DNA from: Bolinopsis microptera
Lineage: Eukaryota > Ctenophora > Tentaculata > Lobata > Bolinopsidae
NCBI RefSeq assembly: GCF_026151205.1
Contig: NC_087084.1
Location: 9,947,453-10,011,452 of the forward strand
Reading direction: 5' to 3'
Length of the DNA: 64,000 nt
The notes under the pieces are model-generated. The model did not search any database, was not told where the DNA came from, and saw only the letters and a program-made list of their open reading frames with translations. The first letter of the stretch is position 1, and each line of letters opens with the position of its first letter. Of the stretch, positions 1-64,000 are shown in pieces. The translations under genes were made by a program, and so were the position numbers.

Positions 1-17
1 GACAAAATCGTGATTAT

Positions 18-308
18 TCACAAATTGCACGATCTCGTGCACTTTATGAATAGGTTGGAAAAGAATGGAATATTCTCGAAATCTTCGACGAAAAGATCAA
101 GCACATGAGTCGCACACGGCCCAAACACAATGACTGGAAACTTTTCTTTTAGCAAATTTCGGGCAGCTTCGTTAACATTTGGGGAGTCGGTGAGCACTAC
201 AGTTATCTTGTCTTCACCATACTCCTCGATCTTATCATGTATTCTGTCACATATGTAATGCTGGTCCTTTGTCTCTCTTGAAAAAAGACTGATGAAAATG
301 TGAATCAT
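18..308 (-). pseudogene. hAT-family transposase fragment (DUF659-like region)
   Basis: The 96-residue reading frame resembles the DUF659/hAT transposase core: VVLTDSPNVNEAARNLLKEK, then PVIVFGPCATHVLDLFVED, which matches the family pattern TD-x-N-x-A-x-LL-x-KYP-x-PC-x-HxLDLxxxD. Only this middle part is present. Upstream on the same strand, about 480-710, broken frames give weak hAT-like traces, so the element looks decayed. No terminal repeats are visible because the window edge cuts it. It is not a host gene. Confidence 0.6.
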
Positions 309-710
309 CGTAAATATATCATCGTAAAAATATATTTCACGTTTAAAATAATCTACCTCGTATAACTTTTTTAGCTCGCTATCAGATGAGAAATTTCGAC
401 CGAAATAGTGACTCTAATATACTTATAAGCTGAAATTTATGGGCTTTTGATGATATATAGTAAGTTTTAACTCAAACATTGAAAATTGCGACATGATGGA
501 AAGGCAACAAACCTTGATTGTTTATGGCACCGAAGAATACAGTGCAGTCTTTATCTGCCACGATATGACGATAAAGCTGACAATCGGGTTCTTGTTGTGA
601 TCCTTCCTGCCGTCAGAAATCAACGTACAGCCCAGTTAATCCATTGCTTTTCCTTTCTCGGCAACACCCCGTTCTACATGGTGGTGTTCCGCCTCCAGCA
701 GAACATTTCG

Positions 711-2376
711 TAATCACTCTCGATTAGGTGGTTTATATCCTGCAGGTGCACGCTGTAGAGCTTGACACGCATCCTTGAAAAGCGGGTTGTTGGCAAGATT
801 GAAAGATAGTCCCGAACCGCAGAAGAGCCGTGCGATACTTCTGGAGGAATTCATGGGTTAAAACAAGAAAATGCAATTATGCAACTTATAAATTGTGTAC
901 ATCATTATTTCACAACAATATTCAAAGTATTCACAGCACGTATCAGACATGAATATTCAATCTTCATTAAGAGCAGCTACATATTCACATAAAAGTGAAC
1001 GTTGCACCACACGGATCAGCTCAATCACCATCTTAACAAGCTCCTTAGCCGTCTTAACAAGCACACCTTGAGGACGCTCTTCTCCTCATTTAATTTAAAG
1101 ATTGGTGCCGGCCTCCCGCCGAGAGCTATCAGCCTCCACAGCAACCCTCCACCACCGCTAACAGCTCAGGTAGCTACACTTTACTAACAGTCAGGCTCTT
1201 TCTTGTACTGTATTAACTTTTTAGTGAGCTACTTCTACTAATTTCACAGGTAGGTGATTGATTCGGAGAATTTAGGTGCGTGTAACCATGGTAACGTTGT
1301 TGAAATGGTTTATGTGCTTTTTTATGTGATTGTGTCTTGCTGGTTACAGTGGTTGAATGGGGTCTGTGACTTCATTAATTAATCGCACCAAACAAACACT
1401 ATTATTAATGACTATTACATGTTGGATAGAATAGGCTAATTTCATCACTAGTATATATATAGTAATAGCTATGACATACTGCTTGTCTCAGAAGAGCCAT
1501 TTTGACCGCCTACATTTTTATATCCTCCGCTCACTGTATTGGTTTACTATGGTAACGGTTACTATGGTAACGGTTACTATCACTGCATTGCTATTTACAT
1601 TTGCAGTGCGTCGGCGAGTTTGCATGCATTGCTGGGCTACCTATCGGAAATTAGCGATTATAGGCATGCGTGAAATACAATTGTGTATTTCAAATGATAA
1701 TCGAGTATTTGCAGAATTGCGCAGCTTTGCATATTTACTTAAAAGTATATCTTTTCGAAGTGGGCAATTCGCTAGAACGTCATTTAATCATTCCAAATAC
1801 TTTTGCCATGTATACATACGAACGTTTATTATTAGCACTTTTGAGGCAGTAGAGTCGTAGACCCTGTAACCGAATACAACGTTCCAGGTTTCAGCCATCT
1901 ACTTAAAATGATAGTTTGAAAAACAAAACGTTTTAAGCTTGATAACATTTTGTTAACGAAGTAACGAGGCTGCGTTACCATAGTAACCAGGTAATGCCCC
2001 AAGGAAATGTGTGGCTGTGTGTCCTGATCCTAATGACTAGTACATGGGATGCGTTTAGAGGGAATGAAACTCCAATTAGTAAAGAACTGCGGTTTGATCT
2101 CAAAAGCGGGTGATGTATTAAACAAACTAAGTGAATTAAGTTAAAACTAGGAGAACTAAGTAAAAGAAATAAAGTATTGCTCGAATAAAATGAAAAGAGA
2201 CAATTTCCCACTATCAGATAAAATTTGCTTGAACAAAATATTTAACTATGAATTGGTGATGTCAAAGATTCCATTTTTTCTCTCAAACTATCCAGCCACC
2301 ATAGCTTAGCTTGTATTGTTATTGGCAATAACTATACTGATGAAAATTGTCAAGGTCATCATTTATAAATTTAATC
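711..2376. other. non-coding stretch
   Basis: No supported gene. Short frames here lack recognisable domains. A small tandem of a ggtaacggttactat-like unit lies near 1545-1590. The region leads into the RCC1 gene and may hold its promoter, but I can point to no specific element. Confidence 0.4.
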
Positions 2377-5300
2377 ATGGAAAACAATATTGATTTGGTA
2401 TGTGTGATCTCGCACTTTGTCTCCTAAAAAATCACCCGCATTTTATTGGCCATACCCTTCAAATATGAAAATAGGTGGAAATAATACCCACGAAAGAGTC
2501 GCTAATGGAGATATAGGGATTTTCAATTTCAGGATGAATCAAATATCTTATCACTCATGGTATTCAGTAGTTGCCATGGTTGTCATGGTAATATTTCAGG
2601 ATAAAGCAGATGTTGAAGTCAGGAGAACTTTGGGTGTGGGGACAGGGAGGAAGCGGACAGCTGGGGACTAAGTCCAACAAGGTAGAGGACCTCCCGACCC
2701 CCTCCAAGAGTCAGATACCTTTCATTGGGATCGCTGCGGGGAAGAACTATTCTATTGCTATCAGCGATGATTTAAGGTGACTGTGAATGGGACTTAGTAA
2801 GTTTGAGTGAGAATTTAGGGTCATGCCGTTATACTGTCAGTGTCAATTACTGTGGTCTTGAAACGATGAATGTTTAAGTTTACATACTCTAATGCAGTTT
2901 TTACAAGGAATTGTAGCCTCATATTGGGTGTTGCCCTTCGTGCCCAAATGTTTTAAAATATAAATATACAACTTTCAATATATAAGCGTTATTTGGTACA
3001 CGTATATTATCATTTTGCATTATTTCTCTTTTATTATCTTCTAACGGATATAACATGTCAGGGTTTACCGATCAGGAGTGCTGTGTAACCAACAAAATGA
3101 TGGAATTAAGGAATTTTCCAGAATTGAGGCTCTCACAAACATAAAGGCAATTGGTACGATCCTTACTTTCCTTAGTTGCATTGTAGTTTTTTCTGACCAA
3201 TTTTAGACGGTCCGTAAATATCAGCAGACTTTTAATTAAACTTACTTTTCATAAGTTTGAAATAAATAAAATTATAAGTTCTCTAAATCCGACTTTCAAA
3301 GTGGGGTTTAGAGAACTTGTAAATGTTAAAATGGACTCATAAACACGAAAATAATAGATCACTTTTACTTCTGACGTTGCTGACTAAAACGTGGTTTCTG
3401 TCACACAGCGGTAGGGCAGTCCCACGCAGCTGCAGTGAATGGTAACGGGGAGATTTACCTGTGGGGTAACAACAAAGACACACAAGTGTGTCCCAAGAGA
3501 ATAGCTCTGGTGCCAAAACCTATGAAAGTTACTGGACTCAACACAGTGTCAATAAAACAGGTAAGCTGGATATGCCAGCTACATTAATAATTCACTTTCT
3601 TTGCTATTTGTTTGTTTGATCAGATCGTAACGGTTACCACTTCATTAAAAGTAGTAATTTTAATTGTTTGACCTCTTTTTCAAACTTGTATTAAGTGTCC
3701 AGCTAATGTATTAATAGAATTAGTAGCGAATATTTGAAGAAGCCATGTGGGCGAAACGTCGGCAATAACTTGTGTTACTCAGAGGAGATAAAAGCCAATC
3801 TCAATTGTACTTCATAATGTATTAATAACCCCACCTAACCAGGTGTGCTGTGGAGAGGGGTTCACATTGTGCCGCACAGTGGACGGTAGACTGTACTCGT
3901 GGGGGCGGGGTCAGTATGGGGTATTGGGGCAGGGGGACGAGCAGCCCCGGAATATACCATCTCTCGTTACTTCTCTCCCTTTTACTGACATTGTTCACAT
4001 TGATGCTGGTCACTCTTATGCTGCTGCTGTGAGTCTTTTCTTGAATTTTAATAATCGTTCAGCTTTATTGATTCTAACTTTAGGGGTCGTTCACATATTA
4101 CATAATCAGCCAAGGGGGAGGGGGGTTTCCAAATGATTACCAGTATAATTTTGATACAATAGCTCTGTGTAAAACTGATTATGGTTAAAAATTGTCCAAA
4201 AAGTGATTACGTATGTGAACGACCCCTTACCGGAATATTTGAAACAATATTCATTTTCATTTTTCTCAAAATATGCAACTCGATTAATAATGAATTGTAT
4301 TAACTCGTATTCCACTTACTGAGCATGGCGCTCAGACTGTCATTTCGCCGCATCTTCAATATGTCTATGAACAGTAATAAGCCTGAGGTCCCAGGTAAGT
4401 ATCCCACAAAACACTCACCATTAAAAACATGATCAGGTCTCACAAGAGGGGGAAGTTTTAACGTTTGGTAAGAACACGGACGGACAGCTGGGACACGGTC
4501 ACAAAGACAACGTGCTGGTTCCAACCCCTGTGGAGGGGATGGGCTCTCATCACGTGGTTAGAGTTAGCTGCTCTCGAGGGGAGAAGGGTTCGTGATTTTA
4601 TACTTATAGTATTTATACTTATACGTCATGCTCACCATGTTATAGTACTTGTACGGTTTTTACCAAATTTTTCTTTAATGACAAGGTCTTACAAGGTCAC
4701 TGAATATGGCACAAGACACAATTGAGGTATTCAAAGTTATATTATATTTGATAAACGGAAACTCATCAAAATATAAAAAGAGATTTTGGAAGATTTTTGG
4801 AGCTTTTCAGAGCTTTTCTCTTGACCAAAATTTCGCGGTTTTGACTGAAATTTTGACCATTGACCAATCATTGAGGTTGGTGAGAGTGACACAAGTTGCC
4901 ATCAAGGTACTGGAAGCAGTATATCCGGAGAAAACTTTGATGCAATGAACATTTTGATGTCCTACCTATTCGAATTTCACCTTTCCGCGACCCAAATTTC
5001 AGCTGCTTTGACTCAATTTTTCTTGAATAGTTGTCCAGTAGTTTTTATAGTGCTTATAGTGCGTTTATAGTTAACATAGCATTCTATTTTCACGATGGTG
5101 AATTAATGTTTGTAATTTTATCGATTGCCCAAAATTTGTTTCTAGCGAGTAATTGATTTGACGAATTGGCAATTGGCAGCGCAATCAAAAAGATCTTTAC
5201 CGGCAGGATGTTTTACTGCGATACTGGTAGATACAGGGTTTGTGTACACAGTTGGAAACGGAACACTAGGCAGACTTGGTACGGGAGAATCCAAAAATAC

Positions 5301-8300
5301 CCTTAAACCAACTAAAGTATGACTTTATGATTAAACTTGTTTATATTATAAATACCCTTAATCGAATTAAAGTATGACTTTGTGATTAGACTTGTTTATA
5401 TTAAATACCTTTAAACCAACTTAAGTATGACTTTGTGATTAGACTTGTTTAAATTATACCTTCTATTTAGCTATTTGTATTTGCATCAACATATTGTCTT
5501 TTAAGGTTGCTTAGGTTGCTCAGCATATTCAGAAACATTTGTAAACCTATTATATCACAATCTAAATTACCATTGAAACTTATAATTTATTATTTATATG
5601 ACTTATATTGGTGAGCCCCTCCCCCTTTCCCTCCTCCCCCTTCCCTCCTCCCCCTCCTCTCCCTCCTCCCTCCCTCCCCCACCCCCCCCCCCCTTAATTA
5701 ACACTACTTCTATTTCAGATACCTTTGTCCTATTTCAACAAAGAGAAGGTGTCTGACATTGTAGCTGGAACAACTATGTGTCACGCTGTTACTGTTACAG
5801 GCAGTGTGTACGTGTGGGGAAGTGGCAATGTAGGACAGACAGGTTTACAACCTTAGGGGTCGTTCACATATTACGTTATCACTTTCTGGCCAATTTTTAA
5901 CCCCCTCCCCCCTCCGTAATCAATATTACACATAGCTATTGTGTCAAAGTTACACTAGCGAAATCATTTGGAAACCCCCCTCCCCCCTTGGCTGATTACG
6001 TAATATGTGAACGACCCCTCATTCCCAAAATTTGCGCGACGAAAACTTTGTGCAGCCTTCCCGTCCAAATTTTTCGCATTCAAATTTTTCGTTAATAAAT
6101 TAATTGAATGGCGAATTAGTTTTAATGGCAAATAAACAGGTTTAACAATTAATATTTCGAATAGTTACTGAAAACAGCTCTCTTCAATAAATGATCAGGA
6201 AAATTATGATTTGAAAAATAACAGATTACATTAATAACAATTATTAATATCTATAACTAATAATAGTGATGATATGATATATTTACCGAAGACAATCATA
6301 AAGCACAATACGAATCACATTTCAAAACATACCATCTCATAAAATATAATTTCATTTTTCTGTACGTAAAGGGCAACAGGTTTTCCAACACAAACGTACG
6401 TCGTGCAGCACTGTTACCATGGCAACACTACTGTTACCATGGCAACACTACTTCCTGTACGTAATGCCCTCCAAAAGAGCAACAGGTTGCTCAACACAAA
6501 CATACAGCACTACTGCAGCTAAATACGACATAACCACTATTCCTAGATAAATAACCGCGAACTCAAAGTCAGGCTTCACAAAGAAAGTGTGTCTAGTTTG
6601 GTCCACCAGTATCACGATCAGACCAAAGTGGATGAGGTAGACAGAGTAGGTGAGTCTAGAGAGTACCAGCCACCCTTTCCAGCTGAGGAGTGAGTTGATG
6701 AACCCTCCTAGACCAAACTGACAGAGGAGTACCTGCGTGATCAGAGCCAGAGACCATCCTATCCTCGCTAGCATTTGGTAGGAGATGCTGTCTGTTTTGG
6801 AGGTGGCTTTACCGTGTATAAAGTGGTCCTGTATATCGTGGTAGAGACCGAACACCACCTCATATTCCACAGCAGCAGTTGCTATCCACAGTGGTGTTGC
6901 TATAACAACCTTCTTCCAGACTGGGAGTGTTTTAACCTTCTCCTGGACCTGCTCCCCCCAGCACCAGTAGAACCACCCTCCCAGTATCCCCACCAGGTAG
7001 GGGCTTATCCTAGTCCAGGGTACTCTGTATACCTTGGTGTAGTTTAGAGGGTTCCCGAGTGACATTGAGGGGGCGAGGTTGTAGTGGGCGGTAATAACTG
7101 CCGCTGCAATAGCACTGCAGCTGATAGTTACCGTGGTGACGAGATTGCCGATCAGAGGATAAGCAAATAAGAGGACGATGAATACAGGGGCTATGATGAA
7201 GAACTGCATGTCATTGGCAAGGTACCAACTTTGACCCAGGCAGTTTTGACCTGTTGGATTCCAGGGAACTAGATTATTGATGTAGAGCAGGTTAGTCCAC
7301 CAGTACTGCTTACAAGTAGCGTGGTTGGTACCAACATCTATATCAACTGAGAAGGGTCCTGATACCAGGTGTCTGTACAGAAACCCCTCAAACAATATCA
7401 TCACCAGGTACGGGGTAGTCAGTCGGATGTACCTGTGGACGTAAAAAGCAGTCCACTGTGGTATCGAGAGGAGACCCTTCTTTGTCAACTGTTTTAATAA
7501 AAGGAAGCTCACTAGGAACCCGCTCAAAGTGAAAAATGAATCAACAGAGGAGAAAGCATTAGCAATCAGTGTGAAGCCTCGACTTTGCAGTAGCTTCGCC
7601 AGATCTCCTGGGTCTCCAAGCATACCGCTCAAAAACGCAAAAGTATGTCCGAGGATAACCCAGTTTATACTGAGAACTCTGATGCCGTTGAGACAGAGAA
7701 CTTGTCCTGGTTTTGTTTCGACGGCTGTGAGGGTTTTAAACGTTCGCTGAAGAGCGAAACATTTTATGGCTTTACTTATCATGGATTCAGATTGGATTTG
7801 TGACTGTTCTTTCTCGGATGGTTCCTGTTCTTGAACAAGGTTATCCGTGTCTTCATCATCGTCCATAATTCTGGTATCCTCTCTAACACTCAAGAGGATT
7901 GAGTGCAGAAGGTGCCAGAGTGTTCCAAATACCACAAGAGAACCTACAACTGCTAGGAATGTAATGGCAGCATAAGCTCCGGCATCAAACTCCAAATCCT
8001 CCTCACACGCTACCATCCACTTAGCAGGATCTGCAATCACCTTCCCTTTGGTTGTTTTATTTAACCATGCACTGAGATACGGTAGAGCTGATCCAGCTAA
8101 TTTTCCATCAAGACACTCGTTTGGGAGACACCCAGTCCAAGTCAGTGGTTCCGGGAAAGGCACCCCTCCAATTGATAACGATCCTGTTACTTTACAGCTC
8201 TGGTAATTATTCTTGGTTAAGTTCCTCAGAGAATCACACATTTCGTAGCTCCCGACCCAGATAAGATTGCCTCCTGTCAGTCCTGGACCTGGCTTACCTG

Positions 8301-10457
8301 CTGCGTCCAGGAACCCAATACTTTCTTCAGTGATCTTTGTTATGTCCACCAAAGTGTTCAGCTTTTTTAAGCAATCACTGGAGTTTCCTGGGCTGAGTGG
8401 AGGGTGAAAGTTAGAGTTGCTCCCGACATCTGGGACTCCAATAGATTGTAGTAACTGTCCGACTCGAGCTTGAGGTGAAGCTAGCGCTGAGTAAAATAGA
8501 GCAGTGTCTTCACTTGTAGCGGACAGGGTTAGGTAGAGGAGTATAAAGGACAATCGTAAACATCTGCCACGTGACTTCATAACCTTCTGTTCAGGCCTTA
8601 AAATATTGTGGTTAAATCTCTACACAGTATCGATATTCATTGACAAAACAAATAATCAAATAAATTATAACATTAATTGTAATCAAATTTCCAACAATTA
8701 AGTGATAGCTAATGAATTTTTGTATGTATAATAAATAATTACTATCAAACTGCAGTTTTATAGTAATCAGGAATAAAAAATATATAATTAGAACTGTCTG
8801 TGAAATCAGAAGTGAGAAAAAAAGGAAACGTCCTATTACACCAAGCAGTCTTATCTTTAAAATGTATTAAATCACCAAGTATACACGCCGGTTACCATGG
8901 TTTCATGTGACGCCACAAACTGATACACGTACAGAATATACTACTCAAGTTCAGATTATAAACTGGGAGTGGGTGTATAGTAACCGTGTGGGTGCAATAG
9001 TAACCGTATTACTATCGTGTTGCTGTGCAATCCTGCATTCGCTACAAGGATCATGACCTAACACATATTCTCACCCAGGTCTCCTAGAGGCAAGAAGGAT
9101 CAGGAACTTTGCAACCTAACACATATTCTCACCCAGGTCTCCTAGAGGCAAGAAGGATCAGGAACTTTGCAACCTAACACATATTCTCACCCAGGTCTCC
9201 TAGAGGCAAGAAGGATCAGGAACTTTGCAACCTAACACATATTCTCACCCAGGTCTCCTAGAGGCAAGAAGGATGACCAACCTAACACATATTCTCACCC
9301 AGGTCTCCTAGAGGCAAGAAGGATGACCAACCTAACACATATTCTCACCCAGGTCTCCTAGAGGCAAGAAGGATGACCAACCTAACACATATTCTCACCC
9401 AGGTCTCCTAGAGGCAAGAAGGATGACCAACCTAACACATATTCTCACCCAGGTCTCCTAGAGGCAAGAAGGATCAGGAACCAACCTAACACATATTCTC
9501 ACCCAGGTCTCCTAGAGGCAAGAAGGATCAGGAACCAACCTAACACATATTCTCACCCAGGTCTCCTAGAGGCAAGAAGGATGACCAACCTAACACATAT
9601 TCTCACCCAGGTCTCCTAGAGGCAAGAAGGATGACCAACCTAACACATATTCTCACCCAGGTCTCCTAGAGGCAAGAAGGATGACCAACCTAACACATAT
9701 TCTCACCCAGGTCTCCTAGAGGCAAGAAGGAACCTAACACATATTCTCACCCAGGTCTCCTAGAGGCAAGAAGGAACCTAACACATATTCTCACCCAGGT
9801 CTCCTAGAGGCAAGAAGGATCAGGAACCTAACACATATTCTCACCCAGGTCTCCTGGAGGCAAGAAGGATCAGGAACCTAACACATATTCTCACCCAGGT
9901 CTCCTGGAGGCAAGAAGGATCAGGAACCAACCTAACACATATTCTCACCCAGGTCTCCTAGAGGCAAGAAGGATCAGGAACCAACCTAACACATATTCTC
10001 ACCCAGGTCTCCTAGAGGCAAGAAGGATCAGGAACCAACCTAACACATATTCTCACCCAGGTCTCCTAGAGGCAAGAAGGATCAGGAACCAACCTAACAC
10101 ATATTCTCACCCAGGTCTCCTAGAGGCAAGAAGGATCAGGAACCAACCTAACACATATTCTCACCCAGGTCTCCTGGAGGCAAGAAGGATCAGGAACCAA
10201 CCTAACACATATTCTCACCCAGGTCTCCTGGAGGCAAGAAGGATCAGGAACCAACCTAACACATATTCTCACCCAGGTCTCCTAGAGGCAAGAAGGAACC
10301 TAACACATATTCTCACCCAGGTCTCCTAGAGGCAAGAAGGATCAGGAACTTTGCAACAGAACGTCCCAAGAAAATAGAAGCCCTTCCTAAAGGTCGTGCA
10401 GTTACCGCCATATCCTCCTCAGTTGACCACGTACTGGCTTTGGTGGAAAATGAGTAA
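2377..10457 (+). CDS. RCC1-repeat (beta-propeller) protein, multi-exon
   Basis: Exons, with matching phases: 2377-2397 (possible first, MENNIDL), 2610-2776, 3062-3153, 3409-3560, 3843-4028, 4437-4587, 5207-5316, 5719-5842, 10321-10457 (stop TAA). The product is about 372-379 residues, the size of one seven-bladed RCC1 propeller. Typical blade motifs are visible: LWVWGQGGSGQLG, EIYLWGNNK, LYSWGRGQYG, VLTFGKNTDGQLGHG, VYTVGNGTLGRLGTG, VYVWGSGNVGQTG, and the closing ALPKGRAVTAISSSVDHVLA. RCC1 propellers usually act as protein-interaction or GEF modules; no HECT or other extra domain is seen. The start is uncertain: either ATG 2377 joined to an acceptor before 2610, or ATG 2610 itself. The exon ending at 5842 is followed 13 bases later by a MITE that supplies a misleading in-frame TAG at 5854; phase and homology show the true continuation is the exon at 10321. 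The last intron contains a complete minus-strand gene. Confidence 0.85.
4083..4226. mobile_element. MITE, PIF/Harbinger-like (copy 1)
   Basis: Terminal inverted repeats GGGGTCGTTCACATATTAC and its near complement are flanked by TTA on both sides (4080-4082 and 4227-4229), the target duplication typical of PIF/Harbinger elements. It lies in an intron of the RCC1 gene. It is related to the copies at 5856 and 13691. Confidence 0.75.
4317..4397. repeat. dispersed repeat with ACCTGGGGACCTCAGGC-type end
   Basis: It contains gctcagactgtcatttcg and a region ending cctgaggtcccaggtaag. Relatives occur near 36950-37170, 43390-43475, 44975-45035 and, as a complete inverted-repeat copy, 51181-51330. It is a fragment of a short non-autonomous element. 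Confidence 0.5.
5290..5458 (+). repeat. three-copy tandem repeat across an exon end and donor (RCC1 gene)
   Basis: Unit of about 57 bp: exon tail (aatacccttaaaccaact), donor aaa/gtatgact and about 30 intronic bases. The first copy is the real exon-intron junction at 5316/5317; two diverged copies follow in the intron, each with its own gtatgact. Confidence 0.8.
5856..6018. mobile_element. MITE, PIF/Harbinger-like (copy 2)
   Basis: The same GGGGTCGTTCACATATTACG inverted repeats, flanked by TTA (5853-5855) and TCA (6019-6021, a mutated duplication). It is inserted 13 bases downstream of the splice donor at 5843 in the RCC1 gene. Confidence 0.75.
6361..6530 (-). repeat. imperfect duplication of the 3' end of the acyltransferase gene
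   Basis: A stretch at about 6370-6412 (gggcaacaggttttccaaca) repeats the last coding segment at about 6476-6515, with gttaccatggcaacactact twice between them. The second copy lies beyond the stop codon, so a coding-end/3' UTR boundary has been duplicated. Confidence 0.55.
6448..8580 (-). CDS. NRF-domain / acyltransferase-3 multipass membrane protein
   Basis: A single uninterrupted frame of 710 residues. Residues 1-23 form a signal peptide (LSFILLYLTLSATSE). The NRF (nose-resistant-to-fluoxetine) cysteine-containing ectodomain covers about 55-195 (ECLDG, MVACEED). One membrane segment lies near 205-230. From about 295 comes the acyltransferase-3 domain (LNGIRVLSINWVILGH with its Asn/Gly-His signature, then VDSFFTLSGFLVSFLLL), with about ten membrane spans. 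This is the Caenorhabditis NRF-6/NDG-4 family, thought to move or acylate lipids and small molecules; the substrate here is unknown. The length is normal and no lesion is seen. The gene is intronless, unlike its surroundings, and lies wholly within the last intron of the RCC1 gene on the opposite strand. Start chosen at ATG 8580, just before the signal peptide. Confidence 0.92.
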   Translation of the reverse strand: MKSRGRCLRLSFILLYLTLSATSEDTALFYSALASPQARVGQLLQSIGVPDVGSNSNFHPPLSPGNSSDCLKKLNTLVDITKITEESIGFLDAAGKPGPGLTGGNLIWVGSYEMCDSLRNLTKNNYQSCKVTGSLSIGGVPFPEPLTWTGCLPNECLDGKLAGSALPYLSAWLNKTTKGKVIADPAKWMVACEEDLEFDAGAYAAITFLAVVGSLVVFGTLWHLLHSILLSVREDTRIMDDDEDTDNLVQEQEPSEKEQSQIQSESMISKAIKCFALQRTFKTLTAVETKPGQVLCLNGIRVLSINWVILGHTFAFLSGMLGDPGDLAKLLQSRGFTLIANAFSSVDSFFTLSGFLVSFLLLKQLTKKGLLSIPQWTAFYVHRYIRLTTPYLVMILFEGFLYRHLVSGPFSVDIDVGTNHATCKQYWWTNLLYINNLVPWNPTGQNCLGQSWYLANDMQFFIIAPVFIVLLFAYPLIGNLVTTVTISCSAIAAAVITAHYNLAPSMSLGNPLNYTKVYRVPWTRISPYLVGILGGWFYWCWGEQVQEKVKTLPVWKKVVIATPLWIATAAVEYEVVFGLYHDIQDHFIHGKATSKTDSISYQMLARIGWSLALITQVLLCQFGLGGFINSLLSWKGWLVLSRLTYSVYLIHFGLIVILVDQTRHTFFVKPDFEFAVIYLGIVVMSYLAAVVLYVCVEQPVALLEGITYRK
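8581..9054. other. AT-rich intronic spacer
   Basis: Upstream of the nested acyltransferase and within the last RCC1 intron. No exon or element is recognised. It presumably contains the acyltransferase promoter. Confidence 0.3.
9055..10341 (+). repeat. minisatellite spanning the last RCC1 splice acceptor (about 25 copies)
   Basis: Unit of 43-60 bp: intron end acctaacacatattctcacc-cag, then exon start gtctcctagaggcaagaagg and a variable tail (atcaggaa, atgacc or none). The final copy is the true acceptor and exon start at 10321. Every upstream copy carries the same cag acceptor and exon beginning, so about 24 decoy acceptors precede the real one. Confidence 0.93.
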
Positions 10458-10600
10458 TCATCCAGGAAAACACGTACTAACTTTGGTGGAAAATGAATAG
10501 TAACCCGGGAAAACATGTACTGGCTTTGATGGAAAATGAATAGTAACCCGGGAAAACATGTACTAGCCTTGGTGGAAAATGAATGTCATACGGGAAAACT
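10426..10600 (+). repeat. four-copy repeat spanning the RCC1 stop codon
   Basis: Unit of about 43 bp: last codons (cgtactggctttggtggaaa, atgag), stop taa and the first UTR bases (ccgggaaaac). The first copy is the real coding end at 10455-10457; diverged copies follow in the 3' UTR. Confidence 0.85.
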
Positions 10601-10729
10601 GGGAGGTGTTAGTTTTAACATACGATGGAAGATTTCAACGGCGGATTGATTGTTATATTTATACGTAAACACAAACCTCTCAGTCTCCATATCGAAGTAC
10701 AATAAGACTTAATTAGGTTTGTGGAAATA

Positions 10730-10841
10730 CAGTAAAACCTCGATTTACCACAGAGTTGGGGGGGGGGAGGAAACATTCGCGCTAAATCAGGGTTGGTGGT
10801 ACTGGTATTAAATCGGGGCGCGGTTAATCGGGGTTTTACTG
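10730..10841. mobile_element. Tc1/mariner- or pogo-like MITE
   Basis: Ends CAGTAAAACCTCGATTTA and its near complement (taatcggggttttactg) are flanked by TA on each side. At 112 bp it is non-autonomous. It lies between the RCC1 and mosaic genes. Confidence 0.75.
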
Positions 10842-11593
10842 TACTAAGAAATACCGAGAGGAAATATCAAATATGTCATAATATGGTGTTATATCTACTC
10901 CTATAGTGTATGGGTTCTCAAAATGCGACATTTAAAATTGGCATGCACATTCTGATTCATTTGGGAGCTTGTTTTCAGTTTGGGAGGTTTGTTTTGATGT
11001 CCACAAAATCTTGTTTATTTCTAACTTTTCTTGAGAATATGTATGTTATCTATAATTTATTATTTGGATATGTTAAACTAAAGACCTTGCTGTTTTTATT
11101 TGTTTGATTTTGAAATCTGAAATTCTTTCTGCAGCTTTACACATAGTCTTATGACTATGAGTCTGCAATAAACATACTAAAGCCTCGCGACGACTGACAT
11201 GCCAGCTATTCGGACATTAACAGGGAATTTCCCAAACTGTCTGCGCCCAGTTTTAGTAAATACGTTAGCACCAGTTCACACATTAGAGCATTAGACATAA
11301 ACTCTCTCTTTTAACCTCGCGGTAAACACACATTATATGTTCACCGGAGGTGTGCTGGTGGGAAATATTAAAGCTTTTCCTTGAATGCACTGTACACAGC
11401 TAGGACCGGCGTAAAATACAAACAATCATTATCGCTGTTTACTTAGCCCTTTGCTGTGGAGAAATTGCGTCTAGCTTTGCAAGTTGTTTGTTTAGTGTCC
11501 AACCTTTGAGCTGTGCAGTGTGCAGGGGTGTTGTTGTCCGGAGTGCAGTTTGTTGAGAGGAGAATTTGTTTTGTTGCTTGATTCTGATTTAGG
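10842..11593. other. intergenic region upstream of the mosaic gene
   Basis: No coding evidence. It separates two head-to-tail plus-strand genes and should contain the mosaic-gene promoter. I see no clear core element. Confidence 0.3.
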
Positions 11594-14500
11594 ATGTTTC
11601 TGAGGGTTTTTGTTGTTTTATCCGTGGTTCTAGTTCTGGCTTCTGCTCAAGGTTAGTTGTAATCAGTAGGGTTTTATTACTTTTTGTATCATGTTCCATA
11701 TCATGTTACTCTAGCCTAGCCAGCGGCCAGCACAACCTGCCCTCTTTGGTAATAACACAATATTTAACATTGGTTAAGTGAGGTTCAATAATAATAACGA
11801 CCGTTCTTTTCATCAGAAGTAGAAGATGAATCACCGAGGAACTGTTATGATATAATAGACGCAGATAAAGGGAAGATAAGATACAGTGGAACTGTGTCTG
11901 AAACAAAGACTGGTCGTACTTGCCAGAGGTGGGACAGCCAGGAACCACATAGCCACAAGAAATCTCCTGAAAACTTCCCCAATAAAGGTGCGACCATCAC
12001 TGATCACTTCTTCCGAAATAGAAGGAACGCATCAGCCACTTTATTAGGCCTCAACTTTTGGTCTACATAAAGTTCTAATAATTAATTTTAATTCACTGTC
12101 AATAATAATTCAATGATAGCTGTTTCATGGTGTTATCGGTGAATATCATATGAAATGGCAGCTGTTTTAAAAAACCTCATAATAAACCTCTTTGCAGATT
12201 TATCAGACAACTACTGTAGAGATCCTGATAACTACGGTTACCCCTGGTGCTTCACCACGGATCCCAGCAAGAAAAGAGAGAGATGTAACATATCCGACTG
12301 TAGGGAACTGGCGGCTCTACAGGCTGAGGAGATTCCTACAGGTTGGTTTATTAATTAGTGCCTTATACGGTAGTGTTATTATGGTAAAATTGCCTTATGT
12401 GGTAACTCATAATTAACAGATAGGTACAGGTTGGTTGGTTAATTGATATGAAGGCAACCTTGTCATGTGAGAGAGAAAACTACCTAGAATTAGAGGGACC
12501 TTCTTCTTCCATAAGGCTAGTCTCACTAGTGAAGCTTGTTCGTCATAATGCTACAACCTCCCCCCCCCCCCCCCCCCCCGCCACCCCCCATGATCAGAAG
12601 AAGAATACTAATGGAAAATATAACGAAACAGCATGTTATAAAGTTATAACATGACTAACACCCCCCCCCCCCCCTCTCAGATTGTTTCAAGACAAAGCAG
12701 AAAAGTGGTACTAACACATTTGACGTGCTCTATGGAGGAACTGTAGCGGAGACAGCTAGAGGTATCTCCTGTCAGAAGTGGAGTGAGCAGACACCTAACG
12801 AGCATGATAGAACCCCCGACCTCTTCCCTAATACAGGTGATACATTCTTGTCGTAATGATATAGTTGGAGGACTTCGCCGCTTCGACGCGCAAACTATCA
12901 TTCTTACTTCGCATCGCAGATTGTTGCTCTGTTAATTCGCAGAGCAACGATCTGGAAGGGTTGACATCGTCAATCAATGATATGGCTATAGTATATAGGG
13001 TTGCCCAGAAGGAAATGCTCACACGCAACTCCTTCACCATGTAATTCTTGTCAGAATTGTGCAAAAATCTCCGAAATCGTAGCATAGATACGGGTTAAAT
13101 AAATCATAGGTATGGGTTAAATTTAGATTTCTTGAAAATTTCCGTTGCTAATTTCGATCGGATTTTAAGTAGCAATTATTTTTAGCGGCTCATGAAGCTA
13201 TGATAGGGATATTCATGATACTTCAGATAAATTGCCTGTAGGAAAACCCCCATTTTCTAGGTCTAGGGGACCACAACTAATAAAACCCCCTGATTTGCTA
13301 GGTCTAGGGGACCACAACTAATAAAACCCCCTGATTTTCTAGGTCTAGGGGACCACAACTAATAAAACCCCCATTTGCTAGGTCTAGGGGACCACAACTA
13401 ATAAAACCCCCATTTTCTAGGTCTAGGGGACCACAACTAATAAAATCCCTGATTTGCTAGGTCTAGGTGACCACAATTTATAAAACCCCATTTGCTAGGT
13501 CTAGGTGACCACAACTAATAAAACCCCCATTTGCTAGGTCTAGGGGACCACAACTAATAAAACCCCCATTCTCTAGGTCTAGGGGACCACAACTATTGCA
13601 GAGACCCGGACGGTACAGGCTACCCCTGGTGCTACACCACGGAACCTGGTGTTAGGTGGGAGGGGTGCTCCGTTCCTGACTGTGATGGTATGTTATTCAG
13701 CTGATTACGTAATATGTAAACGACCCCAAAGTAAACTAGCGTAATCATTTGGAAACCCCCCTCCTCCCTCGGCTTATTACGTAATAATATGAGAATTGTG
13801 AACGACCCCTTACACTCTTATTTTGTGCCGATTTTTATTAATATCCTGATATCTGGCGTTTAAAACTGATTCAGATAATTTTGTGAACAGTGTAGTGGTT
13901 TTTAGCCGAGATTTCTGAACAGGAGCTATGATGTAAGTATTTTATTTAAAAAATTTTATTTTTCAGATCCCGACCGAAACAGTGAGTACAAATGATTAAC
14001 AACAATTAATTAATTAATTGATTAAGAGTTCACAATTATGGACATTAAAACATTGAATATCTGTGACAAGGAATATGAAAATGTGTAGAGTCTCGAATCG
14101 ATAAGTGAAATTATTTTTACAGGCCAGTAGACCTTGTTCTTTTTCCCCATTTCGCTTTACTCCACGACTTAGATCCCTGGTTGAACTCTACTGGGCCCTT
14201 GCCAGTAAACTTTACACATCCTCTACACTTGCAGTGTTGAGGGGAGGCACCACACCACCCTTTCTTTGAGCAGCACGAGTAATTCTGAAATTTACAAGAT
14301 CTTTACTATCTTACTGTAGATGTGATAGAAATTAGTGTTTAAACTATATCGGTTATGTACTTTTAGGCAATAATGAAAGCCTGCATCAAGTGTCTAACTA
14401 AAACATGAGTAGCATAATAAAACTCCACAAATACTCCTCACTCCTTCTCTAAACGATACCTTGTTGCTGCTCGGATCACACTGAGCTGCCATACCGTTAG

Positions 14501-17500
14501 GTAGTTTGAATACGGGACCACACCGTAGATCCTTCCTCCATAATGCTCTGTAGTCCTTGCAGTCCGGACAGTCACAGTGTTTAGCCAGCTTACCACACCA
14601 ACCTAGCTCACTGCAGCACGACTTCCCTGAGCAGGAGTAGAAGAGGAGAATAAGGGATCATCTTGTGTAATATCCATGTGACGATAAGGGTTTTATGACG
14701 ACCAATATTTACAAGCACTGAGCAATAACATTGATTTAGAAGTCAGAAGTCAACAATTACTGATTTCGGGTTTTTAGTGCAGGTAAAGGTAATATTTAGG
14801 CAAGGTAGCAAGAGCTACCTTGAGCTCTTGAGGATGATGTCTCCCTTAATTCTCTCACTAACACCCTAGAGATCTGATAGATAGCAGCACACCGCATTGT
14901 GCGGAAACAAAAAAGCAGATGAGCTAGCTAAAATGTGAGCTGGCTAAAATACCTTGAGGATGGTAAGGGTCGCATTGTGAGCAGGCTAAAATACCTTGAG
15001 GATGGCAAGGGTCGCATTGTGAGCAGGCTAAAATACCTTGAGGATGGTAAGGGTCGCATTGTGAGCAGGCTAAAATACCTTGAGGATGGCAAGGGTCGCA
15101 TTGTGAGCAGGCTAAAATACCTTGAGGATGGTAAGGGTCGCATTGTGAGCAGGCTAAAATACCTTGAGGATGGCAAGGGTCGCATTGTGAGCAGGCTAAA
15201 ATACCTTGAGGATGGTAAGGGTCGCATTGTGAGCAGGCTAAAATACCTTGAGGATGGCAAGGGTCGCATTGTGAGCAGGCTAAAATACCTTGAGGATGGT
15301 AAGGGTCGCATTGTGAGCAGGCTAAAATACCTTGAGGATGGTAAGGGTCGCATTGTGAGCAGGCTAAAATACCTTGAGGATGGTAAGGGTCGCATTGTGA
15401 GCTGGATAAAATACCTTGAGGATGGTAAGGGTCGCAACTTGCATTGTGAGCTGTATAAAATACCTTGAGGATGGTAAGGGTCGCATTGTGAGCAGGCTAA
15501 AATACCTTGAGGATGGCAAGGGTCGCACTGTGAGCAGGCTAAAATACCTTGAGGATGGTAAGGGTCGCATTGTGAGCAGGCTAAAATACCTTGAGGATGG
15601 CAAGGGTCGTATTGTGAGCAGGCTAAAATACATTGAGGATGGTAAGGGTCGCATTGTGAGCAGGCTAAAATACCTTGAGGATGGTAAGGGTCGCATTGTG
15701 AGCAGGCTAAAATACCTTGAGGATGGTAAGGGTCGCATTGTGAGCAGGCTAAAATACCTTGAGGATGGTAAGGGTCGCATTGTGAGCAGGCTAAAATACC
15801 TTGAGGATGGTAAGGGTCGCATTGTGAGCTGGATAAAATACCTTGAGGATGGTAAGGGTCGCATTGTGAGCTGTATAAAATACCTTGAGGATGGTAAGGC
15901 CAGGGTCGCATTGTGAGCTGGCTAAAATACCTTGAGGATGGTAAGGGTCGCATTTGAGTAGGCTAAAATACCTTGAGGATGGTAAGGGTCGCATTGTGAG
16001 CAGGCTAAAATACCTTGAGGATGGTAAGGGTCGCATTGTGAGCAGGCTAAAATACCTTGAGGATGGTAAGGGTCGCATTGTGAGCAGGCTAAAATACCTT
16101 GAGGATGGTAAGGGTCGCATTGTGAGCAGGCTAAAATACCTTGAGGATGGTAAGGGTCGCATTGTGAGCAGGCTAAAATACCTTGAGGATGGTAAGGGTC
16201 GCATTGTGAGCTGGATAAAATACCTTGAGGATGGTAAGGGTCGCATTGTGAGCTGGCTAAAATACCTTGAGGATGGTAAGGGTCGCATTTGAGTAGGCTA
16301 AAATACCTTGAGGATGGTAAGGGTCGCATTGTGAGCAGGCTAAAATACCTTGAGGATGGTAAGGGTCTCATTGTGAGCAGGCTAAAATACCTTGAGGATG
16401 GTTAGGGTCGCATTGTGAGCAGGCTAAAATACCTTGAGGATGGTAAGGGTCGCATTGTGCAGGGTGACCGTTTGGTAGAGAGTACTCCTCCCCACATCTC
16501 AGATCTCTTCTCCATCTAGCTGTGTAGTCCACACATCTTGCACACTGGGGACAATGTGAATCATTGAAGTACTCTGATAACAAACTACTAAAAACAAGAT
16601 GAAAGCACCAATAAAAGAAGCTCATGACTATTACCTTGCAATGGTTGGCAGTGCCCCCACACCAGCCTTTCTCACTACAGCACGTGTGTCCTCTGGGATG
16701 CAGTGGGTCGCATTCCGCGGGTCTACCGTTAGAGAGCTTGTAGTTCACCCCGCACCTTCCGTCATCCCTCCACCACTGGACTGAGCTGCCACCATCTGAC
16801 ATTTGGTGTTCTCTTAAATCTAAATATCAGTTTTCTTAAACCTACGACAGATCAGTTTTTAAGTCTCACTATGTATAATAATGCGCGTGTACCGCAATTA
16901 AAAATAAACTGTTTTAGCAGGTGTTACATATAAACATATTCATCAAACTTTCTTACCGGATTTGTCTTCCCAAGTCTGCTCACTAATAACACGGCTAACA
17001 AAGGTTTCAAGGACAATAAAACAGAGCAAATATAAGTGTGTCATTGTAGAAAATACACCTGGCCACGTAAAAAGTAAGCTAATCAAGATGGGGGTAAATG
17101 GGAGCTGGAACTATTTCAAAACCTTGGTTAAGTGAAGACTTGCATTATATCCAACATCTATTCAGTATTCAGTAACATGTTGGTTTCAAAAAGTTTATGG
17201 ATACTAATTGCTGTTTCTAAAAACTGTCCAAATGAAATCTGAAACTTATCGTCTATGGCTGTAGCTTCACTAGCTTTCTAGGGCGGATAAAATGTAGTCT
17301 GATACGGTTGGCTAGCGGACCGAATCCCTATTAGACCGAGTAGCCTTTAGGGATTTGGTCTGCTTACTGAAACAGTGAGTCCACCTCCTTCCTCAACCAA
17401 CGTTCTCTTGATAGTTCCTAACTCTTCTCTTCGTAGAGCTTACTGGAACAGTGAGTCCACCTCCTTCCTCAACACTCATTCTCTTGACAGTTCCTAACTC

Positions 17501-20500
17501 TTCTCTTCGTAGAGCTTACTGGAACAGTGAGTCCACCTCCTTCCTCAACACTCATTCTCTTGACAGTTCCTAACTCTTCTCTTCGTAGAGCTTTCTGGAA
17601 CAGTGAGTCCACCTCCTTCCTCAACACTCATTCTCTTGACAGTTCCTAACTCTTCTCTTCGTAGAGCTTTCTGGAACAGTGAGTCCACCTCCTTCCTCAA
17701 CACTCATTCTCTTGACAGTTCCTAACTCTTCTCTTCGTAGAGTGTACGGATCTAGAGACGCTGGACAAGTACGATTTAGGAGAACGCTGGACAAAAGAGG
17801 ACCCCTGTACTTACTGCGAGTGCTTCTCTGACCGTGAGTGATTAACTAATTAATTAACTAAATAATTAACTAATTAAACAAAAGAGGACCCCTGTGATTA
17901 TTAGCCTGCTATTCAAAATAAACCCTGGTTGAACTTAAAACGTATTTACCCATAACTTGTGAAGAAAACGTTATTCTTATGAATCCGGATCGAAAGACTG
18001 GTCTGATATTTTTGATTTGCTTAAGTTGTCTTTAAACGTCCTTTCTCTCACAGGTCTTGTGGACTGTTTCACGATTGAGTGTGATATTATGGAGTGTCCT
18101 GCTGGAGTAACTTATCTTCCCGATCAGTGCTGTCCTGTTTGTAAGTAATTAACTAATTAACCAATTACTAATTAATATTATTAGTATTTAAATACTTAAT
18201 TAATTATTATAGTTGATTAATTAATTACAATATCAGTAGATTTTTTGGTCAAATGCTATGTCAGAATCAAGTTTCACCAAATTTTCATGCCCCCCCCCCC
18301 CTCCTTAAAGACTGTGGTTGCAAATTTAAATCGACGAAATTATTATATTTTTAGACACTTAAAGACATTAAAGACTTTAAATTATTATTTATTAAATTAA
18401 TTAATAATTAATTATTAACCCCCACAACCAGGTGCTGAGCCGTGTATGGACGTGAGGAACGGTTATGTGTACAGTGTTAATGACACCTGGACACCCAATG
18501 CTTGCGAGAGCTGCACCTGCGTGGAAATGGGTGAGCAATTAAGTAATTATTTAACTAATTAACCAATTAACTAATTAACCAGTCAACTAATTGAATAATT
18601 ATCTCTTTTGAGTTAAATCTTTATTAAACTATTGAAAACTGAAAACACACGTCAGCATTTCATATACTTATTAGCCGTTATATTTTACTATCTACAATCA
18701 TCTTCAATCTCAATTGCCTTACACAGCTTACACACATAACTGAAGATACCTATTGTCATGTTCATACCACAAACTCTACAGATGGAGTTAAAAGAGAAAT
18801 GTGTGCAGTGACGGACTGTGCCCCGCTACCTGAAGGGTGTGAGCCTTCCTACACTGAGGGGACCTGCTGCCCGAGCTGTGAGTTAAACTTGTTATGTACT
18901 TACTATTTTAGCTCTGTTCAAACACAAGGATATAATATCCTAATCAGTGAGATGAAATTATAGAATGCTACTCCACCACTATTCACTACCATCTTCAATA
19001 TCAGGCAGTGAAGAGTGCAGAGATGATGAATCTCTGGAGTATTACAATGTGGGAGATAAGTGGAACCCTAACCCTTGTACTATGTGCGAGTGTCTGGAAG
19101 AGAGTGAGTTTAACATTTACAACGTTCCTTAGTAACGTTCCTTAGTAACGTTTCTTAGCAACGTTCCTTAGTAACGTTCCTTAGTAACGTTCCTTAGTAA
19201 CGTTCCTTAGTAACGTTCCTTAGTAACGTTCCTTAGTAACGATCCTTAGCGACATTCCTTAGCAACGTTATCAAACCCTTCAGCTGATGTTAAACTTGAA
19301 GCGCTTGTGAATGGTAACTTTGAAGTTTTAGATAAAATTATAAACTTCTGCTTATAATGGTTGTTTATCTTCTGGAATAAGCACAGTCAAATAAATGTAG
19401 ATTTGGATTTTTTTAATGTTAACTTATTAACTAATTAACTAATTAAAGACGGTCCCCTAAAATGATTTACCACCGGTTTAAAATGATCTAATATTTACAA
19501 GCATTGACAAATTGTACAATTAAGGTATTTACAATAATTAGTATTTACAATGACTGCTGACTCAACTCCCTGTTGTTACCAGACAGTCAGAAGCGAGAAC
19601 TGTGTGCTCAATACTACTGTGAACTGCCTACCCACTGTTACAATGTTACCTACTCTGAGGACCAGTGCTGCCCCTTCTGTGAGTTATCTTTATCTAATCT
19701 CTTCTATCTTCGGGGGGGGGGGGGGGGGGGGTGGGGGGGGCGGTGGGGGGCCAATGTCCCTTTTGTGAGTTACTATATATCTCCTATCTTTATCTCTTCT
19801 ATCTTTTCTTTTCTATCTATTGTGAGATTATTAACCTCATGAGATATTAATTCATGAAACGTTACTATACAGTTACTATGCACGATGGTGTATCCACCTG
19901 GTAAACATGACTATTATGTTATTAATCAGGAGTTTTACAATTTACATCCTCGGATATTTTATTTTAAAACAATAATTTCATTATAATCCATTTCAGGCGG
20001 AGAGTCACCATATAACGGTAAATATAATGTATAGTTTATATATTATATAATGTATACAATATAATGTATAGTTTGTTTTCAAAATGTATAGTTTGTTTTC
20101 AAAAAATGTTTAATCGTACTTTTTCAACCTCTTGATAGGAAAAGCAAATTACTTAAAACTAACTAAGCTCCCCCCTATCAGAGTGTTTCGACATGACAGC
20201 GAACAACACTATTCTATATGACGGAGAATTAGCCGTTACAAAGTCCGGGAACGAGTGTCAGTTCTGGACATCTCAGCTCCCCAATATCCACACCCGGACT
20301 CCGGAAAACTTTCCTGACGTGAGAACAATTTACTGGCTGAGAACAGGCTTTGAAGTTTATTTTTAAAATGTATCTCCCTTTTACTAAATCAAGCAGATAA
20401 TTTCTTGTAAATATACTGAGATCAAACTATCAATTTACTGGCTGTCGTCAAACATGTTGCAAGGCGTCATCTACAGTTCCGTACAGACTCAACTCTGCAC

Positions 20501-23500
20501 CCGTGTCAATATGTTCATTATATGCAAGCCTCTTGATTTATAAGCCTCTAATTATTTGTTTTATAATGTTCTAGACTTCTAGTGTTTTAGTGTCGAAAGT
20601 ATTAAAACTTGATTTATCAAACTTGATCGTATTTGTTGAAGAAGTTTTAGAAAACAAACAACATGAGGTTTAGTTGTGAGTCATGCTTTTTTATAGTGAC
20701 TCAAATATTCAGCAATCGCGTGCTAGTTACTTAGTAACCAATGATGACATCCCAGGCGTTGCTAGGATTCCACAACTTCTGTAGAGATCCCGACAATTCA
20801 GGTTACCTGTGGTGTTATGTTAATAACGAGGATACCAGATGGGAAAAGTGTGATGTGCCCTCTTGTAGACTACTAGGTAAGTGTGATGTGCCCTCTTGTA
20901 GACTACTAGGTAAGACCTGGCAGCTCTATTGTTTTAAAAAGATGTGAATTTAAAACTTTATAAGACTCAGATGTTATTGTTGACCAAGTGAATTTACAAT
21001 TAAACGTTTACAGTTAACTCCGATAACTGGGTGATGGAAGACGCGGTGATGAAATCAGCAGTTATTTGTCAAGACACTATCGGTAGAGTAGAGGTAAATG
21101 ACGCTATCTATAATTCACCTAAGTTCCTTTTCCACGATTGTTGTTACTGGCCTCTTCTTTCACGTGATATCAAATTTGTAATTACCTACTTTCTCTACCC
21201 ACTCTTGTTACCCTTAACGTGATACCAATAGAGTGAAACGTTCACCCTTAACGTGATACCAATAGAGTGAAACGTTCACCCTTAACGTCATACCAATAGA
21301 GTGAAACGTTCACCCTTAACGTGATACCAATAGAGTGAAACGTTCACCCTTAACGTCATACCAATAGAGTGAAACGTTCACCCTTAACGTGATACCAATA
21401 GAGTGAAACGTTCACCCTTAACGTGATACCAATAGAGTGAAACGTTCACCCTTAACGTCATACCAATAGAGTGGAACGTTCACCCTTAACGTCATACCAA
21501 TAGAGTGAAACGTTCACCCTTAACGTGATACCAATAGAGTGAAACGTTCACCCTTAACGTGATACCAATAGAGTGAAACGTTCACCCTTAACGTGATACC
21601 AATAGAGTGAAACGTTCACCCTTAACGTCATACCAATAGAGTGAAACGTTCACCCTTCACGTCATACCAATAGAGTGAAACTTTCACCCTTAACGTCATA
21701 CCAATAGAGTGAAACGTTCACCATTAACGTCATACCAATAGAGTGAAACGTTCACCCTTAACGTCATACCAATAGAGTGAAACGTTCACCCTTAACGTCA
21801 TACCAATAGAGTGAAACGTTCACCCTTAACGTCATACCAATAGAGTGAAACGTTCACCCTTAACGTCATACCAATAGAGTGAAACGTTCACCCTTAACGT
21901 CATACCAATAGAGTGAAACGTTCACCCTTAACGTCATACCAATAGAGTGAAACGTTCACCCTTAACGTGATACCAATAGAGTGAAACGTTCACCCTTAAC
22001 GTCATACCAATAGAGTGAAACGTTCACCCTTAACGTCATACCAATAGAGTGAAACGTTCACCCTTAACGTCATACCAATAGAGTGAAACGTTCACCCTTA
22101 ACGTCATACCAATAGAGTAAAACGTAAAGTGTTTAAACTGAAGGAGTTTGACCGCTCGTGCTGTTTAGTTGTTATTCCTTTATAAAGGGTACACTACGGC
22201 ATTTTTTGCTCAACAAATTACGATTTGGTTGCCAATAAAATGTAATCGGACTCACTGCACCTTTTATTTTAATTTATCGATTGTTTGCAAATAAAATGTT
22301 TGCAAGTGTTTGAAAATATCACAAACCAGATAAGCTGGTTTCAGTTTACCATCTTTACCATAAACACCGTGAACATCAGGCTTCAAATGAAACAAAGTAC
22401 ACTTATCACTCAACTGGTTTTATGTTTCGCCACAAACCGGTTTAGTAGTTTTCAACACTCACTACCACCGGCTGCTGCCAAGTAAAATAAACTCTCATGA
22501 TATGAGATATCTTAACCAAGTACGTTATGTCGCTGTTCAGTGTTCATTTATCACTCAACTGCTTTTATGTTTCGCCACAAACCGGTTTGGTAGGTTCCAA
22601 CTCTCACTACCGTACAATAAGGTCTTATGATATGAGATATCTTAACCACGTTCGTTACGTCGCTGTTCAGTGTTCACTTATTATATCACTCAACCGGTTT
22701 GGTAGGTTCCAACTCTCACTACCGTACAATAAGGTCTTATGATATGAGATATCTTAACCACGTACGTTACCTCGCTGTTCAGTGTTCATCACAAATGGCA
22801 TGAACAGGTTGCAACCAATTCTATTGCAACTAAAAATCAACAACTTGAGAGCAGTTTGTTGACTCAACAAGTTCTTGAGATATGATTTGTTTATATAGCT
22901 ATAAGAGTAACTATAATACACTATAAAAGTAACATAATATTTATCATGTTTCGCTATAATTGTGAGTGGGTCAGTCTCCCGTCCGTCAGTCCGTCCCCAA
23001 CAAGTAAACACAAATAATGTTTTATCTTCTCAACAGTGCGACAGTGATAAGCGGATAGTAGTGCTGGAAGCGAACTACGGCGCTACTGGGACCCAGGGTT
23101 GCTTCGAGTACTCCAACTCCAGCTTCTGTAACTCTACAGTTCAGACATCAGGTTAGTACTCCAACTCCAGCTTCTGTAACTCTACTGTTCAGACATCAGG
23201 TTAGTACTCCAACTCCAGCTTCTGTAACTCTACTGTTCAGACATCAGGTTAGTACTCCAACTCCAGCTTCTGTAACTCTACTGTTCAGACATCAGGTTAG
23301 TACTCCAACTCCAGCTTCTGTAACTCTACTGTTCAGACATCAGGTTAGTACTCCAACTCCAGCTTCTGTAACTCTACTGTTCAAACATCAGGTTAGTACT
23401 CCAACTCCAGCTTCTGTAACTCTACTGTTCAGACATCAGGTTAGTACTCCAACTCCAGCTTCTGTAACTCTACTGTTCAGACATCAGGTTAGTACTCCAA

Positions 23501-26500
23501 CTCCAGCTTCTGTAACTCTACTGTTCAGACATCAGGTTAGTACTCCAACACCAGCTTCTGTAACTCTACTGTTCAAACATCAGGTTTGGGTCCTAATATA
23601 TTCTCTCTAGGAGAAGATATGGAGAATTGGAGAAGTTGAAGATGGGGTGCTTGAAAGATTCGTTATTTTACCTTTTCTAAGATTTGATACTCCCATTGAT
23701 GAACAGATAAACATAGTTACAACTAATTACAACGCTACGAATCTATTACATTTATTGAGTACTATGTAACGTGATGGAAATATTTTAAACGGGTAATATC
23801 CTGTGCAAACCCAGGATACATAACATGAATACTTTGTTGTAACTTTGTATGAAAAGCATTAATAGGAACCAATGAAACATCCCACAGAATCAACAAAAGA
23901 GAAGTGTGATGGTAAAAGTTACTGTGACTTATCTGTCTCAGTTGACAACTACGAATCTTCATGTGACACCGAGGAGAAATATTTGAACATTAGCTACTAC
24001 TGTAAACCTGGTGAGCTTAGTGGTACTTCGTTACCATGACAACTACTTAGTATTACGTAATCTTTTCTTTTCTATGTCTCTTTCCGTTCTTATCATTTCT
24101 TTCTTGTCCTTTTTTTCATATCTATTTTTCTTTTGAGACACCAAATATCATGCAATAGATGCCTACTGATCATAAAATTAACTTAAGATCTACCTAATAT
24201 CATACCTTACTGAGACTCACCTTGGGCAATGAAGATTATTCTAAACTGTCGCTGATAAAAGTATACAGATAAAATTTCGTTGTATTTTTAACGTTTCGCA
24301 CTCTCGCAGATATTCCATGCTACAAGAAAGCAAACGGGTTCGCTCTCTACAACGGCTCTCGGTCAGAGACAAAGTCAGGGAGAGAGTGTATGAGGTGGAA
24401 CCAACAGAGACCACATGGTCACGACTTTACTCCTGATGTATCAGAGTATGCCGAGAGAGGTATGTACAATGTATAATATACCCGGACAGACTAATATTTA
24501 AAAACCTCAGGAGTTGGAGAACACAACTACTGCAGAGACCCGGACAGACTAATATTTAAAAACCCCAGGAGTTGGAGAACACAACTACTGTAGAGACCCA
24601 GAGAGACTAATATTTTAAAAGCTCAGGAGTTGGAGAACACAACTACTGCAGAGACCCGGACAGACTAATATTTAAAAACCCCAGGAGTTGGAGAACACAA
24701 CTACTGTAGAGACCCAGAGAGACTAATAATTAAAAACCCCAGGAGTTGGAGAACACAACTACTGCAGAGACCCGGACAGACTAATATTTAAAAACCCCAG
24801 GAGTTGGAGAACACAACTACTTTAGAGACCCAGAGAGACTAATATTTAAAAACCCCAGGAGTTGGAGAACACAACTACTGCAGAGAACCGGACAGACTAA
24901 TATTTAAAAACCCCAGGAGTTGGAGAACACAACTACTTTAGAGACCCAGAGAGACTAATATTTAAAAACCCCAGGAGTTGGAGAACACAACTACTTTAGA
25001 GACCCAGAGAGACTAATATTTAAAAACCCCAGGAGTTGGAGAACACAACTACTGCAGAGAACCGGACAGACTAATATTTAAAAACCCCAGGAGTTGGAGA
25101 ACACAACTACTTTAGAGACCCAGAGAGACTAATATTTAAAAACCCCAGGAGTTGGAGAACACAACTACTTTAGAGACCCAGAGAGACTAATATTTAAAAA
25201 CCCCAGGAGTTGGAGAACACAACTACTTTAGAGACCCAGAGAGACTAATATTTAAAAACCCCAGGAGTTGGAGAACACAACTACTGCAGAGACCCGGACA
25301 GACTAATATTTAAAAACCCCAGGAGTTGGAGAACACAACTACTTTAGAGACCCAGAGAGACTAATATTTAAAAACCCCAGGAGTTGGAGAACACAACTAC
25401 TTTAGAGACCCAGAGAGACTAATATTTAAAAACCCCAGGAGTTGGAGAACACAACTACTGCAGGGACCCAGACAGACTAATATTTAAAAACCTCAGGAGT
25501 TGGAGAACACAACTACTGTAGAGACCCGGACAGGGAAGGGAAGCCCTGGTGCTATACCATGGATCCGGAGAGGAGGTGGGAGTTTTGTGGTGTCCCAGAG
25601 TGTGAAGGTATGTTTTATCCAATGCGAAAGAAACTCTCGCGCAATAATTTGGTTTGCTAACTCCTCTCTTACACTTGATGGTCACATGTTGGTCACCTTA
25701 TCCAACTATGTTTTATACTTAATAAGTTAATGATCACATATTCCCCTTAATTTGCGACTTCGTTCAACGCCGCGCGCAAATTTTGAAATGTTGTGTTTTC
25801 TCTCCACAGCTCTTCTTCACAGCTCTGTTATCATACTGTTCATCTACAGGGTTTACTGAAGAACGCCCCATGGTAATGGCAAGTAAAGCTTCAAACATTA
25901 TCAGACTTATAGGGGACGCTAAGAACATTGACTGCCAGTATGTTAAAGATGGAGACGACAGAGTTACTTATATTGGTAATTAAATTAATTGCCTACTTAC
26001 TTTGGTTACTTTTCAGAGTAACTTATATTAGGAACTAAATTAATTACCTACTTACTTTGGTTACTTTTCAGAGTTACTCATATTTGTAATAGAATTAATA
26101 ACTTAGAGATGTTTAGTGTTCGAACCGTTGTATTGGGTGTCTCATTAAACGTTAATTCTCATGTTTATAGCTGCAATCAGGGCCCGATGTAAAGGCTATG
26201 ACTGGACATTTGGTGTTTCGGTGTTTATTGATTTACAAATTGTGATGCTGATCTCAGTTGTGACTGATTTTTCTATGGTCCTTTTTATTTATGTTAATCT
26301 TGACTGCAGGTCAGACTAACGTAACAGCAAGTGGTAGAACCTGTCAGAGATGGAGTGAGACCACACCACACTTCCACACTAAGATGCCTGAAAGGTTAGT
26401 CACCAAGTAGTTGTCATGGTAACGAAGTAGTAAGATAGTAATAAGTAGCAAGATATTGCTATTTATAGCTGAAAGGTAAGGGTCCACATTTGAAATTCAC

Positions 26501-28965
26501 CGCATATGCTGGGGTTGGTACTGAATGTTCGTCGTGGTGCCCAGTGTAGTTGTAACTTTGTAATTGTTGTCATGGTAACACCGGGCCATTATATTCTTAT
26601 GAGGGGTCGCACTATTTAAAAATGTAACAAAAAATGTTTTTAGTTAAAACTTAAACCTTGATTCATCCATAAAGTCACGAAGTAATAAAATGGAGCTATT
26701 GAATTGAACTAATTAACTAATTAAATAATTAACTAATTAACTAATCAACTAATTAACTAATTAACTAATTAACTAATTAATTATAATGGTGGCCTAGTGG
26801 TTAGAGCTTCCGCCTTCTGTACAGAAGGTTCAGGGTTCGAATCCCAGTGTCACTCAGTCTAGGGAGTAGCTAAGGATTCATCGGATCTATGCGATCTCCT
26901 CGGTCGACTCAGCCGAATGATAGGAAACTTGATTGAGGGTTAAATGAGGAGGGGGGCCTGTGCCAAAAAGATCAAGAATCTTAGGATACTCCTTCAGAAC
27001 ATCTACAATGTAGTATAGTGTACTGTAAAATAAGGGCGGTCGAAATATTCGATGACCCTGTAGAGGAATCTACGAACTTTACAAATTATACAAATTTATT
27101 ATCATGTTGTCAGGTATCCGGATGCAGGTCTCGGAGAGCACAACTTCTGTAGGGACCCTGACGGTAACGGCAAACTCTGGTGCTACACTATGGACCCTCA
27201 GAAACGGTAGCTAATCCTACTTTTTAGTTGTTAACATGTACTTTATAGTAGTTACTTTATAGTAGTTAACATTTTATAATTCATCACTCAACAGAGTTTT
27301 TTCCCCGTTACAAGGACATTTTTGAAACGATGAATATTTTGCTGGGATATGTGACCAACGTTCACTTCAAATTAGAGACATCTGAAAATGGTGTGTCCCA
27401 TTATCCCATAAACCCTTCACTCGAACTAGCTGTTCGGATTCAAAACTGTAATGGTATTTCTAAACAGGTTCGAGTACTGCGAGATTCCCAAATGTACAGA
27501 AGAGGAAGTGGAACAGATGGGACTCTGTACAGATGTAGACTGCGGAGTGGGGGGAGACTGCTACATTAACAAGTTAGTAGGGGGGGGGGGCTGCTATATT
27601 AACAAGTTAGTGGGGGGGCTGCTATATTAACAAGTTAGTGGGAGGGGGGACTGCTACATTAACAAGTTAGTGGGGGGGGGGCGACTGCTATATTAAATTT
27701 AACAAGTTAGTGGGGGGAGTTAGTTTATCTTATAAAGTTGTAATTATGAGTCTAGAGAATAAAGAAGATTTCACAGAGAAACAAAACATTTTTGGTTCGT
27801 AAAAATATCTATAATATACACCATTCCTGTGTGCCCACATAAAACTGAAATTAAGTTTCAAACGATACTCAAATACTCGTGGCGGGTACACTAAACCCAC
27901 TTGTCCCCCCTCTTGTAGAAGTGCCCCTCAAAGAGTGACTCACCCCCCTGACTGGTCACTAATACAGTATCAGAGAACCCGACTGCTCCTTTTCCTGGTA
28001 ACTGTATCCAGGGTATGAGATGAATAGTCATGTTTTCCTGGAACAGTTCCTCTGAAGTAGGGTGGATGAAGAACTGAGAGTTGCTCCAGTCAGTGTAGAA
28101 CCCTATCCCTATAGAGTAGCCCGCTCGCTCCGACTGCTTGTGAGGGTAGGGGTAGTGAGATATAATGTCTCTCATAGCTGCATCTACTTCTTTAGCTGCT
28201 ACCCCTGGTTTCATCATCTGCCGCCCCACACTCACTGCCTTCCTGATCAGCTTCTCAGCTGCAGTGAACCACTCCGGAACTTCATCTCCCACATAAACAC
28301 TGTACATTCTGGCTGCATGGTACCTCTTAAAGCAACCTCCTATCTCAAAGAACACAATGTCATGTTCCTGCACCAGCATCTGAGTGGGAGTGTAATGGCC
28401 CATACAGCCAGTCTCCCCGCTGCACAAGAAGACAGGGTACGCCGTGTACTCACACCCCTCTCTACACATCTTCTCCAACACCTTCCCTCCCACTTCCGTC
28501 TCCATCATACCTGCACACACCGTCCCAATACCGGCCTGGAGACCCGCGTGCACTATTCCCGCTGCTCGCTTTACATTGGAGATCTCTAGTGGGGATTTTA
28601 CTAGTCTCAGTCTGGATACCTGGAGGGAGATGTCGGAGAAAGTGGCGCGCGGGAAGATCTTCAGCAGTTCTTTCTGGAGTTGGTTGACCTGGTTGTAAGC
28701 GAGTCTAGTTGTGTTGAACTCAAGTCCGATTATAGTAGCAGTGTCACTACCGTACCTGCCTTTAACTGTACTGGCAATAATGTCTATAGGGTCCTGGGAC
28801 TCGTCGTAGAACGAGTAAGCCACGTGAGATCGCATCTCAGCGTTCGTAGCCTCCAGTTCCCTTGTGACGATGTGGATGTCGTCCTGTGTCACCAGCAGCA
28901 CCTATTTAGAAAAGTTTAGATTAAGTGCTATTAAAGTACCATTAAAGTACCATTAGAATACCATT

Positions 28966-28996
<31 letters not shown>

Positions 28997-31900
28997 AACT
29001 TGAAAGTGAAAGTGAAAGTGAAAGTACCTGCACGCATCCCCCGACTGTCTGGTAATTGGAGAGGTAGAAGATATGTTCCATGTTAGATAAGATCATCAGA
29101 TCCACCTTCTCCTCAGACATTCTCTCCCTGACTTTCTCCAGCCGGCTGTTGAACTCGACTAACTCCTCTTTTGTTGGCTTCAGTTCCTCCATTTTCACTA
29201 GAAATTTTAAGAAATTTTGTAATACAAAGACAAAACAAGACTTATCCAAACAAACGTTGAAGGAATAATTTGATCGGAAGAATGGATATCTCCCCGCTTC
29301 CGGAATCTCCTGAACAAAAGACACGTACTTCCGTGATCTCCTGAACAAGAAACACGTACTCGCCAGCCACTTCTACAAGGACGAGCTGTATAAATCAATT
29401 ATATAATATACATATCATGTTGAGAAGACATATCTCTTGCACCAAAGGGCTCTAGAACTACTAGGAATATAATACACTGGGGTAAAACAACCCCACATAA
29501 AAGGTTTGAAAATGTCTTAGTAACTAAATATTTTCATGCTAAAATGTGATCAAGAATCGTTTTAAATATGTCTCGTAAGGTAAGTTAATAAAAATTTTAC
29601 GAATCATAATGAGATAATACGAGACATTCGCCAATTCGTGGAAAATAGATTGATATACGGAATAAATAAGTTTTTTTCTGGGTATTATATCAGGCTTATT
29701 TCCACAATAAACCAGTTGTTCTAGTATACCGGTTTTTCTATCTAACCGGTTTGGCGGTTTAATACCTGGTGCTGCTGCCAGTAAAATGATATCTCGATAA
29801 TATTGACCGCACTGTCATGTTATAATGATATCAAGTTTTCAGTATTATAATTAACACTAAATTGGTGGGAGACACGTACCTTATATGAGATTTGACACGT
29901 ACCTTATATGAGATCATTAATGAATCATGACTGATACTTAGATACTGTGCGATATAGCATTAGCAGTTCGTAATGATATTACTGATATTACTAATATTAC
30001 TAATATTATTATCTATTGGCATCTACAATTCATGTCCATTATTTAATTTTGGACATGAACTATAGATGCCAGCAAAACATCTACTTTTTTCACATAATAT
30101 GTTAACATATATTATTTCAAGCACCTAATTTCACAAATCTAACGCACATTATTTCAGAGAAGGAGAAACATCTTGCTTGTGTAAATCAGGCTTCGTAGGG
30201 ATTAATAACACTTGTATTGACATCAATGAGTGCAAACGCGACCAATATGTCTGCAAAGGTAACATTTTTATGTAATGTTTTTACGGCCCCAACGTTAATG
30301 TGGCTTTTGCTATGTGTTGGTTCAGCCGAATTAACTATTATATAATCAAGTTTATTTTTCTTGTTAAGTTAGTTGTCATTCGGCCACACATTAATGCAAC
30401 TTATATTGCAGTACCATTTATTAATTAATATATCAAAATATGTCATTGTAATTTTGCATGGCCGAAATGTAACACTTGATTTATATATAATAATTAATTG
30501 AATTTTCAAATTATAGTATATCCCATCTTAAAAGCTTAAAGAAACATGTTAGCTCTAGCTTGAATAAAATGCTGGATCACGTGCAGGTACAGCTCCTTTG
30601 TTATACTTATAAATTAACTAAAACTACTCCTTGTTTCACACACCAGGTGAAGAATCAAAGTGTGTGAACACACCAGGTTCCTACAAATGCACGTGCCCGG
30701 GCGGGTTCTACTGGAATAACGAGGAATGTGTGGACTCCAGCGACATTCCCCAGGACCCCGAGTGCAACATTCCTGAGTTTATAAAGAAGCCTCACAGCAG
30801 ATACGATATCTCTCTGGGGGAGGACGTTATTATAGAGTGTGAGGGGGACAGTGGGGACCTGGTCTACTGGACTAAGGGATTAGACGGTTAGTGGTAACTG
30901 AAGTTGTCCTGGTTACTGAAGTTGTCCTGGTTACTGCAGTTGTCCTGGTTACTGAATGTGTCCTGTTTACTGAATGTGTCCTGGTTACTGTAGTTGTCCT
31001 GTTTACTGAAGTTGTCCTGGTTACTGAAGTTGTCCTAGTAACTGAATGTGTCCTGTTTACTGAAGTTGTCAAACGTTACATTATTTTCTAATGTCAAGTA
31101 TAATTGAGGCTGCGGCATGTAAACCATCCAGCAATAAATATTAAAATTACCGGTGTTTAAGTATTGTTAAAACTCATAACTCGGAATAAAATGAGTTCCA
31201 AAACTAATACAGATTTCCTTTTAACCAGGCCTCATGATGAATGGTACCCGAAAGAAGAAATCTTCGCCTCTGACCTTCAACGGCATCAGAAAGAAAGACA
31301 TTGACGAATACACTTGTGTGGTAGAAAACGAGTGTACTGGACTTACTAAAGTTGGGGAGGTGGACATTCACGCAAAACTGGCACCCTGTGTCGGTCAGTG
31401 CTATTTAATATCGTGGTCAATAAGTTTATAAATATATGATTAGAAATTACCTTATCGGACGTTGTTTGACCGGACATTACGTGAACGGTCAACGGACATA
31501 ATTTTGAACGGACATTAAAATGAACGCTCGAAGGCATCCATTTAATGAATATGATTTAATTTTAACAACCTTGTCTGTATTCGAACAGACATTAAAATGA
31601 ACGCCAATTAATATCCGTTCAAATAAATTCCGATAAGGTATTAACTTATTATCATATATATACAAATAGAAATTAATAATTTACACTCAGTAGTCAGTAC
31701 CCCTTGCTAATTGAAAACTTTTGTTGCTGTTTTGTTGAGTTTTCAATCTGCTTCTAAAAGATACTTTTGTCTTTCGCAGAAAAAGGGCTTCAAAAGTACG
31801 GCATGGTTTGGGACGCTAAAGACTTTGATTCTGCCTACCAGTTCTGCAATTCGTACGGTTTGGATTTCGCAGTTCCACGCTCCAAGTCAGACAGCAGGAC

Positions 31901-32966
31901 ATTCATTCAGGTTAGACTTTTACATCCACGTTATAATACAAGATTAAATGCACGAAATTAGATGTTAGCAATATAAATAACTATAAGTATAATAAGTATA
32001 AGCAGTCGTTCACATAGTCATATATTAATTAAGTGTTCATATCGACATTCAATCTTAAAAGTTCAAATGTTAATGTAAATACTTAAACATTCTGCAAAAT
32101 AAACTACAAATAAAACTGAAACAAGACCGTTTCTTACCAATACCATTTGACAGGACGCTTGGAGATCGTACCACCTGAACCCTAATGGCAAAAAGTTCCG
32201 AGACACCCCCTGGATCTGGGTGGCGGCTAACGACAGGTGTGCAGTCCTATTTTAACAGAATTCACTTGATACATGTTTCGTATCCCAATATCAGAGATAA
32301 TATATATAAATATAATAATTTTCCGCCTTCGGCGGCGCGCGCTTCGCGCGCGAAAAGTGGCATGCAACGTATGTCAAGAATTTACTACTAATCCTAATTT
32401 TACTGAATATTCAGTCCTTATTTTACTAAATTTTAGGTTTATTAAAAAAAGTAAAAAAGAGTAAAAAAGATTACCAAAATTTTAGGTTTAATTTAAATTT
32501 TTGCTTTGTAATATAATCTGATAATATTCTAATTTTAATACGCTCCTCTCTTACTTGCCACCCTAGCTACAAATTCCCGTGACCCGTCTTACTCTTCTAA
32601 TTTTCGTAACTATTAATCATCAATTCTCTTTTGTTGCTAGGCTAGAGGAAAATGAATTCACTGACGTGGAAGGAAGGCCTCTAATTGCTCCAAAGTGGTG
32701 GCCAATGAACCCTGACAACTGGAAAGGCATGGATCCCAGAGGTTGGTTACTAATACTATGATTAATATTATTAATATTATCTTAGTTACCTAGCAACCTA
32801 GTTACAATCACAAGTTTTCTTGAATTATAATATCAAAACTATTTCAGGTCAAGATGAAATCGCTTTCCATCTCTTTTCGGGTTATTGGGATGACAGTTAC
32901 GGATTTATCCCAAGACCATTTGCTTGCGAGTGCAACTTTGAAAAAGACGATTCGGAGAATGCTTAA
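11594..32966 (+). CDS. secreted kringle/VWC/SUEL/EGF/Ig/C-type lectin mosaic protein, 31 exons
   Basis: Exons: 11594-11651, 11817-11987, 12198-12341, 12681-12836, 13577-13687, 13967-13981, 17741-17833, 18054-18140, 18432-18530, 18782-18877, 19005-19103, 19583-19678, 19997-20017, 20182-20318, 20756-20876 (or 20909), 21014-21093, 23037-23151, 23888-24010, 24310-24459, 25497-25607, 25850-25975, 26310-26394, 27114-27206, 27468-27572, 30158-30258, 30647-30886, 31229-31393, 31780-31910, 32154-32236, 32641-32741, 32848-32966. All phases agree; total about 1143 residues. Domains: signal peptide 1-18; kringles about 29-118 and 126-212 (NYCRDPD, YPWCYTT); three VWC 219-409 (ending CCPVC, CCPSC, CCPFC); kringle 417-498; SUEL/rhamnose-binding lectin 510-605 ([22 protein letters not shown]); kringles 611-693 and 724-805; EGF 810-845; calcium-type EGF 847-885 ([17 protein letters not shown]); Ig about 893-985 ([11 protein letters not shown]); C-type lectin about 1000-1137 ([13 protein letters not shown]). 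No membrane segment is seen, so it is probably an extracellular adhesion, matrix or recognition protein. Most introns are phase 1, as expected for shuffled modules. Function unknown. Confidence 0.88.
12546..12680. repeat. two poly-C tracts in an intron
   Basis: C-runs near 12560-12590 and 12661-12674; the second doubles as the pyrimidine tract of the acceptor before exon 12681. Similar homopolymer C/G runs recur at 5640-5694, 18291-18302, 19711-19745 and 63838-63858. Confidence 0.6.
13241..13598 (+). repeat. minisatellite spanning a kringle-exon acceptor (9 copies)
   Basis: Unit of about 40 bp: aaaacccccattttctag acceptor, then the exon start gtctaggggaccacaacta. The last copy runs on into the real kringle exon at 13577 (GLGDHNYC). 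Eight upstream copies repeat the acceptor and the first exon codons. Confidence 0.92.
13691..13811. mobile_element. PIF/Harbinger-like MITE remnant (copy 3)
   Basis: Two end-like segments (gattacgtaatatgtaaacg and gtgaacgaccccttacac) with the internal ggaaacccccctcc motif of the other copies. It is rearranged and sits in an intron of the mosaic gene. Confidence 0.55.
14117..17044 (-). CDS. secreted hevein-like cysteine-rich (chitin-binding-like) protein
   Basis: Five exons in consistent phase: 17044-16957, 16795-16635, 16544-16433, 14626-14460, 14284-14117 (stop TAA); 231 residues. Exon 1 encodes a signal peptide ([17 protein letters not shown]). Three similar modules follow, each with W-R-x-D-x-RCG, NG-x-P/A-A-x-CDP, CCS-x-x-GWCG and a closing HC-x-[55 protein letters not shown]. 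The CCS-GWCG-HC spacing resembles type-1 chitin-binding (hevein) domains, so carbohydrate binding outside the cell is plausible but unproven. The C-terminus is basic. Each module is split by an intron after its CDP motif. The gene lies inside the intron of the mosaic gene between exons 13981 and 17741, on the opposite strand. Confidence 0.85.
14921..16460 (-). repeat. 42-bp minisatellite spanning an exon end and donor (about 36 copies)
   Basis: On the minus strand each unit reads tgcgacccttaccatcctca, ag/gtattt, then tagcctgctcacaa. The first copy in transcription order is the real end of the hevein-like exon at 16433 (codons for CDPYHPQ) with its donor. About 35 more copies fill most of the following intron. 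The unit is 14 codons long and open on both strands, so the long predicted frames here are artefacts. Confidence 0.93.
17360..17745 (+). repeat. 73-bp tandem repeat ending at the first VWC-exon acceptor (5 copies)
   Basis: Unit: cagtgagtccacctccttcc ... cctaactcttctcttcgtag then agcttactgga. The last copy supplies the true acceptor (cttcgtag) for exon 17741. Earlier copies carry the same acceptor followed 14 bases later by a donor-like cagtgagt. Confidence 0.85.
19104..19270 (+). repeat. 13-15 bp short tandem repeat in an intron
   Basis: About ten copies of acgttccttagta, beginning some 20 bases after the donor at 19104. It does not copy exon sequence. Confidence 0.8.
20844..20909 (+). repeat. 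33-bp duplication of a kringle-exon end and its donor
   Basis: tgtgatgtgccctcttgtag plus actactag/gtaag occurs twice in direct succession, giving donors at 20877 and 20910. Both leave the same phase, so using the second would add 11 residues containing two more cysteines. Confidence 0.9.
21190..22140 (+). repeat. 34-bp minisatellite, about 28 copies
   Basis: Unit cccttaacgtgataccaata, gagtgaaacgttca, with a G/C variant (gtgata or gtcata) that changes along the array. It lies in the intron between exons 21014-21093 and 23037-23151. No exon sequence is recognised in the unit. Confidence 0.9.
22270..22795 (+). repeat. diverged tandem repeat of about 130 bp, three copies
   Basis: Shared blocks: cacaaaccggtttggtaggt, tatgatatgagatatcttaa and cgctgttcagtgttca. 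Weaker relatives of the accggtttgg block occur near 29725-29790 in a later intron. Confidence 0.75.
23103..23590 (+). repeat. 48-bp minisatellite spanning a SUEL-exon end and donor (10 copies)
   Basis: Unit: exon tail tactccaactccagcttctg, taactctactgttcagacat, cag, and donor gttag. The first copy is the real exon end at 23151 ([13 protein letters not shown]). Nine further copies follow in the intron, eight with the gttagt donor. Confidence 0.93.
24480..25533 (+). repeat. 60-bp minisatellite spanning a kringle-exon acceptor (18 copies)
   Basis: Unit: intron end actaatatttaaaaacccc, acceptor ag, exon start gagttggagaacacaactac, tgcagagacccggacag. The last copy is the real exon at 25497 ([12 protein letters not shown]). 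About 17 upstream copies each have the acceptor and some 38 bases of exon, and alternate between two sequence subtypes. Confidence 0.94.
26785..27075 (+). mobile_element. tRNA-derived SINE
   Basis: Contains an RNA polymerase III box A (tggcctagtggttagagc) and a perfect box B (ggttcgaatcc) at normal spacing, but the acceptor and T stems do not pair, so it is not a functional tRNA gene. A tRNA-unrelated tail follows. It sits in an intron of the mosaic gene just before exon 27114. Confidence 0.65.
27555..27715 (+). repeat. G-rich tandem repeat spanning an exon end and donor (5 copies)
   Basis: Unit: ctgctacattaacaa/gttag followed by a run of g. The first copy is the real exon end at 27572; four variants follow. 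Confidence 0.85.
27891..29192 (-). CDS. M24-fold hydrolase resembling ectoine hydrolase (DoeA) / creatinase
   Basis: Two exons: 29192-29028 ([14 protein letters not shown] ... VGGCVQ) and 28901-27891, in phase; 391 residues, the usual length of bacterial DoeA/EutD. The N-terminal creatinase-type domain covers about 1-165 and the pita-bread domain 170-391. Motifs resemble ectoine hydrolases rather than true aminopeptidases: [19 protein letters not shown] where peptidases have D-x-G ... D-x-TRT, and [12 protein letters not shown] where they have GHGIG-HE. Most metal ligands of M24 peptidases are therefore absent, as in the metal-free creatinase/ectoine hydrolase branch. Known DoeA opens the ectoine ring to N-acetyl-diaminobutyrate; activity here is inferred only. 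No signal peptide, so probably cytosolic. The single intron contains a gtgaaa microsatellite. The gene lies within the mosaic-gene intron 27573-30157, on the opposite strand. Confidence 0.85.
28955..29025 (-). repeat. hexanucleotide microsatellite at an intron start
   Basis: About ten gtgaaa units directly after the donor (cag/gtactttcac on the minus strand) of the DoeA-like gene. Confidence 0.85.
30887..31075 (+). repeat. 18-bp tandem repeat beginning at an exon donor
   Basis: About ten copies of ttactgaagttgtcctgg starting right after donor 30887 of the Ig-encoding exon. The unit partly resembles the preceding exon text (ctggtctactggactaag), but derivation from it is not certain. Confidence 0.75.
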
Positions 32967-33480
32967 GCAAAATTTTTGTTCACGAATGACGAATTTTCAA
33001 GAAAGGCTAAAAGTAAAAACAGTTAATTCTTCATAGATCTCGACATCGTCTTTGATCTTTTACGATAAAGAAGGGATAACTATAAGTGACCAAATGATAA
33101 ATTTTATGAACATTGGTACGGTTTATCATTCTTGTTCATCGTAGAAAATTGTATTTTACTTTTAGTGGTAAATAGTCGTGGTTAAGAAATAACTTTAGTA
33201 TAAATATAATAGTTTTTGCGCAAGTCGCTGAGAGATTTGTAGTATGGTTTGGGGTATTTATTTTCTGCAAGTCTGTCACATTACACATTAATTGATATCA
33301 AATATGTTGTATGTTACGTAATCAAACATTCTCTCTGTAAATAAATGAAAAATTCTGATCTTTCCCATAAAATTCGAAAATTTTACACCTCATTGTTTTA
33401 TTTTCAAACCTTAACAAGGAGTAGAACATGCTTGTTCTAGTAATTTAAGTTTGAATTACGAATTACAAAGAAAACTAATA
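32967..33480 (+). other. 3' untranslated and downstream region of the mosaic gene
   Basis: AT-rich sequence after the TAA at 32964. A candidate polyadenylation signal (aataaa) lies near 33341. No coding evidence. Confidence 0.4.
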
Positions 33481-33525
33481 TATGTTGTTTTAGACGGCCC
33501 AAGCGTTTTTTAGACGGCCCCAACG

Positions 33526-33750
33526 TTAATGTGACTCTTGCTTTCCTACATACGACTGTTTACAAGTTCTACACTCCATTAAATAAATAATGTTATTACT
33601 CTGACAAGTTATATATTTAGTAATAGGGAAAACTTGTTTGGAATGGTGACTACTAAATTTGGAACAAGGGGACAGGAAACTTTGCTTACAAACATAGCAT
33701 TTTCCACAGGCATGGCACCCTGCGTTGTCAGCCTCCCGAACAGCCGGCAA
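33526..33750 (-). pseudogene. Penelope-like retroelement fragment (start of GIY-YIG domain)
   Basis: The frame contains HACGKCYVCKQ, then CQSNNIIYLMECRTCKQSYVG, the cysteine-rich linker and GIY-YIG beginning typical of Penelope-like elements. It is truncated at both ends. A short homologous tract (acggccccaacgttaatgtg) also occurs at about 30279 in a mosaic-gene intron, suggesting another fragment there. Confidence 0.6.
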
Positions 33751-33796
33751 TATTGCAGCGTCTGGTTCAAGAAATTGACTGGCAGTGGTTATATAT

Positions 33797-36671
33797 ATAT
33801 ATGGACACGTTCATTGAAGTTTGAGGATATTGGTAAATATTGGTGACCCTACTGAATGGCACGATGATGTAAAATGTGTCACACTATGAAACTATATAAA
33901 CCCTCTAACCCTAAGATAATCGTTTCATCCTCTAGATAAACTTTGTCGCATAACGATATCTTTATCAGACGATAAGATATCGCTTAAATGCGGCTGGCAG
34001 TGAGTTGTAAACTTTGTCACACTATAAAAACGTGACGGAGTTTATATGGACCCCTTGTTGCCGTGTTTGACCAAATTTTCGAATTTCCAATTCATAGAAT
34101 AGTTGTATATGACTATTATCTACATATTTACCGACTTTTTTCCTTAAATGGTAGCACCATGTAAACTCCGTCACACATTTAAGAAATTTATATGAGGGAT
34201 GTTTATGACATTCTGACAAGAAATGCCGAATAGTCTAGCATTATTTTGTGAGCTGAATGTGTTTGGAATTGTTCACATATTTCATTGTTATAGGCAAATA
34301 CAAACACAGAAGGCAGAAATAGGTAAATTTAGTCACATAAATTTGTATGATATCTCAACATGTGTGAAATTGAGTAAATATTAGTATACCAACTTAAACA
34401 CCCTATATTACGTACTATGGATCAATTAACAATATTTCAACCATACGCCGGTCATATAAATTATTATATGGCAGTGATATGTTAACATTGGATAAATTTC
34501 AACACCTGAACAGGGTAAACATTTGTAAATTTCGTCACAAAAAAATATTATAACTTTATTTGCTATTTGTTGGTAAAATAACTAGTTTATCGACATAGGT
34601 ATGGTGATAAAGTAACATTATATCCTAATCGAGGTATGATTCTTCAAAATAGGGGGAAAGAAATGTAAATTTCGTCACATCAGCCATTGCATTATTTAGA
34701 TAGATTTTCTTTCATATCAACAGTCCTTATTATAGTTAGAATGGATTTATACAGGGAATAGAGAAACCCATGCCAATTTTTCATCACATTGAAATTATAC
34801 TGTTGTGGCAGGAAAAGTAAATTTCGTCACATTTCAGTAACTTAGTAAAATTAAACTCAGCATTGTTAAACTTGAGTTCTAATTTGCTGAACAATAACCA
34901 ACCAATAATTCCTGGAAGAAAATTGAATTTTAACTGAGATATGGTTCTTAAAAATAGGGGCAAGAAATGTAAATTTCGTCACATACGTCATTTTAAAATT
35001 TAGATAGATTTTCTTTCATGTCAATAGTCCTTATTATAGTCGGAATAGATTTATACAAGAAATGTAGAAACCCATGCCAATTTTTCATCACATTGAAATT
35101 ATACTGTTGGGGCAGGAAAAGTGAATTTCGTCACATTTCAGTAACTTAGTAAAATTAAACTCAGCATTGTTAAACTTGAGTTCTAATTTGCTGAACAATA
35201 ACCAACCAATAATCTCTGAAAGAAAATTGAATTTTAACCGAGGTATGGTTCTTCAAAATAGGGGCAAGAAATGTAAATTTCGTCACATACGTCATTTTAT
35301 AATTTAGATAGATTTCTTTCATATCAATAGTCCTTATTATAGTTGGAATGGATTTATACAAGAAATGTAGAAACCCATGCCAATTTTTAGTCACATTGAA
35401 ATTATACTGTTGGGGCAGGAAAAGTGAATTTTGTCACATTTCAGTAACTTAGTAAAATTAAACTCAGCATTGTTAAACTTGAGTTCTAATTTGCTGAACA
35501 ATAACCAACCAATAATTCCTGGAAGAACATTGAATTCTAACAGAGGTATGGTTCTTCAAAATAGGGTCAAGAAATGTAAATTTCATCACATACGTCATTG
35601 TAAAATTAAGATACAATTTCTTTCACGTGAACAGTCCTAATTACAGTCTGAAATAAGTAATACAGAGATACAGGAAATATAAAAACCCCTGCCCATTTTA
35701 TAATGTACGTAATATGTTAATCACAGACTATTTCATACTATAATCATTGTTTCCAAATTTAACCTATTTACGATGTCGTATCATTTTGTGACGATGTTTA
35801 CATCAACTGCCCTATACTTGAATCAACTGTATCCGTGTATCGTCCTTATATAGAGTTTTCCCGCAAAATTTAACCTATTTACGATGTCGTATCATTTTGT
35901 GAAGATGTTTACATCAACTGCCCTATACTTGAATCAACTGTATCCGTGTATCGTCCTTATATAGAGTTTTCCCGCAAAATTTAACTTATTTATGATGTCG
36001 TATCATTTTGTGACGATGTTTACATCAACTGCCCTATACTTGAATCAACTGTATCCGTGTATCGTCATTATATAGAGTTTTCCCGCCTTCCAAACCAAAA
36101 TCAGATATTTAAATGATTTCGGAAATCCACCCAGAATTTCAAATTCCATATAATGTGACAGAATTTACATCATTTCCCAATAACCAAGTGCATGTATTTG
36201 CTAACTTTTCAAAACAACATATTTTAGGGCTATGATTGGCAGAAGAACCATCAAATAATGAGTTGAAAGGGTTTTGAGGAAACCTCACAGAAGAAAAGAG
36301 GTCTCGTATTCTGAGTGTGACAAAGTTTACGAAATATTGCCTTAAAGCCGTTCGATTACTGCCCTTTAGGCCTACGTTGTATCATAATTGTTAGATTGAC
36401 CTAATCTACTATATTTTAGACCAAAAAATGCTAATTGGGCAGCTATGGTAAACAATGTCACAAAAATGTGACATTTTTTACATTATAGTGCCTAAAAGCA
36501 ATTAATTTTATTTCTGAGCAGTGCACATGGGAGTATGGGTCACGTGGCTAATGTTCAGCACTTATGAACACGCTAGATTAATAGATGCTCAAATTAAGCC
36601 ACTATCGTCGAAAACGCTATTTTAGAAATTTACCAATATCCTCAAACTTCAATGAACGTGTCCATATATAT
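33797..36671. mobile_element. non-autonomous 2.9-kb TIR element
   Basis: A 42-bp near-perfect inverted repeat (atggacacgttcattgaagt ... ttggtaaat) marks both ends, at 33797-33838 and 36628-36671. Both ends sit in TATATA-rich sequence. No transposase frame is present. Inside are a tandem of about 300 bp (three copies, 34660-35560), a 119-bp tandem (three copies, 35740-36090) and about 17 matches to TAAAyTTyGTCACA. A solo copy of the end lies at 46083-46131. Confidence 0.75.
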
Positions 36672-38253
36672 GTATATAAATATATATATATATTCGCGCG
36701 TTTCTGCTAATAGTAATTCTAGAATGCTGAAAAAGAACACCTTAGGCTCGCATTGCATTTGATGAGATATGCCTTCAGTCTTTTAAATAATGTCTTTCTT
36801 CTTTTCCTTACGGGCTTATCACCTGGACATGATGATGAACTGTACAGTGTCTTGACAGTGACAATTAATAATTCAATTCGCCCGCAATGATTCAGTATTT
36901 AGTAAGCCGACATTTCCCGGGCCTCAGGATATCATTAATCATATTATGTTCATAAACGTAACATGACTTGAGATAATTTATTAGACGACGCTCAGTCTGT
37001 CATTTAGCTACATCTTCATTCGGAGCTGAGATTCTAATGATTTATCATAATAGCCCTGAGATACCCGTAAAATATTTGTTCCAACTCGGCTCGCGTCCTG
37101 GTATGTTATAAACCTACAAAGATACCCATAACCCAGGTAAATAGATTAGTCGAAATGACAGGCTGAGCATCGCCCACTGCCCAGTACCAGTATTTGATTA
37201 TGACATTACCATATTAGGAAGCTGGTAATTTATTTCTTTACACGTTTAGTTAGCGAATGATTCAATATCATGTAACGGCAAAATGGATATTGGATACAAA
37301 GTACAGTCCTGCGGTAAATAAGGGTTAGTCACGTGATATCTAATTTAAGATTTGTTTGAAGAAAGTTTCCAATAAACAATATAGCTGGTAGCTTGGGAGG
37401 ATTCATAAATTGTCAATTGTTTATTAAGCTTAACTGTTTATTAAGCTTAACTCGATATCTTAGCGTATCGCTGAAATTTTGCATGACTATAATATAATTT
37501 TACTTGATTGACGGTGTCAATTCAGATCGCAGCTCGGCGAGGCCCATACCAGTGGCGCATTCTGCCAATCTAGCGAGAAGCATAATTGAGTGCGCGGCCC
37601 AGTAACGCATCGCGCTACAATAATTTTATTTTTACATGACTATTTTCTATCTGACTTGTGACTGCTTTTTCATAGCCATGGTACGATATGAGTAAAATAT
37701 AATCATATTCTACTTCTAGTAATATTGAGGCCGATCGAGGGAAACCGGAAGAATGAAGATATAAGTCGCGCGTTTTTGGTAGCGCGCATCCGCAAACCAT
37801 AAAACAATACTCATGGAATCTAGGTATGCATAATTCGATTCGAACTTCTAGTCGGTAATGAAATTTGCGCTCGACGTAACCGGTAACAACGCGTAGGCTT
37901 GAGAGCGACCAATTTTAATTTAATTTAAAATTAATTTGAATATTTTTTCAACAAGAATCTTTTTATCGGTTATTAACATATTTTGACTAAGTTTTAAATT
38001 CCTCGATGCCTGAGTATTTGCCACTATCTAATCCACAGCCGCAGTTATAATATTATAAAGTTATCATATTATATTGACTCGACGGGTTTGATTGTACGCG
38101 CGCTATACTATTTATTGCTCTATCCAGATCCCTCTCGCTTGCAGTAGCGCGCGCGACCGCCAAAAGAAGCGCGTCACGCAGTGCGCGTAGACTCATGACT
38201 AGGTGATAAGGTGATTGCTACTTAGTCTAAACTGTAAACTTAATTTAACTCTT
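36672..38253. other. repeat-derived non-coding region
   Basis: Fragments of the dispersed element with gacaggctgagc/gctcagtctgtcatt ends (36940-37170) and low-complexity AT tracts. No supported gene. Confidence 0.4.
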
Positions 38254-38287
38254 TTAGTTTATAATATAAGTTGCAATAATAACAGAT

Positions 38288-39037
38288 TTATGGAGACTGG
38301 AGTAAGTATTCAAAGTAACCTGCACCGAGAAGGAATTACGTTTCAACTTACCAATATAAAATATGTCCATCGTGCATATAGCACTCAGTGAGCAATGGTG
38401 TGTCAGACAGGTCACTGAGCAGGAGGGCACCGTTCCATCAGATTCTACTCCAGCCGGTTGGGACCACCAAGGAGTGTAGAACAGACAGTCTTTCATTGTG
38501 TAGCCGTCATCACACTTGAGACTGCCAGTTTTACCTTTATCCACTCTGTGTCTGTTTTTGAGTAGGACTTGGAACTTTTCACTGTTCTTCCGACAGGTTG
38601 CCTGACTCTGAAAGTTGTTGTTTATAAACATTTGGGAATAATAACAAATAAAAGCTATCTCAGTACATATCAGTAGAAGCTATTCTAATTCTAAACGTTT
38701 TAACGTTGAAGAGGTGCAGATTGTTAGGCCCAACAGTCCACTAGATTTGCACTAGGGTTTGCACATCTTAAGAGAAAACCTATTGCCGTCTCACCTGAAC
38801 TCCTGTAGCACCTTTTGTAAATGCAGCACAGCCACCATCTTCAAAGTAAAGCCCTTCTGAGATGCTGTCGGTGCTACCCTCTGCTAACTTGCAACCAATC
38901 ATGGTGTATCCATCAGGGCATTTAGCGGTTGTTTTAGCATCATTTTTAGCTGCACTTAAAGGGCTGATGACTGTTTTTATGTCATCTCCACAGACAAGTT
39001 GGGATTCTAAAAGGATGAGCAGCAGAATTATCCTCAT
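38288..39037 (-). CDS. small secreted cysteine-rich protein (PCSK9-C-terminal-like repeats?)
   Basis: Exons 39037-38795 and 38607-38352 are in phase. A third, 38319-38288, would follow a 32-base intron (gtaagt ... gcag) and end GYFEYLLQSP; otherwise the frame reads on to 38254. The start MRIILLLILLESQLVCG is a good signal peptide; an ATG at 39094 would put 19 residues before it. Two similar modules follow: CPDGYTMIGC ... GGCAAF and CDDGYTMKDC ... CSVTCL, with GVQ-SQATCRK between. The C-x-DGYTM-x-C pattern and GCxAF...ATC spacing recall the cysteine/histidine-rich domain of PCSK9-type proteins; this is a resemblance, not a confident assignment. About 177-200 residues. Confidence 0.6.
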
Positions 39038-39364
39038 CTTTGCTCGTCGAAATGAATCCAGGAATAAGGAAAACTTTCGAAATTCCTGTGCCATCTATTA
39101 AAATATTGCTTTAATAGTCACAGAAGTGGGAATGAAATACAAAATATTTTATAAATTAATAAGCCTGTGAAGTCAAGTTACTTTGTTTAAAAACACTGCC
39201 AAGTTTTCTGTAAAGTCTTTGAAGACGAACTTTCTTGCTTTATGACTAATTATTTTTGTCTTAAATGGATAAAATTCCGTTAAAAATTACAATCTAGTCA
39301 GTTCGACAAAGCACTGAAAATCACTCTCAAATTGAGTTGTTGATATATCACAAAACATGTCCAC

Positions 39365-41717
39365 CTCATACATTAGCAGTGTTAGTCACCATACCTTAGC
39401 AGTGTTAGTCACCATACCTTAGCAGTGTTAGTCACCATACCTTAGCAGTGTTAGTCACCATACCTTAGCAGTGTTAGTCACCATACCTTAGCAGTGTTAG
39501 TCACCATACTTTAGCAGTGTTAGTCACCATACCTTAGCAGTGTTAGTCACCATGACCATACCTTAGCAGTGTTAGTCACAATACCTTAGCAGTGTTAGTC
39601 ACCATACCTTAGCAGTGTTAGTCACCATACCTTAGCAGTGTAAGTCACAATACTTTAGCAGTGTTAGTCACCATACCTTAGCAGTGTTAGTCACCATACC
39701 TGAGCAGTGTTAGTCACTATACCTTAGCAGTGTTAGTCACCATACCTTAGCAGTGTTAGTTACCATACCTTAGCAGTGTTAGTTACCATACCTTAGCAGT
39801 GTTAGTCACCATACCTTAGCAGTGTTAGTCACCATTCGTTAGCAGTGTTAGTCACCATACCTTAGCAGTGTTAGTCACCATTTGTTAGCAGTGTTAGTCA
39901 CCATACCTTAGCAGTGTTAGTCACCATACCTGAGCAGTGTTAGTCACTATACTTTAGCAGTGTTAGTCATCATACCTTAGCAGTGTTAGTCACCATACCT
40001 TAGCAGTGTTAGTCACCATACCTTAGCAGTGTTAGTCACCATACCTTAGCAGTGTTAGTTACCATACCTTAGCAGTGTTAGTTACCATACCTTAGCAGTG
40101 TTAGTCACCATACCTTAGCAGTGTTAGTCACCATTCGTTAGCAGTGTTAGTCACCATACCTTAGCAGTGTTAGTCACCATTTGTTAGCAGTGTTAGTCAC
40201 CATACCTTAGCAGTGTTAGTCACCATACCTGAGCAGTGTTAGTCACTATACTTTAGCAGTGTTAGTCATCATACCTTAGCAGTGTTAGTCACCATACCTT
40301 AGCAGTGTTAGTCACCATACCTTAGCAGTGTTAGTCACCATACCTTAGCAGTGTTAGTTACCATACCTTAGCAGTGTTAGTTACCATACCTTAGCAGTGT
40401 TAGTCACCATACCTTAGCAGTGTTAGTCACCATACCTTAGCAGTGTTAGTCACCATGACCATACCTTAGCAGTGTTAGTCACCATTTGTTAGCAGTGTTA
40501 GTCACCATACCTTAGCAGTGTTAGTCACCATACCTGAGCAGTGTTAGTCACTATACTTTAGCAGTGTTAGTCATCATACCTTAGCAGTGTTAGTCACCAT
40601 ACCTTAGCAGTGTTAGTCACCATACCTTAGCAGTGTTAGTCACCATACCTTAGCAGTGTTAGTTACCATACCTTAGCAGTGTTAGTTACCATACCTTAGC
40701 AGTGTTAGTCACCATACCTTAGCAGTGTTAGTCACCATTCGTTAGCAGTGTTAGTCACCATACCTTAGCAGTGTTAGTCACCATTTGTTAGCAGTGTTAG
40801 TCACCATACCTTAGCAGTGTTAGTCACCATACCTGAGCAGTGTTAGTCACTATACTTTAGCAGTGTTAGTCATCATACCTTAGCAGTGTTAGTCACCATA
40901 CCTTAGCAGTGTTAGTCACCATACCTTAGCAGTGTTAGTCACCATACCTTAGCAGTGTTAGTCACCATACCTTAGCAGTGTTAGTCACCATACCTTAGCA
41001 GTGTTAGTCACCATACCTGAGCAGTGTTAGTCACTATACTTTAGCAGTGTTAGTCATCATACCTTAGCAGTGTTAGTCACCATACCTTAGCAGTGTTAGT
41101 CACCATACCTTAGCAGTGTTAGTCACCATACCTTAGCAGTGTTAGTCATCATACCTTAGCAGTGTTAGTCACCATACCTTAGCAGTGTTAGTCACCATAC
41201 CTTAGCAGTGTTAGTCACCATACCTTAGCAGTGTTAGTTACCATACCTTAGCAGTGTTAGTTACCATACCTTAGCAGTGTTAGTCACCATACCTTAGCAG
41301 TGTTAGTCACCATACCTTAGCAGTGTTAGTCACCATGACCATACCCTAGCAGTGTTAGTCACCATACCTTAGCAGTGTTAGTCACCATACCTGAGCAGTG
41401 TTAGTCACTATACTTTAGCAGTGTTAGTCATCATACCTTAGCAGTGTTAGTCACCATACCTTAGCAGTGTTAGTCACCATACCTTAGCAGTGTTAGTCAC
41501 CATACCTTAGCAGTGTTAGTTACCATACCTTAGCAGTGTTAGTTACCATACCTTAGCAGTGTTAGTCACCATACCTTAGCAGTGTTAGTCACCATACCTT
41601 AGCAGTGTTAGTCACCATGACCATACCCTAGCAGTGTTAGTCACCATACCTTAGCAGTGTTAGTCACCATACCTTAGCAGTGTTAGTCACCATACCTTAG
41701 CAGTGTTAGTTACCAGG
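39365..41717. repeat. 23-bp minisatellite, about 100 copies, with higher-order structure
   Basis: Unit accataccttagcagtgtta, gtc. A marked variant block (tacctgagcagtgttagtca, then ctatactttagc, then tcatcatacc) recurs roughly every 190-310 bp, showing higher-order amplification. Four more copies lie at 42284-42390, directly after the donor of the exon at 42124. Confidence 0.93.
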
Positions 41718-42450
41718 ACTAATAGCAGCTGCATTAGAGACGGTTAAAACAAGTATCTGTACAACAAGTGGACGTGGTGTTAAGGGGAGGCGTGGCTAGT
41801 TCCAAGTTAACGTTTTCAATAATGCAACACGAGTAATCTCGCTGCTTGGGTAGGCGAGGCTATGACATTATTATGCTAATCCCCTTGGGCTCTTAGAAGG
41901 ATAGAAAACTTAAAGAGGGCAGTCAGGAATCTTCCTTGCCTTCAAACCTTTTGTTTCCCATATTTCCTGGCCTCACGAGTTCTTGGATTAGCCTAGAACA
42001 CCAAATAATTTTGAACAATTTGGTTCTTACAACCACGCTGAATATGCAACGCTCATTTTAGTAGATCTATCTGGCGTCCTGGTGGATTTAATCGATTGCA
42101 TTTACCTTTACAATTATTGTATCATAGCGGAGCGCTATACACTATACACGAAGACACGATCACAGGCTACCACGTCTTGTGTAATCCAGGATTTGGTTTA
42201 GGATCGGACACTCAAAACAACGACAGATGGAATGACTGCATGGTTTCCAAAACGTGGCCTAAAGAAAAACTACACGTTACTGGTATGTGTTAGTATCATA
42301 CCTTAGCAGTGTTAGTCACCATACCTTAGCAGTGTTAGTCACCATATCTTAGCAGTGTTAGTCACCATACCTTAGCAGTGTTAGTTACCAGGACTAAAAG
42401 TAGCTGCATTAAGGTGGTGTTAAGGGGAGGCGTGGCTAGTTGAACGTGTT
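41713..42450. repeat. duplicated array-edge sequence
   Basis: ttagttaccaggactaatag ... ggtgttaaggggaggcgtgg occurs at 41713-41812 and, shortened, at 42382-42440, each at the edge of the 23-bp repeats and flanking the sushi-like exon. Confidence 0.7.
42124..42283 (+). CDS. orphan sushi/CCP-like exon
   Basis: Between an acceptor (attgtatcatag) and a donor (actg/gtatgt) lies an open segment with GYHVLCNPGFGLG, WNDCMVSKTW and LHVTG, the C-x-PGF-x-L ... W ... C pattern of complement-control modules. No neighbouring exon is recognised on either side, so it may be a remnant or part of a gene whose other exons I cannot see. Confidence 0.45.
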
Positions 42451-42495
42451 TTTATTCGCGTGCTAAGGATTTAATGCTACTTTGCGAGAGATTAT

Positions 42496-42556
42496 ACGTT
42501 ATTATAGAGTGTGAGAGGGACAGTGGGGACCTGGTCTACTGGACTAGGGATTAGAC
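42496..42556 (+). pseudogene. stray copy of the mosaic-gene Ig exon end
   Basis: acgttattatagagtgtgag through ctactggactagggattaga matches 30824-30885 of the Ig-encoding exon with a few changes, including a lost base. The copy stops at the exon end and has no partner exon. Confidence 0.8.
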
Positions 42557-42882
42557 TTAGGGACTATAACGGGTGGAAGATGAATAATTGAAATTCTAAC
42601 AGCATCTTGTTCCCTTCATTGTGCTGATTCCGCGAAGCATTCTGTTTAATTTCCTATCATTCTGTAGAATGAGATATCGTTCATTTAAAATAGGGTAATT
42701 ATAGGCCGGTCAAGGATTGCAGCCCAATTAAGAGCTGATCAATTGTAGCTCCTTGTGCCATATAAGGGAAAACTGAGGTCACGTGCTAGTCGGTCCTATC
42801 ACGTGACCTGATTCGTAAATCCTCGGGCACGTGATCACATTCGTAACGTGTCGTATGCCAACTAGGATATTTTGTGACGTCA

Positions 42883-43040
42883 CCAGAACTCAAGTTACTT
42901 GATCGCCTGATCAAGTAACATGAGCTCTGGTGAGCAATATAGTGTGAGCAATATAATGTGAGCGATATAGTGTGAGCAATATAGTGTGAGCAATATAGTG
43001 TGAGCAATATAGTGTGAGCAATATAGTGTGAGCAATATAG
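42883..43040. repeat. hairpin and 14-bp tandem repeat
   Basis: An inverted repeat at 42883-42933 (ccagaactcaagttacttga and complement) is followed by about eight copies of gagcaatatagtgt (42930-43042). Confidence 0.8.
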
Positions 43041-43042
43041 TG

Positions 43043-45630
43043 TATCGTGTGTAATTGGACCCAATTAGAGGAGCTGAGCGCTCATATATTTATAGCAGCA
43101 TCTGGTACCACATTCTGAAACCCAGCATACAGCTGACCCTGAGAATCAAAAATAGAACGATTATTTATTGATGAAAATCGAAGGGAAAACCTTGTAAGTG
43201 TAACCCTACGTTTTCGATGAGGCTGAACAAGATTAAACTGGTTATAATTATCATACTCTCGTGTAAATTGCTTTAAAACGTAATAATTGAAATTGAATGA
43301 TGCTATCAATTATTGTAATTGGGGGTGCACGATAAAAATAAAATTGCCTGGATTTTAAAATTTTTTGTACCATTGTTTTTTAAAGACTTTAGTTTTACTG
43401 GGGACCCCAGGCTATTATGTTCATAAACATATAAAGATTCAGCAGAATGACAGGCTGAGCGCCGCCCAGTAATAGAGACTGTGAGAATTTCACAGTACCA
43501 AATTTTTATACCTTTTTTGGAAAGATCAGTGAGTTTTGCCTAAGTGGCATATTTGATGGTGCGCGGCTTTTGGAGCAAAAGTAGCTGTAAAAGTCGCGTA
43601 ATTTGACCAAATTCGTTGATTTTTGTCGTATTATTCTGATATATCTTCGGTTCCTTGAATGAGATTATTCTGAAAATTAGCGACGACCTTCCAATAGGGC
43701 TTTCAAAACTGTCCGAAAAATTTGGTGGATATCGGAGTTGATGTAATAATGAAAATGGGGCAAAATACGCTGCTTTTAGCTAGCTGTAAGTGTAACATAA
43801 TGTCTGATGGTTGGATATGCTTTAAATTTTTCGGATACTTTCCTTGTAAATCTATGAGTAAGCTTACAAATTTTTGTTAAAATTGGATCAAGGGAAAGTT
43901 ACTCAATACGCATTTGTTTCAAGAATTTTGTGCTGGCCGAAATTAGCGCTAAAAAACCATCTTACAGTCGGCACGAGCAGCTCACTGTCGATGGCGCACT
44001 ACCTATTGTGATACAATTTGTACAATAAGCTGAGCGGCTTAACTAATTGTAAGAACTAATGATAGAGATTAAAACTGTTATAAGCTCCCCGACGCAATCA
44101 TACACTAGGCCAGGATGGCGTTAACCCTTTAAGTTTATGTGCAGCATCTGGCATCAATTGAATCATTTTTACGCTGTTCAGTCATCAGTGTTCAAGATAT
44201 AAGAGCGTGCAAAAGAAAACCTTGACCCTAACCCTAAAGTCTAATAGTGTACTGATCTACGAAAAAAAGACCGAGGTGATCGTTGTTTGTCACGTGCACC
44301 CAACGCCTTGCACCCACCCGATGCCTCTTATGAGGTTCTCAGCTAGATAAGCTGAAACTAATGCACGATTAAGATCATGATTTGGGGCAGCCCATTGGTT
44401 TTTGAGAGAATCAGGTCTCACCTGCATGTAGCACTGTAGGTTTGAATATTCATTGTTACTAGAAAATCTGGCCCAGCCAAGTGGTTTATGAAAGAATCAG
44501 GTATCATCTCCTTATAGTACAGCAGATTTGAATATATGAATATTAATTGTTCCCAGAAAACCAGGCCGGAGAGCTTTGCAGTACATGACAAACGCCATGC
44601 AATAAAAGAATAAAGGTGAGGGATCGTGAATGCTGCTGCACCTTCACTGTATCGTTTACAAAAGATGATGAGTCTGACAAATTGTCGGTGCACTGTTAGG
44701 AAATAGCACAAGTAAAGGAGCGCACAAGAGATTCTGTGTGAGTTTTAATCGTTTCCTATATAACCGCGTCATTCTATTCACTACATTCGGCCGATTATGT
44801 GATCAGGACTGAGCTGTCGAGAATCTTTATCGCCTCTTCCAGAGGTCCTCCAGTCAGCGTCCCTCCTATAACCCGCGAGCTATTACAATTTCTCGTGGAA
44901 GAGGCTGACATTTGCCGAGTGCAGTAATGAAGACCGATTAGGCCCGCCTGAACAAAGGTACACACAGTGCTGTTTTACTGGGCGGCGCTCAGAATCTCTA
45001 TTCTAACATAATAGCCTGGTCCCCAGGTAAAGTGCTGTTAGGAAATAGTGAACTGAGATTTACACAGATTCACAGAATATGGTTTTTGCGCACTGCGCAG
45101 ACGGTAAATTCTCTATACTAGCAGGAACCCGTATAACCCTAAAATGGTCTCAAGACTCAAGAGACTAAAATAATTATTATCTATTTAATTCGTGTTTTTG
45201 ACACCACTTGGGGTACCAAATTTTGGGCTCTAAAACTCCTATTTCTTGGCCAATTTTTTATTTTTCCATACTGATTTTGAGGCCATTAAAGCACTTGACC
45301 ATTTTAGGGTTAGACGGGTTCTGCTAGTATTTGCTAAAGATTCAAACGAATACGGATAACAACCAATATCGAAAAGGATTACTAATATACCAATGGATTG
45401 TATCGGGACTCCTATAAGCGTAATTTCAAGTCTTTATAGCGGTTTTAGGATGAACTAACGGTATTTTAGGATTGTGTAAGGGCTACTTACGAGTATGTTG
45501 ACGCTCATGTTATGAGAATGATCCCCTTCCGTTGTGCATTACTTAAGATCGTTAAACTATGTTTTTTTTGATAGACCATTGAGTCATGGCGGAACTTTGT
45601 GTAGAGCTATCTCATTACCTTCTGCCTCAA
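43043..45630. other. non-coding repeat-rich region
   Basis: Dispersed element fragments at 43390-43475 and 44975-45035, two diverged 95-bp direct repeats at 44375-44570 (gaatcaggt-containing) and one arm of the fold-back element (45112-45325, full copy at 52246). No supported gene. Confidence 0.5.
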
Positions 45631-45920
45631 ATTGAAAGTTAACCTTACCTTTTACTTGGCATCTGTAGTTAACATTACCTTGTGTCTTACATCTAGAGTT
45701 AGCAAACGCTTGTGTCTTACATCTGGAGTTAACATTATCTTTTGTTTTACAGCTGGAGTTAACATTAACTTGTGTCTTACATCTGGAGTTAACATTAGCT
45801 TGTGTCTTACATCTAAATTTAACATTACAATATACCTTACATCTAAAGTTAACATTATGTTATAATACTGTTCATCTGGAGTTAACGTTACATTTCAGTT
45901 AAACCACACATCTAAAGTTT
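45630..45920. repeat. 30-bp tandem repeat, about 9 copies
   Basis: Unit acatctggagttaacattag, cttgtgtctt, open on both strands but without a plausible protein. Confidence 0.85.
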
Positions 45921-46082
45921 AAATTATCCTGTACCCTATCATGTACATTCCATATTCCGGCTTATTCGACATTCATTATATACCGGAAGGTATAAATAGT
46001 ATTCTTTGGTCAGTTTTTATATTGTACATAGAGACATAATCCTTCGGATTATTACAATGATATATTGTGCCTTTGATAGGGT

Positions 46083-46131
46083 CACTTATATTTACCAATA
46101 TCCTCAAACTCAAATGAACGTGTCCATATCA
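46083..46131. mobile_element. solo terminal repeat of the 33.8-kb TIR element
   Basis: tttaccaatatcctcaaact, caaatgaacgtgtccatat matches the right end of the element at 36628-36671. Confidence 0.75.
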
Positions 46132-46175
46132 CAATGCTGGCAAGCATTACCGTTGCCGTTATATTCACAATACTA

Positions 46176-49100
46176 CAGGGTGGACCAAAAATCAGTGGGC
46201 ATACGTTGGCCTTAATAGCTTTGCCGTGTTTTATATTTCAATAAACATTCTCGGTATCATTTTGCATTTGAGAACGGTCAATCAAATTAATATCATTTCA
46301 TTTTGTTTGGGAAAGAGAGACACTGGCAGCGGTCCACTCTACCCATGATTATGGGTTTTGGTAAAATATCATCTCTTTTTGATTATAATGTCAGGGTACT
46401 TTATAAAGTCGAAATATAAATCTTCATTAATAAGGACGAAGTTTCAACGATTTCGAAATTTTTCCTTTAAAAACATTTCCTTGTGTTTAGGTAAGCATAT
46501 CGGTCGATCACTGACTGAATATGCCACTTAATACTCATTCAAGTTGGCATTAAATTCATATATTATAATGACATTAAACTGTCGTGGCAAAGCAGAATTT
46601 GTTGGAAATCACGAATGAGCAAAATTCTCACCTTTCGCACGTGCAAACTTTGAGCGGACGTTGCGTGCGTATCCAATATTGAATCGCCGTAAATTTTTGC
46701 ATGTAATTGTTTTATATATATCTTGATAAGCATGCAAAGTTTCAAAGTATTTCAAGAAGAACTGTAATCACAACGGCACTCAAAAGTTGACAGAAAACGA
46801 AGAAAACAGCAATTTTCAGTGATTTTAGCAATTTTCTATCAATTTGGGCGTGTCCCCACGTGTGCAACTTTTCGATTTTCAACTTTAAAACTAGCCTAAT
46901 GCACAATTTATACCTATTGGAAGCAGAACTGGGGGTCCTTTCCGAAACGGTACTTAAGTCAAAAATGGTACTTAAGTAAAAAGTTAAGCAAAAAGTATTT
47001 TCGAAATAAAACTTAAGTCATATTTCGCACTTAAGTATTTTTACTTAAGTAGAGAATTTTACTTAAGTACGTACTTAAGTGCCGTGTTTTTTACTTAAAA
47101 TGTAACTGTAAGTATGGTCTAGAGGTTACTTAAGTGCCTAAATTGTAACTCTAAATCAAAATATTAAATGTAAAACAAGTTTTTGAAAGGTTGCAAACTA
47201 ATTAGTATTATTAGTAATTAGTATTATTAGTAATTGGTATTATTAGTAATTGTATTATTAGTAATTGCCAACTAAATAGTACAATTACAGTATTAACTTT
47301 ACAAAATTTTATGGTACAAAAAATTGTCTAATAATTTCATTTCGTTGATTTTTTGACCATACACTTAAACGTTTTTTCGGAAAGGACCCCCTGAGCTCCA
47401 CAACCCAAGGCATGGCCCAACACCAGAGAATACTAAATCGCAAAATTGACGTTTTTATAAAATAATTCTTCAAAAAAGCACAAACTTCAATGACGAATAT
47501 CTTTATGAAGGGGCAAGCTAAAAAACTTTCCGGTAGATTTTCAGAATGCTTGAACAATTATCTAAGATGAAAATTTCCTCAGATTTTGAATACAATTACT
47601 TTTTAATGTGTAAAATCATTTTTAAAAGTTATAACTTTGTCAAAAATCGAGTTTTAAAAACGGTTAACTTGATGACGTCATCAAGGGGTGTTCATGACGT
47701 CAAATAATTTGTTTATACAATGTAAACTAAAGTGTAAACAATTATTTTCAAGACCTGTGGTCGGAAATGGCTGTATCTTTTACACTTTTGAATCTACGGA
47801 CAATTAAATGCAGGCTACAATTGACTGGCAAAGCGTCTATCCCTGAATATAATATGTATATAATATATATAATTCGAACAATTGAAACAAATCAAATTGG
47901 CGGGCAAACGATCCGTTTCATGATATGTATAAAAACAATACCAATCATCAGTGCCAAATAGAATAATGAATTGTAGCGCTATGACATGTTGCTCCTTTAT
48001 AAAATAATTTTTATCGATCATGAAACATTTTCAAAATTATCAAAATTTACAAAATTTCCAAAAAAACAGTTTATTGTGTCCGTCCCAATTTTAAAATTGT
48101 CTATGAAGTAAGGTAGTAAGATATCTTTGGCTTTTAAAGTTGTAAACTGTGTTGGCCTTCGTGTAGTGGTAGAGGAAAATTCTTTACTGAGTTCCGTGAA
48201 GCTGGTAGAATTAGGATCCGTATTTGAGAGTTAATTGTTGATTCTGGTTATCAAACGAGAGTGCTCAACAACGACGAGTCGAAGGAGCATAACTAATAAA
48301 TAGTTGTTGTTTGGTTTCCCAAAGAGAGTGCTCGACTGCAGTTAAGCAGGAGCATTATAATTTTTATACATATCATGAAACGGATCGTTTGCCCGCCAAT
48401 TTGATTTGTTTCAATTGTTCGAATTATAATGCTCCTGCTTAACTGCAGTCGAGCACTCTCTTTGGGAAACCAAACAACAACTATTTATTAGTTATGCTCC
48501 TTCGACTCGTCGTTGTTGAGCACTCTCGTTTGATAACCAGAATCAACAATTAACTCTCAAATACGGATCCTAATTCTACCAGCTTCACGGAACTCAGTAA
48601 AGAATTTTCCTCTACCACTACACGAAGGCCAACACAGTTTACAACTTTAAAAGCCAAAGATATCTTACTACCTTACTTCATAGACAATTTTAAAATAGAC
48701 AATTTTTAAAATTGTTTTTTTGGAAATTTTGTAAATTTTGATAATTTTGAAAATGTTTCATGATCGATAAAAATTATTTTATAAAGGAGCAACATGTCAT
48801 AGCGCTACAATTCATTATTCTATTTGGCACTGATGATTGGTATTGTTTTTATACATATCATGAAACGGATCGTTTGCCCGCCAATTTGATTTGTTTCAAT
48901 TGTTCGAATTATAATGCTCCTGCTTAACTGCAGTCGAGCACTCTCTTTGGGAAACCAAACAACAACTATTTATTATTATAATATATATATGTATATTATA
49001 TGTATCACGACAATCTGTCGTAAAACAGGGGTTCCAGAAAACCCATTTCCCGATACTCCTGAAACACGAAATTTTTTTTACAGTCGATTTGGTCAACGTC

Positions 49101-49917
49101 TAGACGCCCTGCAAAGTTTCAGATCTCTAACTTAATTTTAACATGGTTTTTAGGGCACCTGAATATGGCGATTTTGGGTTTTTTACCGAATTTCGTATAA
49201 CAGTGCTGGCGAGTATTTTATGCAAATTTCTTAAAAATCTCAACATAACTATTTTTTATTCCTGTCATCTTTGACATCAAATTGGAATGTTTTGGACTAA
49301 AAATAAATCTGCTGAACGACTTCCGATGAGTCTAATGCCTGAAAAACTCCCCGCCTAAAATTTTCAGAGACGGTAGATTATTAAATTTTGCATATGATCT
49401 AAAAAACATGAAGCAAAACGGATTAGAAATGACGAAGTTATCAAGCATTTTCTGTATCTCGTTAACAGAATTGACTGGGTGATTATATGACACCATGACA
49501 CGACACCTTAATTGGGCACCCTTAACAATTCCCATAATTTTTAACGGGGTGGTTAACGGGGTCACCTAATCACGTGAATAGGTAAACAGATCACCTGATC
49601 ACACGTAATGAATAAACTCGTTGTGCTTCGTATCTCGGTCATCTGAGAAGCTATAACTCTAATTCTTTCAGGACAAACGTAATTCGAATGGCCAAACACA
49701 ATTCAGTAAAATTTAGCTTGATCCGACTATCCAAATTATCAAATAAATGAAAAATGAACCTTCATTTGAAAAAAATGTATTCGAATATTTTTCGATTTGA
49801 CAAATTCCTCGAACCAGTGGTGGTAGTAAGTCATAACAGAAAGAATTATTTCAATTGGGCACTCATTGACTGAGCTATTAAGGGCAACGTTTGCCCACTG
49901 ACTTTTGGCCCACCCTG
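46176..49917. mobile_element. Tc1/mariner-like non-autonomous element, 3.7 kb
   Basis: Ends CAGGGTGGACCAAAAATCAG and, at 49917 in reverse complement, CAGGGTGGGCCAAAAGTCAG, both followed by tgggca-acgttg and flanked by TA. No transposase frame is visible. It contains the palindrome at 47871-48910, a cluster of tacttaagt motifs (46950-47130), and one arm of the inverted repeat at 49005-49345. Confidence 0.65.
47871..48910. repeat. large palindrome
   Basis: Left arm from attcgaacaattgaaacaaa is matched in inverted order by the right arm ending tttgtttcaattgttcgaat, with further matching blocks inward (gctcctgcttaactgcagtc and complement), centre near 48390. A third copy of the end block lies at the centre (48360-48430). 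Confidence 0.85.
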
Positions 49918-50295
49918 TATTTACCCCCTATACTATTATATCCCCTTTATTGTTTTCCAGGCATTAAGACTCATCGAAAGTAGTTCAGCAGGTATATTTA
50001 AGTAAAAAACATTCTAATTCAATGCTAAAGATGACAGGAATAAGAAATAGTTATGTGGAGGTTTTTAAGAAATTTGCGCAAAATACGCGCCAGCATGTTA
50101 TACGAAATTAGGTAAAAAACCCAAAATCACCATATTCAGGTGCCTTAAAAACCATGTTAAAATTGAGTTAGAGATCTGAAACTTTGCAGTCTAGACCTTG
50201 TCCAAATCGACTGTAAAAAATTTCATGTTTCAGGAGTATCGGGAAGTGGGTTTTCTGGAACCCCTGTTTTACAACAGATTGTCGTGAAGTATATA
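49005..50295. mobile_element. inverted-repeat element, arms of about 330 bp
   Basis: cacgacaatctgtcgtaaaa ... gactcat (49005-49345) is complementary to 49970-50292. The right arm lies outside the Tc1/mariner-like element's end at 49917, so the two structures interlock, presumably by insertion or rearrangement. Confidence 0.7.
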
Positions 50296-50969
50296 GATGT
50301 ATATATGATGTCACTGAAGATTGCTGTTAACACATCCATGAAACTTATAGTTTGACGATAACATCGTTTACTTTGTACCGTTATTTCATGCTCCTAGCAA
50401 CAGCTAGTAGAGCCCTTTTTTCTATAAGAGAAGAAAACCAGTTGTTATATATATATATATTTCGTTGCTGTACTCCTACACATTAAAAGTCGGTGTTGAT
50501 TAGATCTTCGAAATTCTTTGCATCATTTATTAAACATCGTTATCTGAGATAAAATTGTTCTAAAAGCAACTGGAATATACACAAATCTTTAAAATAACTT
50601 ACAAACTAGGAAAGGAAAACAAATCTTAGGAAGACGTACAAAACTATGTGACTTAAAACGGTACAAAACTAAAACATACTGAGTAATAATCAAACGAAAA
50701 GAATGGCTGAGTACATCTTATCTAATCTATTAAAAATTAGTTTCTCGGAAAAGGCTAGATTTCTCTGAATCAAACAGTAAAAATATTTAAATAGTAATGA
50801 ATATAACACGTCTCTGATAGCAATATTGTAAACTAAACACGGGGTTATAGGCTCAGATCATGTTAAATAAAATAAATAAACTAAACACTAAGCTCCAGCG
50901 GATTTAAAAAGGATGTGGTTACTATATATATGATGTTTTTTAATAATATAAAAACCTAGCAACTTAGTT

Positions 50970-51026
50970 ACAAAGTGGTGACCAATGAACTCTGACAACT
51001 GGAATGGACACCAGAGGTTGGATACT
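50970..51026 (+). pseudogene. stray copy of a C-type-lectin exon end and donor
   Basis: caaagtggtgaccaatgaac ... gaggttgg matches 32690-32747, the end of exon 32641-32741 with its donor, with a 6-bp deletion. Just upstream, cctagcaacttagttac resembles the intron downstream of that exon (32788-32805), so the order is rearranged. Confidence 0.75.
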
Positions 51027-51086
51027 ATTGTAGGTTAATAACGTTTGTTGGTGGATGTATATTGTATCTTTATTTATTAGTGAAGT

Positions 51087-51147
51087 GCGTAATAATATAT
51101 CAATAAACCTTCCTATGAATCATAGGAAGGTTTATTGATATATTATT
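51087..51147. repeat. perfect hairpin
   Basis: taatatatcaataaaccttc and its complement surround a short centre. Confidence 0.8.
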
Positions 51148-51180
51148 ACGCAAAAGTATCAAATAGGAATCATAATAATA

Positions 51181-51330
51181 GTTTACCTGGGGACCTCGGG
51201 CTATTATGTTCATAAACATATTATGTTCATAAACATATTATGTTCATAAACAAGAGATTAGGCGGAATGACAGGCTGAGCGCGGCCCAGTAATGTTTATG
51301 AACATAAAAGCCTGAGGTCCCCAGGTAACG
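51181..51330. mobile_element. short inverted-repeat element (family of 4317)
   Basis: TTACCTGGGGACCTCGGGCT with its near complement at the other end, and attatgttcataaacat repeated inside. It is the most complete member of the dispersed family. Confidence 0.7.
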
Positions 51331-52160
51331 CCAAATAAAAGGCACACTCCCCAAATTGCGCGCATTGCTGTAACTTCATTCAAACTTCATGATATGAATC
51401 GAAGAAAATTATTTTGCAATTTATTCAGAGTCAATATATGCACTTATACAAATCACTTGGAATACTTTTGAAAGAGAATAACAAGCTCAAAAACGCTACT
51501 GACGTATTTCTCCATAAAAAGCACAATAGCGTGAGAAGCTTTTGTCGAGGTGCCTCGAAAGTGATCTTACGAGGCTCTTACGATTCCCCGTTCAATTTTG
51601 GTCGAAGAACGCGAACTTAATGCACAACCAAGGAAGTTATAGACATATTTCATACGTATCAAATTGGATGTGCTTTTGGCGGAGATATAATTAACGTGCG
51701 CCTTGACTGAATCAGAATCTGTTTCTTTTGTGGTGTATATGTATATGATGTGAGTGACAGGTGTAAAATGAAAAAAAGACATGAATGGCGGTTTTTCATA
51801 GGAATGTGTTGAAGTTTAAGTCCTGCCAGTTAATATTGTCAGGTTGGTGTTGAGCCTTCGTGATAGAATGCTTCAATCGGGATTTAATTGAGCCTAGTGA
51901 ACCTATTTTACCACGTGCATTCGAATGCTCAAGAAACGTATTCCATAGATTCGCCCCTTTATATGCAAAGAAGAAAAAACTACAAAACTACACGTGTCTA
52001 ATCAGTAGACTCTAATATTTGAGCACGTAAAGCATTCCATTAGAATTGGAGGCGAGCAGAAGACGCAGACCAGTCTGAGAAACTGCTAAACACTTCATAT
52101 GCTGAGATCTGTGGTTGAAGAACGCATAAACACACTCACCTGCGGGTAATATAGTAATAG
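51331..52160. other. unique non-coding sequence
   Basis: No supported gene or element is recognised. It lies inside the TIR interval. Confidence 0.3.
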
Positions 52161-52245
52161 TATAACTATATCTTACTATATATAAAGCGAGACGATATAT
52201 ATATATATTTTGTAGCTGTACTCCTACACATTAAAAGTCGGTGTT

Positions 52246-52830
52246 GATATATATATATCTGTGCCATTTTACTGACACCACGGCATCAACTTTAACGCGA
52301 CTTTCCGCATAACCCGTAAAAGATATACAACTGGAACTTTTTTGGCTGGGTCAAATGCTTTAATGGCCTTCAAATCAGCATGAAAAAATAAAAAATTGGC
52401 CAAGGAATAATTATTTTAGAGCCGAAAATTTGGACCCCCAAGTGGTGTCAAAAACGCCAATTAAATAGGTAATAATTATTTTAGTATTTTGAGTCTTGAC
52501 ACCGTTTAGGGTTATATTATACGGGTTCCTGCTAGTTATAGTAACTAGCAGGAACCCGTATAACCCTAAAATGGCGTCAAGACTCAAGAGACTAAAATAA
52601 TTATTACCTATTTAATTTGCGTTTTTGACACCACTTGGGGGTCCAAATTTTGGGCTCTAAAACTCCTATTCCTTGGCCAGTTTTTTATTTTTTCATGCTG
52701 ATTTGAAAAGCATAAAAGCATTTGACCCAGTCAAAAAAGTTTCAGTTGTATATCTTTTACGGTTTTTGCGGAAAGTCGCGTTAAAGTTGATGCCGTGGTG
52801 TCAGTAAAATGGCACAGATATATATATATA
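52246..52830. mobile_element. fold-back element, arms of about 280 bp
   Basis: Starts ctgtgccattttactgacac and ends with its complement; the arms meet at gctagttatagtaactagc (52531-52549). Flanked by TATATATA. A single diverged arm lies at 45112-45325. Confidence 0.85.
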
Positions 52831-53898
52831 ATATAATACTTTCAACACTACTATATAACAAATAATTTGAGATAACGATGTTTAATAAAATTATGCAAAG
52901 ACTTATTTCGAAGATCTAATCAACACCGACTTTTAATGTGTAGGAGTACAGCTACAAAATATATATATATATCGTCTCGCTTTATATATAGTAAGATTAC
53001 CATATATAATATAGTTTAGTATAGTAATAGTATAGTATACTGTATAGTTTAGAAATACAGTTGTCAAATCAAATAATCTGAAACATTTGACAGCAAATGG
53101 TACCCCTGCCAACTTCACGTTCTGTCGATGCGAAAAAACATATTTTGGGGTACAAAAGGCTTCAGGGGGTGGGACCAATAAACTGTAGGGGCGCAAAAAA
53201 AGACCTGACCTTTTTGAGAAATAGGTAAGTGTTTTAAGGGCGCCAAAAATTCAGGCGGGGGTTCTTGGGGGTCTCTGGGGTTGCAAGGGTTTCTGGGGGT
53301 TCCAGTGGCCGGGGGCAATGGTAGCGTTCCACACCCACTTCTCGACCACTAACCTGTCTTCATATCAAACAGTCTGACAGTTCCGTCTCTACTCCCCGTA
53401 ACCAGGTGGTCCTCTATAAAAGTGCCAGTCTCTACTTGTGCCTGGTGGCCGAAGAAGCTGGTGACTGTATCCTTCCCGTCTTCAGAGTACAAGTACACTC
53501 CACTTCCATCTGATTCGGAGGAGGAATGGTGTTTATAAGGATGAGGAATATTGTTTATGAGGAGGAGGAATAGTGTTTATAAGGAGGGGAATAGCGTTTA
53601 TAAAGAGTAATAATAATTGAAGCACAGAACTGAATATATAGGACTACTATTTCTAAAAGATAGATAAGAGAGGTTGTCTATACTTACTCTCTACAACGAA
53701 CTGATAAGAGTTGGGCAGGAATGCAGTAAAGTAGCACCCACTATCTACAGATATCCTTGTTTCCCCCGTATCCAGGTCCAGTATCATTGCACCTGAGCGT
53801 CCTCCTACAATTCCAAGTTTGCTGTCGTGAGATACTCCGCAGGAAAACATAGGCGCCCCGTAATTGTTTACCACCCCGTAAATGTAGCCACTGAAATA

Positions 53899-54280
53899 AA
53901 TTATCTAGGAGACCTCAAAAAATTGTAACCAACAAATCAGATAATGTGAGATCAGGTGACACATCAGATGGCTCACGGACAACTAGGAACCTTTCAATTT
54001 TACCTAGTTAACTAATTAACATGCAAGCTTGGGAAATCCAATCAGCTCCGACAATTAGGAACCAATCATGACATATCCCCGACAACTAGGAACCTCTGGA
54101 GATACCTAACATAATAATTACATACAGAATACATTACTCAATATCAATCTCATGGCCGAAATGAGAGGTTCCTAGTTGTCGGTCACCGGTTATCACCCCA
54201 ACAGAGTCTGATATCAGCTCCAGCTCTGTAACTCTGTATCTAGGAGACCTCAAAACATTGTAACCAACAAATCAGAAGAA
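53899..54280. repeat. direct and inverted repeats in a WD40-gene intron
   Basis: tatctaggagacctcaaaa, attgtaaccaacaaatcag occurs at 53900-53940 and 54237-54277. Between them ccgacaactaggaacctctg (54069) is complementary to gagaggttcctagttgtcgg (54163). Confidence 0.75.
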
Positions 54281-54607
54281 TAATAATACAGCGACAAGTT
54301 ATCCTAGCAAGTTTTATGGCAAGCTTAACCTACTCTTTTATAAGGTGCTCCGTGGCAGAGCTCGGATCTGAGCAGTTCCACACAAAAGCCTTGCTCAGGT
54401 GATCGTTCGTCATGTTCCTACACTCGGTCACTAGGAACTTGCTGCCATCAGGTGTTATCTTCAGATCAGTGGTGGAACCATCCTCACTCTTTAGCACTGA
54501 GGTGGTTCTACATCAGCTGTGTTGAAATGTTAAAATTAAACTAGTCAATATTGCCAAAACTTCCTAAACACAATGAAATATTTTATAAACTACAACAAGA
54601 GACATAC

Positions 54608-55664
54608 CCTCATAAGATTTCAGTAGTTCCAGCTGGAGGTTATAGACGAGAACTCCCATTCTTGAGTTTAAAAACAGACACTCCCCATCAGGATGGAACT
54701 CTCCTTTAGATCTGTCGAAACCCCCGAATTCTACAGACCTGACCACCTTGAGATCCGTGGAGTCCCACAGTCTGCATTGGTTATCTGTGACTGTAGCGAA
54801 CAGTTCCTCCCCTACACTGAACCCTACCCACTGCACCTCCTCATCTAGCTCCTGTTTACAGGCGTCTACATCTCCAGAGGAGGGCAGGCTCCATATAATA
54901 CTTTGGTCGCTACCAGAGGAGAGGATCATTCTACTTACCCCCGGCACTGTGGAAATCTTGTTAACACGATAAGAGTGTCCCTTCAGTTCCCCAACCTTCT
55001 CACTCTCCTTGTTGTAGATCTTGATACTCTGAGAATCCCACTCAGCACAGTAGATCAGAACCCCGTCCACACTGTACTTCACACTCGTCACTCCCACATT
55101 GGCACGCGTCCACCCACTCGGACGAGGCAGCTCCACTTTCCTCAGTATCTGCAGACCCTGCTCTGTTATCTCCCACTCAACTACCTCCAAATTATTGTTA
55201 CCTGATATAACTAGACTCTCTGTCAGGTGACTGTCTACACAATTTATATATCTACTGTCATCTGATCTACTGAAGAGTTTCTCCCCGGAGTCAGGGTCCC
55301 ACACAGCAAGGTACCCTCTGTGTGAGCTGATGAGTTTGTGGGTAGCCGTGTTGTATGAGTGATGGTAGCAATTGTCCTCGCACCCCCAGCTCCTCACTAG
55401 ACTCAAGTTCTCTGGATCCAGCACCATGTACTTGTTACTGTAGGAAGAATATTTTGCTTTCCTGGGGTTCCCGGACCCTGCGATAACCAGCCCTGCTCTG
55501 TCAGTTCCAAGCCAGGCAATACAGCAGTAGCCCTCTCCCGCCTCACTGCTGCACTTGTGGGCCCCGGAGTCCACATCGTAAGAGTGCACTACTCCCTCCC
55601 CATCTCCCACAAATAGGGTCTCCTCCCCCTCTGCTAGGTGGACTGACTGGGCACTCACTGGCAC
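54608..55664 (-). CDS. WD40 propeller segment of the NACHT/WD40 gene
   Basis: An intact open stretch of about 350 residues: LFVGDGEGVVHSYDVDSG, LVISGNNNLEVVEW, VGELKGHSYRVNKIS, MILSSGSDQSIIWSL, ELFATVTDNQCRLWDSTDL, ending SYEG with donor gtatgt at 54607. The absence of stops over this length shows that selection acted until recently. Confidence 0.8.
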
Positions 55665-55837
55665 TCGTATATACCAGCGTGGGATTCAGCTGCTATCACA
55701 ACAACATCTTTTGCTACCGAAGAGGCTACACAGTCCACACCTGAAGAGGGGATCTTCACGGAGATAGGGTCATCAGCAGCAGGAATGTTAGCCCAGAAGA
55801 AGGGGTACCCAACCTGAGGCTCCGGAGCAGACAGGAG

Positions 55838-58800
55838 CAGAGTGTCCTGACTTACTACGGAGGTAGGGGCCTGGTTAGTGGCCATGTTGTACAGGAGCAG
55901 AGTGTCCTGACTTACTACGGAGGTAGGGGCCTGGTTAGTAGCCATGTTATACAGGAGCAGAGTGTCCTGACTTACTACGGAGGTAGGGGCCTGGTTAGTA
56001 GCCATGTTGTACGCGAACTGAGGAGCAGACAGGAGCAGAGTGTCCTGACTTACTACGGAGGTAGGGGCCTGGTTAGTGGCCATGTTGTACAGGAGCAGAG
56101 TGTCCTGACTTACTACGGAGGTAGGGGCCTGGTTAGTAGCCATGTTGTACAGGAGCAGAGTGTCCTGACTTACTACGGAGGTAGGGGCCTGGTTAGTAGC
56201 CATGTTTTACAGGAGCAGAGTGTCCTGACTTACTACGGAGGTAGGGGCCTGGTTAGTAGCCATGTTGTACAGGAGCAGAGTGTCCTGACTTACTACGGAG
56301 GTAGGGGCCTGGTTAGTAGCCATGTTGTACAGGAGCAGAGTGTCCTGACTTACTACGGAGGTAGGGGCCTGGTTAGTAGCCATGTTGTACGCGAACTGAG
56401 GAGCAGACAGGAGCAGAGTGTCCTGACTTACTACGGAGGTAGGGGCCTGGTTAGTAGCCATGTTGTACAGGAGCAGAGTGTCCTGACTTACTACGGAGGT
56501 AGGGGCCTGGTTAGTAGCCATGTTGTACAGGAGCAGAGTGTCCTGACTTACTACGGAGGTAGGGGCCTGGTTAGTAGCCATGTTGTACAGGAGCAGAGTG
56601 TCCTGACTTACTACGGAGGTAGGGGCCTGGTTAGTAGCCATGTTGTACAGGAGCAGAGTGTCCTGACTTACTACGGAGGTAGGGGCCTGGTTAGTAGCCA
56701 TGTTGTACGCGAACTGAGGAGCAGACAGGAGCAGAGTGTCCTGACTTACTACGGAGGTAGGGGCCTGGTTAGTAGCCATGTTGTACAGGAGCAGAGTGTC
56801 CTGACTTACTACGGAGGTAGGGGCCTGGTTAGTAGCCATGTTGTACAGGAGCAGAGTGTCCTGACTTACTACGGAGCTAGGGGCCTGGTTAGTAGCCATG
56901 TTGTACAGGAGCAGAGTGTCCTGACTTACTACGGAGGTAGGGGCCTGGTTAGTAGCCATGTTGTACAGGAGCAGAGTGTCCTGACTTACTACGGAGGTAG
57001 GGGCCTGGTTAGTAGCCATGTTGTACAGGAGCAGAGTGTCCTGACTTACTACGGAGGTAGGGGCCTGGTTAGTAGCCATGTTGTACAGGAGCAGAGTGTC
57101 CTGACTTACTACGGAGCTAGGGGCCTGGTTAGTAGCCATGTTGTACAGGAGCAGAGTGTCCTGACTTACTACGGAGGTAGGGGCCTGGTTAGTAGCCATG
57201 TTGTACGCGAACTGAGGAGCAGACAGGAGCAGAGTGTCCTGACTTACTACGGAGGTAGGGGCCTGGTTAGTAGCCATGTTGTACAGGAGCAGAGTGTCCT
57301 GACTTACTACGGAGGTAGGGGCCTGGTTAGTAGCCATGTTGTACAGGAGCAGAGTGTCCTGACTTACTACGGAGCTAGGGGCCTGGTTAGTAGCCATGTT
57401 GTACAGGAGCAGAGTGTCCTGACTTACTACGGAGGTAGGGGCCTGGTTAGTAGCCATGTTGTACAGGAGCAGAGTGTCCTGACTTACTACGGAGGTAGGG
57501 GCCTGGTTAGTAGCCATGTTGTACAGGAGCAGAGTGTCCTGACTTACTACGGAGGTAGGGGCCTGGTTAGTGGCCATGTTGTACAGGAGCAGAGTGTCCT
57601 GACTTACTACGGAGGTAGGGGCCTGGTTAGTAGCCATGTTGTACAGGAGCAGAGTGTCCTGACTTACTACGGAGGTAGGGGCCTGGTTAGTGGCCATGTT
57701 GTACAGGAGCAGAGTGTCCTGACTTACTACGGAGGTAGGGGCCTGGTTAGTAGCCATGTTGTAAAGGAGCAGAGTGTCCTGACTTACTACGGAGGTAGGG
57801 GCCTGGTTAGTGGCCATGTTGTACAGGAGCAGAGTGTCCTGACTTACTACGGAGCTAGGGGCCCTGGTTAGTAGCCATGTTGTACAGGAGCAGAGTGTCC
57901 TGACTTACTACGGAGGTAGGGGCCTGGTTAGTAGCCATGTTGTACAGGAGCAGAGTGTCCTGACTTACTACGGAGGTAGGGGCCTGGTTAGTAGCCATGT
58001 TGTACAGGAGCAGAGTGTCCTGACTTACTACGGAGGTAGGGGCCTGGTTAGTGGCCATGTTGTACAGGAGCAGAGTGTCCTGACTTACTACGGAGGTAGG
58101 GGCCTGGTTAGTAGCCATGTTGTACGCGAGCAGAGTTTCCTGACTTACTACGGAGGTAGGGGCCTGGTTAGTGGCCATGTTGTACGCGAACTGAGGAGCA
58201 GACAGGAGCAGAGTGTCCTGACTTACTACGGAGGTAGGGGCCTGGTTAGTGGCCATGTTGTACAGGAGCAGAGTGTCCTGACTTACTACGGAGGTAGGGG
58301 CCTGGTTAGTAGCCATGTTGTTCAGGAGCAGAGTGTCCTGACTTACTACGGAGGTAGGGGCCTGGTTAGTGGCCATGTTGTACAGGAGCAGAGTGTCCTG
58401 ACTTACTACGGAGGTAGGGGCCTGGTTAGTGGCCATGTTGTACAGGAGCAGAGTGTCCTGACTTACTACAGAGCTAGGGGCCTGGTTAGTAGCCATGTTG
58501 TACAGGAGCAGAGTGTCCTGACTTACTACGGAGGTAGGGGCCTGGTTAGTAGCCATGTTGTACAGGAGCAGAGTGTCCTGACTTACTACGGAGGTAGGGG
58601 CCTGGTTAGTGGCCATGTTGTACAGGAGCAGAGTGTCCTGACTTACTACGGAGGTAGGGGCCTGGTTAGTAGCCATGTTGTACAGGAGCAGAGTGTCCTG
58701 ACTTACTACGGAGGTAGGGGCCTGGTTAGTAGCCATGTTGTACAGGAGCAGAGTGTCCTGACTTACTACGGAGGTAGGGGCCTGGTTAGTAGCCATGTTG

Positions 58801-59885
58801 TACAGGAGCAGAGTGTCCTGACTTACTACGGAGGTAGGGGCCTGGTTAGTAGCCATGTTGTACAGGAGCAGAGTGTCCTGACTTACTACGGAGGTAGGGG
58901 CCTGGTTAGTGGCCATGTTGTACGCGAACTGAGGAGCAGACAGGAGCAGAGTGTCCTGACTTACTACGGAGGTAGGGGCCTGGTTAGTGGCCATGTTGTA
59001 CGCGAACTGAGGAGCAGACAGGAGCAGAGTGTCCTGACTTACTACGGAGGTAGGGGCCTGGTTAGTAGCCATGTTGTACGGCGTACGCGAACTGAGGAGC
59101 AGACAGGAGCAGAGTGTCCTGACTTACTACGGAGGTAGGGGCCTGGTTAGTGGCCATGTTGTACAGGAGCAGAGTGTCCTGACTTACTACAGAGCTAGGG
59201 GCCTGGTTAGTAGCCATGTTGTACGCGAGCAGAGTGTCCTGACTTACTACGGAGGTAGGGGCCTGGTTAGTAGCCATGTTGTACAGGAGCAGAGTGTCCT
59301 GACTTACTACGGAGGTAGGGGCCTGGTTAGTGGCCATGTTGTACAGGAGCAGAGTGTCCTGACTTACTACAGAGCTAGGGGCCTGGTTAGTAGCCATGTT
59401 GTACAGGAGCAGAGTGTCCTGACTTACTACGGAGGTAGGGGCCTGGTTAGTGGCCATGTTGTACAGGAGCAGAGTGTCCTGACTTACTACGGAGGTAGGG
59501 GCCTGGTTAGTAGCCATGTTGTACAGGAGCAGAGTGTCCTGACTTACTACGGAGGTAGGGGCCTGGTTAGTGGCCATGTTGTACAGGAGCAGAGTGTCCT
59601 GACTTACTACAGAGCTAGGGGCCTGGTTAGTAGCCATGTTGTACAGGAGCAGAGTGTCCTGACTTACTACGGAGGTAGGGGCCTGGTTAGTGGCCATGTT
59701 GTACAGGAGCAGAGTGTCCTGACTTACTACGGAGGTAGGGGGCCTGGTTAGTGGCCATGTTGTACAGGAGCAGAGTGTCCTGACTTACTACGGAGGTAGG
59801 GGCCTGGTTAGTGGCCATGTTGTACAGGAGCAGAGTGTCCTGACTTACTACGGAGGTAGGGGCCTGGTTAGTAGCCATGTTGTAC
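55838..59885 (-). repeat. 60-bp repeat array in the NACHT/WD40 gene, about 65 copies
   Basis: Each unit encodes YNMATNQAPTSVVSQDTLLL (20 residues); about eight units are extended by SAPQFAY (21 bp). The single ancestral sequence is visible at the edges: PQFAYNMATNQ upstream and SQDTLLLSAPEPQVGYPFF downstream. Each unit holds the string tccgta/gtaagtcagg, a perfect splice-donor consensus. Variants are mostly silent or T/S. Frame breaks: an extra base near 57862 and near 59740, an extra 7 bases near 59080, and a TAA near 56205. Confidence 0.92.
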
Positions 59886-59889
59886 GCGA

Positions 59890-61037
59890 ACTGAGGGAAC
59901 TCCTTGATACCCGGTGTGTAGAGCTGGACAAACTTAGCCCACAGTTTAAAGGCTGACTTGTCTAGTGCGTTGGGAGCAGCTTCTATTGCTGACATGTACT
60001 CATTGTTAAGATTGTTATGCTGGTTAAACAGGATCCGCTCTCTTACAAAGTAGATATTCCTCAGCGTGAGTTTGAAAGTATCAAAAGACTGAGTAACTCT
60101 TGCCATCTCTACTTGGTGATGCACAATTTGGTTGAGTACGTGCTCGTAATAATCTGGAGTTCTCGCCTGAGGTTGGCTGCAGAGTTGGGGTTGGATGATC
60201 ACCATGAAGAAGTCGCAGAACCACTGGTGGGTGTTTTGGGAGAATGTATCGTCCAGAAACTTATCCCTGATAGTGTATTTAAGCTGGTCGTGGAAGAACC
60301 TGAGGTAACCCCCACCCCCGGCCGCTAGAAAACTACTGACAGAGTCGTATATCCTGGAGAAAGAAGACTCATTGAGGAAACCTCCTTTCTCTCCCTGAAC
60401 CATCTCCTCTTTGAACCTCAGTAGGTCATTAATCTGGTTCTCCAGCAGTCCGTCTTTAGACAGACATATCAGTCCACACACGTCCTCCGTGAACTGCTTA
60501 CCGTACTCCCCCGACCACTCGTCTACCAGGAAACTAAACAGCCCTGTTATTTTGTCAGGGAAGGAAGATATGTACTCTGAAACCTTCTCAAAGATCCCAA
60601 ACTTCCTCAGAGCCTCGCAGGCTGCAATGAGAAACAAAGGAGATGAGCTTTTAGAGAGGAGAACTTGAATCTGGTTTCCCAACAGTCTGTCGTCGTAATT
60701 AGTGAGCTTTTTGTTGTACCTCTCCAGTGTTATGTTCACCATGTCTATCAGATCTTCTTGGGACATTTGTGAGACTTCAAGTGACCGTGAGTGTTTGCAT
60801 GATATCATAGCGTTCTTGTAAGTGTTGTTTTCTTCCGTAAGGGTGGATATGATAAACCTCAAGTTGGGAGCCCCCTCGTCTCTAATCATCCACCACATGT
60901 CCCATGCTCCCAGACTGTTATGGAACTGGTTCACAGCGTCTACAATTATTACAAACTTACTCCCTCGATACTGCTCTGCTGTGCTCATGATGAAGGAGTG
61001 ATGCTCTTGCTTCAGGTCAGTGATGGATTCTGGCGGA
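59890..61037 (-). CDS. NACHT C-terminal half and helical region
   Basis: Open stretch reading SDETAGDHISSDPPESITDL, MSTAEQYRGSKFVIIVDAVN (Walker B), DLIDMVNITLERYNKKL, SSPLFLIAACEALRKFG, FLVDEWSGEYGKQF, LLRFKEEM, FFHDQLKYTIRDKFLDD and LTLRNIYFVRERIL. This is the winged-helix and helical-bundle order found after NACHT domains. It continues without break into the repeat array. Confidence 0.8.
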
Positions 61038-61772
61038 TCAGATGATATGTGATCTCCCGCGGTCTCGTCTGAAAGTTCTTAAATTTACATGTAGTCTCCT
61101 GAGAAACTTCTCTAGCAGATTGGAGCCCGGGCAGGAATCAACTGCATGCACAAACACGAAATCGTCTTTACCTTTACAGTCGATAGTCCGTTGAGCCACA
61201 GCAGCCAGTAACCCTGACTTACCACAACCTGTGTCCCCGTGCAGTATCAGCGTGTGTTCACCTTCAGTACTTTTAGTGTGTTCAAACGTCTCCTCTGCCA
61301 TTTCTGTCCTCCCAACAAACGTTGATGCTTTTAATTTAATGGCATTCTCATGCTGAATTGTGTCAAAAAGATAACCGTCAAGGTTGCTTGCATCAGGCAC
61401 AATGAAGTTCATTTTTATAGCCGTCAACAGATCTCGCTCAACTTTTTGCGCGAACTCGCCCAAGTTGCAGGTGTAGCCGACCCCGAAGCTCTTAGCATTC
61501 TCCCTTTTGTTAGTGTAGTAAGCTTGTTTATAATCAGCACTATAATCAGAGTACAACATGTGAGACTGGTCTTTCAGGAAGGCATCTAGCTCGTCTTTAT
61601 CCTTAGCATAGGCTCCAGCCTTGTCAATAAGAGTGTACTGATGTTTCAGTTTGGGATCCAGAACTTCTTCAGCTGTGTACTCGAAATCAAACACCCACCT
61701 CAGCTCGTCCCCACTCAGCTTCTCCTGTGCTGCAGGGGTGAACTGGCGGTGATAGAAGAACACAGTCGGGTA
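61038..61772 (-). CDS. NACHT N-terminal half with Walker A
   Basis: Open stretch from VFFYHRQFTPAAQEKLSG to FLRRLHVNLR. It contains KASTFVGRTEM and HGDTGCGKSGLLAAVAQR (Walker A). At its 5' edge it is cut by a MITE; the codons on the two sides (PPYPT and VFFYHR) join exactly if the element and one duplication are ignored. Confidence 0.8.
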   Translation of the reverse strand, partial: YPTVFFYHRQFTPAAQEKLSGDELRWVFDFEYTAEEVLDPKLKHQYTLIDKAGAYAKDKDELDAFLKDQSHMLYSDYSADYKQAYYTNKRENAKSFGVGYTCNLGEFAQKVERDLLTAIKMNFIVPDASNLDGYLFDTIQHENAIKLKASTFVGRTEMAEETFEHTKSTEGEHTLILHGDTGCGKSGLLAAVAQRTIDCKGKDDFVFVHAVDSCPGSNLLEKFLRRLHVNLRTFRRDRGRSHII

Positions 61773-61921
61773 CAGGGACAAAAGGATTTCGCGATTATTT
61801 TGGCCAAAAATCGCGGTACCGCGAAATTTAACAGGCTATACATTAAACTATACATAAAATTTGTCGCGGAGAATGGGAAATTTCGCGATTTCGTACATGC
61901 CGCGAAATCCTTTTGTCCCTG
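61773..61921. mobile_element. hAT-type MITE inserted in coding sequence
   Basis: 149 bp with perfect ends CAGGGACAAAAGGATTTCGC and complement, flanked by the 8-bp direct repeat GTCGGGTA (61765-61772 and 61922-61929), the size expected for hAT elements. It interrupts the NACHT/WD40 reading frame. Confidence 0.92.
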
Positions 61922-62767
61922 GTCGGGTAGGGTGGTAAAGTCTCCGGGACACGAGAAGCGTGGCACATCTCCAGAGAAGTGATGCTCACTGCTTTCTCCG
62001 TCCCACTCAACTTGTCTATCCAACCGTAGTTCTGAGGAGTCTCGAACCCTTGACTAGGCATTACCTCGTTCTGGAGCCAGCCGTACCGAGAGGTTCTGAG
62101 CCCCAGGAACAGGGGCTCTGTTTCTCCGACATCCTACCGTTGTCTATTCTGATTCCGACAAGTCTTCTGAATATCATAGCAGCTCTTACATTCCTCAGCC
62201 AGCACGCCCCATCTTAATCTACTGGATTATCCTTATAAAGTTAGGGGCCATCTTCCGTTTATCTCCGGGATTATAGTTTTAATAATCTCATCCCGCATCC
62301 GCCTGTGTGTCAATAAAGGTGGAGCTGAGGAAGAGGCGTATTTCTGTCCACTCCCCTACTCTCTTCTCCTCCGCCTGGTCGTGTGTCAGGTCCAATTCAC
62401 ACAGGTGCTCGTTCAGCCAGTCACTGAAGTTTATATCCTTCAGCTGTGTCGCAGCCTCCTCCACAGACCCCTCCCGCACCCCGGCTGTCTCTTCCACAGA
62501 CCTCTCCCGAACCCCGGATGCCTCTTCCACAGCGCCTTCTAAGGCCTCGTCAGTGGAAGGAGTAATTTCTCCTGACTTCCTGAAACCATTTTATTACAAA
62601 AGTTTTGGATCACCCTGATTTTTCGTTATTTTGTGACATAAATGATAAACGACAAACCCTTTCAAGTTCGATCTGCAGTTGAACAAGATCATCATCAAGT
62701 AAGAAAGTTACGTATATCAAGTGATATTATCAAGCAAGTTACTTATATCAAGACGTGATCTTATCAA

Positions 62768-63029
62768 GTATGGGGCCATCTACTTAGGACGTCCGCCAAA
62801 ATCGCAAATTTTCAGACCACCCCCTCCCCCTGTCCGGGTGTGTCCGAATTTTAAAAACCACCCCCTCCCCCGGACGTCCGAATTTCCAGCTACTTTTAAG
62901 AGTACAAATAAAACCAACTCAAATCCGGTTTTTCAGAAACCCCCCCCCCCCCCCCTTGTCCGGATTTGTCCGAAATTCCAAAACCACCCCCCCTTCCTAT
63001 TTGCCGGACGTCCTAAGTAGATGGCCCGT
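62768..63029. mobile_element. MITE with GGGCCATCTACTTAGGACGT ends
   Basis: Ends ggccatctacttaggacgtc and complement, with a C-rich interior containing several ttgtccg/gtccgaat motifs. It lies in the first intron of the NACHT/WD40 gene. Confidence 0.8.
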
Positions 63030-63138
63030 AAGTTACGTATATCACTTGATCTTATCTGACTTACTTCTCAGTAGTGATCAGCTTGTCGTCAGCTCTCTCC
63101 TCCGTACCCCGCCTCATCTTCCTGCACAGGCCGAACAT

Positions 63139-63245
63139 AATCTGTAATCTGTACAATAAACAACTGTTAAATCTATTATCAAGTAAGGAATCATAAGCTG
63201 TACAATAAACAACTGTTAAATCTACTATCAAGTAAGGAAGTAAGG
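63139..63245. repeat. 47-bp duplication upstream of the NACHT/WD40 start
   Basis: gtacaataaacaactgttaa, atctattatcaagtaaggaa, tcat occurs twice in direct order, just 5' of the first coding exon. Confidence 0.8.
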
Positions 63246-63690
63246 AATCATCAGCCGGCGCACGATCACGCTCCCAGGACTCCAACACAAATTAAATTAC
63301 GTTAAGTGCGCCACTGAAGCACTGATAAAGCCTAGTCCCATCGTTACAGTGAGACGTACTAATATGCATTACTTCTCTTCGTTATAATTGCGTGACAAAT
63401 GCAGTCTTCTTCTTCTTTGTGTGATGTCTATTATCAAACTCTTTATTGTTTAGTACCTGCGTTTAAACTATAGCCGATGGAAAGGCTCATTATTTTGTGG
63501 TACCGTAACCCGTGGTTACTTACTGCAAGATCAGTTGCTTGGCAACTAGCCGGAAACCTATTTAGTTTTTACCCGCATTTTCAAGTTGGATATTGTATTT
63601 ACTTTATATTAATGTAAAATGTAAATACTGATAACTCACAGAGTTGTAGATCACTTTACATTAATGTAAATATTGATAACTTGTAGAGAT

Positions 63691-63968
63691 ATGGGCAGTG
63701 GACAGAGCAAACAGCCCAACTTCCAAAGGCGTTCTCAGCAGGAGGTAAAGGATCACATGGAACGGCTGTAGAAGTTAAACCCATGGTCAGGAATGGGGGC
63801 GTACTCGAACTATCGGTATAGTATTATACACTAGACACCCCCCCCCCCCCCCCCCCCCTTGTCAAGAATACCAAAACACACAACCCTGTCTCTCTTTCAG
63901 CCGCCTCCCCTGTTAAGAATTTATTAAATGCTGTTAAGAATTTATTAAATGCTGTAGACTCAGTGTAG
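63691..63968 (+). CDS. possible small gene with N-myristoylation-type start
   Basis: ATG 63691 opens MGSGQSKQPNFQRRSQQEVK, a good myristoylation-type N-terminus, and stops at TAG 63769. The same frame then continues KLNPWSGMGAYSNYR to a donor (tcg/gtatag), as if the TAG replaced a sense codon. After an acceptor (ctctttcag, 63900) one frame reads SPVKNLLNAVKNLLNAVDSV and ends at TAG 63966 with aataaa beside it. The phases do not join cleanly. Low confidence. Confidence 0.25.
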
Positions 63969-64000
63969 AATAAACAGTGCTACAAAAATCAAAAACAGCA

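Follow-up and report, generated by a model that had tools for sequence, protein, structure and literature searches.

Minisatellites spanning exon-intron junctions, a kind of repeat known as 'mirages' from amphioxus, look common in the comb jelly Bolinopsis microptera

The window analysed here (the whole stretch of 64,000 nucleotides, positions 9,947,453 to 10,011,452 of Bolinopsis microptera contig NC_087084.1; coordinates below are those of the window) contains several predicted genes with tandem arrays located by TRF, and the proteins adjoining these arrays match RCC1, kringle, VWC, SUEL-lectin and Chitin_bind_1 (Pfam). An RCC1-like gene (Pfam RCC1) on the forward strand carries a donor array at 5295..5458 (53-55 bp, 3 copies; CTAAA|gtatga, junction 5316|5317) beside the exon placed by the gene finder at 5207-5316. 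At the last RCC1 exon, TRF and inspection by eye detect an acceptor array at 9056..10349 (forward strand; 54 bp, 25 copies; cccag|GTCTCC, junction 10320|10321). Its exon was overlooked by the gene finder and was joined by hand into a protein that matches RCC1 (Pfam). An array reported at 10426 across a stop codon in an earlier note on this DNA is confirmed: it occupies 10428..10599 (forward strand; 43 bp, 4 copies), and the TAA of the RCC1-like gene was read by eye inside it, at 10455-10457. An acyltransferase gene sits on the opposite strand, between RCC1 exons.

Further downstream, an acceptor array at 13243..13595 (forward strand; 39 bp, 9 copies) adjoins the second half of a kringle domain (Pfam Kringle), the junction being ctag|GTCTAGGGGACC at 13576|13577, and the gene finder likewise starts the exon at 13577. 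On the reverse strand, the donor array of a Chitin_bind_1 protein (Pfam) spans 14921..16459 (42 bp, 36 copies; CCTCAAG|gtattt, exon end 16433); it is also labelled 14934, and the gene finder placed its donor in the unit retained after collapsing (14953). The first VWC exon (Pfam VWC) follows an acceptor array at 17362..17742 (forward strand; 76 bp, 5 copies; cgtag|AGTGTACGG, 17740|17741), for which the gene finder picked a different AG within the array unit (17415). Every unit had been described earlier as exon sequence plus its splice site, a description that this array strains, being nearly all intron; with GTAG|AG taken as the acceptor, the exon contributes about 2 nt.

A kringle exon end is duplicated at 20846..20914 (forward strand; 33 bp, 2.1 copies; donor CTACTAG|gtaagt, 20876|20877), and the ends of the duplication carry a 3-bp repeat, AAG. 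In a SUEL-lectin domain (Pfam SUEL_Lectin, matched with the following exon joined by hand), a donor array lies at 23107..23586 (forward strand; 48 bp, 10 copies; ACATCAG|gttag, 23151|23152). Another acceptor array, again at the second half of a kringle (Pfam Kringle), occupies 24480..25527 (forward strand; 58 bp, 18 copies; ctcag|GAGTTGGAGAAC, 25496|25497); here too the gene finder placed the splice site in the unit retained after collapsing (24511). TRF and the gene finder add a donor array that the earlier note had overlooked, at 25959..26099 (forward strand; 55 bp, 2.6 copies; TATTG|gtaatt, 25975|25976). The last kringle gene model ends in an array at 27549..27696 (forward strand; 28-32 bp, 4.7 copies). 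The gene finder calls a donor there at 27572 (AACAA|GTTAGT), but since the frame also continues to a stop about 56 nt further, within the array, this is probably a terminal coding exon and the claimed donor is doubtful. Two purely intronic arrays, 21210..22125 (34 bp, 27 copies) and 22580..22788 (112 bp, 1.9 copies), both from TRF and the overlap table, serve as controls off the junctions.

All ten arrays described by the earlier note are thus present where it had placed them (TRF; sequence read by eye). Among the nine it had assigned to junctions, eight contain a supported junction; the ninth, at 27549, is more likely to lie at the end of a terminal exon. Its count of three genes has to be revised, as four gene models carry arrays; the two for kringle proteins may be parts of a single gene.

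Reading frames suggest that the splice-site copy attached to the exon is the one usually used. The earlier claim, that the true site invariably occupies the outermost copy, is nearly forced by geometry; the frames agree with it at 5295, 23107, 25959, 13243, 24480, 17362 and 9056, but do not settle it at 20846 and 14934. Read-through past the first donor hits a stop within 3-6 nt in three arrays (4 nt after the donor at 5295, 3 nt at 23107, 6 nt at 25959). Upstream of the acceptors, stops lie 6 codons away at 13243, 4 codons at 24480 (kringle frame) and 9 codons at 17362 (VWC frame), and the five preceding acceptors of the 9056 array are all frame-shifting. Both copies remain in frame at 20846. 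At 14934 the second donor is in frame and usable too, and read-through reaches a stop at 16370, past this second donor. One might read such arrays as coding repeats, translated through to the far copy and lengthening the protein, for which 20846, the open first unit past the donor of 14934 and the doubtful array at 27549, open to its stop, could be cited. This reading is contradicted by in-frame stops in seven window arrays, namely those just after the donor in three, after the second donor of 14934 and just upstream of three acceptors, and we consider it highly improbable.

Selection might also maintain the extra copies for a function of their own, for example as redundant or decoy sites through which splicing is tuned. 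Most copies do retain their GT or AG, and the arrays are numerous. However, the splice dinucleotides are not better conserved in the spare copies than adjacent columns picked at random (3/22 variable versus 3.2 expected, P=0.62; 11 arrays, gaps counted), so that no sign of selection on spare splice sites is seen, and a near-identical gene copy exists without the array (see below). A role for the extra copies hence appears very unlikely; dinucleotides free to vary like other columns fit copies that are unused. The frames likewise fit one half of the earlier interpretation, according to which only arrays that keep the true site at the correct edge survive.

The frequency of such arrays at junctions was assessed in the window and in five 40-kb blocks, picked by round coordinates before inspection; arrays were collapsed, genes were predicted, and the null was random placement over the same introns. 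Exons <20 nt contributed no junctions, and footprints >200 bp were dropped (block B1 28479, block B4 31935 and window 56029, each straddling in the overlap table). The main curation treats B3 28303 (next to an ORF that resembles a retroelement) and window 27549, both doubtful, as non-junction, and B2 6322 and window 9056, both found by eye, as junction arrays. Stricter counts leave out the by-eye additions and B2 39775, the latter because the array runs past the block end and its exon body lies outside the block. After main curation, tandem units cross an exon-intron boundary in nine arrays of the window (five donors, four acceptors) and in seven of the blocks, one of these truncated by the block edge: donors at B2 6322, B3 8986, B5 28627 and B5 30442, acceptors at B2 39385, B2 39775 and B5 20186. 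Many minisatellites in this sample are accordingly a copied exon end with its splice site (TRF, gene prediction).

In window and blocks combined, 16/40 intron-touching arrays straddle a junction where 7.6 are expected (p=0.001), and strict curations give 15/40 (p=0.003) and 13/39 (p=0.016). For the window alone the count is 9/15 versus 4.2 (p=0.009), or 8/15 (p=0.03) without by-eye additions. The blocks alone yield 7/25 versus 3.4 (p=0.04), 6/25 (p=0.10) without the array truncated by the block end, and 5/24 versus 3.0 (p=0.17) without by-eye additions. With looser arrays (period at least 12, score at least 50) the figures are 16/93 versus 10.2 (p=0.036), and 7/61 versus 4.4 (p=0.14) in the blocks. 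The median intron measures 339 bp after collapsing (143 introns), which is short enough for one fifth to one quarter of intron-touching arrays to be expected to straddle by chance; and as arrays share genes, the p values are too small. The earlier statement that random minisatellites would rarely hit junctions therefore needs rewording: chance hits are not rare, but chance is exceeded about twofold. The excess of repeats at exon boundaries that the earlier note had proposed to look for is found in window and blocks together and is weak in the blocks alone.

A pure survival filter may be sufficient to explain these data: duplications would be random, exonic ones would be lost, and the excess would reflect small numbers, curation and clustering in few genes. 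The frequent straddling by chance, the weak excess in the blocks and the sharing of genes by arrays all speak for it. On the other hand, the excess appears in every curation of window plus blocks; it is left nearly unaltered by GC-matched placement, which dismisses base composition as its cause, and it persists with introns capped at 1, 1.5, 2 and 3 kb, so that over-long predicted introns do not inflate the null. Kringle acceptors beyond the window carry straddling arrays as well (see below). We regard the filter on its own as a possibility to be taken seriously, though not the probable one.

Alternatively, something linked to transcription or splicing, such as R-loops, paused polymerase or RNA-templated repair, may seed duplications at junctions or close to them. 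The roughly twofold excess that GC does not explain, and the presence of arrays at donors and acceptors on both strands, would be consistent with this. Its strict form, already put forward in the earlier note, in which junctions are where duplications start, is not borne out: the fraction of the unit taken up by exon is evenly spread (mean 0.52, KS p=0.72, 11 arrays; mean 0.49, p=0.16 in a larger set of 17 arrays), hence duplication ends fixed at the junction are not seen, and the few readable ends show plain microhomology of 0-4 bp. Nor do arrays generally crowd near exons, as judged from 23 purely intronic ones (KS p=0.42). Seeding thus seems unlikely.

The suggestion of a general process in this genome is supported insofar as the arrays are not limited to the window. 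Genes with junction arrays in the blocks include those for epimerase, DUF4139 and RhoGEF/kinase proteins. Mid-kringle introns beyond the window carry junction arrays at 3/22 acceptors fetched (two independent) and at 0/15 donor sites fetched, both among the matches listed. This comparison omitted C131, a contig copy of one site, and half-domain matches ending elsewhere (e.g. 1-52, 1-56, 1-58, 11-68), and a short-intron acceptor without an array (L079) was kept out of the 22. Length instability is seen between gene copies. The two members of an inverted pair of DUF4139 genes with near-identical flanks differ next to the same exon, one having 6 units and the other 1, and the repeated block is bordered by a 3-bp repeat, ATC; this is a copy-number change, by gain or loss. 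A 55-bp unit is common to two kringle paralogs, with at least 13 copies in L061 and 4 in L077. A search for another haplotype of this locus gave one genomic match for a kringle exon of the window, the exon itself.

An assembly artefact, for which we have no direct support, would have to account for copies that differ at 2-42 columns per unit (the 42, from one array, being inflated by gap placement) and for similar arrays at unlinked loci. The published chromosome-scale assembly of B. microptera also counts against it (PMC11797021, Table 1), and we give this explanation next to no credence.

Based on this dataset, our best reading is that these are ordinary short tandem duplications, tolerated via a surviving exon-attached copy, with a junction bias that is modest and unproven. 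A duplication of tens of bp would arise near an exon edge, its ends set by a few microhomology bases or by none, and the duplicated unit would then grow and shrink like any minisatellite. Where a donor or acceptor falls within the unit, the extra copies would lie on the intron side of the sole copy that runs on into the exon body. If splicing goes on using this copy, as the frames lead us to infer, the array would be merely intron and hence tolerated by selection; a comparable array inside an exon would alter the protein. The scheme builds on unit anatomy, reading frames, presence in pre-chosen blocks and copy-number change between near-identical genes, all of which are shown here. It leaves the roughly twofold excess beyond placement and survival unexplained, if this excess is genome-wide: with 16 arrays seen (13-15 in strict counts) versus 7.6 of 40 under survival alone, something may be missing from the mechanism.

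In this small sample, perhaps 4% of the predicted junctions carry junction arrays. It is conceivable, albeit rather doubtful, that they number in the thousands in ctenophores and arise at about twice the rate of neutral placement plus survival; if so, they would reflect a junction-biased duplication process and a continuing source of intron growth. In any case, a bias of tandem duplication to exon edges becomes testable, and annotators are warned that gene finders face many equivalent splice sites in series at such arrays.

The arrays resemble ordinary intronic minisatellites and VNTRs in unit size, homogenisation and copy-number change, but here the unit holds exon sequence with a splice site, and straddling is about twice the placement expectation in window and blocks. 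Intron gain by tandem genomic duplication, as in the potato RdRp case (PMC4974935), and the AG/GT proto-splice model of intron gain mentioned in PMC3087553 are related in that tandemly duplicated exon sequence multiplies splice signals. There, however, a new intron forms within an exon, whereas the arrays described here extend, from its edge, an intron that was already present. No whole new intron bounded by two duplicate copies was encountered, the other intron boundary lying outside the array in 8/9 window junction arrays (all but 17362).

The closest counterpart is a kind of repeat that is already named, the 'mirages' known from amphioxus. These are described as minisatellite-like tandem copies of exon-intron boundaries at 5' or 3' intron ends; AG/GT recurs in many of the copies, copy number varies, and gene structure is apparently intact (PMC3087553, PMC3902484). 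They occur in Adh3 (PMC3087553) and also in the globins BflGb6 and BflGb9, and have been likened to TnC and PGBD5 repeats (PMC3087553, PMC3902484). Normal splicing by RT-PCR and, in Adh3, somatic instability are reported (PMC3087553). The accounts cited place mirages in few genes and suggest that the phenomenon belongs to cephalochordates (PMC3087553, PMC3902484); our literature searches found no report of them in ctenophores. The likeness extends to the boundary-copy anatomy, the use of both intron ends and the varying copy number, and it is probable that the junction-spanning minisatellites of B. microptera are mirages, here common in a ctenophore. Mirages in this phylum suggest that the process is much more widespread, or else that an independent one is at work; both possibilities would bear on intron growth and change. 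Compared with the amphioxus repeats as described in these sources, those of B. microptera are known from DNA alone, belong to another phylum, Ctenophora, reach about 36 copies and, in our small sample, number about 7 per 200 kb, as against few genes there.

The window occupies C13:9947453-10011452 in a 264.65-Mb assembly of 232 contigs, in which C1 measures 26,206,493 bp; the Bolinopsis microptera genome is described as 265 Mb on 13 chromosomes, the largest of 26.2 Mb, with 38.5% GC and 346 scaffolds (PMC11797021). GC of the window and of the comparison blocks analysed is 37-44%. Genes were predicted with a purpose-written gene finder after collapsing every array to roughly one copy, and proteins from the predicted exons (two exons being joined by hand in those submitted) display Pfam matches to RCC1, Kringle, SUEL_Lectin, VWC and Chitin_bind_1. 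The RCC1-like gene has an Acyl_transf_3 / NRF-type gene (6428-8596, minus) nested between its exons on the other strand. The Hormiphora genome is described as containing 13% tandem repeats and numerous nested genes (PMC8527503).

All ten minisatellites named in the earlier note (arrays are designated here by their start in the window) were recovered by TRF. Eight of the nine that it had assigned to splice junctions hold according to gene finder, Pfam and inspection by eye, whereas array 27549 is doubtful; one further junction array, the donor array 25959, had been overlooked. On collapsed sequence the gene finder placed junctions at 5316, 13577, 20876, 23151 and 25975, at 14953 in the retained unit of the minus-strand array 14934 (equivalent to 16433), and at 24511 in that of array 24480 (equivalent to 25497). 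At array 17362 it picked a different AG within the unit, and the last RCC1 exon (10321-10457), which it missed, was added by eye. The unit of the 25959-26099 array holds a donor together with an acceptor-like TTTTCAG, so that a copy could in principle serve as a separate exon.

Such arrays are real and extend beyond the window, as the earlier note had expected of a general process in this genome. Five 40-kb blocks (B1-B5) were fetched at round coordinates as a comparison sample. Of seven block arrays with footprints up to 200 bp scored as straddling (i.e. with a predicted junction inside the collapsed unit), six look right by eye, including B2 39775, which reaches the block end and thus leaves its exon body out of sight; the seventh, B3 28303, adjoins a retroelement-like ORF and is doubtful. 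A genuine donor array, B2 6322, was absent from these calls, and a Pfam search with its gene gave no match. Pfam backs block genes with junction arrays as epimerase, DUF4139 and RhoGEF/kinase. In the RhoGEF/kinase gene model (B5 25272-29194, L025-L028) a 71-bp donor unit forms two separate arrays of 24 and 8 copies, only one of which touches the junction. Seven curated junction arrays per 200 kb, or about 4% of the 166 junctions predicted for the blocks, would extrapolate roughly, from five blocks, to ~9,300 genome-wide (Poisson 95% range 3,700-19,000).

Arrays with a period of at least 20 and a score of at least 100 were compared with random placement. The first count gave 19 of 69 straddling arrays versus 6.0 under the null (blocks alone 9/45 versus 2.5). 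Under a survival-only null, in which arrays touching intron are compared with placements likewise touching intron, the figures are 19/42 versus 9.0 (blocks 9/26 versus 4.0), and for footprints up to 200 bp 16/39 versus 7.2, or 7.7 GC-matched (blocks 7/24 versus 3.0, p=0.02). The curated set holds 16/40 versus 7.6 (p=0.001), with 9/15 versus 4.2 in the window (p=0.009) and 7/25 versus 3.4 in the blocks (p=0.04). Stricter curation leaves 15/40 (p=0.003; blocks 6/25, p=0.10), and curation without additions by eye 13/39 (p=0.016; window 8/15, p=0.03; blocks 5/24 versus 3.0, p=0.17). A looser array definition shrinks the excess to 16/93 versus 10.2 (p=0.036; blocks 7/61 versus 4.4, p=0.14). These p values assume independent arrays, while several arrays share one gene. 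On these counts the excess is about twofold overall; it stands out clearly in the window, itself chosen because of it, and is no more than suggestive in the blocks alone. The over-representation of repeats at exon boundaries proposed in the earlier note is thus borne out about twofold for window plus blocks, but not firmly by the blocks (p=0.04-0.17); a junction bias of this size is indicated but not settled.

Kringle domains, frequently interrupted by an intron at a single position (at least 154 matches; 150 of 327 candidates scored), offer a view independent of the gene finder. Acceptor-straddling arrays were seen at 3 of 22 fetched kringle acceptors outside the window (L051, and L061 with its paralog L077), and none straddled the 15 fetched donor sites; many loci are close paralogs, so these counts are not independent. 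Four similar-sized arrays in the fetched loci show no visible straddling (L062/L068 44 bp, L068 42 bp, L076 35 bp, L077 37 bp). Within the window, two of five kringle acceptors carry arrays by eye (13243, 24480). L051 and window array 13243 are unlinked, share an identical exon-part end (CACAACTA) and differ in their intron parts.

That the true site should always be the outermost copy is largely supported by reading frames. Read-through meets a stop 4, 3 and 6 nt past the first donor in arrays 5295, 23107 and 25959, and the frame is closed by a stop 6, 4 and 9 codons upstream of the last acceptor in 13243, 24480 and 17362, respectively. In array 9056, 21 codons are open upstream of the last acceptor, and each of the five acceptors before it would shift the frame. 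Frames thus favour the exon-attached copy in these seven, but in 14934 the read-through stop comes only after the second donor, so that two donors are usable there, and in 20846 the frame accommodates either copy. The rule is thus mostly imposed by frame, and in part trivially by geometry. Across 11 arrays, spare copies show no greater constancy at their splice dinucleotides than in other columns.

Two explanations had been offered: that duplications start at junctions, or that arrays keeping the true site at their edge persist. The exon share of the unit ranges from 0.03 to 0.94, with a mean of 0.52 (11 arrays, KS p=0.72), or 0.49 with the blocks added (17 arrays, KS p=0.16), and 23 purely intronic arrays show no crowding toward junctions (KS p=0.42). 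Duplication breakpoints are therefore not pinned to the junction, which gives no support to junctions as the starting point in the strict sense; persistence of arrays with the true site at the edge is well supported. A near-identical inverted DUF4139 gene pair (C3:3.0 Mb, L017-L020; B3 7747-19629 and 20903-35761) has third exons ~25 kb apart, whose donor counts six units in one copy and one in the other, with exon and intron flanks otherwise nearly identical. The unit is bounded by a 3-bp repeat, ATC, once in the exon and once in the intron. Microhomology at exact array ends amounts to 3 bp in 20846, 0 in 23107, 1 in 17362 and 2 bp in B2 39385, and to 4 bp in the doubtful B3 28303.

Other repeats occur in the window. 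A 60-bp array of ~65 copies (55831-59885, minus) lies inside a large gene model, either in its exons or between them; its unit reads YNMATNQAPTSVVSQDTLLL and has a donor-like GTAAGT, its open frame switches along the array, and it may be a coding array or a donor array. Arrays of 23 bp with one common unit (101 and 4.6 copies) lie outside predicted genes at 39367-42390. The stretch 26780-26870 contains a tRNA-like B box (GGTTCGAATCC) and is perhaps a SINE; ARAGORN found no tRNA genes in the 64-kb window.

A literature search on ctenophore minisatellites and Bolinopsis tandem repeats and introns found no ctenophore report of such repeats. The arrays of window and blocks belong to a class for which amphioxus already provides a name: minisatellites at exon-intron boundaries are called mirages there (PMC3087553). 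PGBD5 duplications have been likened to mirages, with TnC added (PMC3902484).
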